Source: Ulvibacter algarum
GTDB taxonomy: Bacteria > Bacteroidota > Bacteroidia > Flavobacteriales > Flavobacteriaceae
Assembly: GCA_947488905.1 (NCBI GenBank)
Contig: CANLBJ010000001.1
Coordinates: 744,001 to 808,000, forward strand
Reading direction: 5' to 3'
DNA length: 64,000 bases
Below the pieces are notes generated by a model. The model had not been told where the DNA came from, did not search any database, and saw only the letters and a program-made list of their open reading frames with translations. A program made the translations under genes and the position numbers. Of the stretch, positions 1 through 64,000 are shown in pieces. Within the stretch, counting starts at the first letter, position 1. Each line of letters opens with the position of its first letter.

Positions 1-84
1 TTTAGCAAAATTTCATCAGGCATATATTTTGTCGAAGTCACAACAAACGAAGGAACGATTACTAAGAAAATAGTTAAAAAGTAA
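1..84 (+). CDS. 3' end of a T9SS-secreted protein (partial)
   Basis: An open frame enters from the left edge and stops with TAA at 82-84, giving 27 residues. They end in SGIYFVEVTTNEGTITKKIV followed by two lysines. The pattern (G-x-Y-F/I-V, then a short strand and a basic end) is the last part of a type A T9SS C-terminal sorting domain, like the ends of the genes at 29312 and 35795. The product would be exported to the outer membrane and delivered by T9SS to the surface or medium. Nothing can be said about the functional part, which lies outside the window. Confidence 0.75.
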   Translation, partial: FSKISSGIYFVEVTTNEGTITKKIVKK

Positions 85-130
85 CATGCTTTCATGGCGT
101 ACTTTTTGATTCAATAATGAAAAATTTACT

Positions 131-652
131 ATGAAATATTTCTTGTTAAGTTCAATTTGCTTGTTGCTAATTTCTTGTGGGTCTACAGTAGCTGTAGATT
201 ATGAAAAGAATACAGACTGGGAGCAGTATAAAACATACCAGTTCTATCGTGAGATGAATTCTAATCTAAATGAGTTAGATGAAAAGCGTGTAGTAAAGGC
301 TATAGACAGCACTTTAAAAATTAAAGGTTTTCAGCGCACAGATTACAATACGTATTGGGTTGCATTTTTTGTAGAAGAAACACTTTCTAATTCTAGAAAT
401 ACTATAGGTGTAGGCTTAGGAACTGGTGGTAGAGGAGTAAGTGTAGGTGGTGGTATTGGTATCCCAATAGGAGGGAAAGTGATTAATCAAAAAATGACCA
501 TTGAGGTGAGAGAGGGGCAACCTAATGGCAAACTAGTATGGCAAGCTGTCTATGATGGCGAACTCAAAGAAAAAGCAAAGCCAAAACAGAAAGAAGCTTA
601 TTACAATAAAATCATCCCTATGATGCTTAAAGATTTCCCGCCAGAAAAGTAG
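131..652 (+). CDS. DUF4136 domain lipoprotein
   Basis: The 173-residue product starts with a lipoprotein signal: a hydrophobic stretch followed by LLISC with the lipid-acceptor Cys at residue 16. The mature part begins with VDYEKNTDWEQYKTYQFY, typical of DUF4136 envelope lipoproteins, and has a Gly-rich loop near residues 95-113. The family has no established biochemical role. The gene is transcribed alone, convergent with the macroglobulin gene. A GCAGTTGC at 662-669, just after its stop, is complementary to each unit of the hexamer repeat at 823-875. Family assignment is by recognition of the sequence pattern. Confidence 0.8.
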   Translation: MKYFLLSSICLLLISCGSTVAVDYEKNTDWEQYKTYQFYREMNSNLNELDEKRVVKAIDSTLKIKGFQRTDYNTYWVAFFVEETLSNSRNTIGVGLGTGGRGVSVGGGIGIPIGGKVINQKMTIEVREGQPNGKLVWQAVYDGELKEKAKPKQKEAYYNKIIPMMLKDFPPEK

Positions 653-822
653 TATGCAGTGGCAGTTGCGGTATGCAGAATTTTTTAAACTATTTTATAT
701 AACTATTGTAACATTGAGCACAGTCAAAATGCTTCAAATAGCGAATTTTCAACATTTCATAAATTGCTCACAACATTGTCTTAGACTGCATACAGACTGA
801 CATTGTTTTTCATTTTTTTTTA

Positions 823-875
823 AACTGCAACTGCAACTGCAACTGCAACTGCAACTGCAACTGCAACTGCAACTG
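823..875. repeat. Hexanucleotide tandem repeat (AACTGC)8 plus partial unit
   Basis: Eight perfect copies of AACTGC run from 823 to 870, followed by AACTG. The array lies between two convergent genes and ends 8 bp before the stop codon of the macroglobulin-like gene. The gap upstream also holds a direct TATGCAG pair (654 and 671) and its inverse CTGCATA near 786-792. The array is outside both reading frames, so copy-number change would not shift a frame. Confidence 0.95.
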
Positions 876-883
876 TCTACTCC

Positions 884-3800
884 CTACTCTTCTACATTAA
901 TCCTAACCCCTTCACTGTGACTGCTAAATTCTGGTGCATACATACTTTGTATCGTAGTAATGCCATTACTAAACGTACCAGCGTTATTCACGCGTAAATC
1001 ATACTCAAAAACGTAAATGCCTTTTCTTAAATTGTCAAAAAAGAAGTTGGTACTCGCATCTTTTGTTGCTTGATAATACCCTAATCCGTCTTGATATTTA
1101 TAAGTAGATATTACATCTATTGGCTCTAATCCTGCCGCGCGCATATCTTTCATATGTACAAAATCCATCTCACGGTCAGAACGTAATTCTATACGTACTC
1201 TCACTAAATCGCCCACTTTTAAAGCGGTAGCTTCTGTTATTTCTGAAAGCTCCTCTCCTGTAGCTGTGTTCTTTTTTAAGAATAGTTTTTTCTTTAATTG
1301 CAGTGGTGTTTCAGTAGTTGTGATTTTATCTAAATCTTCAAAATATTGCCAGTATAAACCACCCCATGCAATGCCTTCTCCTTTTTTCTCCATCGTTACG
1401 GTTGCCATCGTTTCAGCTATTTCCGAAGTATTCCAACTTGTTTTAAAATAACCAGTTCCAGCTTCTACTTTTACGTCATCCATCGTTGAAGGGTCAATCA
1501 CTTTATCGCCTACTGTTACTTTTACGGCTTCTGTCACTGATAGCCAGTCAGTGCCTTGCAATAACAATGCGTACACCGCCTCGCTAGTAGCTTTTGTAGT
1601 GCTCCATTGGTTGGTTTGCTTGTTTTTAAGTAACCATACTTTTAGGTTGTCAATAGTTGTGAGGTCTTTGTCTATTTCAGAAAACACCTCGATCATTAAT
1701 GCTTGGGTTTCTACAGGTGCTTGGTACCAGTGCCACGATGGTGTGTTGCTCTTCCAGTACATTCCTAATTCTTCACTAGTGATACTGTTCTCTTTAAGAG
1801 ATTTTGTAATCTTTTGAGCAGAGGTAGTTTTGCCGTTTCTTTGTAAAACCAAAGCAATCATTCCTTGACTGTACAGATTTCTAGCTGTCCAGTATTGTTC
1901 CATTTGTCCTAAATAATAGTTGCTAATGCGCGTTACTTCTTTGCTCTTTTTTAGCTCTGGAAAAAAGCTACGCATATATAAATACTGCGTTTGCATCCTA
2001 CTTAAGTGATCTTTTGTGTAATCTGGTTTTTGCGTGTATTGTGAAAGTCGCTCATATTCTTTGATAAATTCTGTATCTAAATATGCAACCGCTTTGCGTA
2101 TCATTTCATCTTCTATTTCGTTTTTGCTTTCAAGCGCACCAAGCACGTCCAGATGTCCAAAACCAGACATAATATGTTGTGTAATATATCTATTATCTCT
2201 ACCACCATTAAACCAAGGCCAAGCACCAGAACCCATTTGGTTTTGACTTAATTTACGAACTGCTTCTTCTTGTTTACGTTCCATTAAGTTGAGGTCAAAT
2301 AAGAGTGCAATACGTTTTTTCTGTTCGGTTTCGGTTTGTGCATCTCTAAGCCAAGGTGTCTCTTGTATGAGTAGTGATTTTAAATCTTCATTCTTTTCTA
2401 GATTACTTAATAGCGCATCACTATTTGCCCATTGATTAAATACAGCTTGAATACGCGGGTTGCTATTGGCAATATGTGATGCCAGGCTATTTGCATAATA
2501 ACGTGCAAAGGTTTGCTCATTACATTCATACGGATACTCCATTAAATAAGGAAGCGCTTGCACAGCATACCAAGCAGGGTTAGAAGTAACCTCTAAGGTT
2601 AGTTTGTGATGTTTTAAGGTTGTTGAAGTATTGTTACTTAACTTATCTAGTGTAAACGTTTTTGTCTGGTTAGAGCGCACCCACATTGGTAGCGTTTCTG
2701 TTACCAGCATTCTATTGCTAAGTACAGGTAATGTGTTTTGTTCTCCATCACTAAAGTTCTCTGTTTTGGCGATCACTTTATATTCTACTGCTTGAATGTT
2801 TGAAGGTATATTTAATCGCCACGATACCTGTGTATTATTTTTTGTTGCTACGGAAAAGTCCTGTGTTGAATTTACATTGTTTAAGTCAATGTCAATAGGG
2901 TTACCAGTTGCAGTATCGTTTAATTGCAATATTACTTTACCCGTAAGATTGCTATCACTTAGGTTTGAAATTTTACTGCTAATAATAATGGCATCACCTT
3001 CTCGTAAAAATCGTGGTGCATTAGGTACCACCATTAGTTCTTTTTGGGTTACTGCCTCAAGGGTTTCTACTTTAGTGTTTAAGTCTTTGGTGTGTGCTAG
3101 TAGCTGCAACTTCCAGCGCGTTAAAGCCTCTGGAGTTGTAAAACTAAAAGAAATAGTACCATCTGCATCTGTCTGCAACTGCGGAAAAAAGAATGCTGTT
3201 TCCTGCAAATTGGTTCGGACTTTTACTTTTGAAAAATCAGTAGTTGACACAGAAGTCGAATCTTGAGTTATTAATTCGTTATTTGAATGAACTCCTGATA
3301 ATGCTCCTAGCATCCCCTCAGTATTTTCTTCACCTACCATATCAAAACCAGCATCCATCTCATTTGACTCCATCATTGGTGACGCTGCTTCGACACTCAT
3401 AGTTCTCATCATTTTTCTATTGCCATAATCTCTTCGTCCCATAAGACTTAAACCAAACCAATTAAATTGATCAAAATTCTGAGAATTATTATTGTAATAG
3501 TTATGATATCCATATTGAAGATATAATGAAGCGTTACCAAAACTTACTCTACCTTGTGGGCTTCCAATAGCACGATAGGTAATAGAAGGTTGCGGCTTAA
3601 AAGACCATTGATGCGGTTTAAATTGATCTAATGAAACATCATACATACTCGCTAAAAACTCTGCAGAAACTTTCTCGCCATCTGGACCTTTTATTTTAAA
3701 ACTCCACGTTTCTGGTACGCCAGGTTCTAGTTTATCTCTAAAGGTTTTGGTCTCTATACTTAGTTCTGTTGACGGCGCAGGTACAGAAACATTAAGTGTT

Positions 3801-6800
3801 CCGCCTTCATAACTATTAAAGGCTGTAAAACTGTAATGCACAGCAAAACCGCCAATGTCTTTTGCCGTTACAGGAACCTGAATAGATTTTGAGTTTTTGT
3901 TTAAAGACGTTACATACGTTTCAATTAGTTTTCTGTCTTTCTCTACAGTTACCGTTACAGTTATTGCTGCGTTAGACTTTAAAGTGACTGTTGCTTTGTC
4001 GCCAACGCTATAGGTCTCTTGATCTAAAGAGATGTCAAATAATGCATTGTCTGCGGGCGTGTTGTCTTCGTTATTAAATATTGTAGTATAGTTCTTAGAA
4101 AGCACTTCTTGCCCAAACTTGTCTTTTGTGGTTGCAATCACAACATAAGCACCAGACTCCCATTTCTTGATATTTCCGAAGTCAACTTCACTATCTTTTT
4201 CTGTTGTATCTGTCGTTACTTTTTTTGTAAAAACGACTTCGTCTTCTTCCCATTGAGAGATGTCGTTTAGACTAGTATAAGAATCATGAGGGAATAGTTT
4301 TTTAAATTCAGCTTCTGTAAATTCTTGATAATCTGGAGCGCCCCAAGGACGATTGCGGGTTGCGCTTTCTGGCGCTTTCAATTTCATAATCTGCACCGTA
4401 ACATCTGCAGATACTTTTTCGCCGTTTAGGTTTTTGGTGTAGACTTTTAATAACTGATTTTTATCTTGTTTGTCTATGCGTTGTGGTGTTTGCAAGCCAA
4501 TAGTGACCGCGTGATAGCCTATGCGCACTATAGTGGTAGTACTTTGCGTCTCGCCATTAATATCTGTGACATCTGCGGTGACTTCATAATTAAAAACAGG
4601 TTGTCCAGCTTTATCTACACTATCATCTGGGAGGGCTTTAAAATCTATGCTGTATTCGCCTTTGTCATTAGTCGTGGTCTCACCAAAAGTAATTTCTTGG
4701 CCTTCTCCATAATTTTGAGAACTTCTCCAGTAGTACCATCTTGGGTATTGCACATTGCGAGTTACTTTATACGTTACTTGTGCGTTTGTAATGTTACTAC
4801 CGGCGTAAGAAAGTGCTTCTCCAATCACCGTGATATCATCATTAAGGCGATAGGTTTCTGTAACCGGTTTAAAGTTGGTTTCAAACTTGGGTCTTTTATA
4901 TTCTTCTACGTTAAAGCCAAACTCACTTCCATAATTTTTAGAACCTCTAGAAGCTATCTGTAAAGAATAACGGCCAGTTAAACCTCCAGTAGGGATAATA
5001 AACTCACCCGTTACAGTCCCGTATTCATTAGTGGTTAATTCTAGTTTACTGAGGTCTTCATAATTAGCATTATATAGTTCTACTGTGACAGTTTCATTAG
5101 GGATAATACTAGAAGCATCGTTTTCTGTTTTTACCACAATTGCTTTAAAATAGACAGTTTGCCCAGGTCTATAAATGCTACGATCTGTAAAAAGGAAGCT
5201 TTTATATTTTTGCTCTTCTTGATTGTAGCTTCTATAATTGTAATAGTTGCTAAAAAATGCTGTATCCTTTTCATAGCTAACTTTAACAGAAAAACTACGG
5301 TAATTATCTTTACTTGCAGGGACTTTAATTTGCCCGTTTTTGTTTGTTGTGTATGTTTTTGTATTTGGGTTTCTGCCTTGTTCTATCACAAGACAAGTTG
5401 CGTTAGCAATAGGGCTTCCGTTATTACGGTTTACTACTTGTAATACAGTTTCGTTTTCTGCTTGTGTTTTTACAATTGCCAGATTTGTGTATTGTATTTC
5501 TGTGTATTCAAAAAGGCGTGGGTTGTCATTTTCTGGTGGGTTTGCAAGTACCACATATGTGCCTTGAGGTGTGCCTGGCAAAAGAAGTTCTGTAGTGTGA
5601 TTTCTATAGTCATTCTCGTCACGAAGCTGTTCTGTCCATTTTTTTACAAGCGTTAGCTTTTCTATAAAGGCCCTCTTTTTTTCTTTGTTATTGGTTTGTC
5701 TTAAAGTCTCACTTTCTCCTTCGGAAATTTTATAGATTGAAAATTGCACGTTTTTTACATTTCTGTAGTTAACTAAAATACGGCTGTCGCAATCTATAGG
5801 GAGATAACGTTCTATTTTAAGGCTAAGCGATTGTTGTGTGATATTTGCTTTAAGGCTGTGTGCTCTTGTTGCTACATAGCTTTCTGGAAATTGTTTAATA
5901 AGCTTCTCGCAAATAATCAATGCTTCTCTATGATTAAAGCGGTTTTCTTCTTTCTCATTTAATACATAGTCTTGACCTTGCTCGTGAGTGTAATAGGCAA
6001 TCTCAATGTCATAAATAGCTTTTGCATAATCAGTGCTTATTTTATTTTTTCCGCTTTGTAATGCAGCGATAAATAAAGCGTCACTATTGGTAAGTGAGCC
6101 GTTATTTTTAACAAACAACAATCGCTCTGCGTCAATAGATGCTAGCGGGATTTCATTCTCTTTAGATGCGTGAAAAGTAATTAGTTCTTGAAACAGTTGT
6201 AGCGCCCTTAGCTCAAGTGATAGTGTGTCTTTTGATGTAAGTGTAAGTTTTTTAAAACTTTGAAAATCTGCTAAATATGCATCATCAGTAATCTCAAATG
6301 CGTAGGTGGGTTTTGTAATAGAGTTTTCTGTAGTCTTGTAGAATGCTAATGCATTGTGAGCTAAAAAATCATATAAGGTGGGTCTAATAGTTTTAGAGTC
6401 TTTGTGAGAAGTAATAATAGGCTCAAAGCTGTCTAGCGTAGTTTTTTGTAGTAGTTTTTTGTTATTTAGTGAGTTTTCATAATGTGTGGTTATTTCTGCA
6501 AATAGTGTTTCTAGATCCCAGGTTCTAAAGTCTTCACTGTCTACTTTATCTTCCGTTTTAGAACGGTTATAAAACTTGTAACGGTTTGTGCTAAAGTAGT
6601 CCCAGTAGAGTTTTGCTAGCATGTTTTCTAAAACATTCTTATTGGGTGATTGTGTTTGAGCAATCATAGTCTTAAAATCATTGACTACACTTAACTTTGC
6701 ATCTTCTTCAAGAATAAGCGCAAACTTACTTGTAAACAAAAGCGTTTTTATAAGCTGTACTTGGTTGTTTTCTGAGGTTGCTTTGGTTTTAATTTGATTA

Positions 6801-6940
6801 ACAACCTCTAAGGCAGACTTAGGAAGCTTTTCTATTTCAAACTTTTCTACTTGGTTCCACAAGGTTTTGTAGTTTGAGTTTTGAGCTTGCATGGAGGTGA
6901 TCATTATAAGTGCAACAAATGAGGTCAATATTGTTTTCAT
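884..6940 (-). CDS. Alpha-2-macroglobulin family protein
   Basis: A 2018-residue secreted protein with signal peptide MKTILTSFVALIMITSMQAQ and no lipobox Cys, so a soluble or periplasmic product is expected. The N-terminal ~550 residues look helical. An MG2-type domain starts near residue 584 (RSIYRPGQTVYFKA). The A2M core lies near residues 1250-1285 (FFPQLQTDADG, then LTRWKLQLLA). The thioester-type motif YPYECNEQTF has Cys at about residue 1473 and the Gln needed for a Cys-Gln thioester, and is followed by a helical thioester-domain-like region. Bacterial relatives are thought to trap foreign proteases in the envelope. Three ATTTCCGAAG-type motifs (1419, 4172, 5719) fall inside this gene. 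No PBP1C partner gene is adjacent, unlike the pairing common in Proteobacteria. Confidence 0.88.
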   Translation of the reverse strand: MKTILTSFVALIMITSMQAQNSNYKTLWNQVEKFEIEKLPKSALEVVNQIKTKATSENNQVQLIKTLLFTSKFALILEEDAKLSVVNDFKTMIAQTQSPNKNVLENMLAKLYWDYFSTNRYKFYNRSKTEDKVDSEDFRTWDLETLFAEITTHYENSLNNKKLLQKTTLDSFEPIITSHKDSKTIRPTLYDFLAHNALAFYKTTENSITKPTYAFEITDDAYLADFQSFKKLTLTSKDTLSLELRALQLFQELITFHASKENEIPLASIDAERLLFVKNNGSLTNSDALFIAALQSGKNKISTDYAKAIYDIEIAYYTHEQGQDYVLNEKEENRFNHREALIICEKLIKQFPESYVATRAHSLKANITQQSLSLKIERYLPIDCDSRILVNYRNVKNVQFSIYKISEGESETLRQTNNKEKKRAFIEKLTLVKKWTEQLRDENDYRNHTTELLLPGTPQGTYVVLANPPENDNPRLFEYTEIQYTNLAIVKTQAENETVLQVVNRNNGSPIANATCLVIEQGRNPNTKTYTTNKNGQIKVPASKDNYRSFSVKVSYEKDTAFFSNYYNYRSYNQEEQKYKSFLFTDRSIYRPGQTVYFKAIVVKTENDASSIIPNETVTVELYNANYEDLSKLELTTNEYGTVTGEFIIPTGGLTGRYSLQIASRGSKNYGSEFGFNVEEYKRPKFETNFKPVTETYRLNDDITVIGEALSYAGSNITNAQVTYKVTRNVQYPRWYYWRSSQNYGEGQEITFGETTTNDKGEYSIDFKALPDDSVDKAGQPVFNYEVTADVTDINGETQSTTTIVRIGYHAVTIGLQTPQRIDKQDKNQLLKVYTKNLNGEKVSADVTVQIMKLKAPESATRNRPWGAPDYQEFTEAEFKKLFPHDSYTSLNDISQWEEDEVVFTKKVTTDTTEKDSEVDFGNIKKWESGAYVVIATTKDKFGQEVLSKNYTTIFNNEDNTPADNALFDISLDQETYSVGDKATVTLKSNAAITVTVTVEKDRKLIETYVTSLNKNSKSIQVPVTAKDIGGFAVHYSFTAFNSYEGGTLNVSVPAPSTELSIETKTFRDKLEPGVPETWSFKIKGPDGEKVSAEFLASMYDVSLDQFKPHQWSFKPQPSITYRAIGSPQGRVSFGNASLYLQYGYHNYYNNNSQNFDQFNWFGLSLMGRRDYGNRKMMRTMSVEAASPMMESNEMDAGFDMVGEENTEGMLGALSGVHSNNELITQDSTSVSTTDFSKVKVRTNLQETAFFFPQLQTDADGTISFSFTTPEALTRWKLQLLAHTKDLNTKVETLEAVTQKELMVVPNAPRFLREGDAIIISSKISNLSDSNLTGKVILQLNDTATGNPIDIDLNNVNSTQDFSVATKNNTQVSWRLNIPSNIQAVEYKVIAKTENFSDGEQNTLPVLSNRMLVTETLPMWVRSNQTKTFTLDKLSNNTSTTLKHHKLTLEVTSNPAWYAVQALPYLMEYPYECNEQTFARYYANSLASHIANSNPRIQAVFNQWANSDALLSNLEKNEDLKSLLIQETPWLRDAQTETEQKKRIALLFDLNLMERKQEEAVRKLSQNQMGSGAWPWFNGGRDNRYITQHIMSGFGHLDVLGALESKNEIEDEMIRKAVAYLDTEFIKEYERLSQYTQKPDYTKDHLSRMQTQYLYMRSFFPELKKSKEVTRISNYYLGQMEQYWTARNLYSQGMIALVLQRNGKTTSAQKITKSLKENSITSEELGMYWKSNTPSWHWYQAPVETQALMIEVFSEIDKDLTTIDNLKVWLLKNKQTNQWSTTKATSEAVYALLLQGTDWLSVTEAVKVTVGDKVIDPSTMDDVKVEAGTGYFKTSWNTSEIAETMATVTMEKKGEGIAWGGLYWQYFEDLDKITTTETPLQLKKKLFLKKNTATGEELSEITEATALKVGDLVRVRIELRSDREMDFVHMKDMRAAGLEPIDVISTYKYQDGLGYYQATKDASTNFFFDNLRKGIYVFEYDLRVNNAGTFSNGITTIQSMYAPEFSSHSEGVRINVEE

Positions 6941-7139
6941 GATTCAATTCTTTTTTTGAAATATACAGAGTTTCCAGTTTGTTATAAAGTGGTGTTTAGC
7001 CATCACTATATTTGAGTACGTAAAAACGATACCTTAGTTAGTTAACGATTTTTTGGAACTGTATTTGTATAAAGGTATTAAATCTTATACAATGAATGTA
7101 CCACAGTTGCGTTCGGTTTTATAAGTTTACCTAAACAAC

Positions 7140-7147
7140 TATATTTG
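7140..7147 (+). promoter_or_regulatory. Candidate -7 element (TATATTTG) for the TPR gene
   Basis: TATATTTG matches the Bacteroidota -7 consensus TAnnTTTG and lies 38 bp before the ATG at 7186. The nearest upstream TTG (7107-7109) is 30 bp away, further than the usual 17-23, so the -33 element is not convincing. A second TATATTTG occurs at 7007-7014. Confidence 0.35.
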
Positions 7148-7185
7148 AACTTTTAACTTCCTTTGGGCAGTGTCCTAAATTTTAT

Positions 7186-8142
7186 ATGAAGAATCTATTT
7201 CTAGTTTGCTTACTTATGCCTTTCTTTTCAATGGCGCAATCTTCTTTTGAAAAAGCAGAACAATTGTTCAAGCAAGAAAATTTCCGAAGTGCAAAACCTA
7301 TGTTTGAGCAACACTTAAACGCGAATCCTGATGACCTTAATACTATAGAATATTTAGGTGATATTGCAGGGTATGCAAAGAACTGGGATGAGGCAATGGA
7401 ATATTATGAAGTTTTAGTAAATGCAGATGAAAGTAATGCCAATTACCATTTTAAATATGGAGGTGCGCTAGGGATGAAAGCGCTTTCTATTAGTAAAATT
7501 AGGGCTGCAACTTATATAGGCGATATAAAGGAGCACTTTGAGGCTGCAGCAAGATTAGACCCAAAACATGTTGAGGCGAGATGGGCATTAGTAGAGTTTT
7601 ATATACAGCTGCCTGGTATTATAGGCGGGAGTGAGGCTAAGTCTACAAAATATGCAAATCAATTGTTAGATATCTCTCCCGTTGACGGCTACCTAGCAAA
7701 TGGATATATAGCAGAATATAGTGATCGTCCCAAAGACGCAGAAGTTTTTTATAAAAAAGCAATAGCAGTAGGTGGATCTCCTCATGCTTATGAGAAGTTG
7801 TCTGAGCATTATGAAAAGAACAACGAGCCTAAAAAGGCAATAGAAACAGCGTCTCAATCATTAGAAAAACATAAACGCAATAGTCTTAATTATCAAATAG
7901 GTAAAATAGCAGCGCAATATAATCTAGATGCAGTTTTAGGTATAAAATGCCTAAAGGCGTATATAGAAAATCATTCTGTGCGTGACGGTGTACCTAAAGA
8001 TTGGGCTTATTTTAGAATTGCCCAAATTTATAAGAACCAAGGCAAAAAGCAGGAAGCTATGTTATGGATTGATAAAGCACTTGTAGATCGTCCAGATTTT
8101 AAAGAGGCGAAAGAAGAAAAGCAAATGATACAATCTTTATAG
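7186..8142 (+). CDS. Secreted tetratricopeptide repeat protein
   Basis: A 318-residue protein with a signal peptide (MKNLFLVCLLMPFFSMAQS) followed by TPR-like helical pairs along most of its length, for example ALxxNPDDLNTIEYLGDIAG and WAYFRIAQIYKNQGKKQEAM. TPR arrays mediate protein-protein contact, here probably in the periplasm. It sits between the divergent macroglobulin gene and mpl, about 110 bp before the mpl start. Sequence gives no partner. An ATTTCCGAAG copy at 7280 encodes part of its N-terminus (N-F-R-S). Confidence 0.8.
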   Translation: MKNLFLVCLLMPFFSMAQSSFEKAEQLFKQENFRSAKPMFEQHLNANPDDLNTIEYLGDIAGYAKNWDEAMEYYEVLVNADESNANYHFKYGGALGMKALSISKIRAATYIGDIKEHFEAAARLDPKHVEARWALVEFYIQLPGIIGGSEAKSTKYANQLLDISPVDGYLANGYIAEYSDRPKDAEVFYKKAIAVGGSPHAYEKLSEHYEKNNEPKKAIETASQSLEKHKRNSLNYQIGKIAAQYNLDAVLGIKCLKAYIENHSVRDGVPKDWAYFRIAQIYKNQGKKQEAMLWIDKALVDRPDFKEAKEEKQMIQSL

Positions 8143-8187
8143 CGTTTAGCTTCTGAAACGTTAAGTGCTTGTTAGAACTTCTATTAT

Positions 8188-8221
8188 TTGACCAATAGCT
8201 CTGTAAATTCTCTTAACTTTG
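8188..8221 (+). promoter_or_regulatory. Candidate promoter for mpl
   Basis: TTG at 8188-8190, 23 bp spacing, then TAACTTTG at 8214-8221. This fits TTG-N17-23-TAnnTTTG. It places transcription start near 8228, about 25 nt before the ATG at 8254, and supports that ATG over an in-frame start at 8188. Confidence 0.5.
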
Positions 8222-8253
8222 GTCTTTGTACATTCAATTTTACAATTTACCCT

Positions 8254-9609
8254 ATGAAAATTCATTTTATAGCTATTGGCGGAAGCGCCATGCATAACCT
8301 AGCACTCGCATTACACAACAAAGGAGAAACCGTTACCGGAAGCGATGACGAGATTTTTAATCCTTCTAAATCTAGATTAGAAGCTAAAGGTTTATTGCCT
8401 GAAGCATTTGGGTGGTTTCCAGAAAAAATATCTGAAGACATTGATGCGGTTATTCTTGGGATGCACGCAAAAATTGACAATCCAGAATTGTTAAAAGCAA
8501 AGGAGCTTGGGATCACAATTTATAGCTATCCAGAGTTTTTATACGAGCAGTCTAAAAATAAAACGAGAGTTGTTATTGGTGGTTCTCATGGAAAAACTAC
8601 GATAACCTCTATGATATTGCACGTGATGCATTATCACGATCGTGAAGTAGATTATATGGTGGGTGCTCAACTGGAAGGTTTTGACACTATGGTGCGATTA
8701 ACAGATGATGCAGATTTTATGGTGCTTGAAGGAGATGAGTATCTTTCTTCTCCTATAGATAGACGCCCTAAGTTTCATTTATATAAGCCAAACATTGCTT
8801 TGTTAAGTGGTATTGCTTGGGATCATATTAATGTATTTCCAACTTTTGAGAATTATGTAGAGCAATTCTCTATTTTTCTTTCTGAAATAACAACGGGTGG
8901 AGCCATCATCTATAATGAAGAAGATGCTGAGGTGAAAAAAGTAGTAGAGGCTTCAGAAAATCAAATTAAAAAATACCCATATCAAACTCCAGAATATACA
9001 GTTGAAAATGGAGAAACATTGCTAAGCACACCAGATGGTGATATGCCAATAGAAGTTTTTGGAAAACACAATTTAAATAATCTAGAAGGTGCAAGATGGA
9101 TTTGCCAATTAATGGGAATTGATGCAGATGACTTTTATGAAGCTATCTCTACTTTTAAAGGTGCAAGTAAACGTTTAGAAAAAATAGCAGAAACAGATAC
9201 TTGTGTTGCTTATAAAGATTTTGCACACTCGCCAAGTAAGGTGAGTGCTACCACACAGGCGGTTAAAAATCAATACCCAGAGAGAAAGTTAATTGCTTGT
9301 TTAGAGCTGCATACTTATAGTAGTCTTAACCCAGAGTTTATATCACAGTATAAAGGAGCACTTGATGCTGCAGATACGGCTATTGTGTTTTACTCACCGC
9401 ACGCTGTGATGATAAAAGGGTTGCAGGATATTAAGCAAGAGCAAATAGAAGAAGCTTTTGATCGTAAAGACTTGACTGTTTTTACAAACCCAGCAGATTT
9501 TAAAACATATTTATATACACAAGATTTTAAAGATACCTCACTACTATTAATGAGTAGTGGTAATTATGGAGGGCTAGATTTTGACGAAGTAAAAGAATTT
9601 GTAAAATAA
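8254..9609 (+). CDS. mpl: UDP-N-acetylmuramate:L-Ala-gamma-D-Glu-meso-DAP ligase (murein peptide ligase)
   Basis: A 451-residue Mur-ligase family enzyme that joins the tripeptide released during cell-wall turnover to UDP-MurNAc, recycling peptidoglycan in the cytoplasm. The N-terminus MKIHFIAIGGSAMHNLALAL has the Rossmann-like start of MurC/Mpl proteins. The ATP-binding P-loop is GGSHGKTT near residue 110. The region YKDFAHSPSKV matches the C-terminal Mpl/MurC domain. I chose ATG 8254 because the 22 residues before it (from 8188) do not resemble the family, and a promoter-like element overlaps that stretch. The gene appears monocistronic, with a bidirectional terminator at 9661-9690. Confidence 0.9.
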   Translation: MKIHFIAIGGSAMHNLALALHNKGETVTGSDDEIFNPSKSRLEAKGLLPEAFGWFPEKISEDIDAVILGMHAKIDNPELLKAKELGITIYSYPEFLYEQSKNKTRVVIGGSHGKTTITSMILHVMHYHDREVDYMVGAQLEGFDTMVRLTDDADFMVLEGDEYLSSPIDRRPKFHLYKPNIALLSGIAWDHINVFPTFENYVEQFSIFLSEITTGGAIIYNEEDAEVKKVVEASENQIKKYPYQTPEYTVENGETLLSTPDGDMPIEVFGKHNLNNLEGARWICQLMGIDADDFYEAISTFKGASKRLEKIAETDTCVAYKDFAHSPSKVSATTQAVKNQYPERKLIACLELHTYSSLNPEFISQYKGALDAADTAIVFYSPHAVMIKGLQDIKQEQIEEAFDRKDLTVFTNPADFKTYLYTQDFKDTSLLLMSSGNYGGLDFDEVKEFVK

Positions 9610-9660
9610 TAATATCCTGTTATGAGTGTTTAATAAGACTCAGCTAGAATATTAAAACAA

Positions 9661-9690
9661 AAAAAAGGAGCTCCACTGGAGCTCCTTTTT
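9661..9690. terminator. Bidirectional rho-independent terminator
   Basis: The arms GGAGCTCC (9667-9674) and GGAGCTCC (9678-9685) are separated by ACT and flanked by A6 on the left and T5 on the right. This gives a hairpin with a U-tract on either strand, serving mpl and the converging Omp28-type gene. Confidence 0.9.
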
Positions 9691-9711
9691 AAGTTTGATA
9701 TAAAGATTGTC

Positions 9712-11415
9712 TTATTGAACAATAAGCTTCTCTGTAATTTCAGCACCATCTTTTGTGATAGTCACAAAGTATGTTCCTGTTGGCATTCTGTTTGTATCAA
9801 TCTTTTTGTTAGAAGAGATTTTCTTAAGATTTCTTACTTTTCTACCTGTTAAATCATAGATAACTACATCTGCATCTTCTGCATTTACAATGTTAAAAAA
9901 TCCTTGAGTTGATGGGTTAGGATACATAGAGATACCTACAAGATCTGAATCTGGAGTACCTAATACACCGTCAGCACCAAATTGTACTCTTGATCCACTA
10001 CCGTAAGCTCCACTGAATGGGAAGTGCTCAACACCATTGATGTCTATTAAAGAAACACCACCACCACCTAAGATACCGTCTCCGTAAGAGTCAATGATCT
10101 CAAAAGTGTAACAGTCTGCAGCGTCTAAAGATACATTGTATACTGTAGTAGTACTATCGTTAGCATCAGTTAGAGTTTCACCGGCAACAGTAGATCCTGA
10201 AGAATCTTTAATGTTCCAAGAAATTTCAGTTGCATATTGATCTGCATCAATTGTTACTACAACGTTTCCAGCTCCTTGAGTTGCTTCTTCAAATGTAGTG
10301 TCTATTGTATTGTTAGCATTATTTTCATCATCTGCGATAGCAACATTTATTGTGTTTAGTGCTTGAGAAGTAAAAGGGATAGCTGGTAATTCAATATCAA
10401 CACTCTGTAAAGAAGTTACGTTACCTGTAAAAGTGTAAGTAGCATCTGTACCACCATTAATATTATAAGTAATATCTAAAGAAGTGATAGGGTCTTGACC
10501 TAGGTTTTGAACATTAATAGTTGTTCCTACTTCTGGGTTACATTGTGCAGCGATATCTGCAATTGTACGAAGGTTCACTTCGTTAGCAGCAGTAATACCA
10601 GAAAAAGTTGGAGAAGCTCCATTACCACTTACAATAAATTGCTCTCCTTCAGCTATAGAAACTACAACCTCAAGGTCTGCAAGTTCAACTGGCACACCGT
10701 TGTTGTCTGTAGGTATAGGGTAAACAATAGTTCTGTCATCAAAAGAACCTGTTGTAGTTGCAGTTAAATCTACTCCCCATTGTCCTGTAGGCATATCTAT
10801 AAGTCTATGTTGGTGTACATAATTGTCTCCTGCTCCTCCTCCTGTTTGAGGACCAGTAGTATTGTTTTGTAAAATATAAACGTTAAGTTTATTTGTTGCT
10901 ACAGGGCTATCACCTGTAAAGTATGTTTCAACGTGGATAGTCATTTCGTTTGTTGAAACATCAATGTTTGCTTCTACGGCTGTGTTTACATAAGAAGCTT
11001 CTGCAGTTACAATATCTGCTGCCGTCCCCCAGTTAGCACGTCCCATTGCTGTAGCGCCAGCAGCACCTTGTTCAAGGCCCGGGAAGTTTTGTCTGTTTAC
11101 AGTTCCTGCTGGGTAACCTGCAAGTCCACTCTGTCCATCAATAGCAGCTCCAAAAGGAGTTCTAAAATCTGGCTCTCCTGCATTAGGAGTTGCGTATCCA
11201 CCTGCGTGAACGTTCACTAAGAAGACATTTTCTGGATCACCGTCCTTTAATGCCTGAGCAATGGCATGACCATCTGGGCAAAAAGTACAGTGGATTCCTG
11301 TGAATTCTTCTAAAACAACATTTCTGTTCTCTGGTGTTGTTTCTACTATGGATTGTGCAGACATGCCCACAGTTAACAACATTATAGCTGAGCTAAATAG
11401 TAATTTTTTTGACAT
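9712..11415 (-). CDS. Omp28-related protein with T9SS type A sorting domain
   Basis: A 567-residue secreted protein. The signal peptide ends at SAQ (about residue 21). A thioredoxin-like Omp28 segment follows, with GIHCTFCPDGH holding Cys43 and Cys46, then a sentence-like family block through about residue 250. The middle is beta-rich (CARDB-like). The C-terminal ~75 residues (ISMYPNPSTQGFF to ITEKLIVQ) form a T9SS type A sorting domain. Related proteins are surface-exposed in Porphyromonas; the function of the CxxC is not settled. A lipoprotein paralogue with CGFC lies at 15208, and a TlpA-like protein at 14573, suggesting a shared thiol-related envelope role (inference). Confidence 0.85.
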   Translation of the reverse strand: MSKKLLFSSAIMLLTVGMSAQSIVETTPENRNVVLEEFTGIHCTFCPDGHAIAQALKDGDPENVFLVNVHAGGYATPNAGEPDFRTPFGAAIDGQSGLAGYPAGTVNRQNFPGLEQGAAGATAMGRANWGTAADIVTAEASYVNTAVEANIDVSTNEMTIHVETYFTGDSPVATNKLNVYILQNNTTGPQTGGGAGDNYVHQHRLIDMPTGQWGVDLTATTTGSFDDRTIVYPIPTDNNGVPVELADLEVVVSIAEGEQFIVSGNGASPTFSGITAANEVNLRTIADIAAQCNPEVGTTINVQNLGQDPITSLDITYNINGGTDATYTFTGNVTSLQSVDIELPAIPFTSQALNTINVAIADDENNANNTIDTTFEEATQGAGNVVVTIDADQYATEISWNIKDSSGSTVAGETLTDANDSTTTVYNVSLDAADCYTFEIIDSYGDGILGGGGVSLIDINGVEHFPFSGAYGSGSRVQFGADGVLGTPDSDLVGISMYPNPSTQGFFNIVNAEDADVVIYDLTGRKVRNLKKISSNKKIDTNRMPTGTYFVTITKDGAEITEKLIVQ

Positions 11416-11584
11416 TTTGGTAGTTTTTAAGTTAATTACTAGCGAATATAGAAAAAATTTTAAGTTTAAAACAAGTAATAAAGATAAAATTATTCTAAGC
11501 TTATACCCTACAAAATCAATAGGTTAAAGGGTTTTTGTGTTTAAATTAAACTTGGTTTTTTTTTATTTATTTAGACTCATAACC

Positions 11585-11592
11585 TATATTTG
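11585..11592 (+). promoter_or_regulatory. Candidate -7 element (TATATTTG)
   Basis: TATATTTG lies 31 bp upstream of the ATG at 11624 and matches TAnnTTTG. The only TTG upstream (11552-11554) is 30 bp away, so only the -7 half is supported. Confidence 0.4.
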
Positions 11593-11623
11593 TTTTCTAT
11601 AAATTTTTTAAAAAAAATAAATT

Positions 11624-12340
11624 ATGAAAACTAAATACTTATTTCTAGCTTTATTAGTAGCTGCATTTAGTGCTAATGCACAATACTCAATAGTTGACGG
11701 TGACGGTAATACAATTAATGACGGTGATGTGATCACTAGAACATCAACAGCAGAAGATCAGGCACTTAAATTTTTTGTAACTAATGAGACTGATGCGACA
11801 TTGCGCTCTACAATTGAATATGTCTCTTCAGATCAAGGCGGTTCTTTTCAAATTTGCTATGGTGGTCAGTGTTATGATGCTATTTCAGTGGGAGGTACTT
11901 TTCCTCCAGCTTCAAACCCACAAATTATAGATGCTGGTGCAACTACTGGGCAGGGAAACAAAATGTTTTATAACGAAATTGATAACCCACAAATATCTAA
12001 TCACGTAGTTCGTTTTTATTTAGTTGATGCAGATGGTGCTGATATAGGTGGTGATTTAACTTTTACTTACCGTTATGATCCTACAATGGGTCTTGATGAT
12101 ATTGCAGCTCAATTAGGTATTACTATTGATGCGACTGTTGTTACAAACTCTATAGCTTTATCTTCTAGAGAAGCTGCTACAATGCAAATCTTTGATGTGA
12201 ATGGTCGTTTAATGCAAACAAATGATGTTAGCGTAGGTGCTCAAAACATTGATGTTTCTGGATTAGCTTCACAATTATATATTGTAAGTTTTGAAGTAGC
12301 AAATGGTAATAAACAATCTGTAAAGGTGTTTAAAAAATAA
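11624..12340 (+). CDS. Secreted protein with T9SS-like C-terminal domain
   Basis: A 238-residue product with signal peptide ending at NAQ (about residue 20). The body is beta-rich and Asp-rich (VDGDGNTINDGDVIT), with a CYGGQCYD segment that could form a disulfide. The end (MQIFDVNGRLMQTNDVSV, then LYIVSFEVANGNKQSVKVFKK) resembles a short type A T9SS sorting domain. No enzymatic motif was recognised. A strong terminator follows at 12365-12395. It may be a small adhesin or surface-layer component, but that is a guess. Confidence 0.75.
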   Translation: MKTKYLFLALLVAAFSANAQYSIVDGDGNTINDGDVITRTSTAEDQALKFFVTNETDATLRSTIEYVSSDQGGSFQICYGGQCYDAISVGGTFPPASNPQIIDAGATTGQGNKMFYNEIDNPQISNHVVRFYLVDADGADIGGDLTFTYRYDPTMGLDDIAAQLGITIDATVVTNSIALSSREAATMQIFDVNGRLMQTNDVSVGAQNIDVSGLASQLYIVSFEVANGNKQSVKVFKK

Positions 12341-12364
12341 GATAGTTTTTAATATAAACTGTTG

Positions 12365-12395
12365 AAGGTCGTCTCATTGAGACGACCTTTTTTTT
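12365..12395 (+). terminator. Rho-independent terminator
   Basis: AAGGTCGTCTC and GAGACGACCTT form an 11-bp perfect stem with an ATT loop, followed by a T-tract. It lies 25 bp after the stop of the gene ending at 12340. Confidence 0.92.
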
Positions 12396-12583
12396 GTGCT
12401 GTAGTTATGGTGTTTTTCTTTTAATTGTCACGTGAAGGCAACGATACAAACCTTACTATTTGTACTACTTAAACTTCTTTGACAAAAGATACTTTATAAG
12501 GCATATTGGTCTTGCTAAATGTTATTAAAGAGAAAGGAGTTTGTGTAAGTGCCATTAAGTAAAGTCTACTTGTTATATGCTAT

Positions 12584-12695
12584 CTTCGGAAATGCGATGT
12601 CTATTACTCACCGGGTCAATCAATCTTAGTTTAATGAGTCAATGAGTCAATGAGTTTATAGTAGCACGGGTGTAGAATAATGAGTATTTCCGAAG
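12584..12695. repeat. Inverted pair of the CTTCGGAAAT motif around an AATGAGTC tandem repeat
   Basis: Most of the 425-bp gap 12341-12765 has no gene. It holds two terminators and this structure: CTTCGGAAAT at 12584-12593 and its inverse ATTTCCGAAG at 12686-12695. Inside the inner edges, loosely complementary stretches continue (TATTACTCACCGGG near 12602-12615 and CACGGGTGTAGAATAATGAG near 12665-12684). Between them AATGAGTC is repeated 2.9 times in tandem (12633-12655). No coding frame was seen. Confidence 0.7.
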
Positions 12696-12712
12696 TGTAA
12701 AATATAGCAAAA

Positions 12713-12746
12713 AAAAAATGCGATCTTATTTAAGATCGCATTTTTT
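12713..12746 (-). terminator. Rho-independent terminator (bidirectional)
   Basis: A-rich flank, stem ATGCGATCTTA paired with TAAGATCGCAT around a TT loop, then T6. It lies 20 bp beyond the stop of the minus-strand DUF6029 gene and can also act on the plus strand. Confidence 0.9.
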
Positions 12747-12765
12747 AATATTGTGTTGAAGAAGT

Positions 12766-14451
12766 TTAAAAAGCAACATTTATTGTTGCACTAAGTCCAT
12801 TGCTTTCTGGTACAAATCTACATACACCACCTACACAAATAAGACCACCTCTCTGGCGACCGTAGTTACCTGCTACACGAACTCTACCTTTTGTGTAACT
12901 TGCTCCTATGTTATAATAGTGAATATCTTTCTCCTCGCCATCGTATCCAAACTCTCTGTAGTTCCAGTTGTCATAAACATACATTGAAAAACGTGAATTA
13001 AAATTATACTCAGCAACAAGTGCCATCCAGTTTTGTCTGTCTTTTTTTGCCCATAAGTGTTGTCCAACAACTCTAAGACTTTGACTTTTTTGCATTTTAA
13101 TAGTTGCTTCTGCTACGGCTACTGTTGCGTGAATATCACCTTGTGTGCCTACAGGACCACCTAGAGAAACTCCTTTATCTACTACGACATCTTGAAGTGT
13201 AAATACAGAATTAACTCGCTTGCTCCATTTTTTCTTTACTTCTACATTAAAATCTCTAAATAGTCTAGGTCCTGAGCCTATAAATTTAGCTTCATAAAAA
13301 CGATTTTGAACATTATACTCAGATTCTAGACCTGACCAGTAAGAAAAGTTTGCCGCAATCTTCATCCCGTATTTTCCTCCTAGCTTAGTGCCTTTTTTAA
13401 CTGAATAATAAATATCTGTTTGCGTTCCTACTTCTCCAGAACGCTGCTCTACGTCATCTATAAATAAACCTGGCTGAGCATTGTAAACATAAATATTAGT
13501 CAATAAGTAATCTTGTTGTTTACTAAGTGCTGGAACATAGTTTAATATTTGTTGATTATAAACATTTCCTTGTGCTTCTCTATCTGCGTAAAAACTCCAG
13601 TTTTCTAGTCTCCTAAATGTAGAGTTAATACCTAGTCCCTTTTGCGCATATCCTAAATTGATTTGCATAGAAGTACCGTCATATGTTTTATTTGAGACAA
13701 GTATACCTTCGTTAAATAAAACATCTTTACTTTTTGTATTTGCTTCTATTCCTCCGTAAACATTTCCTTTTACAAAATCAAGACGGGCTCCTACTGCATT
13801 TACGTTTTCTGGAGCTTCTGGGTTTTCTAGTGATTGAGGTTGAAAACGAGATACATAACTAGCACCAAAACGTAAGTCTACACTTTCTATGTTTAATGCA
13901 TTGCTTAATTCAAAATTTGCGTCAAGACCTTGAATCACTCCTTCACTGTACTCAAAACCATTACGTTGTTGTCCGTAAAGTCCTGTTAAGTTTAAATTGT
14001 CAGATGCAGACCAGTTTACACGAACTCCTCGTATCGAGTTGTTTATCCCTAATTGTCTGTCTTCCCAAGAACGAAGCAATAATCCACTACCAAACTGGTC
14101 GTAGAAGTTCCCTCCTGTGATGTCAAGTGTTTCGTCCTTGTAATTTAAATAATAATGTGCTATGCCGTTTCCGCCATCATATTCTGGTGCATACCCAAGT
14201 ATTGCATCTGGCAAGTAACTCTCAAACTGTACACCGGCTGTAAATTTGCCTAAATTATAATTGAGCAGTAAATAGTTGTTAGCTTTAAATTGTGCCCCTT
14301 CAAATGCTTGACGGTCAAAATCTAAGCCATCGTCTAGTTGCAGCCACTGTGAGTTTGATTCTAGATTACCAAAAAAGTTTCCGCTATCTAGATCTTGAGC
14401 AAAAGTGGTCATACCGCTTAAAAGACATAGGCTAAGTATAATTTTTTTCAT
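12766..14451 (-). CDS. DUF6029 family protein, probable outer-membrane beta-barrel
   Basis: A 561-residue protein with signal peptide ending TFAQ (about residue 19). The rest is alternating beta-strand sequence rich in aromatic and Gly residues (GNFYDQFGSGLLLRSWEDR, FSMYVYDNWNYREFGY), ending in Phe (ATINVAF), as outer-membrane barrels do. I assign it to DUF6029 by pattern recognition. It sits between Omp28-type and TlpA-like genes, all probably envelope proteins. TlpA-like 14573-15055 lies about 120 bp upstream on the same strand, so co-transcription is possible. No substrate can be named. Confidence 0.7.
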   Translation of the reverse strand: MKKIILSLCLLSGMTTFAQDLDSGNFFGNLESNSQWLQLDDGLDFDRQAFEGAQFKANNYLLLNYNLGKFTAGVQFESYLPDAILGYAPEYDGGNGIAHYYLNYKDETLDITGGNFYDQFGSGLLLRSWEDRQLGINNSIRGVRVNWSASDNLNLTGLYGQQRNGFEYSEGVIQGLDANFELSNALNIESVDLRFGASYVSRFQPQSLENPEAPENVNAVGARLDFVKGNVYGGIEANTKSKDVLFNEGILVSNKTYDGTSMQINLGYAQKGLGINSTFRRLENWSFYADREAQGNVYNQQILNYVPALSKQQDYLLTNIYVYNAQPGLFIDDVEQRSGEVGTQTDIYYSVKKGTKLGGKYGMKIAANFSYWSGLESEYNVQNRFYEAKFIGSGPRLFRDFNVEVKKKWSKRVNSVFTLQDVVVDKGVSLGGPVGTQGDIHATVAVAEATIKMQKSQSLRVVGQHLWAKKDRQNWMALVAEYNFNSRFSMYVYDNWNYREFGYDGEEKDIHYYNIGASYTKGRVRVAGNYGRQRGGLICVGGVCRFVPESNGLSATINVAF

Positions 14452-14572
14452 TTTAGTTGGTTTTGTTGGTTGTATTTTAAATGTATCATTAAAAGAGATT
14501 GAGTTATAAAGATAATGCCACGTAAATGGATAAATTATTTACGTGGCGATTGTCTTATAGTCACTCAAAAAA

Positions 14573-15055
14573 TTAAAGACTTAATTCTTGAATTTTTTCA
14601 TAAAGCTCGTTCTCAGACCCAGGAGTATATCCAGAATGTCTGTATACTATTTTCCCGTTCTTTATTAATAGTGTTAATGGCACCGTAGATGCACCAAGAG
14701 CTCTCTTAAGATCGTTATTCGTATCTAGGAGGATGTCATATTCCCATCCTTTACCATTGATTAAAGGCTTTACTCGCTTTACTGTTCTACTGTCATCGAC
14801 AGATACAGCTAACAACTCGACATTTGTTTCATCTTGCCATTCTTCATAAACCTCGCTTATGGCATCCAGTTCTTTAATACACGGTACACACCAAGTGGCC
14901 CATAAAGAAACTATAACAACATTGTCTTTACTTGCTTCTTTAATAATTGTAGTGTCTACTCCATCTAACGTTTTAAGACTTACGTTGGGTAACTCTTCTT
15001 GTGCAAATGCGTTAAAAGTTAACAGAATGGCGAATAAAAATGCAATTTTTTTCAT
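14573..15055 (-). CDS. TlpA-like periplasmic thiol-disulfide oxidoreductase
   Basis: A 160-residue thioredoxin-fold protein with signal peptide MKKIAFLFAILLTFNAFAQ. The redox motif is LWATWCVPCIKEL with Cys56 and Cys59. A cis-Pro loop follows (GASTVPLTLLI). The length matches TlpA/ResA-type proteins, which reduce periplasmic disulfides in partner proteins or apocytochromes. Its neighbours at 9712 and 15208 each have a CxxC Omp28 segment, so they are candidate partners (inference). Start ATG 15053-15055 gives a clean signal peptide. Confidence 0.88.
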   Translation of the reverse strand: MKKIAFLFAILLTFNAFAQEELPNVSLKTLDGVDTTIIKEASKDNVVIVSLWATWCVPCIKELDAISEVYEEWQDETNVELLAVSVDDSRTVKRVKPLINGKGWEYDILLDTNNDLKRALGASTVPLTLLIKNGKIVYRHSGYTPGSENELYEKIQELSL

Positions 15056-15207
15056 AGTAAAATGTTTAATGATTAAGCAATAATAGTTATTTTTATTTTA
15101 AATAAATAGGGTAATATGTTTAGATTTATTTTCTATTATCCTATCGATAAAGTGTAGTATAAAACAGTTATTATTGTATATTCAAATAAAATGCCAAAAA
15201 TCAGAAA

Positions 15208-16488
15208 ATGAAAAATTTAATTAAAATCACTACGATAATCGCACTATTTGTTGCTTTTTCCTGTAGTAAGTCTGAAGAAAACGTCCCTTTAGTGGGGAGT
15301 ATTGAACAACTTGTATTGACTAGTTCTTCTGATGATGCTATACTTGCATCTAACGAAGAGGTTACTTTTACAATAACCGGTGATGGTGTAGATTATTCTA
15401 CATTGGCCACCTTATCTGTAAATCAAGAAGAGGTAACAGGTAATACTTATACTTTTACAGAAGAAGGACCTTATGAGGTTAGCGCAAGTTATTTAGGTGC
15501 TAACAGTAATACCATTAGTTTTAATGTAATTGATAGTGCAGGGACAAGTCTATTAATAAATGGAACAACATTTTTAAGAAATCAAGAGGTCGATTTCTCA
15601 TTAATTAATGGATCTGGTGAAGATGTATCTGATGAGGCTACATTCTTTGTTGATAATACTGAAATAGCAGGAAGTAATTTTACTTCGGCTACAGAAGGAG
15701 ACTTTGAGGTATATGCAGAATATGTTGCTGCGGGAGAGACCTTTACTACAGAGGCTAAAGAATTTAGTGTAATCATACCTAAAAAGAAAGTAGTTGTAGA
15801 AGATTATACTGGTACTTGGTGTGGTTTCTGCCCTCGAGTAGCAGCAGCTATAGAAGAAGTAAAGGCTGTTACTAACGATGTTACGATAATCGCGATTCAT
15901 AAAACTACAGGCGCAACTCCTGGTCCAGAACTCTTTGCAGATTATGGTGTTCTAGAAGCTGAATATGAGGTAGGTGGATTACCACAAGCAAGAATTGATA
16001 GAAGTATTGCTTGGCTTAACCCACACGCAGTGTCAGATGTAACTGCTTCTGCAGGTGCGGTTGCAACCTCTACTATTTCAATAAACTCTGCTATAAATGG
16101 AAACGAACTTTCTGTGACTGCAAATGTATTGTTTGAAAACAGTTCTTCTGAGGGAGATAAAATAGTTGTTTACGTTTTAGAAAACGGGCTTATTTATGAC
16201 CAGACTAATTATTATAATGATGATACCTCAAGCCCTTATTACCAATTAGGAGATCCAATCCCTAATTTTGTGCACAATGAAGTTTTGAGACAGTCAATGA
16301 CGGCTACTTTAGGTGATGCTATGCCTGTAACAGATGCTTTTGACACATACACAAAAAACCTAAGCATAACACTACCTAGTGAATATGTAAAAGATAATCT
16401 TACCATAGCGGTTATACTAGTAGATAGTAATAACACCGCTTATAACTCGCAACACGCTCATGTAAATGAGTTCAAAGATTTTGAGTAA
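15208..16488 (+). CDS. Omp28-related lipoprotein
   Basis: A 426-residue lipoprotein: signal ending VAFSC with Cys at residue 19. Two Ig-like beta domains fill about residues 30-185. An Omp28 segment with thioredoxin-like motif GTWCGFCPRVAAAIEEV (Cys205, Cys208) follows, then a C-terminal beta domain. There is no T9SS sorting domain, unlike the paralogue at 9712. It is divergent from the TlpA-like gene, with 152 bp between starts. Probably anchored in the outer membrane. A terminator follows at 16513. Confidence 0.85.
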   Translation: MKNLIKITTIIALFVAFSCSKSEENVPLVGSIEQLVLTSSSDDAILASNEEVTFTITGDGVDYSTLATLSVNQEEVTGNTYTFTEEGPYEVSASYLGANSNTISFNVIDSAGTSLLINGTTFLRNQEVDFSLINGSGEDVSDEATFFVDNTEIAGSNFTSATEGDFEVYAEYVAAGETFTTEAKEFSVIIPKKKVVVEDYTGTWCGFCPRVAAAIEEVKAVTNDVTIIAIHKTTGATPGPELFADYGVLEAEYEVGGLPQARIDRSIAWLNPHAVSDVTASAGAVATSTISINSAINGNELSVTANVLFENSSSEGDKIVVYVLENGLIYDQTNYYNDDTSSPYYQLGDPIPNFVHNEVLRQSMTATLGDAMPVTDAFDTYTKNLSITLPSEYVKDNLTIAVILVDSNNTAYNSQHAHVNEFKDFE

Positions 16489-16512
16489 TGTTTATTGATT
16501 AAAGTAGAAAAG

Positions 16513-16545
16513 ATCCCGAAATAGTATGTTTTCGGGATTTTTTTT
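16513..16545 (+). terminator. Rho-independent terminator
   Basis: ATCCCGAAA and TTTCGGGAT form a stem followed by eight T residues. It lies 25 bp after the Omp28-type lipoprotein gene. TTTCTGAAAT follows at 16551-16560. Confidence 0.9.
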
Positions 16546-16563
16546 GCTTTTTTCTGAAATATT

Positions 16564-17130
16564 CTAGACCTGCTTATTCAGTAAAAACCATTGTAGTAGA
16601 ATAATGGTTTTTGCATCATGCGCTTCGGTTTTAAGGTATTTTTTTATTTGAGTAACGGGCAGTTTTATTAATTGTATGTCTTCATTTTCAGTTTCTAGTC
16701 CGCCGCCTTTTTCTATTTTATCACTGCTGTTTACTTCAGCAAAAAACAAATACGTTTTTTCTGTGCAAGCGCCTGGAGATGGATAGCAGTCAAAAACTTG
16801 AATAGCATCACTAATTTTATAACCTAGTTCTTCTAGTACTTCTCTTTTAATGCATTCAAGCGGGTTTTCGTTTTTTTCAAGACTCCCAGCGGGAACTTCT
16901 GTGAGCCATCCAGAATGGTGTTTAGTTGTAGGGTATCTAAACTGGTTAGCGAGCAAAACGCAATCAGTATCTTTTTCGTGTAAAAGGATTGCTACGCCAT
17001 CGCCTCTGTTAAAAGCAATTCGTTTTGTACTTATGTCATCTCCTTTAAAACGGTTATAAGTTACCTCTGCTTTCAGTACTTGGTATACATCTTCAAAGAC
17101 TATTTCTTCTTTAGTTATTTTGTATTTCAT
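16564..17130 (-). CDS. Nudix hydrolase (ADP-sugar / NudK-like pyrophosphatase)
   Basis: A 188-residue cytoplasmic protein with a complete Nudix box, G-x5-E-x7-REVLEELGY, spanning GSLEKNENPLECIKREVLEE in the middle of the protein and preceded by VPAG. This arrangement is typical of ADP-ribose / GDP-mannose pyrophosphatases, which hydrolyse nucleoside diphosphate sugars. The motif downstream (YPSPGACTEKTYLFFAEV) also fits that group. It lies downstream of pruA on the same strand but is separated by a terminator, so it probably has its own promoter. The exact substrate is not readable from sequence. Confidence 0.88.
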   Translation of the reverse strand: MKYKITKEEIVFEDVYQVLKAEVTYNRFKGDDISTKRIAFNRGDGVAILLHEKDTDCVLLANQFRYPTTKHHSGWLTEVPAGSLEKNENPLECIKREVLEELGYKISDAIQVFDCYPSPGACTEKTYLFFAEVNSSDKIEKGGGLETENEDIQLIKLPVTQIKKYLKTEAHDAKTIILLQWFLLNKQV

Positions 17131-17145
17131 TTTTTAAAAATAAAA

Positions 17146-17174
17146 AAAGCGCCGATATAAAATATCGACGCTTT
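17146..17174 (-). terminator. Rho-independent terminator after pruA
   Basis: The arms AAAGCGCCGATAT and ATATCGACGCTTT (one mismatch) are separated by three bases and flanked by an A-tract on the plus strand, which is a U-tract for minus-strand transcription from pruA. Confidence 0.85.
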
Positions 17175-17204
17175 CTTGATTTAATATTATTTCCGAAGAA
17201 AATA

Positions 17205-18830
17205 TTATCCCATAAATGGGTATCTGTAATCTGTAGGAGTTACAAAAGTTTCCTTAATCATTCTAGGAGAGATCCATCTGTAAAGATTTAGCTTACTTCC
17301 TGCTTTATCGTTAGTACCACTTGCGCGAGCACCACCAAAAGGTTGTTGTCCTACAACAGCGCCACTTGGCTTATCGTTAACGTAGAAATTACCTGCAGCA
17401 TTTTGTAAACCTTCAATGGCTTCTTCTAGTGCGTATCTGTCTTCACTAAATACGGCTCCAGTTAATGCGTACTCACTTGTGTTGTCTACTAACTCTAATG
17501 TCTCTGCCCATTTCTTGTCTTCAAAAACATAAATGGTAGCTACAGGACCAAAAAGCTCTGTAGACATAGTCGTATAGTTAGGGTCTGTTGTAACAATAAC
17601 AGTAGGCTCAATAAAGTACCCTTTGCTCTTGTCATAACCACCACCTACAATAATCTCAGCATTGTCATCTTTTTTAGCTTGATCAATAAAACTTGCTAAT
17701 TTATCAAAAGAACCTTCGTGAATTACAGCAGTAATAAAGTTGCTCATATCTTCTGGCGATCCTATTTTAAAAGACTTTACATCTGTAACAAGTTGTTCTT
17801 TAACATCTGCCCAGATACTTTCTGAAACATAAATACGACTTGCTGCACTACATTTTTGACCTTGAAACTCAAAAGCACCTCTTGCAATTGCCGTAGCAAC
17901 TTGTGCTGGGTTTGCCGTTTTGTGAGCAACAATAAAGTCTTTTCCGCCAGTTTCACCTACAATACGTGGGTATGTTTTATAGTTGTGAATGTTGGTTCCT
18001 ATTTTTTGCCAGATATCTTTAAATACATGTGTAGATCCTGTAAAGTGGATTCCGCTAAAGTCTGGACTTGCTAATACTGTATCTGTAATCATAACAGGGT
18101 CTCCCATTACCATATTAATCACACCATCTGGCACACCTGCTTCTTTAAAGATGTCAAGAATAACCTTTGCAGAATATACTTGGCTATCACTTGGTTTCCA
18201 TACCACAACGTTACCCATTAATGCTGCACTTGCAGGCAAGTTTGCTGCAATTGCTGTAAAGTTAAATGGAGTGATTGCGTATACAAATCCTTCAAGAGGT
18301 CTGTATTCAAGACGGTTCCATGCTCCAGAAGTAGACTGTGGTTGCTCGTTAAAGATCTCTGTCATAAACTGTACGTTAAAACGTAAAAAGTCTATCAACT
18401 CACAAGATGCATCAATCTCTGCTTGAAATATATTTTTAGATTGCCCCAACATTGTTGCTGCATTTATTTTTGCTCTATATGGTCCAGCGATTAACTCTGC
18501 TGCGCGTAAAAAGATAGCTGCACGCTGTTCCCAAGGCATTGCTGCCCATTTACCTCTTGCCGCAAGAGCAGTGTCAATTGCTTCTTGAGCTAATTTTTTA
18601 TCTGCTTTGTGGTAGGTTCCTAAAATATGTTTGTGATCGTGTGGGCAAGACATAGTATCTGTATCGCCTGTTTTTACGTCTTTACCATTAATAAATAAAG
18701 GTACTTCTACAGTTGAGTTGTACATTTCTTTATAAGCCGCTGCAACAGCTGCACGCTCTGGAGAGCCTACTGCGTAATCTTTTACTGGTTCGTTTACGGC
18801 CATTGGTACTTTAAAAAATCCTTTTCCCAT
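17205..18830 (-). CDS. pruA: L-glutamate gamma-semialdehyde dehydrogenase (1-pyrroline-5-carboxylate dehydrogenase)
   Basis: A 541-residue aldehyde dehydrogenase catalysing the NAD-dependent oxidation of glutamate semialdehyde to glutamate, the second step of proline catabolism. Seen: the NAD-binding stretch FTGSTHVFKDIW, the general-base region VGETGGKDF, and the catalytic Cys in FEFQGQKCSAASRIYV. The length and the start MGKGFFKVPMAVNEPVKDYA match the bacteroidete and eukaryote-like P5CDH group. No proline dehydrogenase gene is adjacent. CTTCGGAAAT-type motifs lie both 48 bp upstream of the start codon (18879) and 6 nt after the stop (17189-17198), in inverse orientation. Confidence 0.93.
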   Translation of the reverse strand: MGKGFFKVPMAVNEPVKDYAVGSPERAAVAAAYKEMYNSTVEVPLFINGKDVKTGDTDTMSCPHDHKHILGTYHKADKKLAQEAIDTALAARGKWAAMPWEQRAAIFLRAAELIAGPYRAKINAATMLGQSKNIFQAEIDASCELIDFLRFNVQFMTEIFNEQPQSTSGAWNRLEYRPLEGFVYAITPFNFTAIAANLPASAALMGNVVVWKPSDSQVYSAKVILDIFKEAGVPDGVINMVMGDPVMITDTVLASPDFSGIHFTGSTHVFKDIWQKIGTNIHNYKTYPRIVGETGGKDFIVAHKTANPAQVATAIARGAFEFQGQKCSAASRIYVSESIWADVKEQLVTDVKSFKIGSPEDMSNFITAVIHEGSFDKLASFIDQAKKDDNAEIIVGGGYDKSKGYFIEPTVIVTTDPNYTTMSTELFGPVATIYVFEDKKWAETLELVDNTSEYALTGAVFSEDRYALEEAIEGLQNAAGNFYVNDKPSGAVVGQQPFGGARASGTNDKAGSKLNLYRWISPRMIKETFVTPTDYRYPFMG

Positions 18831-19145
18831 GTTGTGTTTTATTATTAATTCCGTTTTGGTTTACAGTAATGTAAATGGCTTCGGAAATATTATTTAAATT
18901 GAAATTTTTTCAGGTTGCAAAGATAGATAATCAAGTTAAGAGTTAGAAATTCAGCAGTCTTAAATCTAGGTTAACGTTTTAAGGTTTAGAGGTGTGAAAA
19001 TTTAATAACAAAATAAGCCTTCTCTAAGGTGTTGATGGTAATATTAAATAATTGAGATTATCACTCTTAAATGGTTTATTGGTCTTGAATATTGCCAAAT
19101 CTGAATTGATTATTTTTACGTATTAATTTATTTAATTTTCTAGCT
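18831..19145. other. Divergent intergenic region, pruA / NRDE gene
   Basis: No gene is seen in these 315 bp. CTTCGGAAAT is at 18879-18888. On the minus strand TATCTTTG (18918-18925) fits the -7 element TAnnTTTG and would start the pruA transcript near 18911, but no TTG at correct spacing was found. Nothing else stands out. Confidence 0.6.
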
Positions 19146-19847
19146 GTGTGTACCGTCACTTTTATACCAACATCTAAAACCTCTTTTATTCTTACGTCTA
19201 ATCGTGATGAAGCATCGGGTAGGGGGACTGTTGTGCCTGCTATTTACAATATAGAAAATACTAAATGCTTGTTTCCTAAAGACGAGGTTGCGGGTGGTAC
19301 TTGGATAGGTGTTTCAAGTAAAAAGCGACTCATCTGTTTATTAAATGGTGGTTTTGAGGCTCACCAGCGCGAAGCATCTTATAAAATGAGTAGAGGGGTA
19401 GTGGTAAAAAATCTATTAACTGCAGAAAGTTTATGTACCGAAATCTCAACTTTTAATTTTAAAGGGATTGAGCCATTTACTGTAATTGCGGTTGAGTATC
19501 AAGAAGCACTGCAATTATTTGAGTTTGTGTGGGATGGTATAAAAGCACATTTTACAGAAAAGCCCCTTGAGTCTACCATTTGGTCATCGTCATTGTTATA
19601 TACATCTGTAATGAAGCAGAAAAGAGAACAATGGTTTTCAAGATATTTAAAAAAAGAGAACATTTCAGAAAAAAGCCTTTTAGATTTTCATAAAACTGCT
19701 GGCGAGGGTAATATTGAAATAGATTTAATAATGGATCGTGGCTTTGTGCAGACAAAGTCAATCACTCAAATAGCTGGGACTACTTCGCAGGTAAAAATGA
19801 GATATGAGGATTTGCAAGTCCAGAAAATTTCAGAAACAACACTTTAG
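19146..19847 (+). CDS. NRDE (TANGO2-type) family protein
   Basis: A 233-residue protein beginning MCTVTFIP and containing TSNRDEASGRG, the NRDE motif that names the family; the Cys at residue 2 is conserved. The start codon is GTG at 19146; there is no ATG nearby that keeps the conserved N-terminus. TANGO2 proteins have been linked to haem and lipid handling in eukaryotes, but the bacterial role is unknown. The 3' end overlaps that of apaG by 4 bp (convergent), so no terminator hairpin separates them. Confidence 0.87.
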   Translation: MCTVTFIPTSKTSFILTSNRDEASGRGTVVPAIYNIENTKCLFPKDEVAGGTWIGVSSKKRLICLLNGGFEAHQREASYKMSRGVVVKNLLTAESLCTEISTFNFKGIEPFTVIAVEYQEALQLFEFVWDGIKAHFTEKPLESTIWSSSLLYTSVMKQKREQWFSRYLKKENISEKSLLDFHKTAGEGNIEIDLIMDRGFVQTKSITQIAGTTSQVKMRYEDLQVQKISETTL

Positions 19848-20230
19848 TTTGCTCCTTGAGGCGTTACGAGCTTAAAATTAGGGATGGCGACTTGAAAAAA
19901 TTCTGTGGTGTTAAAATTTACCATTTCATAATAACCGCCCATCTCTCCAAAATCTCCTAGCAATAAACAACCGCTGCTATATACGTGAGATTCTCCTGGT
20001 TTTATAACTGGTTTTTTGCCTATCACTCCGTCGCCATAAACATATTCTGTTTCGTTAAGCGAGTCTTTAATTGCCCAGTATCTTTTTTTAAGTTGTACTA
20101 CGTCTTCACTATTGTTTTCTATTTTTATTAGGTAAGTAAAGGCGTTGCAATTTCTGCCTTGATTGACAATCTTGCCTTCAAAACGGGTCTTAACCGAAAC
20201 TTTTATGCCTTGTGTTACCTGATACGTCAT
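19844..20230 (-). CDS. apaG: ApaG family protein
   Basis: A 128-residue protein starting MTYQVTQGIKVSVKTRFEG. It has the ApaG core: NAFTYLIKIEN, then KRYWAIKDSL, VVGxxPVIKPGE-like text (IGKKPVIKPGESHVYSSGC) and GGYYEMVN. ApaG is an all-beta, fibronectin-like protein; its tie to cobalt/magnesium efflux is historic and weak. I place the start at ATG 20230, one nucleotide after the stop of the upstream DUF3667 gene, which suggests translational coupling. The longer reading from 20266 would overlap that gene and does not match the family. Confidence 0.88.
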   Translation of the reverse strand: MTYQVTQGIKVSVKTRFEGKIVNQGRNCNAFTYLIKIENNSEDVVQLKKRYWAIKDSLNETEYVYGDGVIGKKPVIKPGESHVYSSGCLLLGDFGEMGGYYEMVNFNTTEFFQVAIPNFKLVTPQGAN

Positions 20231-20231
20231 A

Positions 20232-21491
20232 TTAATAAAGAGCTGCTGTACCTGCAAAAAAGACAAGCGCGGCGATAATGGAACTAAAAAAGAAAACGAT
20301 ATTTAAAAGTATAAATTTTATAGCAGTTTTAGTACGTGATTGCATATAAAATTTGCGCAATGCGAGATAAAAATATACCGGCCCTATTATTAAAAAGATG
20401 AGTGAGGTGAAAAACTCTGTGTCAAAAATTAAATCTGGGATGGTAGTAATGATTAATGCTAAGAAAACAAAACTGAAAATATGAAATATGAAAACTAAGT
20501 GTTCCATATAGGTAAACTTTCTTCTAGCATAAAACAGCCAGAAAAATAGGGCGTAAAAAGGTGCGAAGAAAAAGACGAAAAAGGGCACTTTTGATAATAG
20601 GTAATTCACAAAGTCTTTAGGAGAGTCTCCTATATTGTCAAATGATTTGTTTTTTTGGTAGAGCCATTTGTTAAACCTTGTTTTTTCTAAGTGAAGGCTG
20701 TCAAGTGCTTTGTTTGGGTCTTTTATTTCTTTGTCTTCATAAAAATCTCTAAAAATTTGAAATTTCATAGCAATACCACTAACCGTGTTTGCAGAGTCTA
20801 GTTTTGCTATTCTTTCTGGATAACTTTTAGTGTTAGAGTAGATTGTGTCACCATTCATAATCCAAAAACCAGGTGTTGCTTCGTCTTTTTTTACATCTTC
20901 TTTTGCGTCTTTTTTAATGTCTTCTAGCTGAGTTTTGAGGTCTGTTAGTAGTTCTTGGTTTACAACTGTACCGGTAATAGTGTCGTTTATTGTGCCGGGT
21001 ACTATATATGTATTAGGTATGGCAGAGGCTTCTTCGATGGTGTTAATGGCATCGTCAATCTCTTCTTCAGTGTTATCATTAAAATCAACTAAAGGGGCTG
21101 CATAGTTTGGGTCAAAAAAACTTACAATACTATATATCAAAAAATAAATAATAGATACACTCAAGAAAAACCGAAATGGATTTGTGTATTTAAGACGCTT
21201 ACCGCCTATATAGTTTTTTGAGATAGTGCCTGGTTTAAACAACAAGTCTTTTACTGTAAACCGAAGACGAGAATCATAGCTAATAATGCTGCTAAAAAAC
21301 TCTGATATAAAATCTCCCAGGGTAAGTGACTTTGTACTGTTAAGTTGAGAGCAATAAGGGCAAAAACGATCACTTAAATCTAGCGGTTGCCCGCAATTAA
21401 GGCATTCATTACTTCTATATTTAAAATGTTTACGGCTGTTTTCTGAAACCTTATCAGAAATAGCTACCTCGTTTTTTTGCTCTTCAATCAC
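20232..21491 (-). CDS. DUF3667 membrane protein with zinc ribbon
   Basis: A 419-residue protein. The N-terminus has a zinc ribbon, CLNCGQ and FCPYC (Cys30, 33, 44, 47). It is followed by a DUF3667 signature (PGTISKNYIGGKRLKYTNPF), one membrane segment near residue 110, a soluble acidic/Lys-rich segment of about 140 residues, and four hydrophobic segments in the C-terminal third. The family is common in Bacteroidota and has no known role. It is followed by apaG with 1 nt spacing. The N-terminus and zinc ribbon are probably cytoplasmic. Confidence 0.85.
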   Translation of the reverse strand: MIEEQKNEVAISDKVSENSRKHFKYRSNECLNCGQPLDLSDRFCPYCSQLNSTKSLTLGDFISEFFSSIISYDSRLRFTVKDLLFKPGTISKNYIGGKRLKYTNPFRFFLSVSIIYFLIYSIVSFFDPNYAAPLVDFNDNTEEEIDDAINTIEEASAIPNTYIVPGTINDTITGTVVNQELLTDLKTQLEDIKKDAKEDVKKDEATPGFWIMNGDTIYSNTKSYPERIAKLDSANTVSGIAMKFQIFRDFYEDKEIKDPNKALDSLHLEKTRFNKWLYQKNKSFDNIGDSPKDFVNYLLSKVPFFVFFFAPFYALFFWLFYARRKFTYMEHLVFIFHIFSFVFLALIITTIPDLIFDTEFFTSLIFLIIGPVYFYLALRKFYMQSRTKTAIKFILLNIVFFFSSIIAALVFFAGTAALY

Positions 21492-21583
21492 GAAGCTAAG
21501 ATAAAAGCTTTTTTTTCTTTTAAGAATTTCTTTAAGCTTAAATAGATCAAAATATCTAGTTGTGTAAAATGTCTGTAGTCTAT

Positions 21584-22849
21584 CTAGTTGTTTGTGATCC
21601 TCTCTGAGTTTGCGTAGCCAGCGCCAATGATGCGATCAAAACGTCCACCTTGATCTCTATAATAGACTAATACTGTGTATTCGTTTTCTGTTTGCCAAAA
21701 ATCACCAGAGATAAACCCGTCATCTACATTACCGTTGCGATCCACTAGTACATATTGATAATTGTAAAAACCTTGTTTAAATAAACGGCTGTTTTTATAA
21801 GTGTCACTTTGTTTGTCATATTTCATATAAGTAGAGCCATCTATGGTCCAGTTATTAAAACCTCCATAAATATGAATCTCTTTATCACCTATATCTTCAA
21901 AATAGTTTAATGTAAAGTGCATACGTACATAATCTGCTTCTATAGATGAGTCATCTGCGTCAATGTTGCGTACCACAAATGTTCCGTTTACATCTGGGTT
22001 GTAGGTGTAGGCGCGATCATAACGATCTATGTCTGTAAATAAGAAGTTTTCGTAAATATCGTTGAGTTGTACACGACGAACCCCGTTTACAGCAGAGCGT
22101 ACCTCTTTATTGTCAAAAGCTAAAAACTCGTTACCACCACCAAAAGAGGCTTCTTGGTCATATTTGTATATTATTTCATTTCCTATCGTGTATTGAGGTT
22201 TTAAGTCTCTTATAGCGGTATTTAGGTTGTTGTTTTTAATAACCAGTGTTTTAACGCGTTGTTTGGGGTTAATAAGTAAAAGAGATGGGCTATTAATTGT
22301 AAAGTTTACCACTTGTCTTTCATCAACAAATTTTAAATCACGAGAGCGTTTAATCTCTACTGCAACTCCAGCAATAGGTTCTATTATCATAAATTTTCTT
22401 GAAAATATAAGATCTCCATAATCATTAAAAATAGAGATAAGGTAATTTCCGCTTTTCTTTAGCGCGCGCGTTTCTCGATTAGGGATAGTCAGGTTGTAAT
22501 GCGAGAAAATTTGGAGTGTGTTTAGAGAATTTTCATAAGTTTCTATGCGCACATCGTCAAAACCGTCTAGAAATTCGCTCTTAGAAAGATCGCTTTCTGT
22601 CCAATCAAAATTGTGGTGTGTGATTTTGTAATAATAATCTTCTTCTTCACCATTAAGTGCATCAAAGTTGAGTTGCAGGCGGTCTCCTAGCTGTAAGATG
22701 GGTAGTTTGTTTAGGGCCTGAGCGCCTTTAAACTGTATGGTCTGTATATATTGAGGAGCTCTTTTTTCTTCGGCTTGCGCCAAAATGTTAAAGGTTCCAA
22801 TAATGGTTAGTAGGATGGTTAATAGTGATCGAGTCATAGAAAAACGCAT
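21584..22849 (-). CDS. Type IX secretion system plug protein (DUF5103)
   Basis: About 421 residues with a signal peptide (MTRSLLTILLTIIGTFNILAQ). The body matches DUF5103 proteins: YIQTIQFKGAQALNKLPILQ, then a middle block ending in HFTLNYFEDIGDKEIHIYGGFNNW. In Flavobacterium this protein occludes the SprA translocon pore of T9SS. Start choice is uncertain: a TTG lies at 22861, ATG at 22849 and ATG at 22837. The last gives the most compact signal peptide, and TATATTTG overlaps the TTG. The plug fits the many T9SS cargo genes in the window. Confidence 0.85.
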   Translation of the reverse strand: MRFSMTRSLLTILLTIIGTFNILAQAEEKRAPQYIQTIQFKGAQALNKLPILQLGDRLQLNFDALNGEEEDYYYKITHHNFDWTESDLSKSEFLDGFDDVRIETYENSLNTLQIFSHYNLTIPNRETRALKKSGNYLISIFNDYGDLIFSRKFMIIEPIAGVAVEIKRSRDLKFVDERQVVNFTINSPSLLLINPKQRVKTLVIKNNNLNTAIRDLKPQYTIGNEIIYKYDQEASFGGGNEFLAFDNKEVRSAVNGVRRVQLNDIYENFLFTDIDRYDRAYTYNPDVNGTFVVRNIDADDSSIEADYVRMHFTLNYFEDIGDKEIHIYGGFNNWTIDGSTYMKYDKQSDTYKNSRLFKQGFYNYQYVLVDRNGNVDDGFISGDFWQTENEYTVLVYYRDQGGRFDRIIGAGYANSERITNN

Positions 22850-22911
22850 TAATGTGGTCAAATATAAAACAAATTTTATGCCTAAAAATTGTGCAATAAT
22901 GAAGGTTGTGC

Positions 22912-22921
22912 ATTTCCGAAG
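22912..22921 (+). repeat. ATTTCCGAAG motif, copy upstream of nqr
   Basis: One of 18 exact copies (either strand) of this 10-mer. Intergenic copies: 12584, 12686, 17189, 18879, 22912, 27053, 29159, 52150, 54758, 57673. Copies inside genes: 1419, 4172, 5719, 7280, 40263, 41641, 50087, 58553. TTTCCGAAG without the leading A is also at 47426. Confidence 0.9.
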
Positions 22922-22938
22922 AAAATATTCTTAATTAA

Positions 22939-22969
22939 TTGTAAAATGGTAGTTTAATTCTTAAATTTG
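22939..22969 (+). promoter_or_regulatory. Promoter of the nqr operon
   Basis: TTG at 22939-22941, 20 bp spacing, TAAATTTG at 22962-22969: an exact fit to the Bacteroidota consensus TTG-N17-23-TAnnTTTG. Predicted transcription start is near 22975, giving a leader of about 70 nt before nqrA. Confidence 0.7.
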
Positions 22970-23043
22970 CAGTCCCAAAACAGACCTGTGATATTTTATG
23001 CAGCAACGTAGGGATTAAAAGACAATTTTAACACGACTATCCT

Positions 23044-24396
23044 ATGTCCAAAGACATTAAGATTAAAAAGGGTCTAGCCATTCGCTTAAAAGGCGAAGCG
23101 GATAAAACACTTTCAAATGCGCCGCGTTCTAGAACCTTCGCTATTAGGCCTAGCGATCTTCATTTAATTACCCCAAAACTGGCGGTAAGAGAAGGAGCGA
23201 GACTACAAGCCGGCGACACGCTATTTTTTAGTAAAGACAATGAAGCGATTAAGTTTTCGTCTCCAGTAAGTGGAACGTTAACAGAAATTGAACGTGGAGC
23301 AAAGCGAGTAATTACTAAAATCACAATAGAAGGTGATCAACAAGATGTGTTTAGAGACTTTGGTGTAAAGACGCCAAGCTCTATGGATGCAGCAGCAATT
23401 AAAAGCCATTTACTGGCAGCTGGATGTTGGCCATTTATTATGCAACGTCCATACGCTGTGATTGCAAACCCAGAGTTAATGCCAAAAGCAATTTTTGTTT
23501 CTGGTTTAAACACAGGGCCACTTGCAACAGATCTTGACTTTGTGTTGCAAGGAAAAGAGAAAGAATTGCAAGCTGCATTATCTGCACTAGCAAAACTTAC
23601 AGAAGGTTCTGTTCATGTTACTATTGGTAAAAATAGTAATTCTCCTCTAGCAGGGATGAATGATGTGACTATCCATAAAACAAACAATCTACACCCGGCA
23701 GGTAATGTTGGGACTCAAATAAACAAGCTTGACCCTGTTAATAAAGGAGAAGTGGTTTGGACAATTGGAGCTCAAGATTTAGTTGTTATTGGTGAGTTGT
23801 TCTTAACAGGTAAATATAATGCAGAGCGAGTGATTGCTCTTGCAGGTTCTTCTGTTAAGACAGCTAAATATTATAGAACAAGATTAGGTAGCGAGGTTGC
23901 TACTTTTGTGTACGATTCTGGTTTAACAGATGAGAATGTTCGTATTATTAGTGGTGGTGTATTGTCTGGAACAGCGATTTCTCCTAAACAACATTTAGGT
24001 TTTTATGATACTGCTGTAACTGTTATACCAGAAGGAGATGATTATGATTTGTTTGGTTGGGCAAAACCAGTTGCAAATAAAATATCTACTTCTAGAGCTT
24101 TAACTTTCTCTTGGATGACACCTAAGAAAAAATTTGATTTAAATACAAATACCAATGGAGAGCACCGTGCTTTTGTTGTTACTGGAGGTTATGAAGAGGT
24201 TTTCCCTTTAGATATCTTTCCGTTACAGATTTTAAAAGCGTGTCTTGTAAAAGATCTTGATGCTATGGAGGCATTAGGTATGTACGAGGTTGCACCAGAA
24301 GATTTTGCCTTAACAGAATTTGTATGTGTGTCTAAGCAGCCACACCAGCAGATTATTCGTCAAGGACTTGATTTAATGTATAAAGAAATAGGATAA
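23044..24396 (+). CDS. nqrA: Na+-translocating NADH:quinone reductase subunit A
   Basis: 450 residues beginning KIKKGLAIRLKGEADKTL, the conserved NqrA start, with VREGARLQAGDTLFFSKDN and a later segment HPAGNVGTQINKLDPVNKGE. NqrA is the peripheral cytoplasmic subunit of the Na+-pumping respiratory complex and lacks its own redox group. It is the first gene of a six-gene operon in the usual order A-B-C-D-E-F, with 3 nt before nqrB. The complex oxidises NADH, reduces quinone and exports Na+, which suits a marine lifestyle. Confidence 0.96.
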   Translation: MSKDIKIKKGLAIRLKGEADKTLSNAPRSRTFAIRPSDLHLITPKLAVREGARLQAGDTLFFSKDNEAIKFSSPVSGTLTEIERGAKRVITKITIEGDQQDVFRDFGVKTPSSMDAAAIKSHLLAAGCWPFIMQRPYAVIANPELMPKAIFVSGLNTGPLATDLDFVLQGKEKELQAALSALAKLTEGSVHVTIGKNSNSPLAGMNDVTIHKTNNLHPAGNVGTQINKLDPVNKGEVVWTIGAQDLVVIGELFLTGKYNAERVIALAGSSVKTAKYYRTRLGSEVATFVYDSGLTDENVRIISGGVLSGTAISPKQHLGFYDTAVTVIPEGDDYDLFGWAKPVANKISTSRALTFSWMTPKKKFDLNTNTNGEHRAFVVTGGYEEVFPLDIFPLQILKACLVKDLDAMEALGMYEVAPEDFALTEFVCVSKQPHQQIIRQGLDLMYKEIG

Positions 24397-24399
24397 ACG

Positions 24400-25608
24400 A
24401 TGGGATTGAAACAGAGTTTACATAAGATGAAAATGAAGTATGAGGGAACCAAGATGGCCCCTGCATTTAATGCAATTCATACTTTTTTATACTTGCCTAA
24501 TGAGACGACCCATAACGGGACTCACATTAAGATGGCAGATGATTTAAAAAGAACGATGAACATGGTGATTTTGTCACTTGTTCCTTGTCTTATCTTCGGG
24601 ATATTTAATGCAGGATATCAGCACAATATTCAGATTGGTCTGGTTGATGCTGCTGCAGGATTTTTTAGTCCTGAGTTCTGGAACTTAGACAACTTTAGTA
24701 TTGGAGCCTGGAAGGTGCTTCCTTTAGTGCTTGTTTCTTACGGAGTAGGGCTTTTAATCGAGTTTATATTTGCTGTAATAAAAGGACACGAAGTAGAAGA
24801 GGGGTACTTGGTAACAGGTATGCTTGTTCCTTTAATAGTGCCAGTTGATATCCCATTATGGATGCTAGCTGTTGCGGTAATTTTTGGTGTAGTAATAGGT
24901 AAAGAAGTATTTGGTGGTACAGGGATGAATATCCTAAACCCAGCTTTAACTATACGTGCTTTCTTATTCTTTGCATATCCTACTTGGATGTCTGGAGATA
25001 AAGTTTGGGTAACCGGAGCAGTAGATACCGTAGGGCAACCAGATGCTATTTCTGGAGAAACTATATTAGGTAGTTTAGCTCAAAACAATGGATTTCAACA
25101 ATGGGATTTAATGGACCAGTTTTTAGGATTTATTCCTGGTTCAGTTGGTGAGACTTCAAAACTACTTATTGTAGTAGGAGCTCTTATTTTAATCTTATCT
25201 AAGATAGGAAGTTGGAGAATAATCTTAAGTACACTAGTAGGTGCACTTACAATGGGACTTATCTTTAATGGTGTTGTTTCTCAAGGATGGGTTACAGAGT
25301 CTAGTAAGTTCTTTGGCTTGATGGATGTACCTTTCTGGCAGCATTTATTTATAGGTAGTATTTTATTTGGTGCAGTATATATGGCAACAGATCCTGTTTC
25401 TGCTTCACAAACTAATAAAGGAAAATGGATTTACGGGTTCTTAATTGGGTTTATCTCGATTATGATTAGAGTATTTAATCCAGCCTATCCAGAAGGAGTT
25501 TTCTTAGCAATTTTATTAATGAATGTTTTTGCACCAACAATTGACCATTATGTGGTTGAAGGTAACATCAAGAAAAGAGCAAAACGTTTAAAAGTTAAAA
25601 CAGCTTAA
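24400..25608 (+). CDS. nqrB: Na+-translocating NADH:quinone reductase subunit B
   Basis: A 402-residue integral membrane protein with about ten hydrophobic segments. KEVFGGTGMNILNPALTIRA is the conserved NqrB block, and YMATDPVSASQTNKG is another. NqrB normally carries covalent FMN on a Thr in an SGAT motif; the equivalent position here reads DAISGETILGS (Ser218, Glu220, Thr221), with Glu in place of Ala. ApbE, encoded at 41288, would attach the FMN. The start is 3 nt after the nqrA stop and the stop is 2 nt before nqrC. Confidence 0.96.
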   Translation: MGLKQSLHKMKMKYEGTKMAPAFNAIHTFLYLPNETTHNGTHIKMADDLKRTMNMVILSLVPCLIFGIFNAGYQHNIQIGLVDAAAGFFSPEFWNLDNFSIGAWKVLPLVLVSYGVGLLIEFIFAVIKGHEVEEGYLVTGMLVPLIVPVDIPLWMLAVAVIFGVVIGKEVFGGTGMNILNPALTIRAFLFFAYPTWMSGDKVWVTGAVDTVGQPDAISGETILGSLAQNNGFQQWDLMDQFLGFIPGSVGETSKLLIVVGALILILSKIGSWRIILSTLVGALTMGLIFNGVVSQGWVTESSKFFGLMDVPFWQHLFIGSILFGAVYMATDPVSASQTNKGKWIYGFLIGFISIMIRVFNPAYPEGVFLAILLMNVFAPTIDHYVVEGNIKKRAKRLKVKTA

Positions 25609-25610
25609 TT

Positions 25611-26360
25611 ATGGCAGTTAATAGAGATTCAAACGGATATACAATTATGTTTTCCATCATTATGGTGGTGATTGTAGGTGGTTTGTTAGCATTTTTTGCA
25701 ACATTCTTAAAACCAACAATTACTGCAAATATGGAAGCTGAAAAGCAGCAGAATATTCTGTATGCTATGAATGTGAATGAGAATGAAGGTGATGGAGATG
25801 TTACTTTTATTGATAAAGCTGAAGTTGAAGCAAAGTTCAATACAATTATTACAAAACAATTAGTTATTGAAGGTGATAAGCAAACTGAGAATGATGAGGC
25901 TTACTTAATAGACATTAAGAAAGAAGCAACAAAAGCTAAGAAGGCAGGTTACGTAAGAAAACTTCCTATAATGATTGGTCAGAAAGATGGTAAGACTGTA
26001 TACGTAGTGCCAGTAAGAGGTAAGGGTTTATGGGATGCTATCTGGGGCTTTGTTGCAATGGATAAGACAATGACTATTCAAGGTGTTTATTTTGACCACA
26101 AAGGAGAAACTCCTGGTCTTGGTGCAGAAATTAAGCAACGTTATTTTATGGATGATTTTACAGGTGAAAGTTTCTTAAACGGAAATACCTTTGAAGGAAT
26201 CAAAGTTGCTAAAGGAAATAATGATCCTTTAAACAATGACAAAACAGACTACGAAGTTGATGCACTTGCAGGAGCTACTATTACTGGAGACGGTGTAGCA
26301 GCAATGTTGAAAAAAGACATCAAAATGTACGTACCTTATTTTCAATCTCTAAACAAATAA
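25611..26360 (+). CDS. nqrC: Na+-translocating NADH:quinone reductase subunit C
   Basis: A 249-residue protein with one N-terminal membrane anchor (YTIMFSIIMVVIVGGLLAFF) and a periplasmic FMN-binding domain. The flavinylation motif is DALAGATITGDGV, with Thr223 the expected FMN-linked residue. GKGLWDAIWGFVAMD and HKGETPGLGAEI are family blocks. It is embedded in the nqr operon with 2-3 nt gaps on both sides. Confidence 0.95.
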   Translation: MAVNRDSNGYTIMFSIIMVVIVGGLLAFFATFLKPTITANMEAEKQQNILYAMNVNENEGDGDVTFIDKAEVEAKFNTIITKQLVIEGDKQTENDEAYLIDIKKEATKAKKAGYVRKLPIMIGQKDGKTVYVVPVRGKGLWDAIWGFVAMDKTMTIQGVYFDHKGETPGLGAEIKQRYFMDDFTGESFLNGNTFEGIKVAKGNNDPLNNDKTDYEVDALAGATITGDGVAAMLKKDIKMYVPYFQSLNK

Positions 26361-26363
26361 GCA

Positions 26364-27011
26364 ATGGGATTATTATCGAAAAAAGACACAAAACTTATAT
26401 TAGATCCATTAACGGATGATAACCCAATTACTATACAAGTACTTGGTATCTGTTCTGCATTAGCGATTACGGCACAATTAAAGCCGTCAATAGTTATGGC
26501 AGTATCTGTAATATTTGTATTAGGATTAGGAAACGTAGTAATCTCATTAATGAGAAATATCATTCCTTCAAAAATTAGAATTATTGTACAGCTTATCGTT
26601 GTAGCAACACTTGTAATTATAGTTGATCAAGTTTTAAAGGCCTATGCCTACACACTAAGTAAAGAACTTTCTGTATTTATTGGCTTGATTATTACAAACT
26701 GTATTATTATGGGGCGTTTTGAAGCCTTTGCGTTAGGTAATAAGCCTTGGCCGTCATTTTTAGATGGAGTAGGTAATGCATTAGGTTATGGTGTGATATT
26801 AATTATCGTTGGTTTCTTCAGAGAATTATTAGGTAGTGGTACATTATTCGGTTTTCAAGTATTAGGTAACCCTATTACAAAAACAGGGCTGTATTCAATA
26901 GGATATGAGAACAACGGTTTTATGGTTTTACCTCCTATGGCATTAATTGTAGTAGGTATCATTATATGGGTACAACGTAGTAGAAACCCATCTTTAGTTG
27001 AAGAGAATTAA
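26364..27011 (+). CDS. nqrD: Na+-translocating NADH:quinone reductase subunit D
   Basis: A 215-residue membrane protein of the RnfE/NqrD family with six hydrophobic segments. GLIITNCIIMGRFEAFALGN contains the Asn-Cys pair whose Cys helps bind the intramembrane iron centre shared with NqrE. GVILIIVGFFRELLGSGTLFG is also characteristic. A 67-bp gap with a CTTCGGAAAT motif (27053) separates it from nqrE, the only sizeable gap in the operon. Confidence 0.95.
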   Translation: MGLLSKKDTKLILDPLTDDNPITIQVLGICSALAITAQLKPSIVMAVSVIFVLGLGNVVISLMRNIIPSKIRIIVQLIVVATLVIIVDQVLKAYAYTLSKELSVFIGLIITNCIIMGRFEAFALGNKPWPSFLDGVGNALGYGVILIIVGFFRELLGSGTLFGFQVLGNPITKTGLYSIGYENNGFMVLPPMALIVVGIIIWVQRSRNPSLVEEN

Positions 27012-27078
27012 TATATTTTCAATAATTAAATTAAAAAGTTTAAAATAGATTTCTTCGGAAATTTTAAAAAATAAAAAA

Positions 27079-27843
27079 ATGTTAGAACACGTTGAACTTT
27101 TTTTCAAATCTATCTTTGTAGATAACATGGTATTTGCATATTTCTTAGGAATGTGTTCTTACTTAGCCGTATCTAAAAAGGTAAGTACAGCTGTAGGTCT
27201 TGGAGCTGCGGTAATTTTTGTACTAACAGTAACTGTGCCTCTTAACTGGTTTTTAGATCAGTATATTTTACAGCCTGGCGCATTAGCTTGGTTAGATGGT
27301 AACAGAGAAACTCCAGAGTTAAGTGCATATGCAGACTATGACTTGAGCTTTCTGTCATTTATTCTTTTCATTGCTACTATTGCAACAATGGTACAACTAG
27401 TAGAGATTATTGTAGAGAAGTTCTCTCCATCATTATATAACTCATTAGGTATATTCTTACCATTAATTGCTGTAAACTGTGCCATTCTTGGAGGGTCATT
27501 ATTTATGCAGTCTAGAGAGATAGAATCTGCAGGACTAGCCCTTAATTATGGTTTTAGTTCTGGAATAGGTTGGTTCTTAGCGATCGTTGCTATTGCAGCA
27601 ATACGAGAAAAAATTAGATACAGTAATGTACCTGCACCTTTACGAGGGTTAGGTATTACTTTTATCATCACAGGTTTAATGGCCATTGGGTTTATGAGCT
27701 TTGGAGGTATGTTAACTGGCGGTGATGAAGAAACACCATCTACAGAAGGACAGCCAGAAAAGATAGGAGCAATCCTTGATCAAAATAAAAATGATTTATC
27801 TGAAACCGTTACTATTTCAGAAGTAACAGAAATAACAGAATAA
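27079..27843 (+). CDS. nqrE: Na+-translocating NADH:quinone reductase subunit E
   Basis: A 254-residue membrane protein of the RnfA/NqrE family. LFFKSIFVDNMVFAYFLGMC and PLIAVNCAILGGSLFMQ are the conserved blocks, the latter with the Cys that pairs with NqrD at the iron centre. It is about 50 residues longer than the usual ~200: there is an insertion around GALAWLDGNRETPELSAY and an acidic Thr/Glu-rich tail after residue 215. The nqrF start follows 1 nt after the stop. Confidence 0.94.
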   Translation: MLEHVELFFKSIFVDNMVFAYFLGMCSYLAVSKKVSTAVGLGAAVIFVLTVTVPLNWFLDQYILQPGALAWLDGNRETPELSAYADYDLSFLSFILFIATIATMVQLVEIIVEKFSPSLYNSLGIFLPLIAVNCAILGGSLFMQSREIESAGLALNYGFSSGIGWFLAIVAIAAIREKIRYSNVPAPLRGLGITFIITGLMAIGFMSFGGMLTGGDEETPSTEGQPEKIGAILDQNKNDLSETVTISEVTEITE

Positions 27844-27844
27844 T

Positions 27845-29152
27845 ATGTTTATAGCAGCAAGTATTACAGGAGTGGTTTTAGCAACTATTGTCGCCTTTTT
27901 AGTGTTGACATTATTGTTAGTTGCTTTACTATTGTTTACAAAACAAAAATTATCTCCTTCAGGACCGGTAACTATTACCATTAATGGAGAGAAAGAAATA
28001 GAAGTTGCCAGTGGTGATACATTACTTACAACTCTAGGTGCAAACAAGATTTTCTTACCATCAGCTTGTGGTGGTGGAGGTACTTGTATTCAGTGTGAAT
28101 GTCACGTACTTGAGGGTGGTGGAGAAGCATTACCTACAGAGACTCCTCACTTTTCTAGAAAAGAATTAAAAGAAGGAGCACGTTTATCTTGTCAAGTAAA
28201 GGTAAAGCAGAATATGAATATTACCATTCCAGAAGAAGTTTTTGGAATTAAAAAATGGGATGCAGTAGTTGTACGTAACTATAACGTAGCATCATTCATT
28301 AAAGAATTTGTTGTAGAGATACCTCAGGATATGAATTATAAAGCTGGTGGATATATCCAGATTGAAATTCCTGAGTGTGAAGTAAACTTTAAAGATATTG
28401 ATATTACAGCTCACCCAGAAGAGCATGAAACACCAGATAAGTTTCAGGCAGAATGGGATAAGTTTGGTCTATGGCCATTAACAATGAAGAATACTGAAGT
28501 GGTAGAAAGAGCTTACTCAATGGCTTCTTACCCTGCAGAAGGACGTGAGATTATGTTGAACGTACGTATTGCTACGCCGCCTTGGGATAGAGCAAAGAAC
28601 CAATGGATGGATGTGAATCCAGGTATTGCATCATCTTACATTTTCAACTTAAAGAAAGGTGACAAATGTGTGATTTCAGGACCTTACGGTGAGTTCTTTA
28701 TTAACCCATCAGAAAGCGAAATGCTTTACGTAGGTGGTGGAGCAGGAATGGCACCTATGCGTTCTCACTTGTATCACTTATTCAAAACATTACGTACAGG
28801 CCGTAAAGTTACTTATTGGTATGGTGGTCGTTCTAAGAGAGAGTTATTCTACTTAGATCACTTTCAGCAATTACAAGATGAGTTTCCAAACTTCAAATTT
28901 TACTTAGCACTTTCTGAGCCAGCAGAAGAAGATAATTGGAAAGTAAAAGATGGTATTGAAGGTGAAGGAGATGGTTTTGTAGGGTTTATTCACCAAGTGG
29001 TAATAGACAATTACTTAAACTTACATGACACACCAGAAGATATAGAATTATACTTCTGTGGACCGCCATTAATGAACCAAGCAGTTCAAAAAATGGGAGA
29101 AGACTTCGGGATTCCAGATGAGCACATACGCTTTGATGATTTTGGAGGATAA
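27845..29152 (+). CDS. nqrF: Na+-translocating NADH:quinone reductase subunit F
   Basis: 435 residues: an N-terminal membrane helix (about residues 5-30), a 2Fe-2S ferredoxin domain with ligands in SACGGGGTCIQCECHV plus a distal Cys in RLSCQVKV, an FAD domain (VERAYSMASYPAEG, with the R-x-Y-S motif), and an NADH-binding domain (MLYVGGGAGMAPMRSHLYH, then ELYFCGPPLMNQAV). It is the NADH-oxidising entry point of the complex. CTTCGGAAAT lies 6 nt after the stop, followed by the operon terminator. Confidence 0.96.
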   Translation: MFIAASITGVVLATIVAFLVLTLLLVALLLFTKQKLSPSGPVTITINGEKEIEVASGDTLLTTLGANKIFLPSACGGGGTCIQCECHVLEGGGEALPTETPHFSRKELKEGARLSCQVKVKQNMNITIPEEVFGIKKWDAVVVRNYNVASFIKEFVVEIPQDMNYKAGGYIQIEIPECEVNFKDIDITAHPEEHETPDKFQAEWDKFGLWPLTMKNTEVVERAYSMASYPAEGREIMLNVRIATPPWDRAKNQWMDVNPGIASSYIFNLKKGDKCVISGPYGEFFINPSESEMLYVGGGAGMAPMRSHLYHLFKTLRTGRKVTYWYGGRSKRELFYLDHFQQLQDEFPNFKFYLALSEPAEEDNWKVKDGIEGEGDGFVGFIHQVVIDNYLNLHDTPEDIELYFCGPPLMNQAVQKMGEDFGIPDEHIRFDDFGG

Positions 29153-29180
29153 TAATCTCTTCGGAAATAATAAATATATT

Positions 29181-29212
29181 AAACCGCTTTCTATTTTAGA
29201 AAGCGGTTTTTT
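29181..29212 (+). terminator. Rho-independent terminator of the nqr operon
   Basis: AAACCGCTTTCTA and TAGAAAGCGGTTT form a 13-bp perfect stem with a TTT loop and a T-tract. It starts 28 bp after the nqrF stop. Confidence 0.93.
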
Positions 29213-29311
29213 CATTTTTATCTGTATCAAAAAAGGGGTCAAAGAGTTTTTAATTACTTTTATATGCCTACATTTAGCTAATTACGAGAAGATTACTTTT
29301 AAACAATCACT

Positions 29312-32300
29312 ATGAAAACAATATTACCAACCCTATTTGCTTTAATACTTTCAACAAGTATTGCATTTGCTCAAAATAAAGATCATCATAAAGCAGCACC
29401 TTATCAGTCTAGTGAAAATCCAACAAAGATCTTTAAGCCATCAAACTTCTATGTTTCAAAACCAGTGCGTGACATGCCGTTGTGTGATGATCTAAAGACA
29501 TTTGACGGCTACATAGTTCCAAGGGATGGAATGCTTACATCAAATGATATGAGCGCAAAGCGTAAGCGTAAATTAGCTCAATTAAATGCAGTTAATAAAG
29601 GAGTGCAACAAGTAGATGATCGTTTGCAAATGACTATTAAGCCAGAACTTGAGCCAGTAACAAGAAATGCTATAATAGAGTTTGATAATGCACAAAATAG
29701 CGCTGCACCGCCAGATCCTTCTATGGCAGTTGGTCCTAATCATATTGTTACTATGGAGAATGGTACTTGGTCCGTTTATGACAAAACAGGTGTGAGAGCG
29801 GCGGGTTTTCCTAAACCATTAAATCAGCCTTTAGCAGGACCAAATCACTCAGATAATGCAGGGGATCCAGTTGTAATGTATGATAGAGAAGCAGATAGAT
29901 GGTTTATCTCCCAGTTTCAGTTATCAGGGAATTCTGCTTTATCTGATGATGTTTTTTTAATAGGTATCTCTACAACGCCAGACCCTACAGGATCTTATAA
30001 TGTTTACGAGTATGAATTAACGGCTGGTAATGATTATCCTCACTATGGAGTATGGGGAGATTCTTATGTAACTGCGGGTAATTTTACTGGAAATCAAAAA
30101 GTATATACATTTAACAGAAATAAAATGATAGCAGGTGATGCTACTGCAGAGATTGCTGGTTTTTCTCCAGCGAATCTCTCTGTAGGTGGTTTTGCTGCGC
30201 CTATACCTGTTCACTCTGAAGCTGCTGGTGCAGCAACAGGTGATATAAAAATAGTTTTCTATCAAGATGATGCCTATTCTGGAGTAAGTTCAGATCATAT
30301 AGGTTTGTGGAATATAGATATGGATTGGTCAAGTTCTGCTTCTATAACTAGTTCTACCATTTCTGGAAAAATACAAATACCAGTTTCAAGTTTTGATAGT
30401 ACTATCTCTGGCAATTTTGCAAACTTAGCACAACCAGGTACTAGTCAAAGAATAGACGCAATAGTTGGAGCTGTGATGAACATGAGTCATTGGTATAAGT
30501 TTCCATCTCACGAATCAATACTTTTAAATTGGGTAGTAGAAATTCAAGATGGAACTCAAAAGTCTGGAATTAGATGGGTAGAAATGAGAAGTACTAATGG
30601 TGGTAGTTCATGGTCTGTCTATCAAGAAGGTACTTTTACAGATCCTGCTGCTGCTACTGTTGCAGCTAAAGAATCTGTATTTATGGGTTGTATGAGTATG
30701 GATAAGAACGGTAATATAGGGCTTGGTTATACTAAAACCGGAACTACTACATATCCATCACTTTATTATACAGGTAGAATGAATGGAGACCCCTTGGGGC
30801 AAATGACAGTTCCAGAAGTTTTAGTAGAGGCAGGTACAACATCTGTTACAAATAATGATCGTTATGGTGACTATGGTCAAGGGGTTACAGATCCAACAGA
30901 CGATTTAACATTTTGGGTAACCTCAGAGTATTCTGGTGACCCTGGATTTCAAAGAAAAACACGTGTTTATTCTTATCAGTTAACACCACCTTTAGATAAT
31001 GATGTCGCTATAACTGCAATTATTGAACCTGCAGCATTAGAAACAGGGTTGACAAATGCAGAACAGTTACAAATAACCCTTACTAATCTAGGAGGGCTTA
31101 GTCAAACAGGTATTGCTTATGAAGTGAAAATTAATAATGTTCTTGTTGCCTCAGAAACCTACGCACCAGCGCTAGCAGGTGGTGCCTCAGTAAATATTAA
31201 CATACCTACTTTATTTGACTTATCTGCATTTGATACTTATGATATTTGTGTAACAACTCTGTTGCCTACAGACGCTAATACTGCAAATGATGAATTGTGT
31301 AAGACAACCCTTCATCTTAATTGTATACCAACTACAACTACCTCTTGTAATGTAGATGGTATAAAACAATTTGTTCTGGGTAGTATAAATATTGACAACG
31401 GAGGTACTGGTTGTAATACAGATATTAATGCTCCACAAGGATATAGCAATAGAACAAGTTTGTCTACAGACTTAGATAGAAGAACAGGGTTTAATGTTCA
31501 TACTTTACAAGCTATCACAGGATATAATCCAGAAAGAATAAAAGTTTGGATAGACTTTAATGAAAACGGATTATTTACAGATGCAGGTGAAGAAGTAATA
31601 AATGAGTTGTTTACAAGTATTAATGCTCTAAATAGTTTTAGTTTAACAGTGCCAACAGGTACAACATTAGGGACTAAACTATTAAGAGCAAGGGCTTTTG
31701 ATTCAGATGTTAACTCATCAACAACAGGGCCTTGTGATGATGTTGTTTATGGTGAAACACAAGATTATACAGTAAATATTGTAGACCCTACGGTTTCCTG
31801 TGCAGGTTCTACAATTACCTGGATTGATTCTGGATGGGTAGGCGGAGTTGCACCAAGTCAATCTGACTCAGCAATAATTAATGGAACTTACAATACAGCT
31901 GTAAACGGCAACATTGATGTATGTGAACTTATAGTAAATACAGGTGAAATACTTACTATAGCCGCTAATTCCTTTTTAAGAACTCAAAATAATATCACTA
32001 TAAATGGTGATATGTACGTTAGCCATCAAGGTAGTGTAGTACAGGTAGATGACAACGCAATCACTGTTAATAATGGAGTTATAAATGTCTCAACAGAAAC
32101 ATTAGCGCTCAAACCTCGTGATTTTACAGCATCTGGTAGTCCTATGTCTAGTGTAACTCGTGAGGATGATTTAGCGCCGTTAAATAGAGTTATGCAACAC
32201 CTTACTGCAAACTTTATATCTTATCCGGGAGTTACAGGTTTTAACTTTTTAGATGATAATTATGACAACCATTTACAGCACACAGGGGTGCTTAATCCTG

Positions 32301-33463
32301 GAGAAGGGTATTTTATTAGACCAAGACCTATTAATGCAACAGGTAATGAAGTTTATTCTGAAACGTATACAACTGGCACACTTAATTCTGGTGATGTACC
32401 ATTTGCTGTTGGTTATAATGGCTCAAAAGCAAATAGCTATAATTTATTAGCAAACCCATATGCTTCTGCAATTGATGCTCGATTATTTATAGCAGAAAAC
32501 AATATGGTTGACGAGGTGTTCTTATGGGAGCATACTGTAGTGGGTGGCACTGGAACTTCGTTTCCGGGAGCAAATGTGTATAACCATAGTATGGAAAACA
32601 TTTCTATGTTTAACTTAACAGGGCCTATGACGGCTGCAACTGCTCTTCAAGCAAATAATGGATATTTGTCAACTTCACAAGGCTTTGGTATTCTGGCAAC
32701 AGCATCTGGTACAGCTATATTTAATAATGCAATGCGCATAACTGATAATAACAATACATTGAGAGCGGTAGAGCAAGATATGAATCGTTTGTGGGTGCGA
32801 GTATCAAATAACACGTATGACCATCATAATACAGCACTTATAGGTTTTGTAGAAGATGCTACTAATGGTTTGGATTCAGGATATGATTCTGGCAGACTAG
32901 CAACGGTTGTTTCTCTTTACTCTCACTTAGATGATGGTAGTGAGCAATTAGCAATACAAGGTAGAGCTGGTTTTGAGGTTGAGGCTCAAGTTAAACTAGG
33001 GTTTGAAACAATAATTGAAGAAGAACAGGAGTACCTAATATCATTAGATCAATTACAGGGTCCTGCTATTGAGCAACAAGAAGTGTATCTTATAGATACT
33101 ATAGAGAATGTGATTGTAAAGCTAAATGAGCAAGATTATAAATTTATCAGTAACGCTGGTAGACAGGATGAACGTTTTATAATCCAGTTTAAGCCAAGAG
33201 AAGTACTTAATAATCTAGAAAGTGCTATTGAAGCAATTTCAGTATTTCCTAATCCAGCAAATGGAATTATAAATATAAATTCTCCAAAATCTAGTATTAA
33301 AGAGGTGACAGTAACAGATATTCAAGGGAGAATTATTAGCACTATAAAGGCGTATGATAAAAATAATCTTGTTGTAGATGTATCTCATTTAAATACCGCT
33401 GTATATTTTATAACAATCAAAACAGAACTAGGGATAAAAGTGGAGCAGATGATTAAAAAATAA
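29312..33463 (+). CDS. Giant T9SS-secreted surface protein with GEVED domain
   Basis: 1383 residues with signal peptide ending AFAQ (about residue 21). Residues ~120-560 look like a beta-propeller-type module (PPDPSMAVGPNHIVTMENG). A CARDB-like domain follows at about 570-670. A GEVED domain is near 740-830 (IKVWIDFNENGLFTDAGEEV). From about residue 830 (CAGSTITW) to the end is a ~550-residue module also present in the protein at 35795, closing with a type A T9SS sorting domain (ISVFPNPANGIININ). It is a large cell-surface or released protein, perhaps for adhesion or substrate binding. No catalytic residues were identified. Confidence 0.85.
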   Translation: MKTILPTLFALILSTSIAFAQNKDHHKAAPYQSSENPTKIFKPSNFYVSKPVRDMPLCDDLKTFDGYIVPRDGMLTSNDMSAKRKRKLAQLNAVNKGVQQVDDRLQMTIKPELEPVTRNAIIEFDNAQNSAAPPDPSMAVGPNHIVTMENGTWSVYDKTGVRAAGFPKPLNQPLAGPNHSDNAGDPVVMYDREADRWFISQFQLSGNSALSDDVFLIGISTTPDPTGSYNVYEYELTAGNDYPHYGVWGDSYVTAGNFTGNQKVYTFNRNKMIAGDATAEIAGFSPANLSVGGFAAPIPVHSEAAGAATGDIKIVFYQDDAYSGVSSDHIGLWNIDMDWSSSASITSSTISGKIQIPVSSFDSTISGNFANLAQPGTSQRIDAIVGAVMNMSHWYKFPSHESILLNWVVEIQDGTQKSGIRWVEMRSTNGGSSWSVYQEGTFTDPAAATVAAKESVFMGCMSMDKNGNIGLGYTKTGTTTYPSLYYTGRMNGDPLGQMTVPEVLVEAGTTSVTNNDRYGDYGQGVTDPTDDLTFWVTSEYSGDPGFQRKTRVYSYQLTPPLDNDVAITAIIEPAALETGLTNAEQLQITLTNLGGLSQTGIAYEVKINNVLVASETYAPALAGGASVNINIPTLFDLSAFDTYDICVTTLLPTDANTANDELCKTTLHLNCIPTTTTSCNVDGIKQFVLGSINIDNGGTGCNTDINAPQGYSNRTSLSTDLDRRTGFNVHTLQAITGYNPERIKVWIDFNENGLFTDAGEEVINELFTSINALNSFSLTVPTGTTLGTKLLRARAFDSDVNSSTTGPCDDVVYGETQDYTVNIVDPTVSCAGSTITWIDSGWVGGVAPSQSDSAIINGTYNTAVNGNIDVCELIVNTGEILTIAANSFLRTQNNITINGDMYVSHQGSVVQVDDNAITVNNGVINVSTETLALKPRDFTASGSPMSSVTREDDLAPLNRVMQHLTANFISYPGVTGFNFLDDNYDNHLQHTGVLNPGEGYFIRPRPINATGNEVYSETYTTGTLNSGDVPFAVGYNGSKANSYNLLANPYASAIDARLFIAENNMVDEVFLWEHTVVGGTGTSFPGANVYNHSMENISMFNLTGPMTAATALQANNGYLSTSQGFGILATASGTAIFNNAMRITDNNNTLRAVEQDMNRLWVRVSNNTYDHHNTALIGFVEDATNGLDSGYDSGRLATVVSLYSHLDDGSEQLAIQGRAGFEVEAQVKLGFETIIEEEQEYLISLDQLQGPAIEQQEVYLIDTIENVIVKLNEQDYKFISNAGRQDERFIIQFKPREVLNNLESAIEAISVFPNPANGIININSPKSSIKEVTVTDIQGRIISTIKAYDKNNLVVDVSHLNTAVYFITIKTELGIKVEQMIKK

Positions 33464-33485
33464 TAATTAATAATCATATTTTACT

Positions 33486-33518
33486 AAGGTCATTATCTAT
33501 AGATAGTGACCTTTTTTA
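33486..33518 (+). terminator. Rho-independent terminator
   Basis: AAGGTCATTATCT and AGATAGTGACCTT form a stem with one G-U pair and a T-tract. It begins 22 bp after the gene ending at 33463. ATTTCTGAAAT follows directly. Confidence 0.85.
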
Positions 33519-33673
33519 TTTCTGAAATATTACTAATTCATTTACCGAAATTTCAATAATTACTATTTCAGCAAAAAGTAAATTAAAACTATTTTGATTT
33601 TAATAAGAATGTGAAATGCTGTTTTTTATTGAAATTTTATTACTTAGGTTTACATTATTCACAACACAATAAA

Positions 33674-34084
33674 ATGAAGTCACTTAAGCTCCCTATTATT
33701 TTTATTCTTGCTCTTATTACTGGAGGTTGTCAAGCATTAACCGTTAATGAGGTAGAGAAAAAAATTAAACCTGCGGGTCAACCAGGTCAATTTATAGTTG
33801 TACAGTATAGTGCTATAATACAAGTTAATGAGGCTATTACTATAAGTAGTATAAAGTTAGAAGGTGCTAGTAAAGTACTATCTGTAGTGATTTACAGTAT
33901 GCCAGAAGGGCAAATTATAGCTCCAGAAAACAACTTAGTTCCTGGGAAATATTTTGTAAAAGCTACGGCTCCATATAAAAATGAGCAAGCAAAAAGTGAA
34001 GATGAATTATTGTTTTCAATAATAACTTCTACAAATAAAAATGTGATAGTTAAAAAAAAATCAGTTCTTAAAAAAAGAACCTAA
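33674..34084 (+). CDS. Small hypothetical lipoprotein
   Basis: A 136-residue product from ATG 33674, giving a lipoprotein signal (LPIIFILALITGGC). An in-frame start at 33611 would add 21 residues before the signal and is unlikely. The mature part is a single beta-sandwich-like domain (VQYSAIIQVNEAITISSIKLEG) with a very basic C-terminus (VKKKSVLKKRT). The family was not recognised. Its 3' end overlaps that of the LuxR-type regulator gene by 4 bp (convergent). Confidence 0.65.
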   Translation: MKSLKLPIIFILALITGGCQALTVNEVEKKIKPAGQPGQFIVVQYSAIIQVNEAITISSIKLEGASKVLSVVIYSMPEGQIIAPENNLVPGKYFVKATAPYKNEQAKSEDELLFSIITSTNKNVIVKKKSVLKKRT

Positions 34085-35637
34085 TACGCATATGTGTTGT
34101 TAATATAGTCAACTAAAACTTTGCTGTTTTCTAGATTCATTTTATTGCTTATTCTATATCGTTGGCTTTCAACAGATCTTATTGATCTATCTAAGAAAAA
34201 GGCGATTTCTTTATTTTTAAATCCAAGTTTTAAATAGTAGCAAACTAAAAACTCTGTGTCTGTGAGTATTGGGAAGTCATTTTTTATACTATCAAAAAAG
34301 GGTTCGTTTAATTCTTTTAAAATATTGATATGATTGTCACCACTGTTTTTATAATTGTTTGCTTCTGCATTTATAGACCTGTATAAGGATCTTATTTTAT
34401 TTTGTTGTGATTCTTCATCATTAATTGATGAGATCTGCTTCACTTTTTCTTTTACTTCTGAAATGTAAATCTCTAGTTCTTGGGTTCTAACCTTTAGTTT
34501 TTCGTTGCTAGATTTTAGCTTTGAAAAATCTTTTTGTTGACGTGAAAATTTATCTTTATTTGACTTAAATCTTTTGTAACCAAATAAGAATAAAAGTAAA
34601 AGAATAACTAAAAGAATACCTATTGCTAGAAGCCATTTTTTTACAATATTAGATTCTTCACTTTTCTTAATAAGAGATTCTTCAGAGTTTGTTAATATTT
34701 CATTTAAGGCAGAACCGGCCTCAATATTATCTATTAATACCTCTTTTTGAAAATCTCTTAAAGAGTCTAAGTATTTTTTACTAATGTCTTCTTTGCCTAA
34801 TATATTATATGCTTCTGCAGAGAATGAAAAATATTCTCCTTTTGGTATTAAAGACATATAATCTCTTAGCTTGTTAGCAGATGATAAATAATATAAAGTA
34901 GAATCTATTTCATTATTACTTAAGTGAAGATGGGACATGCAAATATCTAGGGTAACCTTGTAGCCATTATAATTATATGCTGTAATAGTTGGGTTTGTCT
35001 TTAAGCTTTTAAATTCTTTTAAATACTTATTTGCGTTTTTTAAATCTTCTTTATGTATATAATTTGAGGCTAACATAAAATTTGCAAACAAATAATAGTA
35101 AGCATCGTCAGTTACATTCTTGTAGGTGTCTAGGTTTTCTAATAATAGATTATTGCATTTATCATATTCTTGTTCTGTAAAAGCTACATAAGCGGGCATT
35201 TGCTTTATATGGATTAAACCATTGGTATTGTTTGAGAGTGTATAGTATTTTTCTGCAGCATCTAGGTATTTTAGGGCGGTACTATCTTTTTTGATAAAAT
35301 AAGTGTAGGTAAATAATTCTAGATTTGCTTTACCTGCAGTATCATAGTCATTTTCTTCAATGGCATATCTATTAGATAATAAATAACTTGGGTATACTTT
35401 AGTCTCTTGTAATGTGTGGTCGTAACAATAACCTTTTAGTAAATAATACTCTCCTATTCTTCCATTTATTGATTTTTCTAAAGGAGAAGGAATGCTATCA
35501 AGATACTGTAAAGCTTTGTTGGCATCTACAGATATTAATGCATCTGCAGCATCTATTAAATGAGAATAATTTTTTTCAGTTTGAGCCATTGAGAGCATAA
35601 CCTGAAAAATAAATAAAGCACTAAATAATAATCTCAT
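34081..35637 (-). CDS. Membrane-anchored TPR / LuxR-type transcriptional regulator
   Basis: 518 residues. Signal peptide MRLLFSALFIFQVMLSMAQ; a periplasmic helical TPR-like region to about residue 325; a single membrane segment near 332-353 (WLLAIGILLVILLLLFLFGY); a cytoplasmic coiled coil near 360-400; and a C-terminal LuxR-type helix-turn-helix near 450-515 (LTDTEFLVCYYLKLGFKNKE, then SIRSVESQRYRISNKMNL). This layout, sensing outside and binding DNA inside on one chain, is frequent in Bacteroidota. It is divergent from the giant T9SS gene at 35795 with 157 bp between, so that gene is the likeliest target (inference). Confidence 0.85.
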   Translation of the reverse strand: MRLLFSALFIFQVMLSMAQTEKNYSHLIDAADALISVDANKALQYLDSIPSPLEKSINGRIGEYYLLKGYCYDHTLQETKVYPSYLLSNRYAIEENDYDTAGKANLELFTYTYFIKKDSTALKYLDAAEKYYTLSNNTNGLIHIKQMPAYVAFTEQEYDKCNNLLLENLDTYKNVTDDAYYYLFANFMLASNYIHKEDLKNANKYLKEFKSLKTNPTITAYNYNGYKVTLDICMSHLHLSNNEIDSTLYYLSSANKLRDYMSLIPKGEYFSFSAEAYNILGKEDISKKYLDSLRDFQKEVLIDNIEAGSALNEILTNSEESLIKKSEESNIVKKWLLAIGILLVILLLLFLFGYKRFKSNKDKFSRQQKDFSKLKSSNEKLKVRTQELEIYISEVKEKVKQISSINDEESQQNKIRSLYRSINAEANNYKNSGDNHINILKELNEPFFDSIKNDFPILTDTEFLVCYYLKLGFKNKEIAFFLDRSIRSVESQRYRISNKMNLENSKVLVDYINNTYAY

Positions 35638-35687
35638 TAATTTATTTCAATTGATAGTTTAAGGGGGTAAAAGTAACAAAATTAGTG

Positions 35688-35709
35688 GTTGCGTAGTAGT
35701 TGCGTAGTG
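35688..35709. promoter_or_regulatory. Tandem direct repeat, candidate operator
   Basis: GTTGCGTAGTA (35688-35698) is followed at once by GTTGCGTAGTG (35699-35709), an 11-bp period, one helical turn. TTTAAAGTATAA occurs at about 35711 and again near 35749. It lies between a LuxR-type regulator gene and the T9SS gene it may control. Confidence 0.45.
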
Positions 35710-35760
35710 CTTTAAAGTATAATTTAACTACTTAACTTCATAACATATTTAAAGTATAAA

Positions 35761-35768
35761 TATTTTTG
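35761..35768 (+). promoter_or_regulatory. Candidate -7 element (TATTTTTG)
   Basis: Matches TAnnTTTG 27 bp before the ATG at 35795. No TTG was found at proper distance, which would fit a promoter needing an activator bound upstream. Confidence 0.4.
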
Positions 35769-35794
35769 TAGCGTTAAAACTAAACATTAATATT

Positions 35795-38700
35795 ATGAAA
35801 TTAAAATCTACTTTTTTTAAAAGTTTAAGTGTTTTTGTTGTTGCCATTTTCATAAGCAATTTTGCTCTTGCACAAACTTCAAAAACGGGAAATTATAAAT
35901 CTAAAGTTACTTCTAGTGAGGCAAACTTTTTTGAAATAGTTTCTCAAAAAAGAGCAGAATTTGCTCAATTAGATCTTACAGTTAAAGCTAATAAAAAAGC
36001 GCAAAAGCAATTTGAAAGATGGGCATATATATGGCAAGATAAAGTAAATGCAGATGGTACTTTTCCTGGATCATCAAATAGAATGGTATCAAAAGAAGCA
36101 TATATTAATACAATGATGGATTCTCAAATCCAAACTAAATCTTCTACAAATCCATGGATACAAGTAGGTCCTGTAGAGACACCATTATCAAATGGTTATG
36201 TTGGGTATCCTGGAAAAGGAAGAATAAATGTAATTGCAGAAGACCCTAATAATGAAAATATAATGTATGCGGGCTCTGCTGCAGGTGGTGTTTGGAAAAC
36301 TACAAATAATGGAGCACTCTGGTTACCAAAATCAGACTTTCTTGCTGGATTAGGCGTTACAGATATTCTTGTAGACCCTAATAATACAAGTATTATTTAT
36401 ATGGCAACAGGTGATGAAGATGGAGCGCATATCTCTTCTATTGGTGTTTTTAAATCTATAGATGCGGGTGATACTTGGAGCCCTACAGGTTTAACTTTTA
36501 GTTTAAACGAAAATGAATTTATTAATGACCTAGCTTTTGCTCCTGGTAGTTCTACAACAATTTATGCTTTAACTACTACAGAGATAAAGAAAACTACAGA
36601 TGCTGGTATTACTTGGGCAAACATCCCAGTTTCAACAGGTTTTGGTCCTTATACAGAAGGGTTTCAAAACATAGTTTTTGATCCAAATGATACAATGAAG
36701 GTTGTTGTTTCAGATAGTTTTGGTGGGCTGTATTTTTCTAATGATGGTGGGTCAACTTTTTCACTTCACTCAACTATACAAGGATTAAGTAGTGGTCAAC
36801 AAAAACTAAAACTTGCTAGTTCTGCAAATGACCCAGATTTTTTCTATGGAATACTTGAAGAACAAAATAATGGTGAAACCATTACAGAGCAAGCAACATT
36901 TAGAAAGTTTAGATACGCATATAACGATACAGCGGCAGATTTAGTAAGCACAACAACGCTAACAGGGTTTAGCTCTCAAGGTGGGTACAATATTAATATA
37001 GCAGTTTCTCCTACTAATAAAATGAATATTCTTGTTGCTGGGGTTAATGGATACAAATCTACAAACGGAGGTGCTACTTTTAGTATGTTTATGGATGCTT
37101 ATGAAGATGATAACACTGGATTGTTTGATAGCTTCTATATACATGCAGATCATCATCATATATCATTTTTGGCAGATGGAGATACAGTTTTAAATGGACA
37201 CGATGCTGGGATTCATAAAGGTCCATTTAGCACAACAGATGTACACCCTTTAACTCCTTGGGCAGATATTTCAAGTTCTTTAATAATTACACAACCCTAT
37301 AATATTTCGGTAACACAAGAAGCAATGGGTGATAACTTTATGATGGCAAACCAAGATAATGATGGTTTTTCAAAAATATTGCAAGGTGGTAACAGAAATT
37401 GGCTTGCAGCTCTTGCTGGTGATGGTACGGCATCTGGAATTGATATTTCAAATTCAGATATTAGATACTTAGGTGGGACTAATGGACAACTATATCGTGC
37501 AGATGCAGGATATGCAGATGGGTATGATCAAGCTACCTATATTTTGCCAACAAATAGTGACGCAGCATTTGTTTCACAAATGTCTGTGCATCCATCAGAT
37601 GCTACTATTATCTATGCTTGTCATAGTGATATAAAAAAATCTTCTAATAAAGGTGGGACAGGAGACACATCAGATTGGGTTGCTTTAGGGTCAGGTCTTA
37701 CAGAGACTAAATTTATAGAAGTAGTCTGGAATGATAGTGATGATGATATTGAGATTTATACAATAGGTAATGTGGGTAATACTATATCTGCAAAAGTTAC
37801 ATTAAATGATGGCGATACTTGGACAACAATAACACCACCAGCGGGACAGGTTTTTAATAGTTTTTCTGCGATACCAGCTTCTTCAGTTGTTTATGCAACA
37901 ACAAGTGGGTATAATGACGGTAATAAAGTATATAAATCTACTAATAATGGGGTTACTTGGACTAATATCTCAAGTAACTTACCTAACATTATTATGAAAA
38001 AAATAAAAGTTAATGTAGATAATGAAACAGCTTATTTAGGTACTGAGCTTGGACCTTACTTTAAAGAAAGTGCAGCTACAACTTGGGAAAAATTAGGTAC
38101 AGGTTTGCCTAATGTTAGAGTAGAAGATTTAGAGATAAACTATACTGATAACAAACTATATATTGGAACTTTTGGTCGCGGTATGTGGGGTATTGAGATG
38201 GCAGAACGTTGTGCAGGAGCTACAAAAATATGGAATGGGACAGCGTGGTCACCAGCAGGTGCACCCCAAGATACTGATACAGTTATCATTAATGGTGACT
38301 ATAATACGTCTAACGGTAGTATAGATGCTTGTACCTTAACAATATCTGGTACAAGTATAGTTACTGTTGCTGCTGGAGATTATATTTTTGTGCAGCATGC
38401 AGCTATTGTAGATGCGGGTGCTACTTTAAATATAGAACACGAAGGTAGTTTTGTACAAGTAGCAGAAGATGCAAAAGTAACTAATAATGGTACTATTAAT
38501 GTTGATGTGACTACACCAAATTTAAAGCCACGTGACTTTATGATATTGGGTAACCCAATGAGTTTGGGTAAAGCAGAAGGGCAAACAAATCCTGTTTTTA
38601 GAGTTTTAAATATTACTACAACTAATTTTAGACCACACCCAACAGTACAGGCTAATTTTCCGGGAGGGACAAATTTTGTAGATGAAGACAATAATGATTG

Positions 38701-39916
38701 GTCTAACTATTCAGGAAACTATAATGCTGGAGAAGGATATTACGTATGGCCTCAAGCAGATCTTTTAAGTGGTAATCAAACCTATGACCTTAAATTTTCT
38801 GAAGGAACATTAAATAGTGGAGAGATAACATACAATTTAGATTTTAACACAACAGGAACAGGGACAGGAACGGCTGCAGAAAATAAGAATGCAAGTCCTA
38901 GTGTTTTATCAAACCCTTATCCATCTGCTATAGTTGCAAGTGACTTTATCGCGACAAACAGTGCTATAGATGAGATATATCTTTGGGAACATGTATCAAC
39001 GCCAGCACCTTCATTTCCGGGAGCAAATACTGCTAACTTTAATATGGCAGACATTTCTACTTTTAATGGGACTATGTTTAATCCTGCATCAACTAAGCCG
39101 GGAGCAACATTAAATAATTCAATCTCTACAGGACAGGGTTTTGGTGTAAAAGCAAACGCAGCAGGAACAGCAACGTTTAATAATGCAATGCGTTCTACTA
39201 CTTCTAATAATACATTAAGAGCGCCAGAAACTGAGATAAATAAAATATGGCTTAGAATTAATAATGAGCAATATGATTTAAGTTCTACAACGGGTATCGC
39301 TTTTACAGATCAAGCAACATCTGGCTATGAAGCTAAATATGACAGTAGAAGAGTAGGAGTTCCTGTTTCTATATTCTCGCACATTCTAGATGGAACAGAA
39401 GAACTTGGTATTCAGGGTAGAGAATCATTTTCAGATAATATGCAAGTAGGTATAGGTTTTTCAACTCAAATTGACGCCTTAGAGTCTTACACAATTTCTA
39501 TTCATAAAATGGAAGGTAATCTTATTTCACAATCTAGAGTGTTCTTGATTGATCACGTAGCAAACACAGTGACAGATTTAAATAAAACAAATTACAGTTT
39601 TGAGAGTACTGCTGGAGCGCAAAACAATCGTTTTACTTTAGACTTTAGAGGGGCAGAACTAAGCGTGTCTGCGCTAGATGAAAGTGCAATTAGTGTTTTT
39701 CCTAATCCTACAGATGGTATGTTTACTATAAACTCACCACAAGCGCAAATTAATAAAGTTACAATTACAGATGTTCAAGGAAGAATAATAACTACAGTTG
39801 CTGCACAAAATAGAAACGCAATTACTGTTGACCTTTCTGGTTTAAAGGCTGCATTGTACTTTGTTAATATCTCTACTACACAGGGTGATCTTGTAAAACA
39901 GTTTATAAAAAAATAG
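35795..39916 (+). CDS. Giant T9SS-secreted protein with sortilin/BNR-type propeller
   Basis: 1373 residues with signal peptide ending ALAQ (about residue 27). Residues ~120-800 hold repeated BNR/VPS10-like blades (MYAGSAAGGVWKTTNNG, VFKSIDAGDTWSP, LYFSNDGGSTFSL, KVYKSTNNGVTWTNISSNLP). From about residue 806 (CAGATKIWNG) the sequence is homologous to the C-terminal ~550 residues of the protein at 29312, ending in a type A T9SS sorting domain (ISVFPNPTDGMFTINSPQAQ). Asp-box propellers bind or cleave glycans or proteins; no catalytic site is evident here. Confidence 0.87.
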   Translation: MKLKSTFFKSLSVFVVAIFISNFALAQTSKTGNYKSKVTSSEANFFEIVSQKRAEFAQLDLTVKANKKAQKQFERWAYIWQDKVNADGTFPGSSNRMVSKEAYINTMMDSQIQTKSSTNPWIQVGPVETPLSNGYVGYPGKGRINVIAEDPNNENIMYAGSAAGGVWKTTNNGALWLPKSDFLAGLGVTDILVDPNNTSIIYMATGDEDGAHISSIGVFKSIDAGDTWSPTGLTFSLNENEFINDLAFAPGSSTTIYALTTTEIKKTTDAGITWANIPVSTGFGPYTEGFQNIVFDPNDTMKVVVSDSFGGLYFSNDGGSTFSLHSTIQGLSSGQQKLKLASSANDPDFFYGILEEQNNGETITEQATFRKFRYAYNDTAADLVSTTTLTGFSSQGGYNINIAVSPTNKMNILVAGVNGYKSTNGGATFSMFMDAYEDDNTGLFDSFYIHADHHHISFLADGDTVLNGHDAGIHKGPFSTTDVHPLTPWADISSSLIITQPYNISVTQEAMGDNFMMANQDNDGFSKILQGGNRNWLAALAGDGTASGIDISNSDIRYLGGTNGQLYRADAGYADGYDQATYILPTNSDAAFVSQMSVHPSDATIIYACHSDIKKSSNKGGTGDTSDWVALGSGLTETKFIEVVWNDSDDDIEIYTIGNVGNTISAKVTLNDGDTWTTITPPAGQVFNSFSAIPASSVVYATTSGYNDGNKVYKSTNNGVTWTNISSNLPNIIMKKIKVNVDNETAYLGTELGPYFKESAATTWEKLGTGLPNVRVEDLEINYTDNKLYIGTFGRGMWGIEMAERCAGATKIWNGTAWSPAGAPQDTDTVIINGDYNTSNGSIDACTLTISGTSIVTVAAGDYIFVQHAAIVDAGATLNIEHEGSFVQVAEDAKVTNNGTINVDVTTPNLKPRDFMILGNPMSLGKAEGQTNPVFRVLNITTTNFRPHPTVQANFPGGTNFVDEDNNDWSNYSGNYNAGEGYYVWPQADLLSGNQTYDLKFSEGTLNSGEITYNLDFNTTGTGTGTAAENKNASPSVLSNPYPSAIVASDFIATNSAIDEIYLWEHVSTPAPSFPGANTANFNMADISTFNGTMFNPASTKPGATLNNSISTGQGFGVKANAAGTATFNNAMRSTTSNNTLRAPETEINKIWLRINNEQYDLSSTTGIAFTDQATSGYEAKYDSRRVGVPVSIFSHILDGTEELGIQGRESFSDNMQVGIGFSTQIDALESYTISIHKMEGNLISQSRVFLIDHVANTVTDLNKTNYSFESTAGAQNNRFTLDFRGAELSVSALDESAISVFPNPTDGMFTINSPQAQINKVTITDVQGRIITTVAAQNRNAITVDLSGLKAALYFVNISTTQGDLVKQFIKK

Positions 39917-39955
39917 TATTATAGTTTACTGTGGGGATGGTAAATTTTTAATGCT

Positions 39956-39989
39956 AGGGTCGTGATCTTTTGATTGTGACCCTTTTTTT
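39956..39989 (+). terminator. Rho-independent terminator
   Basis: AGGGTC and GACCCT with an inner GATC/GAT extension, followed by T7. ATTTCTGAAAT follows at 39990-40000. Confidence 0.85.
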
Positions 39990-40065
39990 ATTTCTGAAAT
40001 TTTAATAATTGAAGGGTATTTAGTTTTAAAAAAAATAAAACTCAGATTAATCAGTTCTATAAGAG

Positions 40066-40932
40066 ATGAAAAAATACATCTTTATACTATTGGGTATTGG
40101 CTTAGTAAGCTTCTTGTTTTTTACTAGAAAAGGGGAGGTTATAAAAGATACTGCGTTAACTTATGTAACTACTCCAGATTATATTAATAAAGAAGGTAAT
40201 ACGATAGTTTCAAGAACTATTGTGCCAGATGGTTTTAAAAGAGCAGTTTATAAAGCAGGCACATTTCCGAAGTATTTACAAGACTACACATTAAAAAACT
40301 ATGGTGCTCAGGTTATTAATTATGATGGTAATCCATATATGTATCAAGCAGGTCACTTAGGTGTACTAGAGGTGCCAGTGCCTTCTAACGGTTTACAGCA
40401 ATGCGCAGATGCCTTAATGCGAATAAGAGCAGAATATTTGTGGGATAGTGGTCAAAAATCTAAAATAGGTTTTAATTTTACCTCAGGTCATTATTGTTCT
40501 TGGATTAAATATGCAGAAGGATACAGGCCTAAAATAAATGGAAACAATGTTAGTTTTCATAAAACTGCAGGAGCAGATACTTCAAAAAAGAACTTTTACA
40601 AGTACCTCAATCTCATTTACACCTATGCAGGAACCCAATCACTGTATAGCGAACTCCCTAAAATTTCTGAAATTAAAAAACTTGAGGTGGGTGACATGTT
40701 AGTGACTCCTGGCTTTCCAGGTCATATTATTATGATTGTAGATAAAGTTACTAATGAGAACGGTGATAATTTATTTATTTTTGCACAAGGAAACACGCCA
40801 GCACAAAGTGTTCATATACTTAAAAATCCAAGTGATTTAAACATTAGCCCTTGGTTTGAGTTAGAGATGGGAGCACCGTTGCAGATTCCTACTTATTACT
40901 TTAATACATCACAATTTATTAGGTTTAAATGA
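40066..40932 (+). CDS. DUF4846 family protein
   Basis: 288 residues with an N-terminal hydrophobic helix (signal anchor or signal peptide). The family pattern is clear: VPSNGLQQCADALMRIRAEY, then YAGTQSLYSEL, GDMLVTPGFPGHIIMIVD and FIFAQGNTPAQSVHIL, with C-terminal QFIRFK. The conserved Cys and His residues (QQCADA; GHI) hint at an enzymatic or binding site, but no function is established. The stop overlaps the next gene's ATG by 4 bp, so it heads a three-gene operon with the small protein and apbE. Confidence 0.88.
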   Translation: MKKYIFILLGIGLVSFLFFTRKGEVIKDTALTYVTTPDYINKEGNTIVSRTIVPDGFKRAVYKAGTFPKYLQDYTLKNYGAQVINYDGNPYMYQAGHLGVLEVPVPSNGLQQCADALMRIRAEYLWDSGQKSKIGFNFTSGHYCSWIKYAEGYRPKINGNNVSFHKTAGADTSKKNFYKYLNLIYTYAGTQSLYSELPKISEIKKLEVGDMLVTPGFPGHIIMIVDKVTNENGDNLFIFAQGNTPAQSVHILKNPSDLNISPWFELEMGAPLQIPTYYFNTSQFIRFK

Positions 40933-41291
40933 GTCAAAAGTTAAGTCCACAAGAATTACATAATCTCGCGATGAATATTGTGGGAGAAGACATGAAGTCT
41001 AAAGGCTTTGAGTTTTTAGGTGTAAATAGTAAAATAGGCAAGGACCCACAGTTTGTAGGTTTAAAAAATAAAGATCTTCACTTTGTGATTGTACGCGCTA
41101 TCTCTTATCCACAAGATGCAAATGCGTATGATCCTGTTTTTATGCAAACCATAAAACAGCATGCAAATACTTTTGAGGCAAAAACCTATTATGCAGGAGT
41201 TGGCTTAGGTCACGGCAAAGATTATGCAAAACCTGTTTTAAAAGATGAACACTACACGCAGGTATATCAAGGCCTTCAAGAAATAATATGA
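40929..41291 (+). CDS. Conserved small cytoplasmic protein upstream of apbE
   Basis: 120 residues, no signal peptide. LSPQELHNLAMNIVGEDMKS and GVNSKIGKDPQFVGLKNKDL look well ordered, and AKTYYAGVGLG near residue 92 resembles a compact alpha/beta core. I recall similar proteins in Flavobacteriaceae annotated as related to the Na+-NQR, but I cannot confirm this from sequence. Its ATG overlaps the DUF4846 stop (ATGA) and its stop overlaps the apbE ATG, so all three are translationally coupled. Confidence 0.75.
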   Translation: MSQKLSPQELHNLAMNIVGEDMKSKGFEFLGVNSKIGKDPQFVGLKNKDLHFVIVRAISYPQDANAYDPVFMQTIKQHANTFEAKTYYAGVGLGHGKDYAKPVLKDEHYTQVYQGLQEII

Positions 41292-42298
41292 GATATCTAA
41301 CAGTAATTATAGTTGCGCTTTTTTTTACCAGTTGTAATAAGCCGCAAGAAGTAAAAATGATGACCTATCAAGGTCCTGCCTTTGGTACTACTTATAGTAT
41401 TCAACTCTTTACAGATGACTACGCAGATCTAGAAAAAGGTCTTGATAGTGTTTTTTATAAGGTCAATAAATCTGTAAGTACGTATCTCTACGAGAGTGAT
41501 ATTTCAAAAATAAACAGAGGCGATTCTACAGTGATTGTAGATGAAATTTTTAAAGATGTTTTTCGTGTTTCAGAAACCGTTTTTACAAACTCAAAAGGTT
41601 ATTTTGATCCTACCGTGGGTACTTTACGTAACGCCTATGGCTTCGGAAATGCTAATGATATTATCACTTTGACTCCTAAAAAACTAGATAGTCTGCGTCA
41701 ATTTGTAGGTTTCCGTAAAGTGAAAATTCTAGCAGATGGAACCGTTAAAAAAGCACATCCTTCTGTATATTTAGATTTTAATGCAGTGGCAAAAGGCTAT
41801 GGTATTGATCTCCTCGGAAATTTTTTAGATTCAAAAAATATTAAAAATTATATCATTGAGCTAGGGGGAGAAGTACTTGCAAAAGGAAAACACCTAGGTC
41901 GTGACCAACCCTGGACGGCAGGAGTAGAGGCGCTTGACTCTAAGGTGGAGCATAGAGCTTATGATGCATTAGTTCAATTAAATAATGAGGGCTTAGCGGG
42001 GTCAGGTAATTACAGAAAGTTTAGAATAGATACCATCACGGGTAAAAAGTTTGTACATACTATAAACCCACTTACCGGAATGGCAGAAGCAAGCGATGTT
42101 ACTAGTGCTACAGTAATTGCACCTACTTGTGCTCTAGCAGACGCTTATGCAACTGCATTTATGGCAATGGGATTAGAGCGCGCAAAAAAGGTGATTGCAA
42201 GCCAAGAAGACATAGCAGCGTATCTTACTTATATAGAAGATGAGAATACCACCGGTACGTATGTATCTCAAAGTTTTAAAAATAAGATGTTGAGGTAG
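41288..42298 (+). CDS. apbE: FAD:protein FMN transferase lipoprotein
   Basis: 336 residues. Lipoprotein signal with Cys16 (ALFFTSC). ApbE blocks are clear: YQGPAFGTTYSIQLF, YFDPTVGTLRNAYGFG, VYLDFNAVAKGYGIDLL, NYIIELGGEVLAKGKH and ALADAYATAFMAMG near the C-terminus (metal-binding region). The enzyme uses FAD and Mg2+ to link FMN to Thr residues of exported domains; NqrC (Thr223) and NqrB are its expected substrates. It is not in the nqr operon, about 12 kb away. It ends 14 bp from the converging T9SS type B gene. Confidence 0.92.
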   Translation: MRYLTVIIVALFFTSCNKPQEVKMMTYQGPAFGTTYSIQLFTDDYADLEKGLDSVFYKVNKSVSTYLYESDISKINRGDSTVIVDEIFKDVFRVSETVFTNSKGYFDPTVGTLRNAYGFGNANDIITLTPKKLDSLRQFVGFRKVKILADGTVKKAHPSVYLDFNAVAKGYGIDLLGNFLDSKNIKNYIIELGGEVLAKGKHLGRDQPWTAGVEALDSKVEHRAYDALVQLNNEGLAGSGNYRKFRIDTITGKKFVHTINPLTGMAEASDVTSATVIAPTCALADAYATAFMAMGLERAKKVIASQEDIAAYLTYIEDENTTGTYVSQSFKNKMLR

Positions 42299-42312
42299 TA
42301 TTTTTAAAGTCT

Positions 42313-43875
42313 TTACCGTTTTAATGTAAAGTGCCCTCTTTTTTCTAGTCCATTCTCTAGCTGTAACGAGAACCAATAATCATCAGAATATAATGGTCTA
42401 CCATATTTATTGGTGCCATCCCATCCATTTGTGTCTTTAGCGTTTAACTGTTTTATTAGAATTCCCTGTCTATTGTATATACGAGTCACTGCGTTCGGAA
42501 AATTTTCAATATTTGAGATTGCCCATCTGTCATTTACACCATCATTGTTTGGCGTAAAAAAACGAGGGTAATCAAGTATGATTACCTGTTGAGATGCAAT
42601 ACCGCACCCTGAACTATCTTGTACAAATACAGTATAAACACCGCCAGGTACTCCTTTAAAAACATTGTCTTCAGCAAAAGTAGGACTGTTTAAAGCATAG
42701 GATAGTTCGTTTTCACCAGTTGCTACAATTGTAATGGTGTTGTCGTTTTGGTTAAACTGAGTAATAAGAACATCAATTATAGATGGAGCTTGTGAGGTAT
42801 ATACAGTAGTTAATGCCGTAGCAAGACAGCCATTAGTATCTGTAACAGTTACTCTGTAAATACCACCTTCATTTACCGTAATACTATTAAGAGAAGGGCC
42901 ACTCTCACCAGTGCTCCACTCATAAAAACTGTAACCGCTTTTTGTGGTTAAAACAACCGCATCATCTGTATCTGTACAAATAATTAAATCTTGTGGTAGA
43001 GTCACGTTAATTGTGGGTAAAGTGGTAGTTAACTCTAATTGATTAATATCTGAGCAGCGAGATATTGTGTTAGTTACTCGATAGTATATAGTTTGTGGAT
43101 TAGAGGTGTTTGTATATAATTCATCTAATGAATTAATATTGAGATTTGCGTCGTTTAATGATGTGTGAAAAGTAGTTGAGATATTTGCTTGTCCATTTTC
43201 TATTCCTGAAACCAAAGCTCCTAAGTCGTAAAGGGTATATCCATCTACACCAACTACCATATCACAAGAGCTCAGATTTGTGGTTGCATTTGCGATAGGC
43301 TGTTCGGGAAATCCTGCGGTACCTGTCATCTCTATAGAAAAGCCACCAGAACCAAGTGCCCTATCTATCAATAAAAAATAGGTTTCGCCTGCTATAACAT
43401 CAATAGCCTGTAAATATCCATTACCGTCTTCACCTGGGCCTTCATCACCATCTACTTCATCTGTGCTAAGTCCTGTTAGCGCAGAAATACCAGCAGCCTG
43501 AGGGTTTGTGCTGGAACAACGAATAGAGTCTCCTAGATTTGTGCAGTCTGTGGTAGGCCCGTATACGGCAAAATCATAATCTGCTTCTGGGTTATCAGGT
43601 GCAATATCAAATGCAAGAACACCAGATGCTACTATAGTCATAGAAAGCCAAATAGTATTGTTGTTAAAGGTGTAACAAGGCGGGGCAGTATTTCCAGGAA
43701 GTGAAAACTCATCAAGACCAACTCCGTCTGGTTCAAGTCCAAAATTACTGCTACCACATATAGGTATTGCAAACTCACAATCATTTGCTGACATTACCTG
43801 ACCAATAATTTGAGGCGTAGTAAATAAATAAAATAGGATATAAATAATAAAGGTTGGAGAATATTTCAAAAGCAA
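42313..43875 (-). CDS. T9SS type B secreted protein
   Basis: About 520 residues. The N-terminal signal (YSPTFIIYILFYLFTTPQII) precedes a conserved Cys-rich start (NDCEFAIPICGSSNF). The middle is Ig-like. The last ~85 residues are the type B sorting domain of gliding-related proteins: FFTPNNDGVNDRWAI, TRIYNRQGILI and GWDGTNKYGRPL, with a YWFSL strand. The start is a TTG (43875, or the next TTG at 43869), 6 nt after the methyltransferase stop; the first ATG would delete the signal peptide. The product is probably a surface adhesin. It is the last gene of the gpmI operon. Confidence 0.85.
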   Translation of the reverse strand: MLLKYSPTFIIYILFYLFTTPQIIGQVMSANDCEFAIPICGSSNFGLEPDGVGLDEFSLPGNTAPPCYTFNNNTIWLSMTIVASGVLAFDIAPDNPEADYDFAVYGPTTDCTNLGDSIRCSSTNPQAAGISALTGLSTDEVDGDEGPGEDGNGYLQAIDVIAGETYFLLIDRALGSGGFSIEMTGTAGFPEQPIANATTNLSSCDMVVGVDGYTLYDLGALVSGIENGQANISTTFHTSLNDANLNINSLDELYTNTSNPQTIYYRVTNTISRCSDINQLELTTTLPTINVTLPQDLIICTDTDDAVVLTTKSGYSFYEWSTGESGPSLNSITVNEGGIYRVTVTDTNGCLATALTTVYTSQAPSIIDVLITQFNQNDNTITIVATGENELSYALNSPTFAEDNVFKGVPGGVYTVFVQDSSGCGIASQQVIILDYPRFFTPNNDGVNDRWAISNIENFPNAVTRIYNRQGILIKQLNAKDTNGWDGTNKYGRPLYSDDYWFSLQLENGLEKRGHFTLKR

Positions 43876-43881
43876 GGAAAA

Positions 43882-44646
43882 TTATTTACTACATAAAGGT
43901 AGTAATTCTCCTTTAGGAAGCCTGTATTTATTTACTTCTTTATCAGATAATGTTGCGGTATAATCAACGGCTTCAACTTTAAAACCTACAGATCTCAGTT
44001 TATCAAAATAATCCATTCCATAGACTCTCACGTGATCGTATTGTCCAAAAATGGCGGCGCGCTCTTTTTGGTCTGTAATACTATCATCTGTAAAGGTCAC
44101 CTTCCGGTTTCTGTCATAAGGTACTTGTAAAATAGCGATGCCTCCAGGAGCTAAAACACGATATAACTCTTGCATTGCTTTTGTGTCATCTGGTATATGT
44201 TCTAAAACATGGTTGCAGATAATAAAGTCATAACTATTATCCTTAAAAGGTAAATCACAGATGTCAGCCTTCACGTCTGCGATAGGTGAGTTGAGGTCTG
44301 TCGTAGTATAAGTAAGGTTTTTTTGTTTTCTGAAACGTTTTAAAAATGCTTGCTCAGGTGCAAAGTGAAGCACCCTTATTTGTTTTGTGAAAAACCCAGT
44401 TTCATTAGTGAGATACAACCAGAATAAGCGGTGTCGTTCTAAAGACAAAGTACCTGGTGCTAGCACGTTTTCGCGCACGCGTTCATATCCATAAGGTAAA
44501 AACTTGCGATAAGATTTTCCGTCTATAGGGTCTGTGTAAGTGTTTCCTTTTAAGAAGAATGCCACTAGAGGCCGTACCAAATAACTTACCCGTATCATAA
44601 AAGTCCTCGGGAAGAGGTTGAGTAAGAATTTGAAAATTTTTGACAT
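43882..44646 (-). CDS. Class I SAM-dependent methyltransferase
   Basis: 254 residues. The N-terminus is basic and hydrophobic (FLLNLFPRTFMIRVSYLVRP), possibly membrane-associating. The methyltransferase core includes VLHFAPEQAFLKRF, DLPFKDNSYDFIICNHVLEH and YRVLAPGGIAILQVPYDR (motif post-II/III). The substrate is unknown. It starts 1 nt after the map stop and ends 6 nt before the T9SS type B gene. The last residues (KGELLPLCSK) are typical of this bacteroidete group. Confidence 0.87.
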   Translation of the reverse strand: MSKIFKFLLNLFPRTFMIRVSYLVRPLVAFFLKGNTYTDPIDGKSYRKFLPYGYERVRENVLAPGTLSLERHRLFWLYLTNETGFFTKQIRVLHFAPEQAFLKRFRKQKNLTYTTTDLNSPIADVKADICDLPFKDNSYDFIICNHVLEHIPDDTKAMQELYRVLAPGGIAILQVPYDRNRKVTFTDDSITDQKERAAIFGQYDHVRVYGMDYFDKLRSVGFKVEAVDYTATLSDKEVNKYRLPKGELLPLCSK

Positions 44647-44647
44647 A

Positions 44648-45451
44648 CTAAGACCTAAATTCGTCCTCTTCGTTACTTGTGATTCCTAGAGCTTCGTAAA
44701 CATAATCAAAGGTTGAGAGTAGTTGTGGTTTACCGTCAACTAAAGCTATGTTGTGCTCAAAGTGAGCACTAGGTTTTCCATCTTGTGTTACTATTGTCCA
44801 GCCATCATCAAGTTGGGTTACTTTATGAGTACCTAGATTTATCATTGGCTCCATAGCAAGTGTCATACCTTCTATAAACTTTTTACCACGACCTCGTTTA
44901 CCATAATTAGGTAATTCTGGGTCTTCGTGCATAGTACGACCTAGGCCGTGACCTACTAGTTCTCTAACTACACCGTATCCGTGATTTTCACAAAAATTCT
45001 GGATAGCAAAGCCTACATCTCCTACGCGATTTCCTTTTTTAAAGGCACGCATTCCTATGTATAATGACTCTTTAGTAACATCAAGCAGTTTTTTTGTTTC
45101 TTCTGCTACTTCTCCTACTTGAAAAGTATAGGCGTGATCACCATAAAAACCATGCTTTATAGCACCGCAATCTATAGAAACAATATCGCCTTCTTTTAAA
45201 GGGATGTTAGTAGGTAAGCCGTGAACAACGGCTTCATTTACACTTGTTAATAAAGTAGAAGGGCAATCATACAATCCTAAAAATCCAGGGATTGCATCTT
45301 GCTCTCTTATGTATGCTTCTGCAATATCATTAAGTTCTTGTGTGGTAACTCCTGGTTTTACTAGAGGGGCTAACATTCCTAATGTTTTAGAAACCACTAG
45401 TGCGGCTTCTCTCATTAATTCAATTTCTTCTCTTGTCTTTGGTATAATCAT
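44648..45451 (-). CDS. map: Type I methionine aminopeptidase
   Basis: 267 residues from ATG 45451 (MIIPKTREEIELMREAALVV). It removes the initiator Met from nascent proteins using a dinuclear metal site. Expected ligands are visible: D in IVSIDCGAIKHGFYGDHAYTF (two Asp), His in GHGLGRTMHEDPEL, Glu in TLAMEPMINLG and Glu in SAHFEHNIAL. HGLPTN carries the other active-site His. A longer reading from 45547 overlaps the upstream HAD gene by 85 bp and lacks family support. It is within the gpmI operon. Confidence 0.94.
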   Translation of the reverse strand: MIIPKTREEIELMREAALVVSKTLGMLAPLVKPGVTTQELNDIAEAYIREQDAIPGFLGLYDCPSTLLTSVNEAVVHGLPTNIPLKEGDIVSIDCGAIKHGFYGDHAYTFQVGEVAEETKKLLDVTKESLYIGMRAFKKGNRVGDVGFAIQNFCENHGYGVVRELVGHGLGRTMHEDPELPNYGKRGRGKKFIEGMTLAMEPMINLGTHKVTQLDDGWTIVTQDGKPSAHFEHNIALVDGKPQLLSTFDYVYEALGITSNEEDEFRS

Positions 45452-45462
45452 GATGTAGTCTT

Positions 45463-45861
45463 TTAAAAACCGAACCAGTTTTTCTTTTTTGTTGTTGCAC
45501 TTGCTGGAGCAGAACCTCCCATAAATTGCTGATAGACTTCGCCCCATTGTTTAAGACCACCTATATTTCGGTCATCTATAAAATAGTCTGCATTAATCTT
45601 TCTGCTTATTTTTTCTGTGTAAATTTCCTCTGGATAACTTTTGTTAACGGCATAAAAAATAATACCATTCTCTTTACAAAAGTCTACAGCTTCTTCTAGT
45701 CTTTTACCATCACGATAGGTCCATAAAATAAGGCGATGACCATCTGCTTGTAATGCTTTTAAAGTTTCAAAAGCAAAAATCATGGGCTTTCCTATTTTGG
45801 GGTACGCATCTTTTACAATGGTACCGTCAAAATCTACAGCTATGGTAAAATTATCTTTCAA
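45463..45861 (-). CDS. HAD-like phosphatase, BT0820-type
   Basis: 132 residues, compact HAD fold. The nucleophile motif VDFDGTIV has Asp10 and Asp12. Later motifs are WTYRDGKRLEEAVDFCKENG and, near the end, DYFIDDRNIGG with two Asp. Capless small HAD proteins of this group are phosphatases of unknown substrate. The C-terminal tail is Lys-rich with an aromatic end (TKKKNWFGF). It lies 41 bp after the upstream lipoprotein gene and 11 bp before map. Confidence 0.85.
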   Translation of the reverse strand: MKDNFTIAVDFDGTIVKDAYPKIGKPMIFAFETLKALQADGHRLILWTYRDGKRLEEAVDFCKENGIIFYAVNKSYPEEIYTEKISRKINADYFIDDRNIGGLKQWGEVYQQFMGGSAPASATTKKKNWFGF

Positions 45862-45902
45862 TGTTAGTTTTTTGTTGCGGCAAAATTACGAAGAATAATT
45901 AT

Positions 45903-46502
45903 TTACTCTTCGTAGATATGCTTGTAATCTTGACCCGAAGCAATCTTCAATAAGTCTTTTTCTAGGGTTTCTTGAGTAGACTCTACTACACGCCCTACTT
46001 CTTCGCCTTCTATTGATAAAATGATAGTAGGAACATATTCTATGTTTTTTCCTTTTTCTGCACCTGTAGGTGTTGTTTTATCGTGATCTACGGCATACAT
46101 TTCTATTCTAGTTAAATCATACTCTGCGATAGTTAAAATAGTAAATAAATGCGGAATCTCACGCTGGCTATCCTCACACCAAGTACCCATAAAAACAGTA
46201 ATATCATAATCTTGAATGTAGTCTTTTAGCTCTTCAACCACTTTAAAATCTGGGTCATCTTTTATTACGGTATCTTTAAACCAAGCAAACTCATTTTGTG
46301 TTAAACCTTGTTCGTTTATCTTACCAATAAGCATTTTTGATCCTTCTTCTTCAGGATCATCAATCATTTTGTTTAAAGTAACCTCTGCAGAAACATCTTC
46401 TATTTCTGAAGTTATCTCTTCAATATGTATCTCTTTTTTATTTTCTGTATTGTTACAGGCTAACACAGAAAGCGTAAAACATAGTAGTGCGATTTTTTTC
46501 AT
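45903..46502 (-). CDS. Thioredoxin-like lipoprotein with a CxxS motif
   Basis: 199 residues with lipobox LSVLAC (Cys16). An acidic linker follows (KKEIHIEEITSEIEDVSAEV). The thioredoxin-like domain is at about 90-190, with FMGTWCEDSQREIPHL where the redox motif normally sits: Cys109 and Ser112, so only one Cys. EYVPTIILS is the cis-Pro loop. A monothiol site suggests disulfide exchange or binding rather than full dithiol chemistry. It is 28 bp downstream of gpmI. Confidence 0.85.
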   Translation of the reverse strand: MKKIALLCFTLSVLACNNTENKKEIHIEEITSEIEDVSAEVTLNKMIDDPEEEGSKMLIGKINEQGLTQNEFAWFKDTVIKDDPDFKVVEELKDYIQDYDITVFMGTWCEDSQREIPHLFTILTIAEYDLTRIEMYAVDHDKTTPTGAEKGKNIEYVPTIILSIEGEEVGRVVESTQETLEKDLLKIASGQDYKHIYEE

Positions 46503-46530
46503 TTTTAATGCCCGATGAGTCGGGTGACTA

Positions 46531-48045
46531 TTATAGTAAAGAGTTTTGTGTCATCGCTGCTGGTTTTTCTACTTTAAGTAGATCAAGAATAGTAGGAGCG
46601 ATGTCACCTAAAATTCCGTTATTAATATGTTTAATCTCCTTGTCTACTAAAATTAAAGGAACCGGATTTGTTGTATGTGCGGTGTTAGGAGAACCGTCAG
46701 GATTTCTCATAGTCTCACTGTTACCGTGGTCTGCAATTACTAACGTTGTGTACCCGTGTTTTAGTGCCGCTTCAATAATAGATTTAGAACAAGTGTCTAC
46801 AGTCTCACAAGCTTTAATGGCGGCCTCCATAACACCTGTGTGTCCTACCATGTCTGGATTTGCAAAATTGAGACAGATAAAATCTGCTGTTTCATGTTCT
46901 ATTTCTGGGATAATTTTATCACGTATCTCAAAGGCACTCATCTCTGGTTGTAAGTCATAAGTAGCCACTTTTGGTGAAGGGCACAAAATACGTTTCTCCC
47001 CATTAAAAGGTTTTTCACGACCCCCGTTAAAGAAGAAGGTTACGTGTGGGTATTTTTCAGTTTCGGCGATGCGTATTTGTGTTTTGTTGTTACGTTCTAG
47101 TACTTCACCTAATGTATCTTTAATATTCTCTTTGTCATAAACTACGTGTATTCCTTTATAAGAATCACTATAATTTGTAAGTGTGACAAAATACAATGGG
47201 ATTTTATGCATCCCAAAATCTTCAAAATTCTCCTGCGTTAATACTTCTGTAAGTTGGCGACCTCTATCTGTTCTAAAATTGAAGAAAATAACGATATCGT
47301 CTTTTTCTATTTTTGCAATTGGATTGCCGTTTTTTGTTGCTACAATTGGTTCTATAAACTCATCTGTAACGCCAGCTTCATAACTTTCTTCAATGCTCTT
47401 TACTAGATTTTCTGAAGACTTCCCTTTTCCGAAGACTAAAAGGTCATATGTTTTTTGAACGCGCTCCCATCTTTTATCACGATCCATAGCAAAGTAGCGA
47501 CCTATTACAGAGGCAACTTGCCCCGTGGTCTCTGCCATATGTTTTTGTAATGCCGAAATGTGCTTGGCTCCAGATTTTGGGTCTACATCACGACCATCTG
47601 TAAAGGCGTGAACAAAAACGTTGTCAAGACCGTAGTCATCTGCAGCTGTTAGCAATCCTTTAATATGATCTATATGAGAATGAACACCACCATCAGAAAC
47701 TAAGCCTAATAAATGAACTTTTTTGCCGGTCTCTTTAGCATGAGAAAAGGCATCTTTAAGTACTTTTTCATCCTTTAAAGTGTCGTTTGCAACGGCTAGA
47801 TTTATTTTAGCAAGATCTTGATAAACAATACGCCCGGCGCCTAGATTCATGTGTCCTACTTCACTATTACCCATCTGGCCATCTGGTAAACCTACATTCT
47901 TGCCGTGAGTGAGTAATGTTGCGTGAGGGTAGTTAGCCATCAACGAATCTATAAAAGGAGTATTTGCTTGTGCTACTGCAGAAACAGTCTCGTCTTGAGT
48001 GATACCGTAGCCATCAAGAATTAAAAGGAGGACTTTTTTGTTCAT
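46531..48045 (-). CDS. gpmI: 2,3-bisphosphoglycerate-independent phosphoglycerate mutase
   Basis: 504 residues, the usual length for the Mn2+-dependent iPGM that interconverts 3- and 2-phosphoglycerate in glycolysis and gluconeogenesis. Seen: LILDGYGI near residue 8 (metal Asp11), MGNSEVGHMNLGAGR with catalytic Ser61, the DGRDVDPKSG block, IGRYFAMDRDKRWER, and HGNSETMRNPDGSPNTAHT with metal ligands. It heads a six-gene minus-strand series ending at 42313. TATCTTTG just upstream (48050-48057, minus) fits a -7 element. Confidence 0.95.
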   Translation of the reverse strand: MNKKVLLLILDGYGITQDETVSAVAQANTPFIDSLMANYPHATLLTHGKNVGLPDGQMGNSEVGHMNLGAGRIVYQDLAKINLAVANDTLKDEKVLKDAFSHAKETGKKVHLLGLVSDGGVHSHIDHIKGLLTAADDYGLDNVFVHAFTDGRDVDPKSGAKHISALQKHMAETTGQVASVIGRYFAMDRDKRWERVQKTYDLLVFGKGKSSENLVKSIEESYEAGVTDEFIEPIVATKNGNPIAKIEKDDIVIFFNFRTDRGRQLTEVLTQENFEDFGMHKIPLYFVTLTNYSDSYKGIHVVYDKENIKDTLGEVLERNNKTQIRIAETEKYPHVTFFFNGGREKPFNGEKRILCPSPKVATYDLQPEMSAFEIRDKIIPEIEHETADFICLNFANPDMVGHTGVMEAAIKACETVDTCSKSIIEAALKHGYTTLVIADHGNSETMRNPDGSPNTAHTTNPVPLILVDKEIKHINNGILGDIAPTILDLLKVEKPAAMTQNSLL

Positions 48046-48049
48046 CTAA

Positions 48050-48057
48050 CAAAGATA
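48050..48057 (-). promoter_or_regulatory. Candidate -7 element for the gpmI operon
   Basis: CAAAGATA on the plus strand is TATCTTTG on the minus strand, matching TAnnTTTG, a few bases before the ATG (48045). The leader would be nearly absent, and no -33 TTG was found at normal distance. Confidence 0.3.
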
Positions 48058-48156
48058 CAAGGTTTGAAAAAGATGCCGATAACTAATGACATTAAATTGA
48101 TTTCAAAACCGAATCTAATAAAAACAGTTTTTTTTTAAAACACGCTAATATGTGTG

Positions 48157-48345
48157 TTAGACAAAATCATTTTTTGGTTTCATAAATTGAATCCATATTA
48201 ATGCAATTAAGGGTATTAGAAATGCAAAAACTCCCCAGCTTACTTTATTCCTGTTAAGACTACCTGCTTTATTGACACAGTAAACCGTGATTACTATTCT
48301 AAAAATTAAAAGAAGTCCAGTAACGCCGTAATTTGTTTCTTCCAT
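48157..48345 (-). CDS. Small two-helix membrane protein
   Basis: 62 residues with two hydrophobic segments (GLLLIFRIVITVYCV and WGVFAFLIPLIALIWIQFM) separated by KAGSLNRNK, and a charged C-terminus. The composition and hydrophobic periodicity look like a real small membrane protein. It sits 31 bp downstream of the M48 peptidase gene on the same strand, so it is probably co-transcribed. No family was recognised. Confidence 0.6.
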   Translation of the reverse strand: MEETNYGVTGLLLIFRIVITVYCVNKAGSLNRNKVSWGVFAFLIPLIALIWIQFMKPKNDFV

Positions 48346-48376
48346 CTTCTTGTTAAGGTATACTATTTTTTTTCTG

Positions 48377-49144
48377 TTATGAAGCCTCTCTATACTTTTC
48401 TATAGAAGCTTCAATTTGCTCAATACGGTTGTCTGGGTCTGGGTGTGTGCTTTGAAACTCGGGCACTCTACTTGGCCCTGCTGCAGCTTTTAAAATTTTC
48501 ATGACACCTATCATTTGATAAGGGTCATAACCTGCATTAATCATAAAAAGGACACCTAGATCGTCGCTTTCTAACTCGTCATCACGGCCATTGCCTAAAA
48601 GAATATTTTGACCAAAAGCACCAGCGGCACCGCCCATGCCACCACCAACTTCTGCACCCATAGAGATGGTTTGCCAGATCTCGCTGTTTGCAATGCGATC
48701 TGCGCTATGTCTACCTAAAACGTGACCAATCTCGTGGCCAAGTACTCCTGCTAGCTGGTCTTCATTTTCTAGTTTAGAGTACAAAGCTTGTGTTATAAAA
48801 ATTTGTCCGCCAGGGAGCGCAAATGCATTGATGGTTTGCGCATCTGCTAATAAATGAAAGTCATACTCATATGGCGTATCTCTTGCCATACTGCTGTTTA
48901 CTAATTTTTGCCCCACCATTTTCACATAGTTCTGGGTACGCTGGTCTTGGTAGAGACCTCCATATTCTTGAGCCATACTTGGGGCGCTCTGTAAGCCAAT
49001 TGCAATCTCTTCTTGTGGATCCATAGAGATTACTTGACTTGTGCCAGTATATGGATTTTCTTGTGTGTTTGCACATTTTTTAAACATAGCAAATCCAACA
49101 ATTAGCGCGCCTATTGCGAGTCTTATTTTCCAACTATTTCTCAT
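48377..49144 (-). CDS. M48 family zinc metalloprotease
   Basis: 255 residues with an N-terminal hydrophobic segment (signal or anchor). The zinc site HEIGHVLGRH is at residues 137-141, with NAFALPGGQIFITQAL before it and a downstream Glu in ELESDDLGVLFM near 190. The C-terminus has STHPDPDNRIEQ, typical of the LoiP/YggG-BepA group of envelope quality-control peptidases. The length and lack of TPRs fit LoiP rather than BepA. The product is periplasmic or membrane-tethered. Confidence 0.9.
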   Translation of the reverse strand: MRNSWKIRLAIGALIVGFAMFKKCANTQENPYTGTSQVISMDPQEEIAIGLQSAPSMAQEYGGLYQDQRTQNYVKMVGQKLVNSSMARDTPYEYDFHLLADAQTINAFALPGGQIFITQALYSKLENEDQLAGVLGHEIGHVLGRHSADRIANSEIWQTISMGAEVGGGMGGAAGAFGQNILLGNGRDDELESDDLGVLFMINAGYDPYQMIGVMKILKAAAGPSRVPEFQSTHPDPDNRIEQIEASIEKYREAS

Positions 49145-49153
49145 ATTATATTT

Positions 49154-49188
49154 CTATTGTCATTTCTGCGCAAGCAGAAATCTATTGT
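49154..49188. repeat. Hairpin ATTTCTGC-GCAA-GCAGAAAT flanked by 7-bp direct repeats
   Basis: A perfect 8-bp stem (49162-49169 and 49174-49181) with loop GCAA is bounded by CTATTGT at 49154-49160 and CTATTGT at 49182-49188. It lies in the short gap between the M48 and VanY genes. No T-tract follows, so it is not a standard terminator. Confidence 0.7.
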
Positions 49189-49220
49189 GTGTTAACTTAA
49201 CTGTAAATCAAGTCCTAAAG

Positions 49221-49961
49221 TTACAAAATCAAATTGGGATTTATGTCAAGTATGTTTTCTGCTCTATATTTTGCAATAAATGCGTCTGTAAAATGTTCTG
49301 CTCCCAGTAATTTTTCTTCTAGTAGAATTTGTTTTACATCTAGTTTGCGGTAATCTAATAGTAACTGTTTAGATACTGGCGCGTAACTAAAATGCCATGG
49401 CTCATATTTAAAACCTTTGCGTTGTGCGTTGTCTGTATATACCTCATAAAAACCAAATTTTGCTGCATTCTCATTAAGCCATTCTTTGAGTTTGCAAAAT
49501 GGTCCTGCACCGTGAAAGTGCTTTGCTTGTAAAACACTTGAAGGTCTTGGAGATCCGTTTGCGTCTATAATATCAATGTCTGTGCCCCAGTGATGACGAG
49601 AAGTTCCTGGGATGGTAGAGTATTCTATGATTTTTTTTATTGCATCTAAAGGTGCTAATCCTGCTGCGGTAAACCTCTTGTATTTGCCTTCATAAATTTG
49701 TTTTTGGCGTTCAAAACTTCTGTAGGCAGAAACAACTTCTATTTTAAGACCTGCGGTTGCGGCTGCTTTTTTCATGTCTTGAAAACTAGCATAAGTTTCT
49801 TGCTGCATTTTCCAGGATGGCCCCTGAAAAGAATAGTCGCTTTTACCTATTAAAAAATCTTTGTCAATAGAAGTGTAGCTACTGTTAAATGAGAGTTGTG
49901 GCGCCGCAAGAACTCCTGCAGCGGCAATACTGGTTAATTTTATAAATTGATTTCTGTTCAT
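49221..49961 (-). CDS. VanY-type D-alanyl-D-alanine carboxypeptidase (M15B)
   Basis: 246 residues with an N-terminal signal (Tat-like or Sec: MNRNQFIKLTSIAAAGVLAA). The M15B motifs are present: VVSAYRSFERQKQIY, then SRHHWGTDIDI (zinc ligands His123 and Asp130), and EPWHFSY (Glu187, His190). It would trim the terminal D-Ala from peptidoglycan stem peptides in the periplasm. The start region overlaps the promoter of the divergent GNAT gene. Confidence 0.9.
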   Translation of the reverse strand: MNRNQFIKLTSIAAAGVLAAPQLSFNSSYTSIDKDFLIGKSDYSFQGPSWKMQQETYASFQDMKKAAATAGLKIEVVSAYRSFERQKQIYEGKYKRFTAAGLAPLDAIKKIIEYSTIPGTSRHHWGTDIDIIDANGSPRPSSVLQAKHFHGAGPFCKLKEWLNENAAKFGFYEVYTDNAQRKGFKYEPWHFSYAPVSKQLLLDYRKLDVKQILLEEKLLGAEHFTDAFIAKYRAENILDINPNLIL

Positions 49962-49973
49962 TGCCTATCTTTG
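49947..49973 (+). promoter_or_regulatory. Promoter of the GNAT gene
   Basis: TTG at 49947-49949, 16 bp, then TATCTTTG at 49966-49973, close to the Bacteroidota consensus. Transcription would begin near 49980, about 17 nt before the TTG start codon at 49997. Confidence 0.55.
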
Positions 49974-49996
49974 TAACCTACTAAATTAATACTATT

Positions 49997-50431
49997 TTGA
50001 CAGCAAACAACTTCACATTTAAGATTATTGTTCCTTCTGAAATTTTAACCATTTTACCATTGTTAGAAGAATTAGGAAGTGCTAATATTTCCGAAGCCAC
50101 CAGAATTGAGCGTTTACAAGAAATGGTGACTCAAAACTATGAGTGCGTAGGGCTTTATGATGGCGACCTTTTAATAGGTATTTGTGGTCTTTGGTTTATG
50201 ACGCGGCATTATGCAGGTAAAAGTGCAGAAGCAGATCACGTGATTATTACATCAGGTTATCAAGGTAAAGGTCTTGGTAAAAAGTTGATGCAATGGGTGT
50301 ATGATTATGTGCAAAGTAAAGGTTGTGTGTGGATAGAACTTAACACTTTTGTGCATAATTTTCCGTCACATAAATTCTACTATAATGAAGGTTTTGTGAG
50401 CAAGGGGTATCATATGGTTAAAGAATTTTAA
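49997..50431 (+). CDS. GNAT family N-acetyltransferase
   Basis: 144 residues. Acetyl-CoA binding motif A is HVIITSGYQGKGLGKKLMQW (R/Q-x-x-G-x-G/A form), followed by VWIELNTFVHNFPSHKFYYN, typical of the C-terminal GNAT strands. It begins with TTG at 49997: an in-frame stop lies at 49982 and no ATG occurs before residue 34. The substrate is unknown. Its 3' end overlaps that of pepE by 4 bp. Confidence 0.87.
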   Translation: MTANNFTFKIIVPSEILTILPLLEELGSANISEATRIERLQEMVTQNYECVGLYDGDLLIGICGLWFMTRHYAGKSAEADHVIITSGYQGKGLGKKLMQWVYDYVQSKGCVWIELNTFVHNFPSHKFYYNEGFVSKGYHMVKEF

Positions 50432-51120
50432 AGCATACCGGCGGCAATCTCAACAGGAGGTTTTCCTTGTTCAAACAATCTAGCAGTGTGTGCTCCTTTG
50501 AGTTCTATTTTGTCATTAGTGACACGTAGCCAGCTCCCTTCTCTAAGGCCAAGTACGGGTACTGTATTTTGCGTGTGGTATTCTTTAATACGTGTTTCTC
50601 GAGTTTCTCCCATATGTTTTGAAGTAGGGTCTGGGTCTAGATAATGCGCATTAATATTGTAAGGGATTACACCCATAGTTTTAAATGATGGAGGGTATAC
50701 AATAGGCATATCATTTGTGTTTTGCATAGAAGGACCGCAGATGTTACTGCCAGCACTTGTGCCTAGGTAAGGAACTCCATTAAGTATGGCCTCACGCAAG
50801 GGCTGAATGACTTCGTTTTTATATAACATTTGTACTAATAAAAATGTGTTGCCGCCTCCAGTAAAAACGCCTTTTGCTTCTGTGATGGCTTTTGCTGGGT
50901 TTGTAAAAGAGTGAAGCCCTGTGACTTTTATATTTAATTTATTAAAAAACTTTGCTGCTATTGCCGTGTATGCATCGTGAGACATACCGCCGGGTCTAGC
51001 ATATGGTATAAAGATGATTTCTTTACACTCATTAAATAGTTGAGACACTTCTTTTGTTAGGTAATCTAGGTAAGAGCCACCGTGAATAGTAGATGTGCTT
51101 GCAACGATTAAGTTTTTCAT
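50428..51120 (-). CDS. pepE: Dipeptidase E (peptidase S51)
   Basis: 230 residues, the length of PepE, an alpha-aspartyl dipeptidase. The nucleophile Ser122 is in LGTSAGSNICGP. FTGGGNTFLLVQML and INAHYLDPDP contain further family residues, including the His of the catalytic region. It is cytoplasmic, releases Asp from Asp-X dipeptides and has no signal peptide. Convergent with the GNAT gene. Confidence 0.92.
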   Translation of the reverse strand: MKNLIVASTSTIHGGSYLDYLTKEVSQLFNECKEIIFIPYARPGGMSHDAYTAIAAKFFNKLNIKVTGLHSFTNPAKAITEAKGVFTGGGNTFLLVQMLYKNEVIQPLREAILNGVPYLGTSAGSNICGPSMQNTNDMPIVYPPSFKTMGVIPYNINAHYLDPDPTSKHMGETRETRIKEYHTQNTVPVLGLREGSWLRVTNDKIELKGAHTARLFEQGKPPVEIAAGML

Positions 51121-51200
51121 AGTAAAGTATTAAAGTATAAAAGTAAGTAACTCATCTTAAAAATTTTTACCTATTTGTTTAAAATAGAATGTATACATGT

Positions 51201-51236
51201 AAAAATGCCTCATTTGTAATAATGAGGCATTTTTTA
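51201..51236 (-). terminator. Rho-independent terminator (bidirectional)
   Basis: ATGCCTCATT (51205-51214) and AATGAGGCAT (51221-51230) with a 6-base loop, flanked by an A-run on the left and a T-run on the right. It serves the coiled-coil gene on the minus strand. Confidence 0.88.
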
Positions 51237-51274
51237 TAAAATAGAACGTATTGTCTACTTAAAACTTTAAAAGA

Positions 51275-52006
51275 CTATTTAAGTTTATTTACTTTCTTTT
51301 CTAGCTTTTCTACATTTTCTTTAAGACCCTTTAATTTTTTCTCCCACTTTTCGTGATCTACAGGAGATAATTTACCCTTGCTCTCTAGCTTTGTAAATTT
51401 TTTGGTTTGAGATTTTAATTTTTCTTCAGCTTTACTAAGGCTCTTTTTTGCAGCAGCAAGTTTTGATGCAGCTTTTTCATTTCTTTTTATTTCTTTTTCT
51501 GCAGCTTTTTGTTCTTTCTCCGCCTTTTTTAATTTGTTTTGTGCGCTCTTTTCAGCTTCTTTGAGTTTCTTTTGCTCTTTTGCTTTTGCTTTTTCTGCTG
51601 CTTTTAACTCTTTTTCTTTTGCCTTTTCTACACCTTTTAATTTTTCTTCTTGCTCTTCTTTTACCTTTTTAGCATCTTGATGTTTTTCTTCTTCTTTAGG
51701 TGTTTCAAGTGGAGAAATTTCTTTCTCGGCAGCTTCTATTGCTTGTTTTTGAATGTCATCAGCCTCCACAGCTTGTATATCAATATCTTCTTGTTGTAAT
51801 AATCTCTCTTCTGCTACTTTTTTGGCTTGCTCAAAGATGATAACTTTTTGTTCTTGTGTAAAAGAAGAAGAAACATCTTTTCCTTTTAAAAATATTTGAC
51901 TGCCTCTAACAATGTATTTCTGTCCGTCATTTACAATCTCTTGTGCAAATGTCATTGATGTAGTAAAGAAGATGGCAACTAATAGTATGTGTTTTAATGT
52001 TTTCAT
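51275..52006 (-). CDS. Secreted Lys/Glu-rich coiled-coil protein
   Basis: 243 residues with signal peptide ending TFAQ. A short globular start (NDGQKYIVRGSQIFLKGKDV) is followed by continuous coiled coil rich in Lys, Glu and Ala from about residue 90 to the end (for example KKLKEAEKSAQNKLKKAEKE and LKENVEKLEKKVNKL). No enzyme motif is present. It probably lies in the periplasm as a long rod or spacer; function unknown. TATATTTG (minus strand, 52047-52054) is a candidate -7 element. Confidence 0.8.
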   Translation of the reverse strand: MKTLKHILLVAIFFTTSMTFAQEIVNDGQKYIVRGSQIFLKGKDVSSSFTQEQKVIIFEQAKKVAEERLLQQEDIDIQAVEADDIQKQAIEAAEKEISPLETPKEEEKHQDAKKVKEEQEEKLKGVEKAKEKELKAAEKAKAKEQKKLKEAEKSAQNKLKKAEKEQKAAEKEIKRNEKAASKLAAAKKSLSKAEEKLKSQTKKFTKLESKGKLSPVDHEKWEKKLKGLKENVEKLEKKVNKLK

Positions 52007-52324
52007 TTTTTATATATGATTAAGATTATATTTAGCTTTATACTAACAAATATAGTGCTAAGTCATTATTGCCACGCTAAATAATGCAAAAATAGAGTTA
52101 GTTGCTATTTGGTTTTCTACAAATGGTGTCTATCTCAAGATTATTGATGATTTCCGAAGAAAAAATTTTATTAATTATTGTCTTGTTAGAGCGTGGTTAG
52201 GGGAGGATTTTTATATGTACGACTGTAAATTGCAACAATAATTAATTTTATGCGTCTTACTAATAGCATAAAACTATATCATTATTGTAAAAATTTTACC
52301 AACCTTTTCCTTATCTTTAATAGT

Positions 52325-53143
52325 ATGAAAAAACTACTACTCTTATTATTTTGTATTTCAACAATTACTTCATTTGCACAAGAAGTACAACGCTTCATGG
52401 TTGATGGCCGTATTTCTGCTCCTACAGAAAGTGATATAGAAGGTGTCACATTATATAATAACTCTTCTAATAGAGGTACCATAACAGATGAAAATGGTGA
52501 GTTTAAACTTGCTGTTGCACTTAATGATGAGATTATAGTATCTGCAATACAATATGCTACTTTTAAGATAACAGTAGATCAACGTACTATAGACACTAAA
52601 AAACTAGGTATTTATTTAAATCCTGTAGTTAATGAATTGCAAGAAGTAACTGTGAGAAAATATGACCTCACAGGTAATCTTGTAGTAGATGTGGGTAATA
52701 TAAAAACGGTAGATTTTGCTACAGAGTTTGATCTTTCTTTTGAGACTATGGAGTTTGATTATGAGTTTACACCAGACAAATGGTCTTCTATACCTGGCAA
52801 CTTTGCAGAAAGTGCTTTTTATAATGGTCAAGAGCAATATGGTGTTAATTTATTAGGAGGTATTGGCTTGTTGGGGCAGCTTATTTTTAATAAAAAGGCA
52901 AGTAGATCTTTTGCCTTAAAACCTCATAATCCAGAAAAAACCGTGCAAGGGCTTAGAGAGCGATACTCACATCAAGAATTAAGAGACGCGTTTAAAATAC
53001 CAGAAGGTAAAGAAGAAGATTTTTTATTTTTTGCCGAAGAACATGGACTAAAAAGTGACCTGCTTAAAGATAATAATCAACTAGTTTTACTTTCATTTTT
53101 GCAAGATAAAGCAGTGGATTACCTGAAACAGATTGATGAGTAA
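52325..53143 (+). CDS. Carboxypeptidase-regulatory-like protein, paralogue 1
   Basis: 272 residues from ATG 52325 (signal MKKLLLLLFCISTITSFAQ); an in-frame start at 52250 would put 25 residues before the signal. Residues ~20-110 form a CarboxypepD_reg-like beta domain (TLYNNSSNRGTITDENGEFK, then NELQEVTV). The C-terminal half has MEFDYEFT and a helical end (YSHQELRDAFKIPEGKEEDF). Such domains are often surface binding or folding modules. The last 8 bp overlap the next gene. The three genes 52325-54687 are tandem paralogues. Confidence 0.85.
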   Translation: MKKLLLLLFCISTITSFAQEVQRFMVDGRISAPTESDIEGVTLYNNSSNRGTITDENGEFKLAVALNDEIIVSAIQYATFKITVDQRTIDTKKLGIYLNPVVNELQEVTVRKYDLTGNLVVDVGNIKTVDFATEFDLSFETMEFDYEFTPDKWSSIPGNFAESAFYNGQEQYGVNLLGGIGLLGQLIFNKKASRSFALKPHNPEKTVQGLRERYSHQELRDAFKIPEGKEEDFLFFAEEHGLKSDLLKDNNQLVLLSFLQDKAVDYLKQIDE

Positions 53144-53924
53144 AATTCTTTCTATTTTTATTTTATTATTAATATCTACATTCTGTTACTCACAAGAAAA
53201 AGAGATGGCGGGTAGTATATTAAATAATACAGATGTGGGCGGTATTCACATACGTAACAACACTTCGCGACACAATGCGGTCACGTTTGCAGATGGTACC
53301 TTTAAAATTAAGGCTAATGTTAATGATACCCTATTAGTTAGTTCTATTGCCTATAAACCTAAGCAAATAATTGTTTCTGAAATTTTCTATAATGAAGCAA
53401 AGCTACCTATTACATTAGAACCTATAATTAATGAACTTGATGAGGTTAAAATAGGTGACAAGCTCTCTAAAGAAGATCGCGCTCAAATAAACAAAGTAGA
53501 AGATGATATAAACAATGATTTATCTTGGGAAAAAATGGAGTTTGATTATGAGTTTACACAAGATAAATTTTCATCAATAGCAGGTAACAAAGCCCACGAT
53601 GCTTTTTTTAATGGACAGCAACAAAACGATGGTGTAAAATTACAAATGATTATTCCTGCTGTGATCAAGTTTTTAAAGCGAAAAGAAACCGAAACCCTCC
53701 CTACATTACCTAACGATGTGGTTAGACATTATCTAAAAGAAAAATATACCAAAGAAGAGTTGCAATCATATTTTGATATCCCAATAAAGTATGCAGAAGA
53801 TTTTATTTTTTATCTAGTGGATAATGGTGTGCCAGATGAATTTTTAGCAGATGGCAATGAGCTAGAATTAACCCAATTAATTACCGAAAAAGCTTTACTA
53901 TATAATGCAAAAGCTAGAGAGTAA
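53136..53924 (+). CDS. Carboxypeptidase-regulatory-like protein, paralogue 2
   Basis: 262 residues from ATG 53136, within the stop region of paralogue 1 (8-bp overlap). Signal MSKILSIFILLLISTFCYSQ. The same layout as paralogue 1: beta domain with HIRNNTSRHNAVTFADGTFK and NELDEVKIG, then MEFDYEFT and YTKEELQSYFDIP with FIFYL. The strong similarity and overlaps show a local duplication. It lies before the DUF6702 and M1 peptidase genes. Confidence 0.85.
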   Translation: MSKILSIFILLLISTFCYSQEKEMAGSILNNTDVGGIHIRNNTSRHNAVTFADGTFKIKANVNDTLLVSSIAYKPKQIIVSEIFYNEAKLPITLEPIINELDEVKIGDKLSKEDRAQINKVEDDINNDLSWEKMEFDYEFTQDKFSSIAGNKAHDAFFNGQQQNDGVKLQMIIPAVIKFLKRKETETLPTLPNDVVRHYLKEKYTKEELQSYFDIPIKYAEDFIFYLVDNGVPDEFLADGNELELTQLITEKALLYNAKARE

Positions 53925-54687
53925 ATTTTTATTCTTTATTACTATTTTTTTTGTGATGAGCTCACTTTATGCGCAACAAAAAGAGCTGCAGGGTCACATA
54001 ACTAATAGAACAGATGTTGAGGGTGTTCATATTCTTAACCAGTCTTCACGTCGCAATGTGATCTCAAATAAAAATGGTGATTTTACTATAAGAGCATCTG
54101 TTAATGATACCATTTTAGTATCTTCAATTACATACATACCACAACGCGTTATTGTTTCTGAAATAGCATACAACCAAGAAAAGCTAACCATCACCCTTCA
54201 AGAAATAGTAAATGAACTTACTGAGGTGAAAATAGGAAACCAGCTCACAGGAAATATAAACACAGATCTTCAAAACATTAAAACCGAAAAAGTATTACAG
54301 TTTGATGATGTAGGTATTCCTGGTTTTAAAGGTAAACCAGCAGAAAAAATAGTGCCCGTTGTGCCTAGTATAGGTCTTGTCACTGCGGTTGATGTAGAAG
54401 CCCTCTATAAACACATAAGTGGTTATTATAAAGTTTTAAGAACTCAAAGAAAATGGGAGTCTCAAAACCAAACCGTTTCTGCTATTATAGATCTTTATGG
54501 TGCAAGCTTTTTTAATGAAGCATATAAAATACCAGAAAACAGACTTTATGATTTTATTCTTTTTTGTCTAGAAACAGAAACAATGGAGCAGGATTTTAAA
54601 AAAGAAAACTACTCAAGAGTAATGGCAACACTAGAAAAAAAAGCACCAGAATACATTAATAGAATTTTAAGCGTTAAAGAAGAATGA
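53905..54687 (+). CDS. Carboxypeptidase-regulatory-like protein, paralogue 3
   Basis: 260 residues; overlaps paralogue 2 by 20 bp. Signal FLFFITIFFVMSSLYAQ. The beta domain is conserved (HILNQSSRRNVISNKNGDFT, NELTEVKIG). The middle differs: the MEFDYEFT block is missing and a Pro/Gly/Val-rich stretch (VGIPGFKGKPAEKIVPVVPS) takes its place. The end keeps the helical pattern (FFNEAYKIPENRLYDFILFC). It is the most diverged copy, possibly with a different partner. Confidence 0.82.
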   Translation: MQKLESKFLFFITIFFVMSSLYAQQKELQGHITNRTDVEGVHILNQSSRRNVISNKNGDFTIRASVNDTILVSSITYIPQRVIVSEIAYNQEKLTITLQEIVNELTEVKIGNQLTGNINTDLQNIKTEKVLQFDDVGIPGFKGKPAEKIVPVVPSIGLVTAVDVEALYKHISGYYKVLRTQRKWESQNQTVSAIIDLYGASFFNEAYKIPENRLYDFILFCLETETMEQDFKKENYSRVMATLEKKAPEYINRILSVKEE

Positions 54688-54721
54688 TGTCTATCCTTTT
54701 TAAACAAACTAGAAGAGATAT

Positions 54722-54753
54722 TTGTCAATCGATAAATTAAGATCTTATTTTTG
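54722..54753 (+). promoter_or_regulatory. Promoter of the DUF6702-M1 peptidase pair
   Basis: TTG at 54722-54724, 21 bp, TATTTTTG at 54746-54753. The expected transcription start (about 54760) falls inside the ATTTCCGAAG motif at 54758-54767. Confidence 0.6.
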
Positions 54754-54789
54754 TAACATTTCCGAAGTAAAACACACATATAGAAACAT

Positions 54790-55299
54790 ATGAAATTAAT
54801 AACTAAAATTACAATTGTAGCCCTTCTCTTTATTGGGCTTTCTTCATTTAATGTTCACAAATTTTATGTGAGCGTAACTAAGGTAGAACACAACGCAGAA
54901 GCAGAAACATTGCAGATAATCACCAAGATTTTTATTGATGATGTAGAAGATGTGCTCAATGAACGTTACAATACAGTAACTTATCTTGATACAAAAAAAG
55001 AAACGGAGCGTGATAGAGAATTACTTAAAGAGTATGTTTTAAAAAAGCTCAAGATTGAAGTAAATGGTAAAGAGGCCGAGTTAAAATATTTAGGTGTTGA
55101 GTATGAAACTGACATAGTTAAAGCCTACCTTGAGATTGCAAATGTAAAAGAGTGCAACTCAATAGGCGTAGAGAATACTATGTTAATGGAAAAATTTGAA
55201 GATCAACAAAACATTATACATTTTACAGTAGGTGACTATAAAAGAAGTATGGTTTTAGAAAAAGATAATCCTAATGGTTTGTTAAAATTTGACGACTAA
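54790..55299 (+). CDS. DUF6702 family protein
   Basis: 169 residues with an N-terminal signal (ITIVALLFIGLSSFNVHKFY; the H-K-F-Y-V-S-V-T start is typical of the family). A beta domain follows (FIDDVEDVLNERY, VEYETDIVKAYLEI). It is acidic and probably periplasmic. Its function is unknown, but in this genome it precedes an M1-type peptidase by 61 bp and shares its promoter, so a role in that peptidase's maturation or inhibition is possible (inference). Confidence 0.82.
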   Translation: MKLITKITIVALLFIGLSSFNVHKFYVSVTKVEHNAEAETLQIITKIFIDDVEDVLNERYNTVTYLDTKKETERDRELLKEYVLKKLKIEVNGKEAELKYLGVEYETDIVKAYLEIANVKECNSIGVENTMLMEKFEDQQNIIHFTVGDYKRSMVLEKDNPNGLLKFDD

Positions 55300-55360
55300 T
55301 CTTTATAAAGCTAATAATTACAACTATTTTTAAACTTTAATAATAATCCAAATCAACAAC

Positions 55361-57664
55361 ATGAAATTAGCTAAGTATTTATCGCTAGTACTACTTTTTC
55401 TTGTGGCAAGCGTAAGTTTTGCACAAGAAGTAGAAAGCGACATGGCAGAGCGCAAGCCAGGCCATACCAACGAGAACAGATTTAAACAACTGTACGAAGA
55501 GTTTTCTACTCCTAATAGTTACAGGAGTGCAAGTGGTGCGCCAGGGCCAGATTATTATCAACAACAAGCAGATTATGATATGGACATCCGTCTAGATGAT
55601 GAGAATGCACGTATTTATGGTAATGAAACAATTACATACACAAACAACTCACCAGATGCTTTAGAGTATTTATGGGTTCAGCTTGATCAAAATGTAAGAG
55701 CAAGAGATTCTAAAAGTCCATTAATAGAGTCTAGCGCAGCTACACCAGCACAACAAGCTAGTTCTTTTGTTAATGCATATATGACAGAAGGTTTTGATGG
55801 TGGTTTTAAAATAGAGCATGTAAAAAATGCAAAAGGAGGAGCTCTTCCTTATACTATTAATCGCACAATGATGCGTGTAGAGATGCCTAAAGATTTACAA
55901 CCAGGAGATCAGTTTGAGTTTTCTATTAAGTGGTGGTACAATATAGTAGAGCACACTGTAGATAGAGCTCGTAGTGGTTATGAGACTTTTGATGACGGTA
56001 ACAGAGGTTATGTTATAGCACAGTTTTACCCACGTATGGCAGTTTATAATGACGTTGAGGGATGGCAAAATAGCCAGTTCTGGGGTCGTGATGAGTTTGC
56101 TTTACCTTTTGGAGATTTTAAAGTAAACATTACAGTACCTGCAGATCACGTTCTTGACGGGACTGGAGTTTTAACTAACAGAAAAGATATTTTTAGCAAG
56201 ACGATGATGAGTCGTTATGAGCAAGCTAAAAAAGCATACGAGAAGCCTGTAATAATTGTAACACAAGCAGAAGCAGAAGCAGCTGCAAAAGGATTCTCAA
56301 AAAAGACAAAAACTTGGAAACTTGATGCTAAGAATGTTCGTGATTTTGGGTTTGCAACTTCAAGACGTTACATCTGGGATATGATGGCCGTAAAAATTGG
56401 CGATAAAGATGTTATGGCGGTATCAGTTTACCCACCAGAAGGTAATCCATTATGGGAGCAGTACTCTACGCTAGCAGTAGCAAGTACTTTAAAATCATAC
56501 TCTCGTATGGCTTTTGACTACCCTTACCACAAAGCGATTTCTGTACATGCAAAACAACAAGGTATGGAATACCCTATGATTTGCTGGAACTATGGTCGTC
56601 CAGATAAAGATGGTACTTATAGTGACCGTGTTAAATACGGGATGATAAGTGTAATTATTCATGAAGTAGGGCATAACTATTTCCCTATGATAGTAAACAG
56701 TGATGAGCGCCAATGGACATGGATGGATGAAGGTTTAAATACCTTTGTACAGTATGTAGCTGAGCAAGACTTTGGTGAGTGGTACCCAGATGCAATTGCA
56801 CCTAATAATGCCTACCCATCAAGAAGAGGTCCTGCAAATAAGATTGTAGATTACATGGGTGGTGATCAAGATTACATAGCACCAATTATGACAAAAGGTT
56901 TAAACACTTATAATTTTGGAGCAAATGCTTATGGTAAACCAGCAACAGGATTAAACATATTAAGAGAGACTATTCTTGGTCGTGATTTATTTGATTACGC
57001 TTTTAGAACATACTCACAAAGATGGATGTTTAAGCACCCTACACCAGAAGACTTTTTCCGTACAATGGAAGATGCATCTGCAGTAGATTTAGACTGGTTC
57101 TGGAGATCTTGGTTTTACACAACAGACTATACTGACATAGGTGTAGAGAGTGTAAAGACATTTTATGTGACTTCAAAGATGAACCAGCAAATAAAAGATA
57201 TGATTAAGCAGCGTGGTATTGATGAAGCAGACTTACCACCATTAGTGTATCTAGTAGAAGAAGGTAGTGATGATTTTGAAGAGTCTATGCGTACAACTAG
57301 CTTAAAAGAAGTAAGCACGTTACAAGAGTATATTATGGATAATGTACCAGTAGCAGAACGCGCTAACCTAAAAGAGCCTAAGTTTTTCTATGAAGTAACG
57401 TATAATAAGCCAGGAGGAATCCCAATGCCTATTATTGTTGAGTACACATATAAAGATGGAACTACAAAAAGAGAGACTTTTCCAGCACAAATCTGGAGAA
57501 AGAATGATACATCTGTAGGTAAAATTATTGCCTCAGATAAAGAGATTGTAAAAATAATGGTAGATCCAGATGAGGAGACAGCAGATGTTGATACATCTAA
57601 TAACAGCTGGCCAGCACGTAAAAAGTTAGGTGAGTTTGATAAATTTAAGAACTCAAAAAACTAA
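55361..57664 (+). CDS. M1 family zinc metallopeptidase, secreted
   Basis: 767 residues, signal peptide ending SFAQ. The gluzincin site is HEVGHNYFPM (His434, Glu435, His438) with the third ligand Glu457 in WTWMDEGLNTF, the exact HEXXH-x18-E spacing. The N-terminal beta domain has YDMDIRLDDENARIYGNETI and NNSPDALEYLWVQLDQN, as in M1 aminopeptidases. It lacks a GAMEN exopeptidase motif at the usual place, so whether it is an aminopeptidase is open. CTTCGGAAAT lies 8 nt after the stop, followed by the terminator. Confidence 0.9.
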   Translation: MKLAKYLSLVLLFLVASVSFAQEVESDMAERKPGHTNENRFKQLYEEFSTPNSYRSASGAPGPDYYQQQADYDMDIRLDDENARIYGNETITYTNNSPDALEYLWVQLDQNVRARDSKSPLIESSAATPAQQASSFVNAYMTEGFDGGFKIEHVKNAKGGALPYTINRTMMRVEMPKDLQPGDQFEFSIKWWYNIVEHTVDRARSGYETFDDGNRGYVIAQFYPRMAVYNDVEGWQNSQFWGRDEFALPFGDFKVNITVPADHVLDGTGVLTNRKDIFSKTMMSRYEQAKKAYEKPVIIVTQAEAEAAAKGFSKKTKTWKLDAKNVRDFGFATSRRYIWDMMAVKIGDKDVMAVSVYPPEGNPLWEQYSTLAVASTLKSYSRMAFDYPYHKAISVHAKQQGMEYPMICWNYGRPDKDGTYSDRVKYGMISVIIHEVGHNYFPMIVNSDERQWTWMDEGLNTFVQYVAEQDFGEWYPDAIAPNNAYPSRRGPANKIVDYMGGDQDYIAPIMTKGLNTYNFGANAYGKPATGLNILRETILGRDLFDYAFRTYSQRWMFKHPTPEDFFRTMEDASAVDLDWFWRSWFYTTDYTDIGVESVKTFYVTSKMNQQIKDMIKQRGIDEADLPPLVYLVEEGSDDFEESMRTTSLKEVSTLQEYIMDNVPVAERANLKEPKFFYEVTYNKPGGIPMPIIVEYTYKDGTTKRETFPAQIWRKNDTSVGKIIASDKEIVKIMVDPDEETADVDTSNNSWPARKKLGEFDKFKNSKN

Positions 57665-57685
57665 TATTTTTTCTTCGGAAATAGG

Positions 57686-57715
57686 AAAGCCTCGACAATT
57701 GTCGAGGCTTTTTTT
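57686..57715 (+). terminator. Rho-independent terminator
   Basis: A perfect 20-bp palindrome GCCTCGACAATTGTCGAGGC (57689-57708) is flanked by AAA and followed by T7. Confidence 0.93.
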
Positions 57716-57732
57716 ATATAGAATAAAAAGGT

Positions 57733-57850
57733 GAGAAGAAATAAGAAAGACCGCTACCGCTCAAATAAGAAAGAGTTTTAAGAATACAACGCACCATTCT
57801 CTCTTTCTTATTACAATAAACAAAGCGAATGGTCTTTCTTCTTTCTTCTC
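57733..57850. repeat. 118-bp nested inverted repeat upstream of tatA
   Basis: Outer arms GAGAAGAAATAAGAAAGACC (57733-57752) and GGTCTTTCTTCTTTCTTCTC (57831-57850) pair at 18 of 20 positions. Inner arms AATAAGAAAGAG (57764-57775) and CTCTTTCTTATT (57801-57812) pair perfectly, leaving a 25-nt loop. ACCGCT / AGCG between them extend the pairing. No coding frame fits. Confidence 0.8.
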
Positions 57851-57876
57851 TTTTGTATTTATACTATCTTTGCCTT

Positions 57877-58164
57877 ATGTTAATGCAACTTCATTTTCTC
57901 TTTATAGGTGGTACAGAAATAGGTTTTATCCTATTTATTGTGCTATTGGTTTTTGGTGCAGATAAAATACCAGAAATAGCAAGAGGTTTAGGAAAAACAA
58001 TGAAGCAGATACGTAACGCCACAGATGATATTAAGTCTGAAATCACCAAAAGTGCAAGTAAAAACGGCTTAGATCTTGACATCACAAAAGATGTTCGCAA
58101 AGAGATAGACAAGGTAAAAGAAGAAGTTGAAGAGATTACTGGAGCTGTTAAGAGAAAATTCTAA
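57877..58164 (+). CDS. tatA: Twin-arginine translocase subunit TatA-type protein
   Basis: 95 residues from ATG 57877; an in-frame ATG at 57829 would add 16 residues from within the palindrome. One N-terminal membrane helix (GTEIGFILFIVLLVFGADKI), then the hallmark PEIARGLGKTMKQIRNATDD amphipathic helix and a charged helical tail. It forms the pore ring for folded Tat substrates. TatC is not in the window. The stop abuts the PAP2 ATG. Confidence 0.9.
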   Translation: MLMQLHFLFIGGTEIGFILFIVLLVFGADKIPEIARGLGKTMKQIRNATDDIKSEITKSASKNGLDLDITKDVRKEIDKVKEEVEEITGAVKRKF

Positions 58165-58719
58165 ATGCTTGAAACCCTAAAAGCTTGGGATAGAGAGTTG
58201 CTGGTTTGGCTCAATAGTATTGGTGTTGAAAACTGGGACAACTTTTGGTTATTTATCACTCATATAGAATCTTGGTTTGCATTATTCATTTACTTTTTCA
58301 TTCTTATTTTCTATTTCTACGGTTTTAAAAAAGGCTGTATAGTATTGTTAGGTCTATTTGCTACAGTAGTTTTTACTATTGTCTTTACAGACTTTGCAAA
58401 AGACTTTGTAGCAAGATTGAGACCCAATAATGTAGAAACATTAGGTGAGTTTATTCGCGTATTACAAAAACCAACAAACTACAGTTTCTTTTCAGGTCAC
58501 GCATCTTCTAGTTTTGCAATCACGACCTATGTAGTGTTGTCACTTCGGAAATATCATAAATATGTTTACTTCTTCTATACTTGGCCATTGTTATTTGTCT
58601 TGAGTAGAATTTATGTTGGCGTGCATTATCCTAGTGATATATTTGTTGGAGCTTTAGTTGGTACAAGTATAGCTGTTGGTATATTTGGTTTGTTAAGAAA
58701 AGTAAAATACTTATCTTAG
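58165..58719 (+). CDS. PAP2 family membrane phosphatase
   Basis: 184 residues, five to six hydrophobic helices. The three PAP2 signature motifs are present: KDFVARLRPNN, FFSGHASSSFA and SRIYVGVHYPSDIFVGAL, with the His pair and Asp that form the active site. It probably dephosphorylates undecaprenyl pyrophosphate or phosphatidic-type lipids on the outer face of the inner membrane. Starts directly after the tatA stop (no gap), so it is co-expressed. Confidence 0.9.
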   Translation: MLETLKAWDRELLVWLNSIGVENWDNFWLFITHIESWFALFIYFFILIFYFYGFKKGCIVLLGLFATVVFTIVFTDFAKDFVARLRPNNVETLGEFIRVLQKPTNYSFFSGHASSSFAITTYVVLSLRKYHKYVYFFYTWPLLFVLSRIYVGVHYPSDIFVGALVGTSIAVGIFGLLRKVKYLS

Positions 58720-58741
58720 ATGCTTAACCAATCATCTCATT

Positions 58742-60256
58742 ATGAAAATATTAAAAACAAGCCTAGCGATAATTAGTTTATCGTTATTTGCAAATTGTAC
58801 GCAAGAGTCCCTTACAGTAGATGTAGATCAAGACGCTGCATTAACAACTCAAGTATCTCAAGATATCTTGAGTATACCTCAAATTAATAATATTATTAAT
58901 GAATCTCTTAAAACAACAGGAGATTTTGATTGGGGTGAAACATCAGACATTGTATTGTGGAGTGCCACTGTTCATGGTTCTGGATACCTTACAATAGGGT
59001 ATGGTAATACTGGCGAAAGCTTCAGAACGTCAGAGTCTAAGAGATTAACAGATGTTAAAAATAATATACTCAGTACCATACAAAATATAGACGGTGCAAG
59101 ACGTGATGCCTTTGTTATTGAAGATGACGCTATATTAAATGCAGTTGATGTACACGTGAAAAGCATAGAAGCGATTAAAGAGTTACGTAAACAAAGCGGA
59201 ATACGCTACATGGAGCCTAACGGTTATTCATTCTTTACAAATACAGCGTACCCTCAAAACCGTTCTGCTTCTGGTTGCGGTATGGACGGAAGCACATTAA
59301 ATAGTCAAGATTATAGAACGGTATCACCAGGGGCTTTAGTGAGCTGGACATATGATCAACATAATATTACACAAGCTTGGCAATACAGTACGGGAGCAAA
59401 TGTAACCGTTGCAGTTGTTGATACAGGTTTATCACCTAACCAGTTATTATTAGGATCAAATTTTAATGATGGATATAGTAATGGCCGTACGGTTCAAAAG
59501 TATGGTACTTATATAGATTCTAACTGGTGGTGGAGTAATAATATAGACGGTCCTAATGATAAATGCGGGCACGGTACTTCAATGAGTGCTACAATAGCAA
59601 GCCCTAGAAATAATGATAATTTACCAGTAGGCGTTGCATATAATAGTAATCTAGTTTCTTACAGAGCTACATCAGATGTATTATTAAATGACTATCATGA
59701 ACGTAAGGGAGTAAAGAACGCATTAGTTGCATTAGGAAACAGAAGTGATGTTAAAATTATCTCTATGTCTATTGGTTATCCTTGGAGTATAGGGAACGTA
59801 AAAGATGGTATACGTTATGCGCATAATAGAGGTAAATTAATTTTTGCTGCAGGTGGTACTTCAACGAGTTATACAAACTGGTATCCAGTAATTTTTCCTG
59901 CTAGTATGAGTGAAGCTGTTGCAGTAACAGGGGTAACAGATAATGGTAATTATGACCAGTGCGAGGTGTGTCACGATGGGAGTCAAATAGAGTTTACAAT
60001 AGTAATGCAGCGCGATAATAATGATTCTCGTACTTCTGCTGTTTTAGGCTTTTATAACGGCAATACAGACTATGTAGGAGGCTCAAGTGTAGCAACTGCA
60101 ACAACGGCTGGTATTGCTGCTTTAGTTTGGTCTAGATACCCTAACTGGTCTAGAGAACAAGTGCTCAATAAAATGCGTCAGAGTTCTGAGTTTTACCCTA
60201 ATAAAAGTAGTACAAAAGGGTATGGTAATATTGATGCGCTTCAAGCAGTTCAATAG
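58742..60256 (+). CDS. Subtilase (S8) family serine protease lipoprotein
   Basis: 504 residues with lipobox LFANC (Cys19). The catalytic triad is complete: Asp227 in AVVDTGLS, His277 in CGHGTSMSA, and Ser449 in GGSSVATATTAG. Residues ~30-180 form a pro-like N-terminal region, not obviously a canonical inhibitor I9. Several Cys-containing loops (CGMDGST, CEVCHDG) may form disulfides. It is anchored in an envelope membrane, perhaps surface exposed. It is 22 bp after the PAP2 stop and may share its transcript. Confidence 0.9.
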   Translation: MKILKTSLAIISLSLFANCTQESLTVDVDQDAALTTQVSQDILSIPQINNIINESLKTTGDFDWGETSDIVLWSATVHGSGYLTIGYGNTGESFRTSESKRLTDVKNNILSTIQNIDGARRDAFVIEDDAILNAVDVHVKSIEAIKELRKQSGIRYMEPNGYSFFTNTAYPQNRSASGCGMDGSTLNSQDYRTVSPGALVSWTYDQHNITQAWQYSTGANVTVAVVDTGLSPNQLLLGSNFNDGYSNGRTVQKYGTYIDSNWWWSNNIDGPNDKCGHGTSMSATIASPRNNDNLPVGVAYNSNLVSYRATSDVLLNDYHERKGVKNALVALGNRSDVKIISMSIGYPWSIGNVKDGIRYAHNRGKLIFAAGGTSTSYTNWYPVIFPASMSEAVAVTGVTDNGNYDQCEVCHDGSQIEFTIVMQRDNNDSRTSAVLGFYNGNTDYVGGSSVATATTAGIAALVWSRYPNWSREQVLNKMRQSSEFYPNKSSTKGYGNIDALQAVQ

Positions 60257-60292
60257 TTTTTATATTTAAAAAACTAAGTGTTTTAATATAAG

Positions 60293-60340
60293 TGTCTTGT
60301 TATTATTAGTCTATTTAGATTAATGAGAACAAGACATTTT
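60293..60340 (+). terminator. Rho-independent terminator
   Basis: TGTCTTGTT (60293-60301) and AACAAGACA (60328-60336) pair, with an inner ATTAGTCTA / TAGATTAAT extension, followed by T4. Confidence 0.78.
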
Positions 60341-60383
60341 TAGTTTTATTAATGTTTTAAGCTTTTGGTAATTGGGGAGATTA

Positions 60384-61025
60384 TTATTTTAATCTGCTAA
60401 TAGTTAATCCATCTCTTATAGGAAGTAAAACACTTTCTAGCAAGGGATGATTATTTATTAACTCATTGTATTCTTTTAATGCGGCAGTATCATTGTCCTT
60501 TGCTTTGGTAGGTTGGGCTACCTTTCCATACCATAACACATTATCACTTAATAAAACGCTTCCCTTATTCATTTTAGGGAGTACGGTCTCTATGTATTTA
60601 GGGTAGTTACCTTTGTCAGCATCTAAGAAAACCAAGTCAAAAGTAATATCAAGTGTTGGGATAATCTCTAGGGCATTACCAGTATGTTGTATAATCTGTT
60701 TTCCGTAGTTAGACTTGTCAAAATATTTACGTTGAAAATCATGCAACTCTTCATTAATATCAATGGTGTGCAAAGTTCCTTCTTTTTGTATACCTTCTGC
60801 TAAACATAAGGCAGAGTAGCCTGTGTAGGTGCCTATTTCTAAAATATTTAGAGGCCTTGTTAATTTTGATATCATACTCAAAATACGACCTTGATAATGC
60901 CCACTCAACATTACCGGAGCTAATACTTTTTGCCAAGTTTCACGTGTTAACTCTTGAAGTAATTTTGGTTCTGGCTGGCTATGTTTTACAGCGTAATCGT
61001 CTATGTGTTCTGGAAGGAAGTGCAT
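60384..61025 (-). CDS. Class I SAM O-methyltransferase (CCoAOMT / catechol type)
   Basis: 213 residues. The SAM-binding core is LNILEIGTYTGYSALCLAEG, with TIDINEELHD (acidic ribose contact) and DLVFLDADKGNYPKYIE (metal-binding Asp-Asp region), then LLSDNVLWYGKV. These fit the Mg2+-dependent catechol/caffeoyl-CoA O-methyltransferase group. The substrate is unknown. The amidohydrolase gene lies upstream, separated by a palindrome-bearing gap of 85 bp. Confidence 0.88.
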   Translation of the reverse strand: MHFLPEHIDDYAVKHSQPEPKLLQELTRETWQKVLAPVMLSGHYQGRILSMISKLTRPLNILEIGTYTGYSALCLAEGIQKEGTLHTIDINEELHDFQRKYFDKSNYGKQIIQHTGNALEIIPTLDITFDLVFLDADKGNYPKYIETVLPKMNKGSVLLSDNVLWYGKVAQPTKAKDNDTAALKEYNELINNHPLLESVLLPIRDGLTISRLK

Positions 61026-61035
61026 GGTTGTCTGG

Positions 61036-61096
61036 TCGAGTGCAGTCGAGACCTATTTGTATTAGATTATTAAAAAAACCTCTCGACTGCACTCGA
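61036..61096. repeat. REP-like inverted repeat
   Basis: TCGAGTGCAGTCGAGA (61036-61051) and TCTCGACTGCACTCGA (61081-61096) are perfect 16-bp inverse copies, 29 bp apart. Each arm is itself nearly palindromic (TCGA-GTGCAG-TCGA). It resembles short extragenic palindromes common in Bacteroidota and lies between two minus-strand genes. Confidence 0.75.
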
Positions 61097-61110
61097 GGGG
61101 ACGGTATTAA

Positions 61111-62199
61111 TTATTTACCAAGTATTCTGTTTACTAATTTGTCTTTAGCTACTTGGTCATCACCGCATAACCATTGTATCACATTGTCTTCCCAGATGGC
61201 GTCACATTCTTTTTCTGTTAAAATGTTTCGTTCTCTAGCGAGATCAATAATTTTTCCTGGATATGATGATTGTTGCTCGCTTTCCATTTCTCCTAGTGGA
61301 TACGGGTCGTCAAGCCCCATCACTATTTGTTTTGATCCTTGATTTTTCAGCAGTAATTCTAGCCCGCCAGTATCGTGAACTAACGTGTCAAAAAAGATAT
61401 TTTTATGACCAACCGCTTTTCTAGGATGTGTTTTTCCTTCAAATAAATCTGGTCTACCATCAAAACCTTGTATGCGTCGTCCTAAATTCATTTGTGCTAA
61501 TTGCCCTCCGTGTGCAAAGCATGTGCGCATTCCTGGATATTTATCTGCATACCCATTTAAAGTTAAAAAGTGATACGCATCTGCACATTGCGCAAGCATC
61601 CATATTAAGTGAAAACGCCAAGAGGTGTTCTCTAGTTTAATAAATTTTTCACCATCATATGGGTGTATTTCTACAGCAAGATTGTATTTGCTTGCCATTT
61701 CAAAAATAGGTTCGTTCTCTTCATCAAAAATACAACGCCAAGTTCCTATGGTATCCATGTAGTGAGTAGGTAAACAAAGTAATTGCATTCCTAGATCTTC
61801 TACGCAGCGTTCTATTTCCCATAAAGCACCTTGTACAACACCAGGGTGTACTACAAAACCACAGGTAAATTTAGAGGGGTTTTCTCTCTGTACTTTTGCA
61901 TTAAAATCATTCTGAAAACGTAAGGCTTGTTTCATTTCTTCTAAGCGCAGACCGTTTCCGTAGAGCTGAGAAAGATTGAGTACAACCGCGTGGTCTAGTT
62001 TATTCTTTTCCATCCACGCTAGTTTCTCATCAAGAAAGAAACTAGAATCTGTCACTGGGCGACTCCAATCTTTTTGTAGCATAAATTTACGGTCTTTGTC
62101 TACCCAAAAAATGCCTTTGTCTTGCATAAATTGAGGAATTTCTTCTGGATAAGGTAGAAGGTGTGAGTGACCATTTATTCTAAGCTTTCTTTTTTCCAT
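61111..62199 (-). CDS. Amidohydrolase family protein, ACMSD-like decarboxylase
   Basis: 362 residues. The N-terminal metal motif is GHSHLLP (HxHxxP). More ligands are likely in VEIHPYDGE, CFAHGGQLAQ and the Asp of GLDDPYPLG. This order is that of 2-amino-3-carboxymuconate-6-semialdehyde decarboxylase (ACMSD), which takes the product of 3-hydroxyanthranilate oxidation in tryptophan catabolism. The SDR at 62310 is next upstream on the same strand, a neighbour I associate with kynurenine-pathway clusters in Flavobacteriaceae, but haaO, kmo and other partners are not in the window. Confidence 0.82.
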   Translation of the reverse strand: MEKRKLRINGHSHLLPYPEEIPQFMQDKGIFWVDKDRKFMLQKDWSRPVTDSSFFLDEKLAWMEKNKLDHAVVLNLSQLYGNGLRLEEMKQALRFQNDFNAKVQRENPSKFTCGFVVHPGVVQGALWEIERCVEDLGMQLLCLPTHYMDTIGTWRCIFDEENEPIFEMASKYNLAVEIHPYDGEKFIKLENTSWRFHLIWMLAQCADAYHFLTLNGYADKYPGMRTCFAHGGQLAQMNLGRRIQGFDGRPDLFEGKTHPRKAVGHKNIFFDTLVHDTGGLELLLKNQGSKQIVMGLDDPYPLGEMESEQQSSYPGKIIDLARERNILTEKECDAIWEDNVIQWLCGDDQVAKDKLVNRILGK

Positions 62200-62309
62200 G
62201 TGACGTTTTCGCGTAAGCTAAATTAGTATTGGTTAGTAACAGACTGTCTGGTTAAAATTACAAATAATTCTATCAATTTGTCTTGAAGTTTAACGAAGAT
62301 AAAAAGAGT

Positions 62310-63095
62310 TTATAAACTCTTTGTGCGACCACCGTCTACTGGTAGGTTGACGCCGTTAATATAGCTAGCAGCTTCACTTGCTAAGAAGGCTACTGCATTT
62401 GCGATCTCCCCAGGCTGAGCAAAACGTCTTGCCGGCACTACACTTTTCATAAATTCTGTTGCTTTCTCTTCAGAGCCATCAAAACGTTTTGATGCGTTTT
62501 TAATGATATCTGCAAGTCTGTCTGTTGCTGTAAAACCAGGCAACACATTATTTACGGTTATCCCGTATTGGCCTAGTTCATTTGCTAGTGTTTTACTCCA
62601 GCTTGCTACTGCACCACGTATGGTGTTACTCACCCCAAGACCATCAATAGGTTGTTTTACTGAAGTAGAAATGATATTGATAATACGACCATAATCAGAC
62701 TCTTTCATCCCAGGCACTACGGCTTGTACTAAAATTTGATTACACTCTAGGTGTTGTGAGAACGCTTTAATAAACTCTGCTGGTTCTGCAGAATAGATAG
62801 GTCCTCCTTTTGGTCCTCCGGTATTATTAATTAATATGTGCCACGTTTTACGTTCGGCAGCAATTTTTACTTTCTCCTTAACTTCTGCAGGATTACTAAA
62901 ATCTGCTACAAAGTAATTGTGTTTTTGACCTTTTTCGTGGGCCAATTCTATAAGTGTTTCTTTTAGTTTTTCTTCATTACGAGCCACTAATGTCACCGTT
63001 GCTCCATTTTCTGCTAACTGCATAGCAATTGCTTTACCTATTCCGGCAGTACTCCCGCAAACTAATGCGTTTTTTCCAGTTAAATCTATATTCAT
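62310..63095 (-). CDS. Atypical short-chain dehydrogenase/reductase
   Basis: 261 residues, SDR fold: VCGSTAGIGKAIA (cofactor-binding, TGxxxGxG-like), ILINNTGGPKG (NNxG), IISTS (Ser near 143-145). The catalytic YxxxK is replaced by S156-N-T-I-R160 (GVSNTIRGAVA), so the usual Tyr and Lys are missing. The end (ASYINGVNLPVDGG) is typical of FabG-like SDRs. It may still bind NAD(P)H and do altered chemistry. Lies upstream of the ACMSD-like gene with a 110-bp gap, so co-transcription is possible. Confidence 0.87.
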   Translation of the reverse strand: MNIDLTGKNALVCGSTAGIGKAIAMQLAENGATVTLVARNEEKLKETLIELAHEKGQKHNYFVADFSNPAEVKEKVKIAAERKTWHILINNTGGPKGGPIYSAEPAEFIKAFSQHLECNQILVQAVVPGMKESDYGRIINIISTSVKQPIDGLGVSNTIRGAVASWSKTLANELGQYGITVNNVLPGFTATDRLADIIKNASKRFDGSEEKATEFMKSVVPARRFAQPGEIANAVAFLASEAASYINGVNLPVDGGRTKSL

Positions 63096-63177
63096 GTTAT
63101 AATTGAAATTTATTAGGCGTTTATTTACTTATTATTGTATTCAAAAATATACTAAAACTATCTAATTTAACACTGTT

Positions 63178-64000
63178 ATGAAAGTTATAAACCTTTTCGT
63201 TTTTTTATTTCTTATGTCAAATGGATTGATGCATTCTCAAAGCTCATTTTTCAATATATCTGAAACAGAGCCTTTCAAAGATGTTAAGTATAGTACGTCA
63301 ATTCTAGATGTCCATAATTTTGAAGGAGGAGAGGTTTTAGTGATTAGAAAGGCAAAGAAATTATTTTTGATAAATGATTTTTCTAAGGATCATGTTTTGT
63401 TGAATAATATAGAAATTGAAAGAGAAAAAAAAGAAACTTACCTAGGTAGTTATTCAACAGACGATGGAATTACGTTTTTTTCTAGTTTAAGGGTTTCAAA
63501 ATCAGAAATTGAAATGTATGCACATACTTACAATTACGAAAGTCAAAAGGCTGATAAAAAATTACTTTACAGTGTATCAAAAGGGAACAAGAAAAATAAG
63601 TTTAGTTTATTTAAGAGAGAGAAACACCAAGAAAACTTCAGAGTATCTCCTAATGGTCAATATGTAGCTTTTACTGTTGACCATATTAATAATAAGGTTA
63701 ATAATCAAGGAGTAAGAGTATACGATACTCAGCTTAATGAGTTGTATAGTAAAAGTTATGAGCTAAATGAAAAAAATATATTTGCTTTTGATGACTTTGT
63801 TGTTACTAATGATGCAGAGGTGATTTGTGCAGGAATTACATATATCACTGATAAAAAGCGTAAAAAAGATACTAAATCTGATTATGACTACACTTTGTTT
63901 AAAATTAATAAGGATCAACTCACAAAAAAGATAATTGAACTAGGTGATAACTATGTTAATGAGATTCGTTTTTCTCAATCAGAAAATAGTATTAGAATGC
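63178..64000 (+). CDS. Secreted WD40/PD40-like protein (partial, 3' end missing)
   Basis: Starts at ATG 63178 and remains open to the window end (274 codons). Signal peptide VINLFVFLFLMSNGLMHSQ. The mature part shows beta-strand repeats with FRVSPNGQYVAFTVDH, a PD40/TolB-like blade, and Lys/Asn-rich loops. It is probably an envelope or surface beta-propeller; no catalytic motif is in the visible part. Divergent from the SDR gene. I cannot tell whether a T9SS sorting domain follows. Confidence 0.7.
   Translation, partial: MKVINLFVFLFLMSNGLMHSQSSFFNISETEPFKDVKYSTSILDVHNFEGGEVLVIRKAKKLFLINDFSKDHVLLNNIEIEREKKETYLGSYSTDDGITFFSSLRVSKSEIEMYAHTYNYESQKADKKLLYSVSKGNKKNKFSLFKREKHQENFRVSPNGQYVAFTVDHINNKVNNQGVRVYDTQLNELYSKSYELNEKNIFAFDDFVVTNDAEVICAGITYITDKKRKKDTKSDYDYTLFKINKDQLTKKIIELGDNYVNEIRFSQSENSIRM

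Follow-up and report, generated by a model that had tools for sequence, protein, structure and literature searches.

The 10-bp word ATTTCCGAAG is a real, genus-centred, and strongly structured genomic signal in the genome that holds the window (the 64-kb stretch of DNA analysed here), and by most of the sequence tests possible it resembles an uptake signal sequence (USS). Taken together with its AT-rich flanks, the word is probably an uptake-signal-like sequence, by which the competence machinery would recognise self DNA.

Abundance and sequence context of the word

The window contains 18 exact copies of ATTTCCGAAG when both strands are counted (Table 1), compared with a mean of 0.05 and a maximum of 1 in 100 dinucleotide shuffles. 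This recount agrees with the 18 copies of the initial annotation, and 17 of its 18 coordinates are correct; the copy placed at 58553 starts at 58543, on the minus strand, and the 9-mer noted at 47426 is real, with the one-mismatch copy TTTTCCGAAG starting at 47425. At each word length from 6 to 11, the word of the window ranked best against an order-3 Markov model sits within or includes ATTTCCGAAG. At a length of 12 the same ranking is topped by an AACTGC tandem array. Proteins encoded in the window include T9SS sorting domains and NqrA, and the protein at 24400-25608, by its position probably NqrB, scores 92% against Patiriisocius marinus, the nearest named relative.

Table 1. Positions, strands, and surroundings of the copies of the word in the window
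Feature	Position	Strand	Context
Motif copy	1419..1428	+	in ORF 884-6940(-), alpha-2-macroglobulin-like
Motif copy	4172..4181	+	in ORF 884-6940(-), alpha-2-macroglobulin-like
Motif copy	5719..5728	-	in ORF 884-6940(-), alpha-2-macroglobulin-like
Motif copy	7280..7289	+	in ORF 7186-8142(+), TPR protein
Motif copy	12584..12593	-	intergenic; left member of an outward-pointing pair, 102 bp apart
Motif copy	12686..12695	+	intergenic; right member of the outward-pointing pair with 12584..12593
Motif copy	17189..17198	+	intergenic; adjoins, and is distinct from, predicted terminator-like hairpin 17143-17177
Motif copy	18879..18888	-	intergenic, divergent genes
Motif copy	22912..22921	+	intergenic, divergent genes
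Motif copy	27053..27062	-	intergenic, downstream of nqrA
Motif copy	29159..29168	-	intergenic; adjoins, and is distinct from, predicted terminator-like hairpin 29181-29209
Motif copy	40263..40272	+	in ORF 40066-40932(+), DUF4846
Motif copy	41641..41650	-	in ORF 41288-42298(+), ApbE
Motif copy	50087..50096	+	in ORF 49997-50431(+)
Motif copy	52150..52159	+	intergenic, divergent genes
Motif copy	54758..54767	+	intergenic
Motif copy	57673..57682	-	intergenic
Motif copy	58543..58552	-	in ORF 58165-58719(+)
One-mismatch copy TTTTCCGAAG	47425..47434	+	mismatch at position 1, an often varying position

The excess of this single 10-bp word, as expected of an uptake signal, is genome-wide, with the genome that holds the window (G000; 3,548,518 bases in 33 contigs) carrying 605 copies (308 forward and 297 reverse) compared with 21 of the reversed word. 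In 848 kb of its contig 1, 167 exact copies are observed, compared with 0.3–3.4 predicted by Markov models (orders 2–5, motif masked during training), placing the count far above the expectation against which the initial annotation had proposed to check it. A further 184 copies carry one mismatch and fall into 30 variants, the commonest of which occurs 44 times, such that the exact form far exceeds any single variant, yet the one-mismatch total is about equal to the exact total. The reversed control over the same DNA gives 5 exact and 107 one-mismatch copies, and in a second species of the genus (G001) the word occurs in 207 exact and 216 one-mismatch copies, compared with 4 and 88 for the control. 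One-mismatch variation falls mostly at core positions 1, 6, and 8, with some at position 4 in G001 as well.

The core is flanked by AT-rich segments, as is typical of USS, consisting of a T-rich stretch from approximately −16 to −12, T at −4, A at −2, and an A-rich stretch from +11 to +18. This profile (94 copies from G000; 110 and 207 copies from G001) is alike in the two species, with only weak conservation outside the core. The combination of T at −4, A at −2, and A at +12 is present in 36, 39, 40, 30, and 28% of copies in five high-count genomes, compared with ~4% from composition alone by rough arithmetic. A form of the motif with the core intact is TTAAAATTTCCGAAG.

Copies are enriched ~4-fold between genes, although these figures are approximate as genes were called simply by taking the longest ORFs of 80 codons or more that do not overlap. 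By such calls, ten of the 18 window copies are intergenic, as the initial annotation had it, compared with 1.7 expected, with 43 of 94 copies intergenic in G000 (9.4 expected) and 86 of 207 in G001 (19.7 expected). Over the longer stretch of G000, 59 of 167 copies are intergenic where 9.2% of the DNA is non-coding. As with known uptake signals, this non-coding excess coexists with many coding copies (108/167 in G000 and 121/207 in G001 lie in called genes), and the peptides that these encode vary (SSEI, ISEA, FFGN, TFPK, and others). The shares of intergenic copies found in tandem, divergent, and convergent gaps roughly match the DNA available in each. Single copies in tandem gaps lean opposite to the direction of the genes (21 to 9 and 22 to 13). 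Within genes, reverse copies are depleted in the last fifth (14/124), with no clear positional preference for forward copies.

Arrangement of neighbouring copies

The relative orientation of neighbouring copies is far from random. With 389 copies pooled from G000, G001, and G002, and strand labels shuffled over fixed positions, outward pairs (CTTCGGAAAT...ATTTCCGAAG) within 1 kb number 56 compared with 20.5 expected, and same-direction pairs 13 compared with 41.9. Inward pairs within 1 kb show no clear reduction (14 observed, 20.6 expected), and at 1–1.5 kb they are in surplus (16 observed, 7.9 expected, p 0.0005); beyond 2 kb the pooled counts match expectation. The pattern is strongest in G001, with 40 outward pairs (13.8 expected) and 7 same-direction pairs (28.2 expected) within 1 kb, and is similar but weaker in G000 (15 outward, 6.2 expected; 5 same-direction, 12.5 expected). 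For these two genomes together, it is seen among pairs of genic copies (25 outward, 5 inward, and 3 same-direction) and among pairs of intergenic copies (23, 5, and 5 respectively), with mixed pairs numbering 7, 4, and 4. Relative to uniform placement, pairs of all kinds are scarce at 400–1000 bp (9 observed and 19.7 expected in G000; 19 and 34.1 in G001) and abundant below 130 bp (11 and 4.3; 24 and 7.4). In the uptake-signal literature available to us, which is limited, no earlier description was found of such a pattern reaching ~1 kb.

At spacings of 20–80 bp, the five high-count whole genomes hold 65 outward pairs compared with 6 inward, and nine other genomes hold 6 and 4. The 65 outward distances include 23 at 24–27 bp and none at 28–33 bp, with pairs of the 24–27 bp class forming near-palindromes of 34–37 bp that could fold. 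Several finer features of the pairs were considered and set aside. Helical phasing of the distances is weak (p 0.02 over 42 distances), a dyad with a degenerate second half does not serve as the unit, single copies having no partner half alongside, and TTAAW preceding the core is not specific to pairs (72/309 single copies and 18/65 paired copies). Position +10 would have to be A for a C(TTCG)G hairpin to form on the reverse strand, and its 35–39% A is close to background.

No replication-strand bias was found in either skew half of G000 or G001, with the replication halves inferred from GC skew. Contig 1 of G000 carries 37 plus and 39 minus copies in its first 400 kb, where skew is mostly negative, and 46 plus and 45 minus copies in the remaining 448 kb, where it is mostly positive, whilst G001 carries 68 plus and 80 minus copies in its first 500 kb (negative skew) and 26 plus and 33 minus in the rest. 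The polarity relative to replication that would go with the Chi-type signals raised by the initial annotation is not seen in these counts. Orientation bias along the chromosome is likewise absent, as in uptake signals, with one 120-kb exception in P. marinus. This piece holds 13 plus and 2 minus copies. Copies are spaced more regularly than by chance in G001 (p 0.002) and, more weakly, in G000 (p 0.09). Depletion of the motif in mobile or acquired DNA was also considered, and not found: in the largest motif-free gap (23.5 kb, in G001), the eight proteins scanned are all ordinary and reveal no mobile element.

Range within the genus and turnover of copies

The window appears to come from another species of the genus of P. 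marinus. Eleven genomes of this genus fall into five that are rich in the word (833 copies in G001, 605 in G000, 474 in G009, 345 in G002, and 239 in G005, which is 59% complete) and six near background, with 6–34 copies compared with 9–18 for the reversed control in assemblies of 1.7–2.1 Mb that are 77–90% complete. P. marinus has 178/167 copies, with control counts of 6/8; these equal the counts of G002, which is probably this species. The initial annotation had weighed absence from close relatives against its own reading; besides G000, four genomes of the genus are rich in the word, and the six others lie close to background.

Several genomes outside the genus reach 100–350 copies of the bare 10-mer in a survey of 299 genomes of the family. 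However, the flank-extended form TNANATTTCCGAAGNNA is frequent in this genus only among 397 genomes searched, with 322, 218, and 137 copies in the three genus genomes drawn and 41, 39, and 37 in the next highest. A family-wide signal was rejected, as genomes with high 10-mer counts such as G037, G263, G288, and G022 have flank fractions of 2–7%, near composition. The 8-mer TTCCGAAG was rejected in G037 and G263, where it has no intergenic excess, flanks, or pair pattern; in G293 it is strong (168 compared with 22.9), yet lacks the pair pattern. Psychroserpens is intermediate, with 358 copies in P. burtonensis (G415), 238 in G414, and 176 in G055, and a flank fraction of 16–23% (G055 and G276, the latter with the same counts as G414); no pair pattern was found in this genus.

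In alignments of G000 with G001 (~73% identity), 7 of the 37 G000 copies covered have an exact counterpart in G001, compared with 5.8% of control 10-mers, and 7 of the 35 G001 copies covered have one in G000, compared with 4.6%. The copy at 27053..27062, the only one of five window copies alignable in P. marinus L009, is identical there. Eighteen of the 37 aligned G000 copies differ at four or more positions in G001, a share above that of controls (~35%), showing that copies sit in weakly constrained DNA and turn over. Among copies inside alignments, only 2 of 37 (G000) and none of 35 (G001) stand opposite a gap of at least 5; for aligned copies, origin by substitution rather than insertion is indicated, as for uptake signals. 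Furthermore, 7 of the 35 aligned G001 copies match ATTTC[AT]GAA[AG] in G000. This second form, ATTTCAGAA(A), is itself over-represented, with similar flanks and a 2- to 3.6-fold intergenic excess, and no pair pattern was found for it.

A probable uptake signal and competing readings

To our knowledge, uptake sequences are known only from the Pasteurellaceae and Neisseriaceae. A literature search returned no uptake sequence for the Bacteroidota among the matches listed, and a search for the word itself returned none on such a signal by title, again among the matches listed. Published uptake words follow a strict consensus, are regularly spaced without bias in orientation, and are in excess in non-coding DNA; they also form close opposite pairs, arise by substitution, and, in the case of USS, have AT flanks (PMC1626085). 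Five of these seven hallmarks are found here, with regular spacing clear in one species and consensus sharpness partial.

The resemblance is closest to the USS of the Pasteurellaceae (AAGTGCGGT in Haemophilus influenzae), which shares AT-rich flanks, balanced strands overall, close opposite pairs, a substitution origin, and an excess in non-coding DNA alongside many copies in genes (PMC1626085). The strict 9–10 bp core and the more regular spacing of USS are matched in part. The present word differs in its core, its phylum, its lower density (~0.1–0.25 per kb, compared with ~1 per kb in Haemophilus and Neisseria; PMC1626085), its pair pattern extending to ~1 kb, its AT segments on both sides rather than on the 3' side, and a ratio of exact to one-mismatch copies less extreme than that published. 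In most Pasteurellaceae tested, with exceptions, forward copies lie toward the 3' end of genes and reverse copies toward the 5' end, a lean that within genes amounts to an outward arrangement too (PMC2346458). Overlapping pairs in H. influenzae comprise 69 -/+ and 40 +/-, and close USS pairs in Haemophilus do not raise uptake (PMC7811141). As with the DUS of the Neisseriaceae (GCCGTCTGAA), the word is a lineage-specific 10-mer with hundreds of copies and no orientation bias; in contrast, the DUS is described as lacking flanking motifs (PMC1626085) and has ComP as its receptor (PMC3868556), whereas the motif here is a candidate signal.

The host carries some competence genes of the kind known from Riemerella, namely ComEC and an adjoining pair in which a DUF5689 gene comes after a CarboxypepD_reg gene. 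In Riemerella anatipestifer, transformation requires this gene pair, and a screen in that species yielded proteins without a match in the well-known transformation machinery (PMC8459023). Riemerella columbina, also of the Flavobacteriales, favours its own DNA, with the published k-mer table holding A/T-rich words only and no uptake word identified there (PMC7965970). Within the genus of the window, ComEC and DUF5689 are each matched in 10 of the 11 genomes, with nine of the DUF5689 matches above the cut-off; the high-count but 59% complete G005 has no ComEC match and a DUF5689 match below the cut-off, and G008 has no DUF5689 match. The CarboxypepD_reg gene lies directly upstream of the DUF5689 gene in G000 and in G001, where its score is below the cut-off, and G000 and G009 have a longer protein bearing two DUF5689 matches. 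Divergent from and beside the pair lies an Exo_endo_phos_3 gene (family scanned in G000) with 75% identity between G000 and G001; a tie to uptake is only a guess. As ComEC and DUF5689 occur in low-count genomes too, gene presence does not explain the motif, and receptor specificity or loss of competence might underlie the low counts.

As an uptake signal, the motif would be bound by a receptor of the uptake machinery, and motif-bearing DNA would enter and recombine more often, such that copies arising by point mutation would accumulate in weakly constrained DNA. The uptake or recombined tract may run ~1 kb toward the side where 5'-ATTTCCGAAG-3' points. A copy inside the tract of another would gain little, making same-direction and inward neighbours redundant and leaving outward ones unaffected. 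Such a tract would account only partly for the pair pattern. Inward pairs should be the rarest, yet same-direction pairs are rarest and inward pairs are in surplus at 1–1.5 kb; moreover, the outward surplus at 24–27 and ~40–77 bp exceeds what a lack of redundancy would predict, and at 24–77 bp would require an extra factor, for example two cooperating copies. Because the inward pairs defy the model, a Bacteroidota uptake signal served by a machine of the Riemerella kind, with each copy acting in one direction for ~1 kb, is put forward only tentatively.

The structured AT flanks, the outward pairs at 24–27 bp with wider pairs weakly phased (p 0.02), and the even spacing in one species would also suit a binding site for an abundant protein that organises or segregates the chromosome and contacts its sites two at a time. 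We regard this as unlikely, with a core whose sharpness exceeds that usually seen for intracellular regulators (by an argument from PMC1626085), copy numbers ranging from near background to 833 inside one genus, and single copies that lack a partner half-site. In being short, oriented, and over-represented, the word is comparable to Chi and KOPS, but differs in its lack of replication-strand bias. A Chi-like recombination signal, which an AddAB/RecBCD-type enzyme would read one way once a double-strand break has occurred, would fit the pair pattern, its ~1-kb reach, and the presence of copies in coding and intergenic DNA alike, but is quite unlikely: described Chi sequences are shorter than the motif, the predominance of close outward over inward pairs is not predicted by Chi alone, and the balanced strand counts speak against it, although symmetric use at two-ended breaks would need no bias. 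A transcription signal, whether terminator or regulator site, is highly unlikely in spite of the intergenic excess and the foldable near-palindromes, given that most copies in both genomes lie inside called genes, that intergenic copies roughly follow the share of tandem, divergent, and convergent DNA, that predicted terminators lie beside rather than on window copies in the 18 kb scanned, and that A rather than T follows the core; the stem-loop with a subsequent T-run at gene ends, characteristic of intrinsic terminators, is not seen. A mobile or repeated element, with the word as its remnant or its target, would suit the sharp consensus but is barely credible, as conservation is weak beyond the core and aligned homologues seldom show an inserted block. 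Finally, HIP1 is a palindromic octamer and the core here is, by inspection, non-palindromic, leaving a HIP1-like signal unsupported. Of the uptake, HIP1, and Chi signals to which the initial annotation likened the word, the first fits well; the HIP1, replication-polar Chi/KOPS, terminator, and mobile-element readings are disfavoured.

As a candidate uptake signal, ATTTCCGAAG offers a defined sequence in a genus that has species in culture, making self-recognition testable in the poorly understood competence system of the flavobacteria. The pair pattern is a new feature to seek in the genomes of Haemophilus and Neisseria, and bears on how uptake words build up. Should the one-direction reading prove true, the exclusion of neighbouring copies would reveal, from sequence only, in which direction imported DNA extends and how long it is.

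Orientation of the motif

Single copies of the motif lying in tandem gene gaps are more often opposed to the direction of the flanking genes, by 21 to 9 in the U. algarum genome (G000) and 22 to 13 in G001, a second high-count genome of the genus. In G002, probably Patiriisocius marinus, the 940–1060 kb segment of contig 1 carries 13 copies on the plus strand and 2 on the minus strand, with the strands balanced over the whole genome (178/167), and this local skew may be due to chance.

Hairpin repeat and other features

A second dispersed repeat, the GC-rich hairpin TGTCnnnTCGAGCGCAGTCGAnnn, occurs on G000 contig 1, with several copies forming inverted pairs, and is also present in G001, G002, and G293 (another genus), while being absent from the 64-kb window. 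It looks like a REP/RAYT-type palindrome. The AACTGC array of the window lies immediately downstream, on the 3′ side, of the ORF for the alpha-2-macroglobulin-like protein (884–6940, minus strand). The Exo_endo_phos_3-type gene is conserved, in the same arrangement, in both G000 and G001.

Coordinates of the repeats and the conserved gene
Feature	Location	Description
Exo_endo_phos_3-type gene	L097:14065-15366 and L121:177-1277	divergent from CarboxypepD_reg/DUF5689 pair
TGTCnnnTCGAGCGCAGTCGAnnn repeat, example sites	G000 contig 1, around 122496, 216331, 811995	
AACTGC hexamer tandem array	window 823-875	8.8 repeats, zero mismatches

Other over-represented words

In a 400 kb sample of G293, TTCCGAAG occurs 168 times against 22.9 expected, with 9 of the 168 copies intergenic and no pair pattern among them. 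The word ATTTCGGCT is over-represented in the same 120 kb G002 segment (15 copies against 0.84 expected), and is found in G001 and scarce in G000; it is perhaps a dialect.
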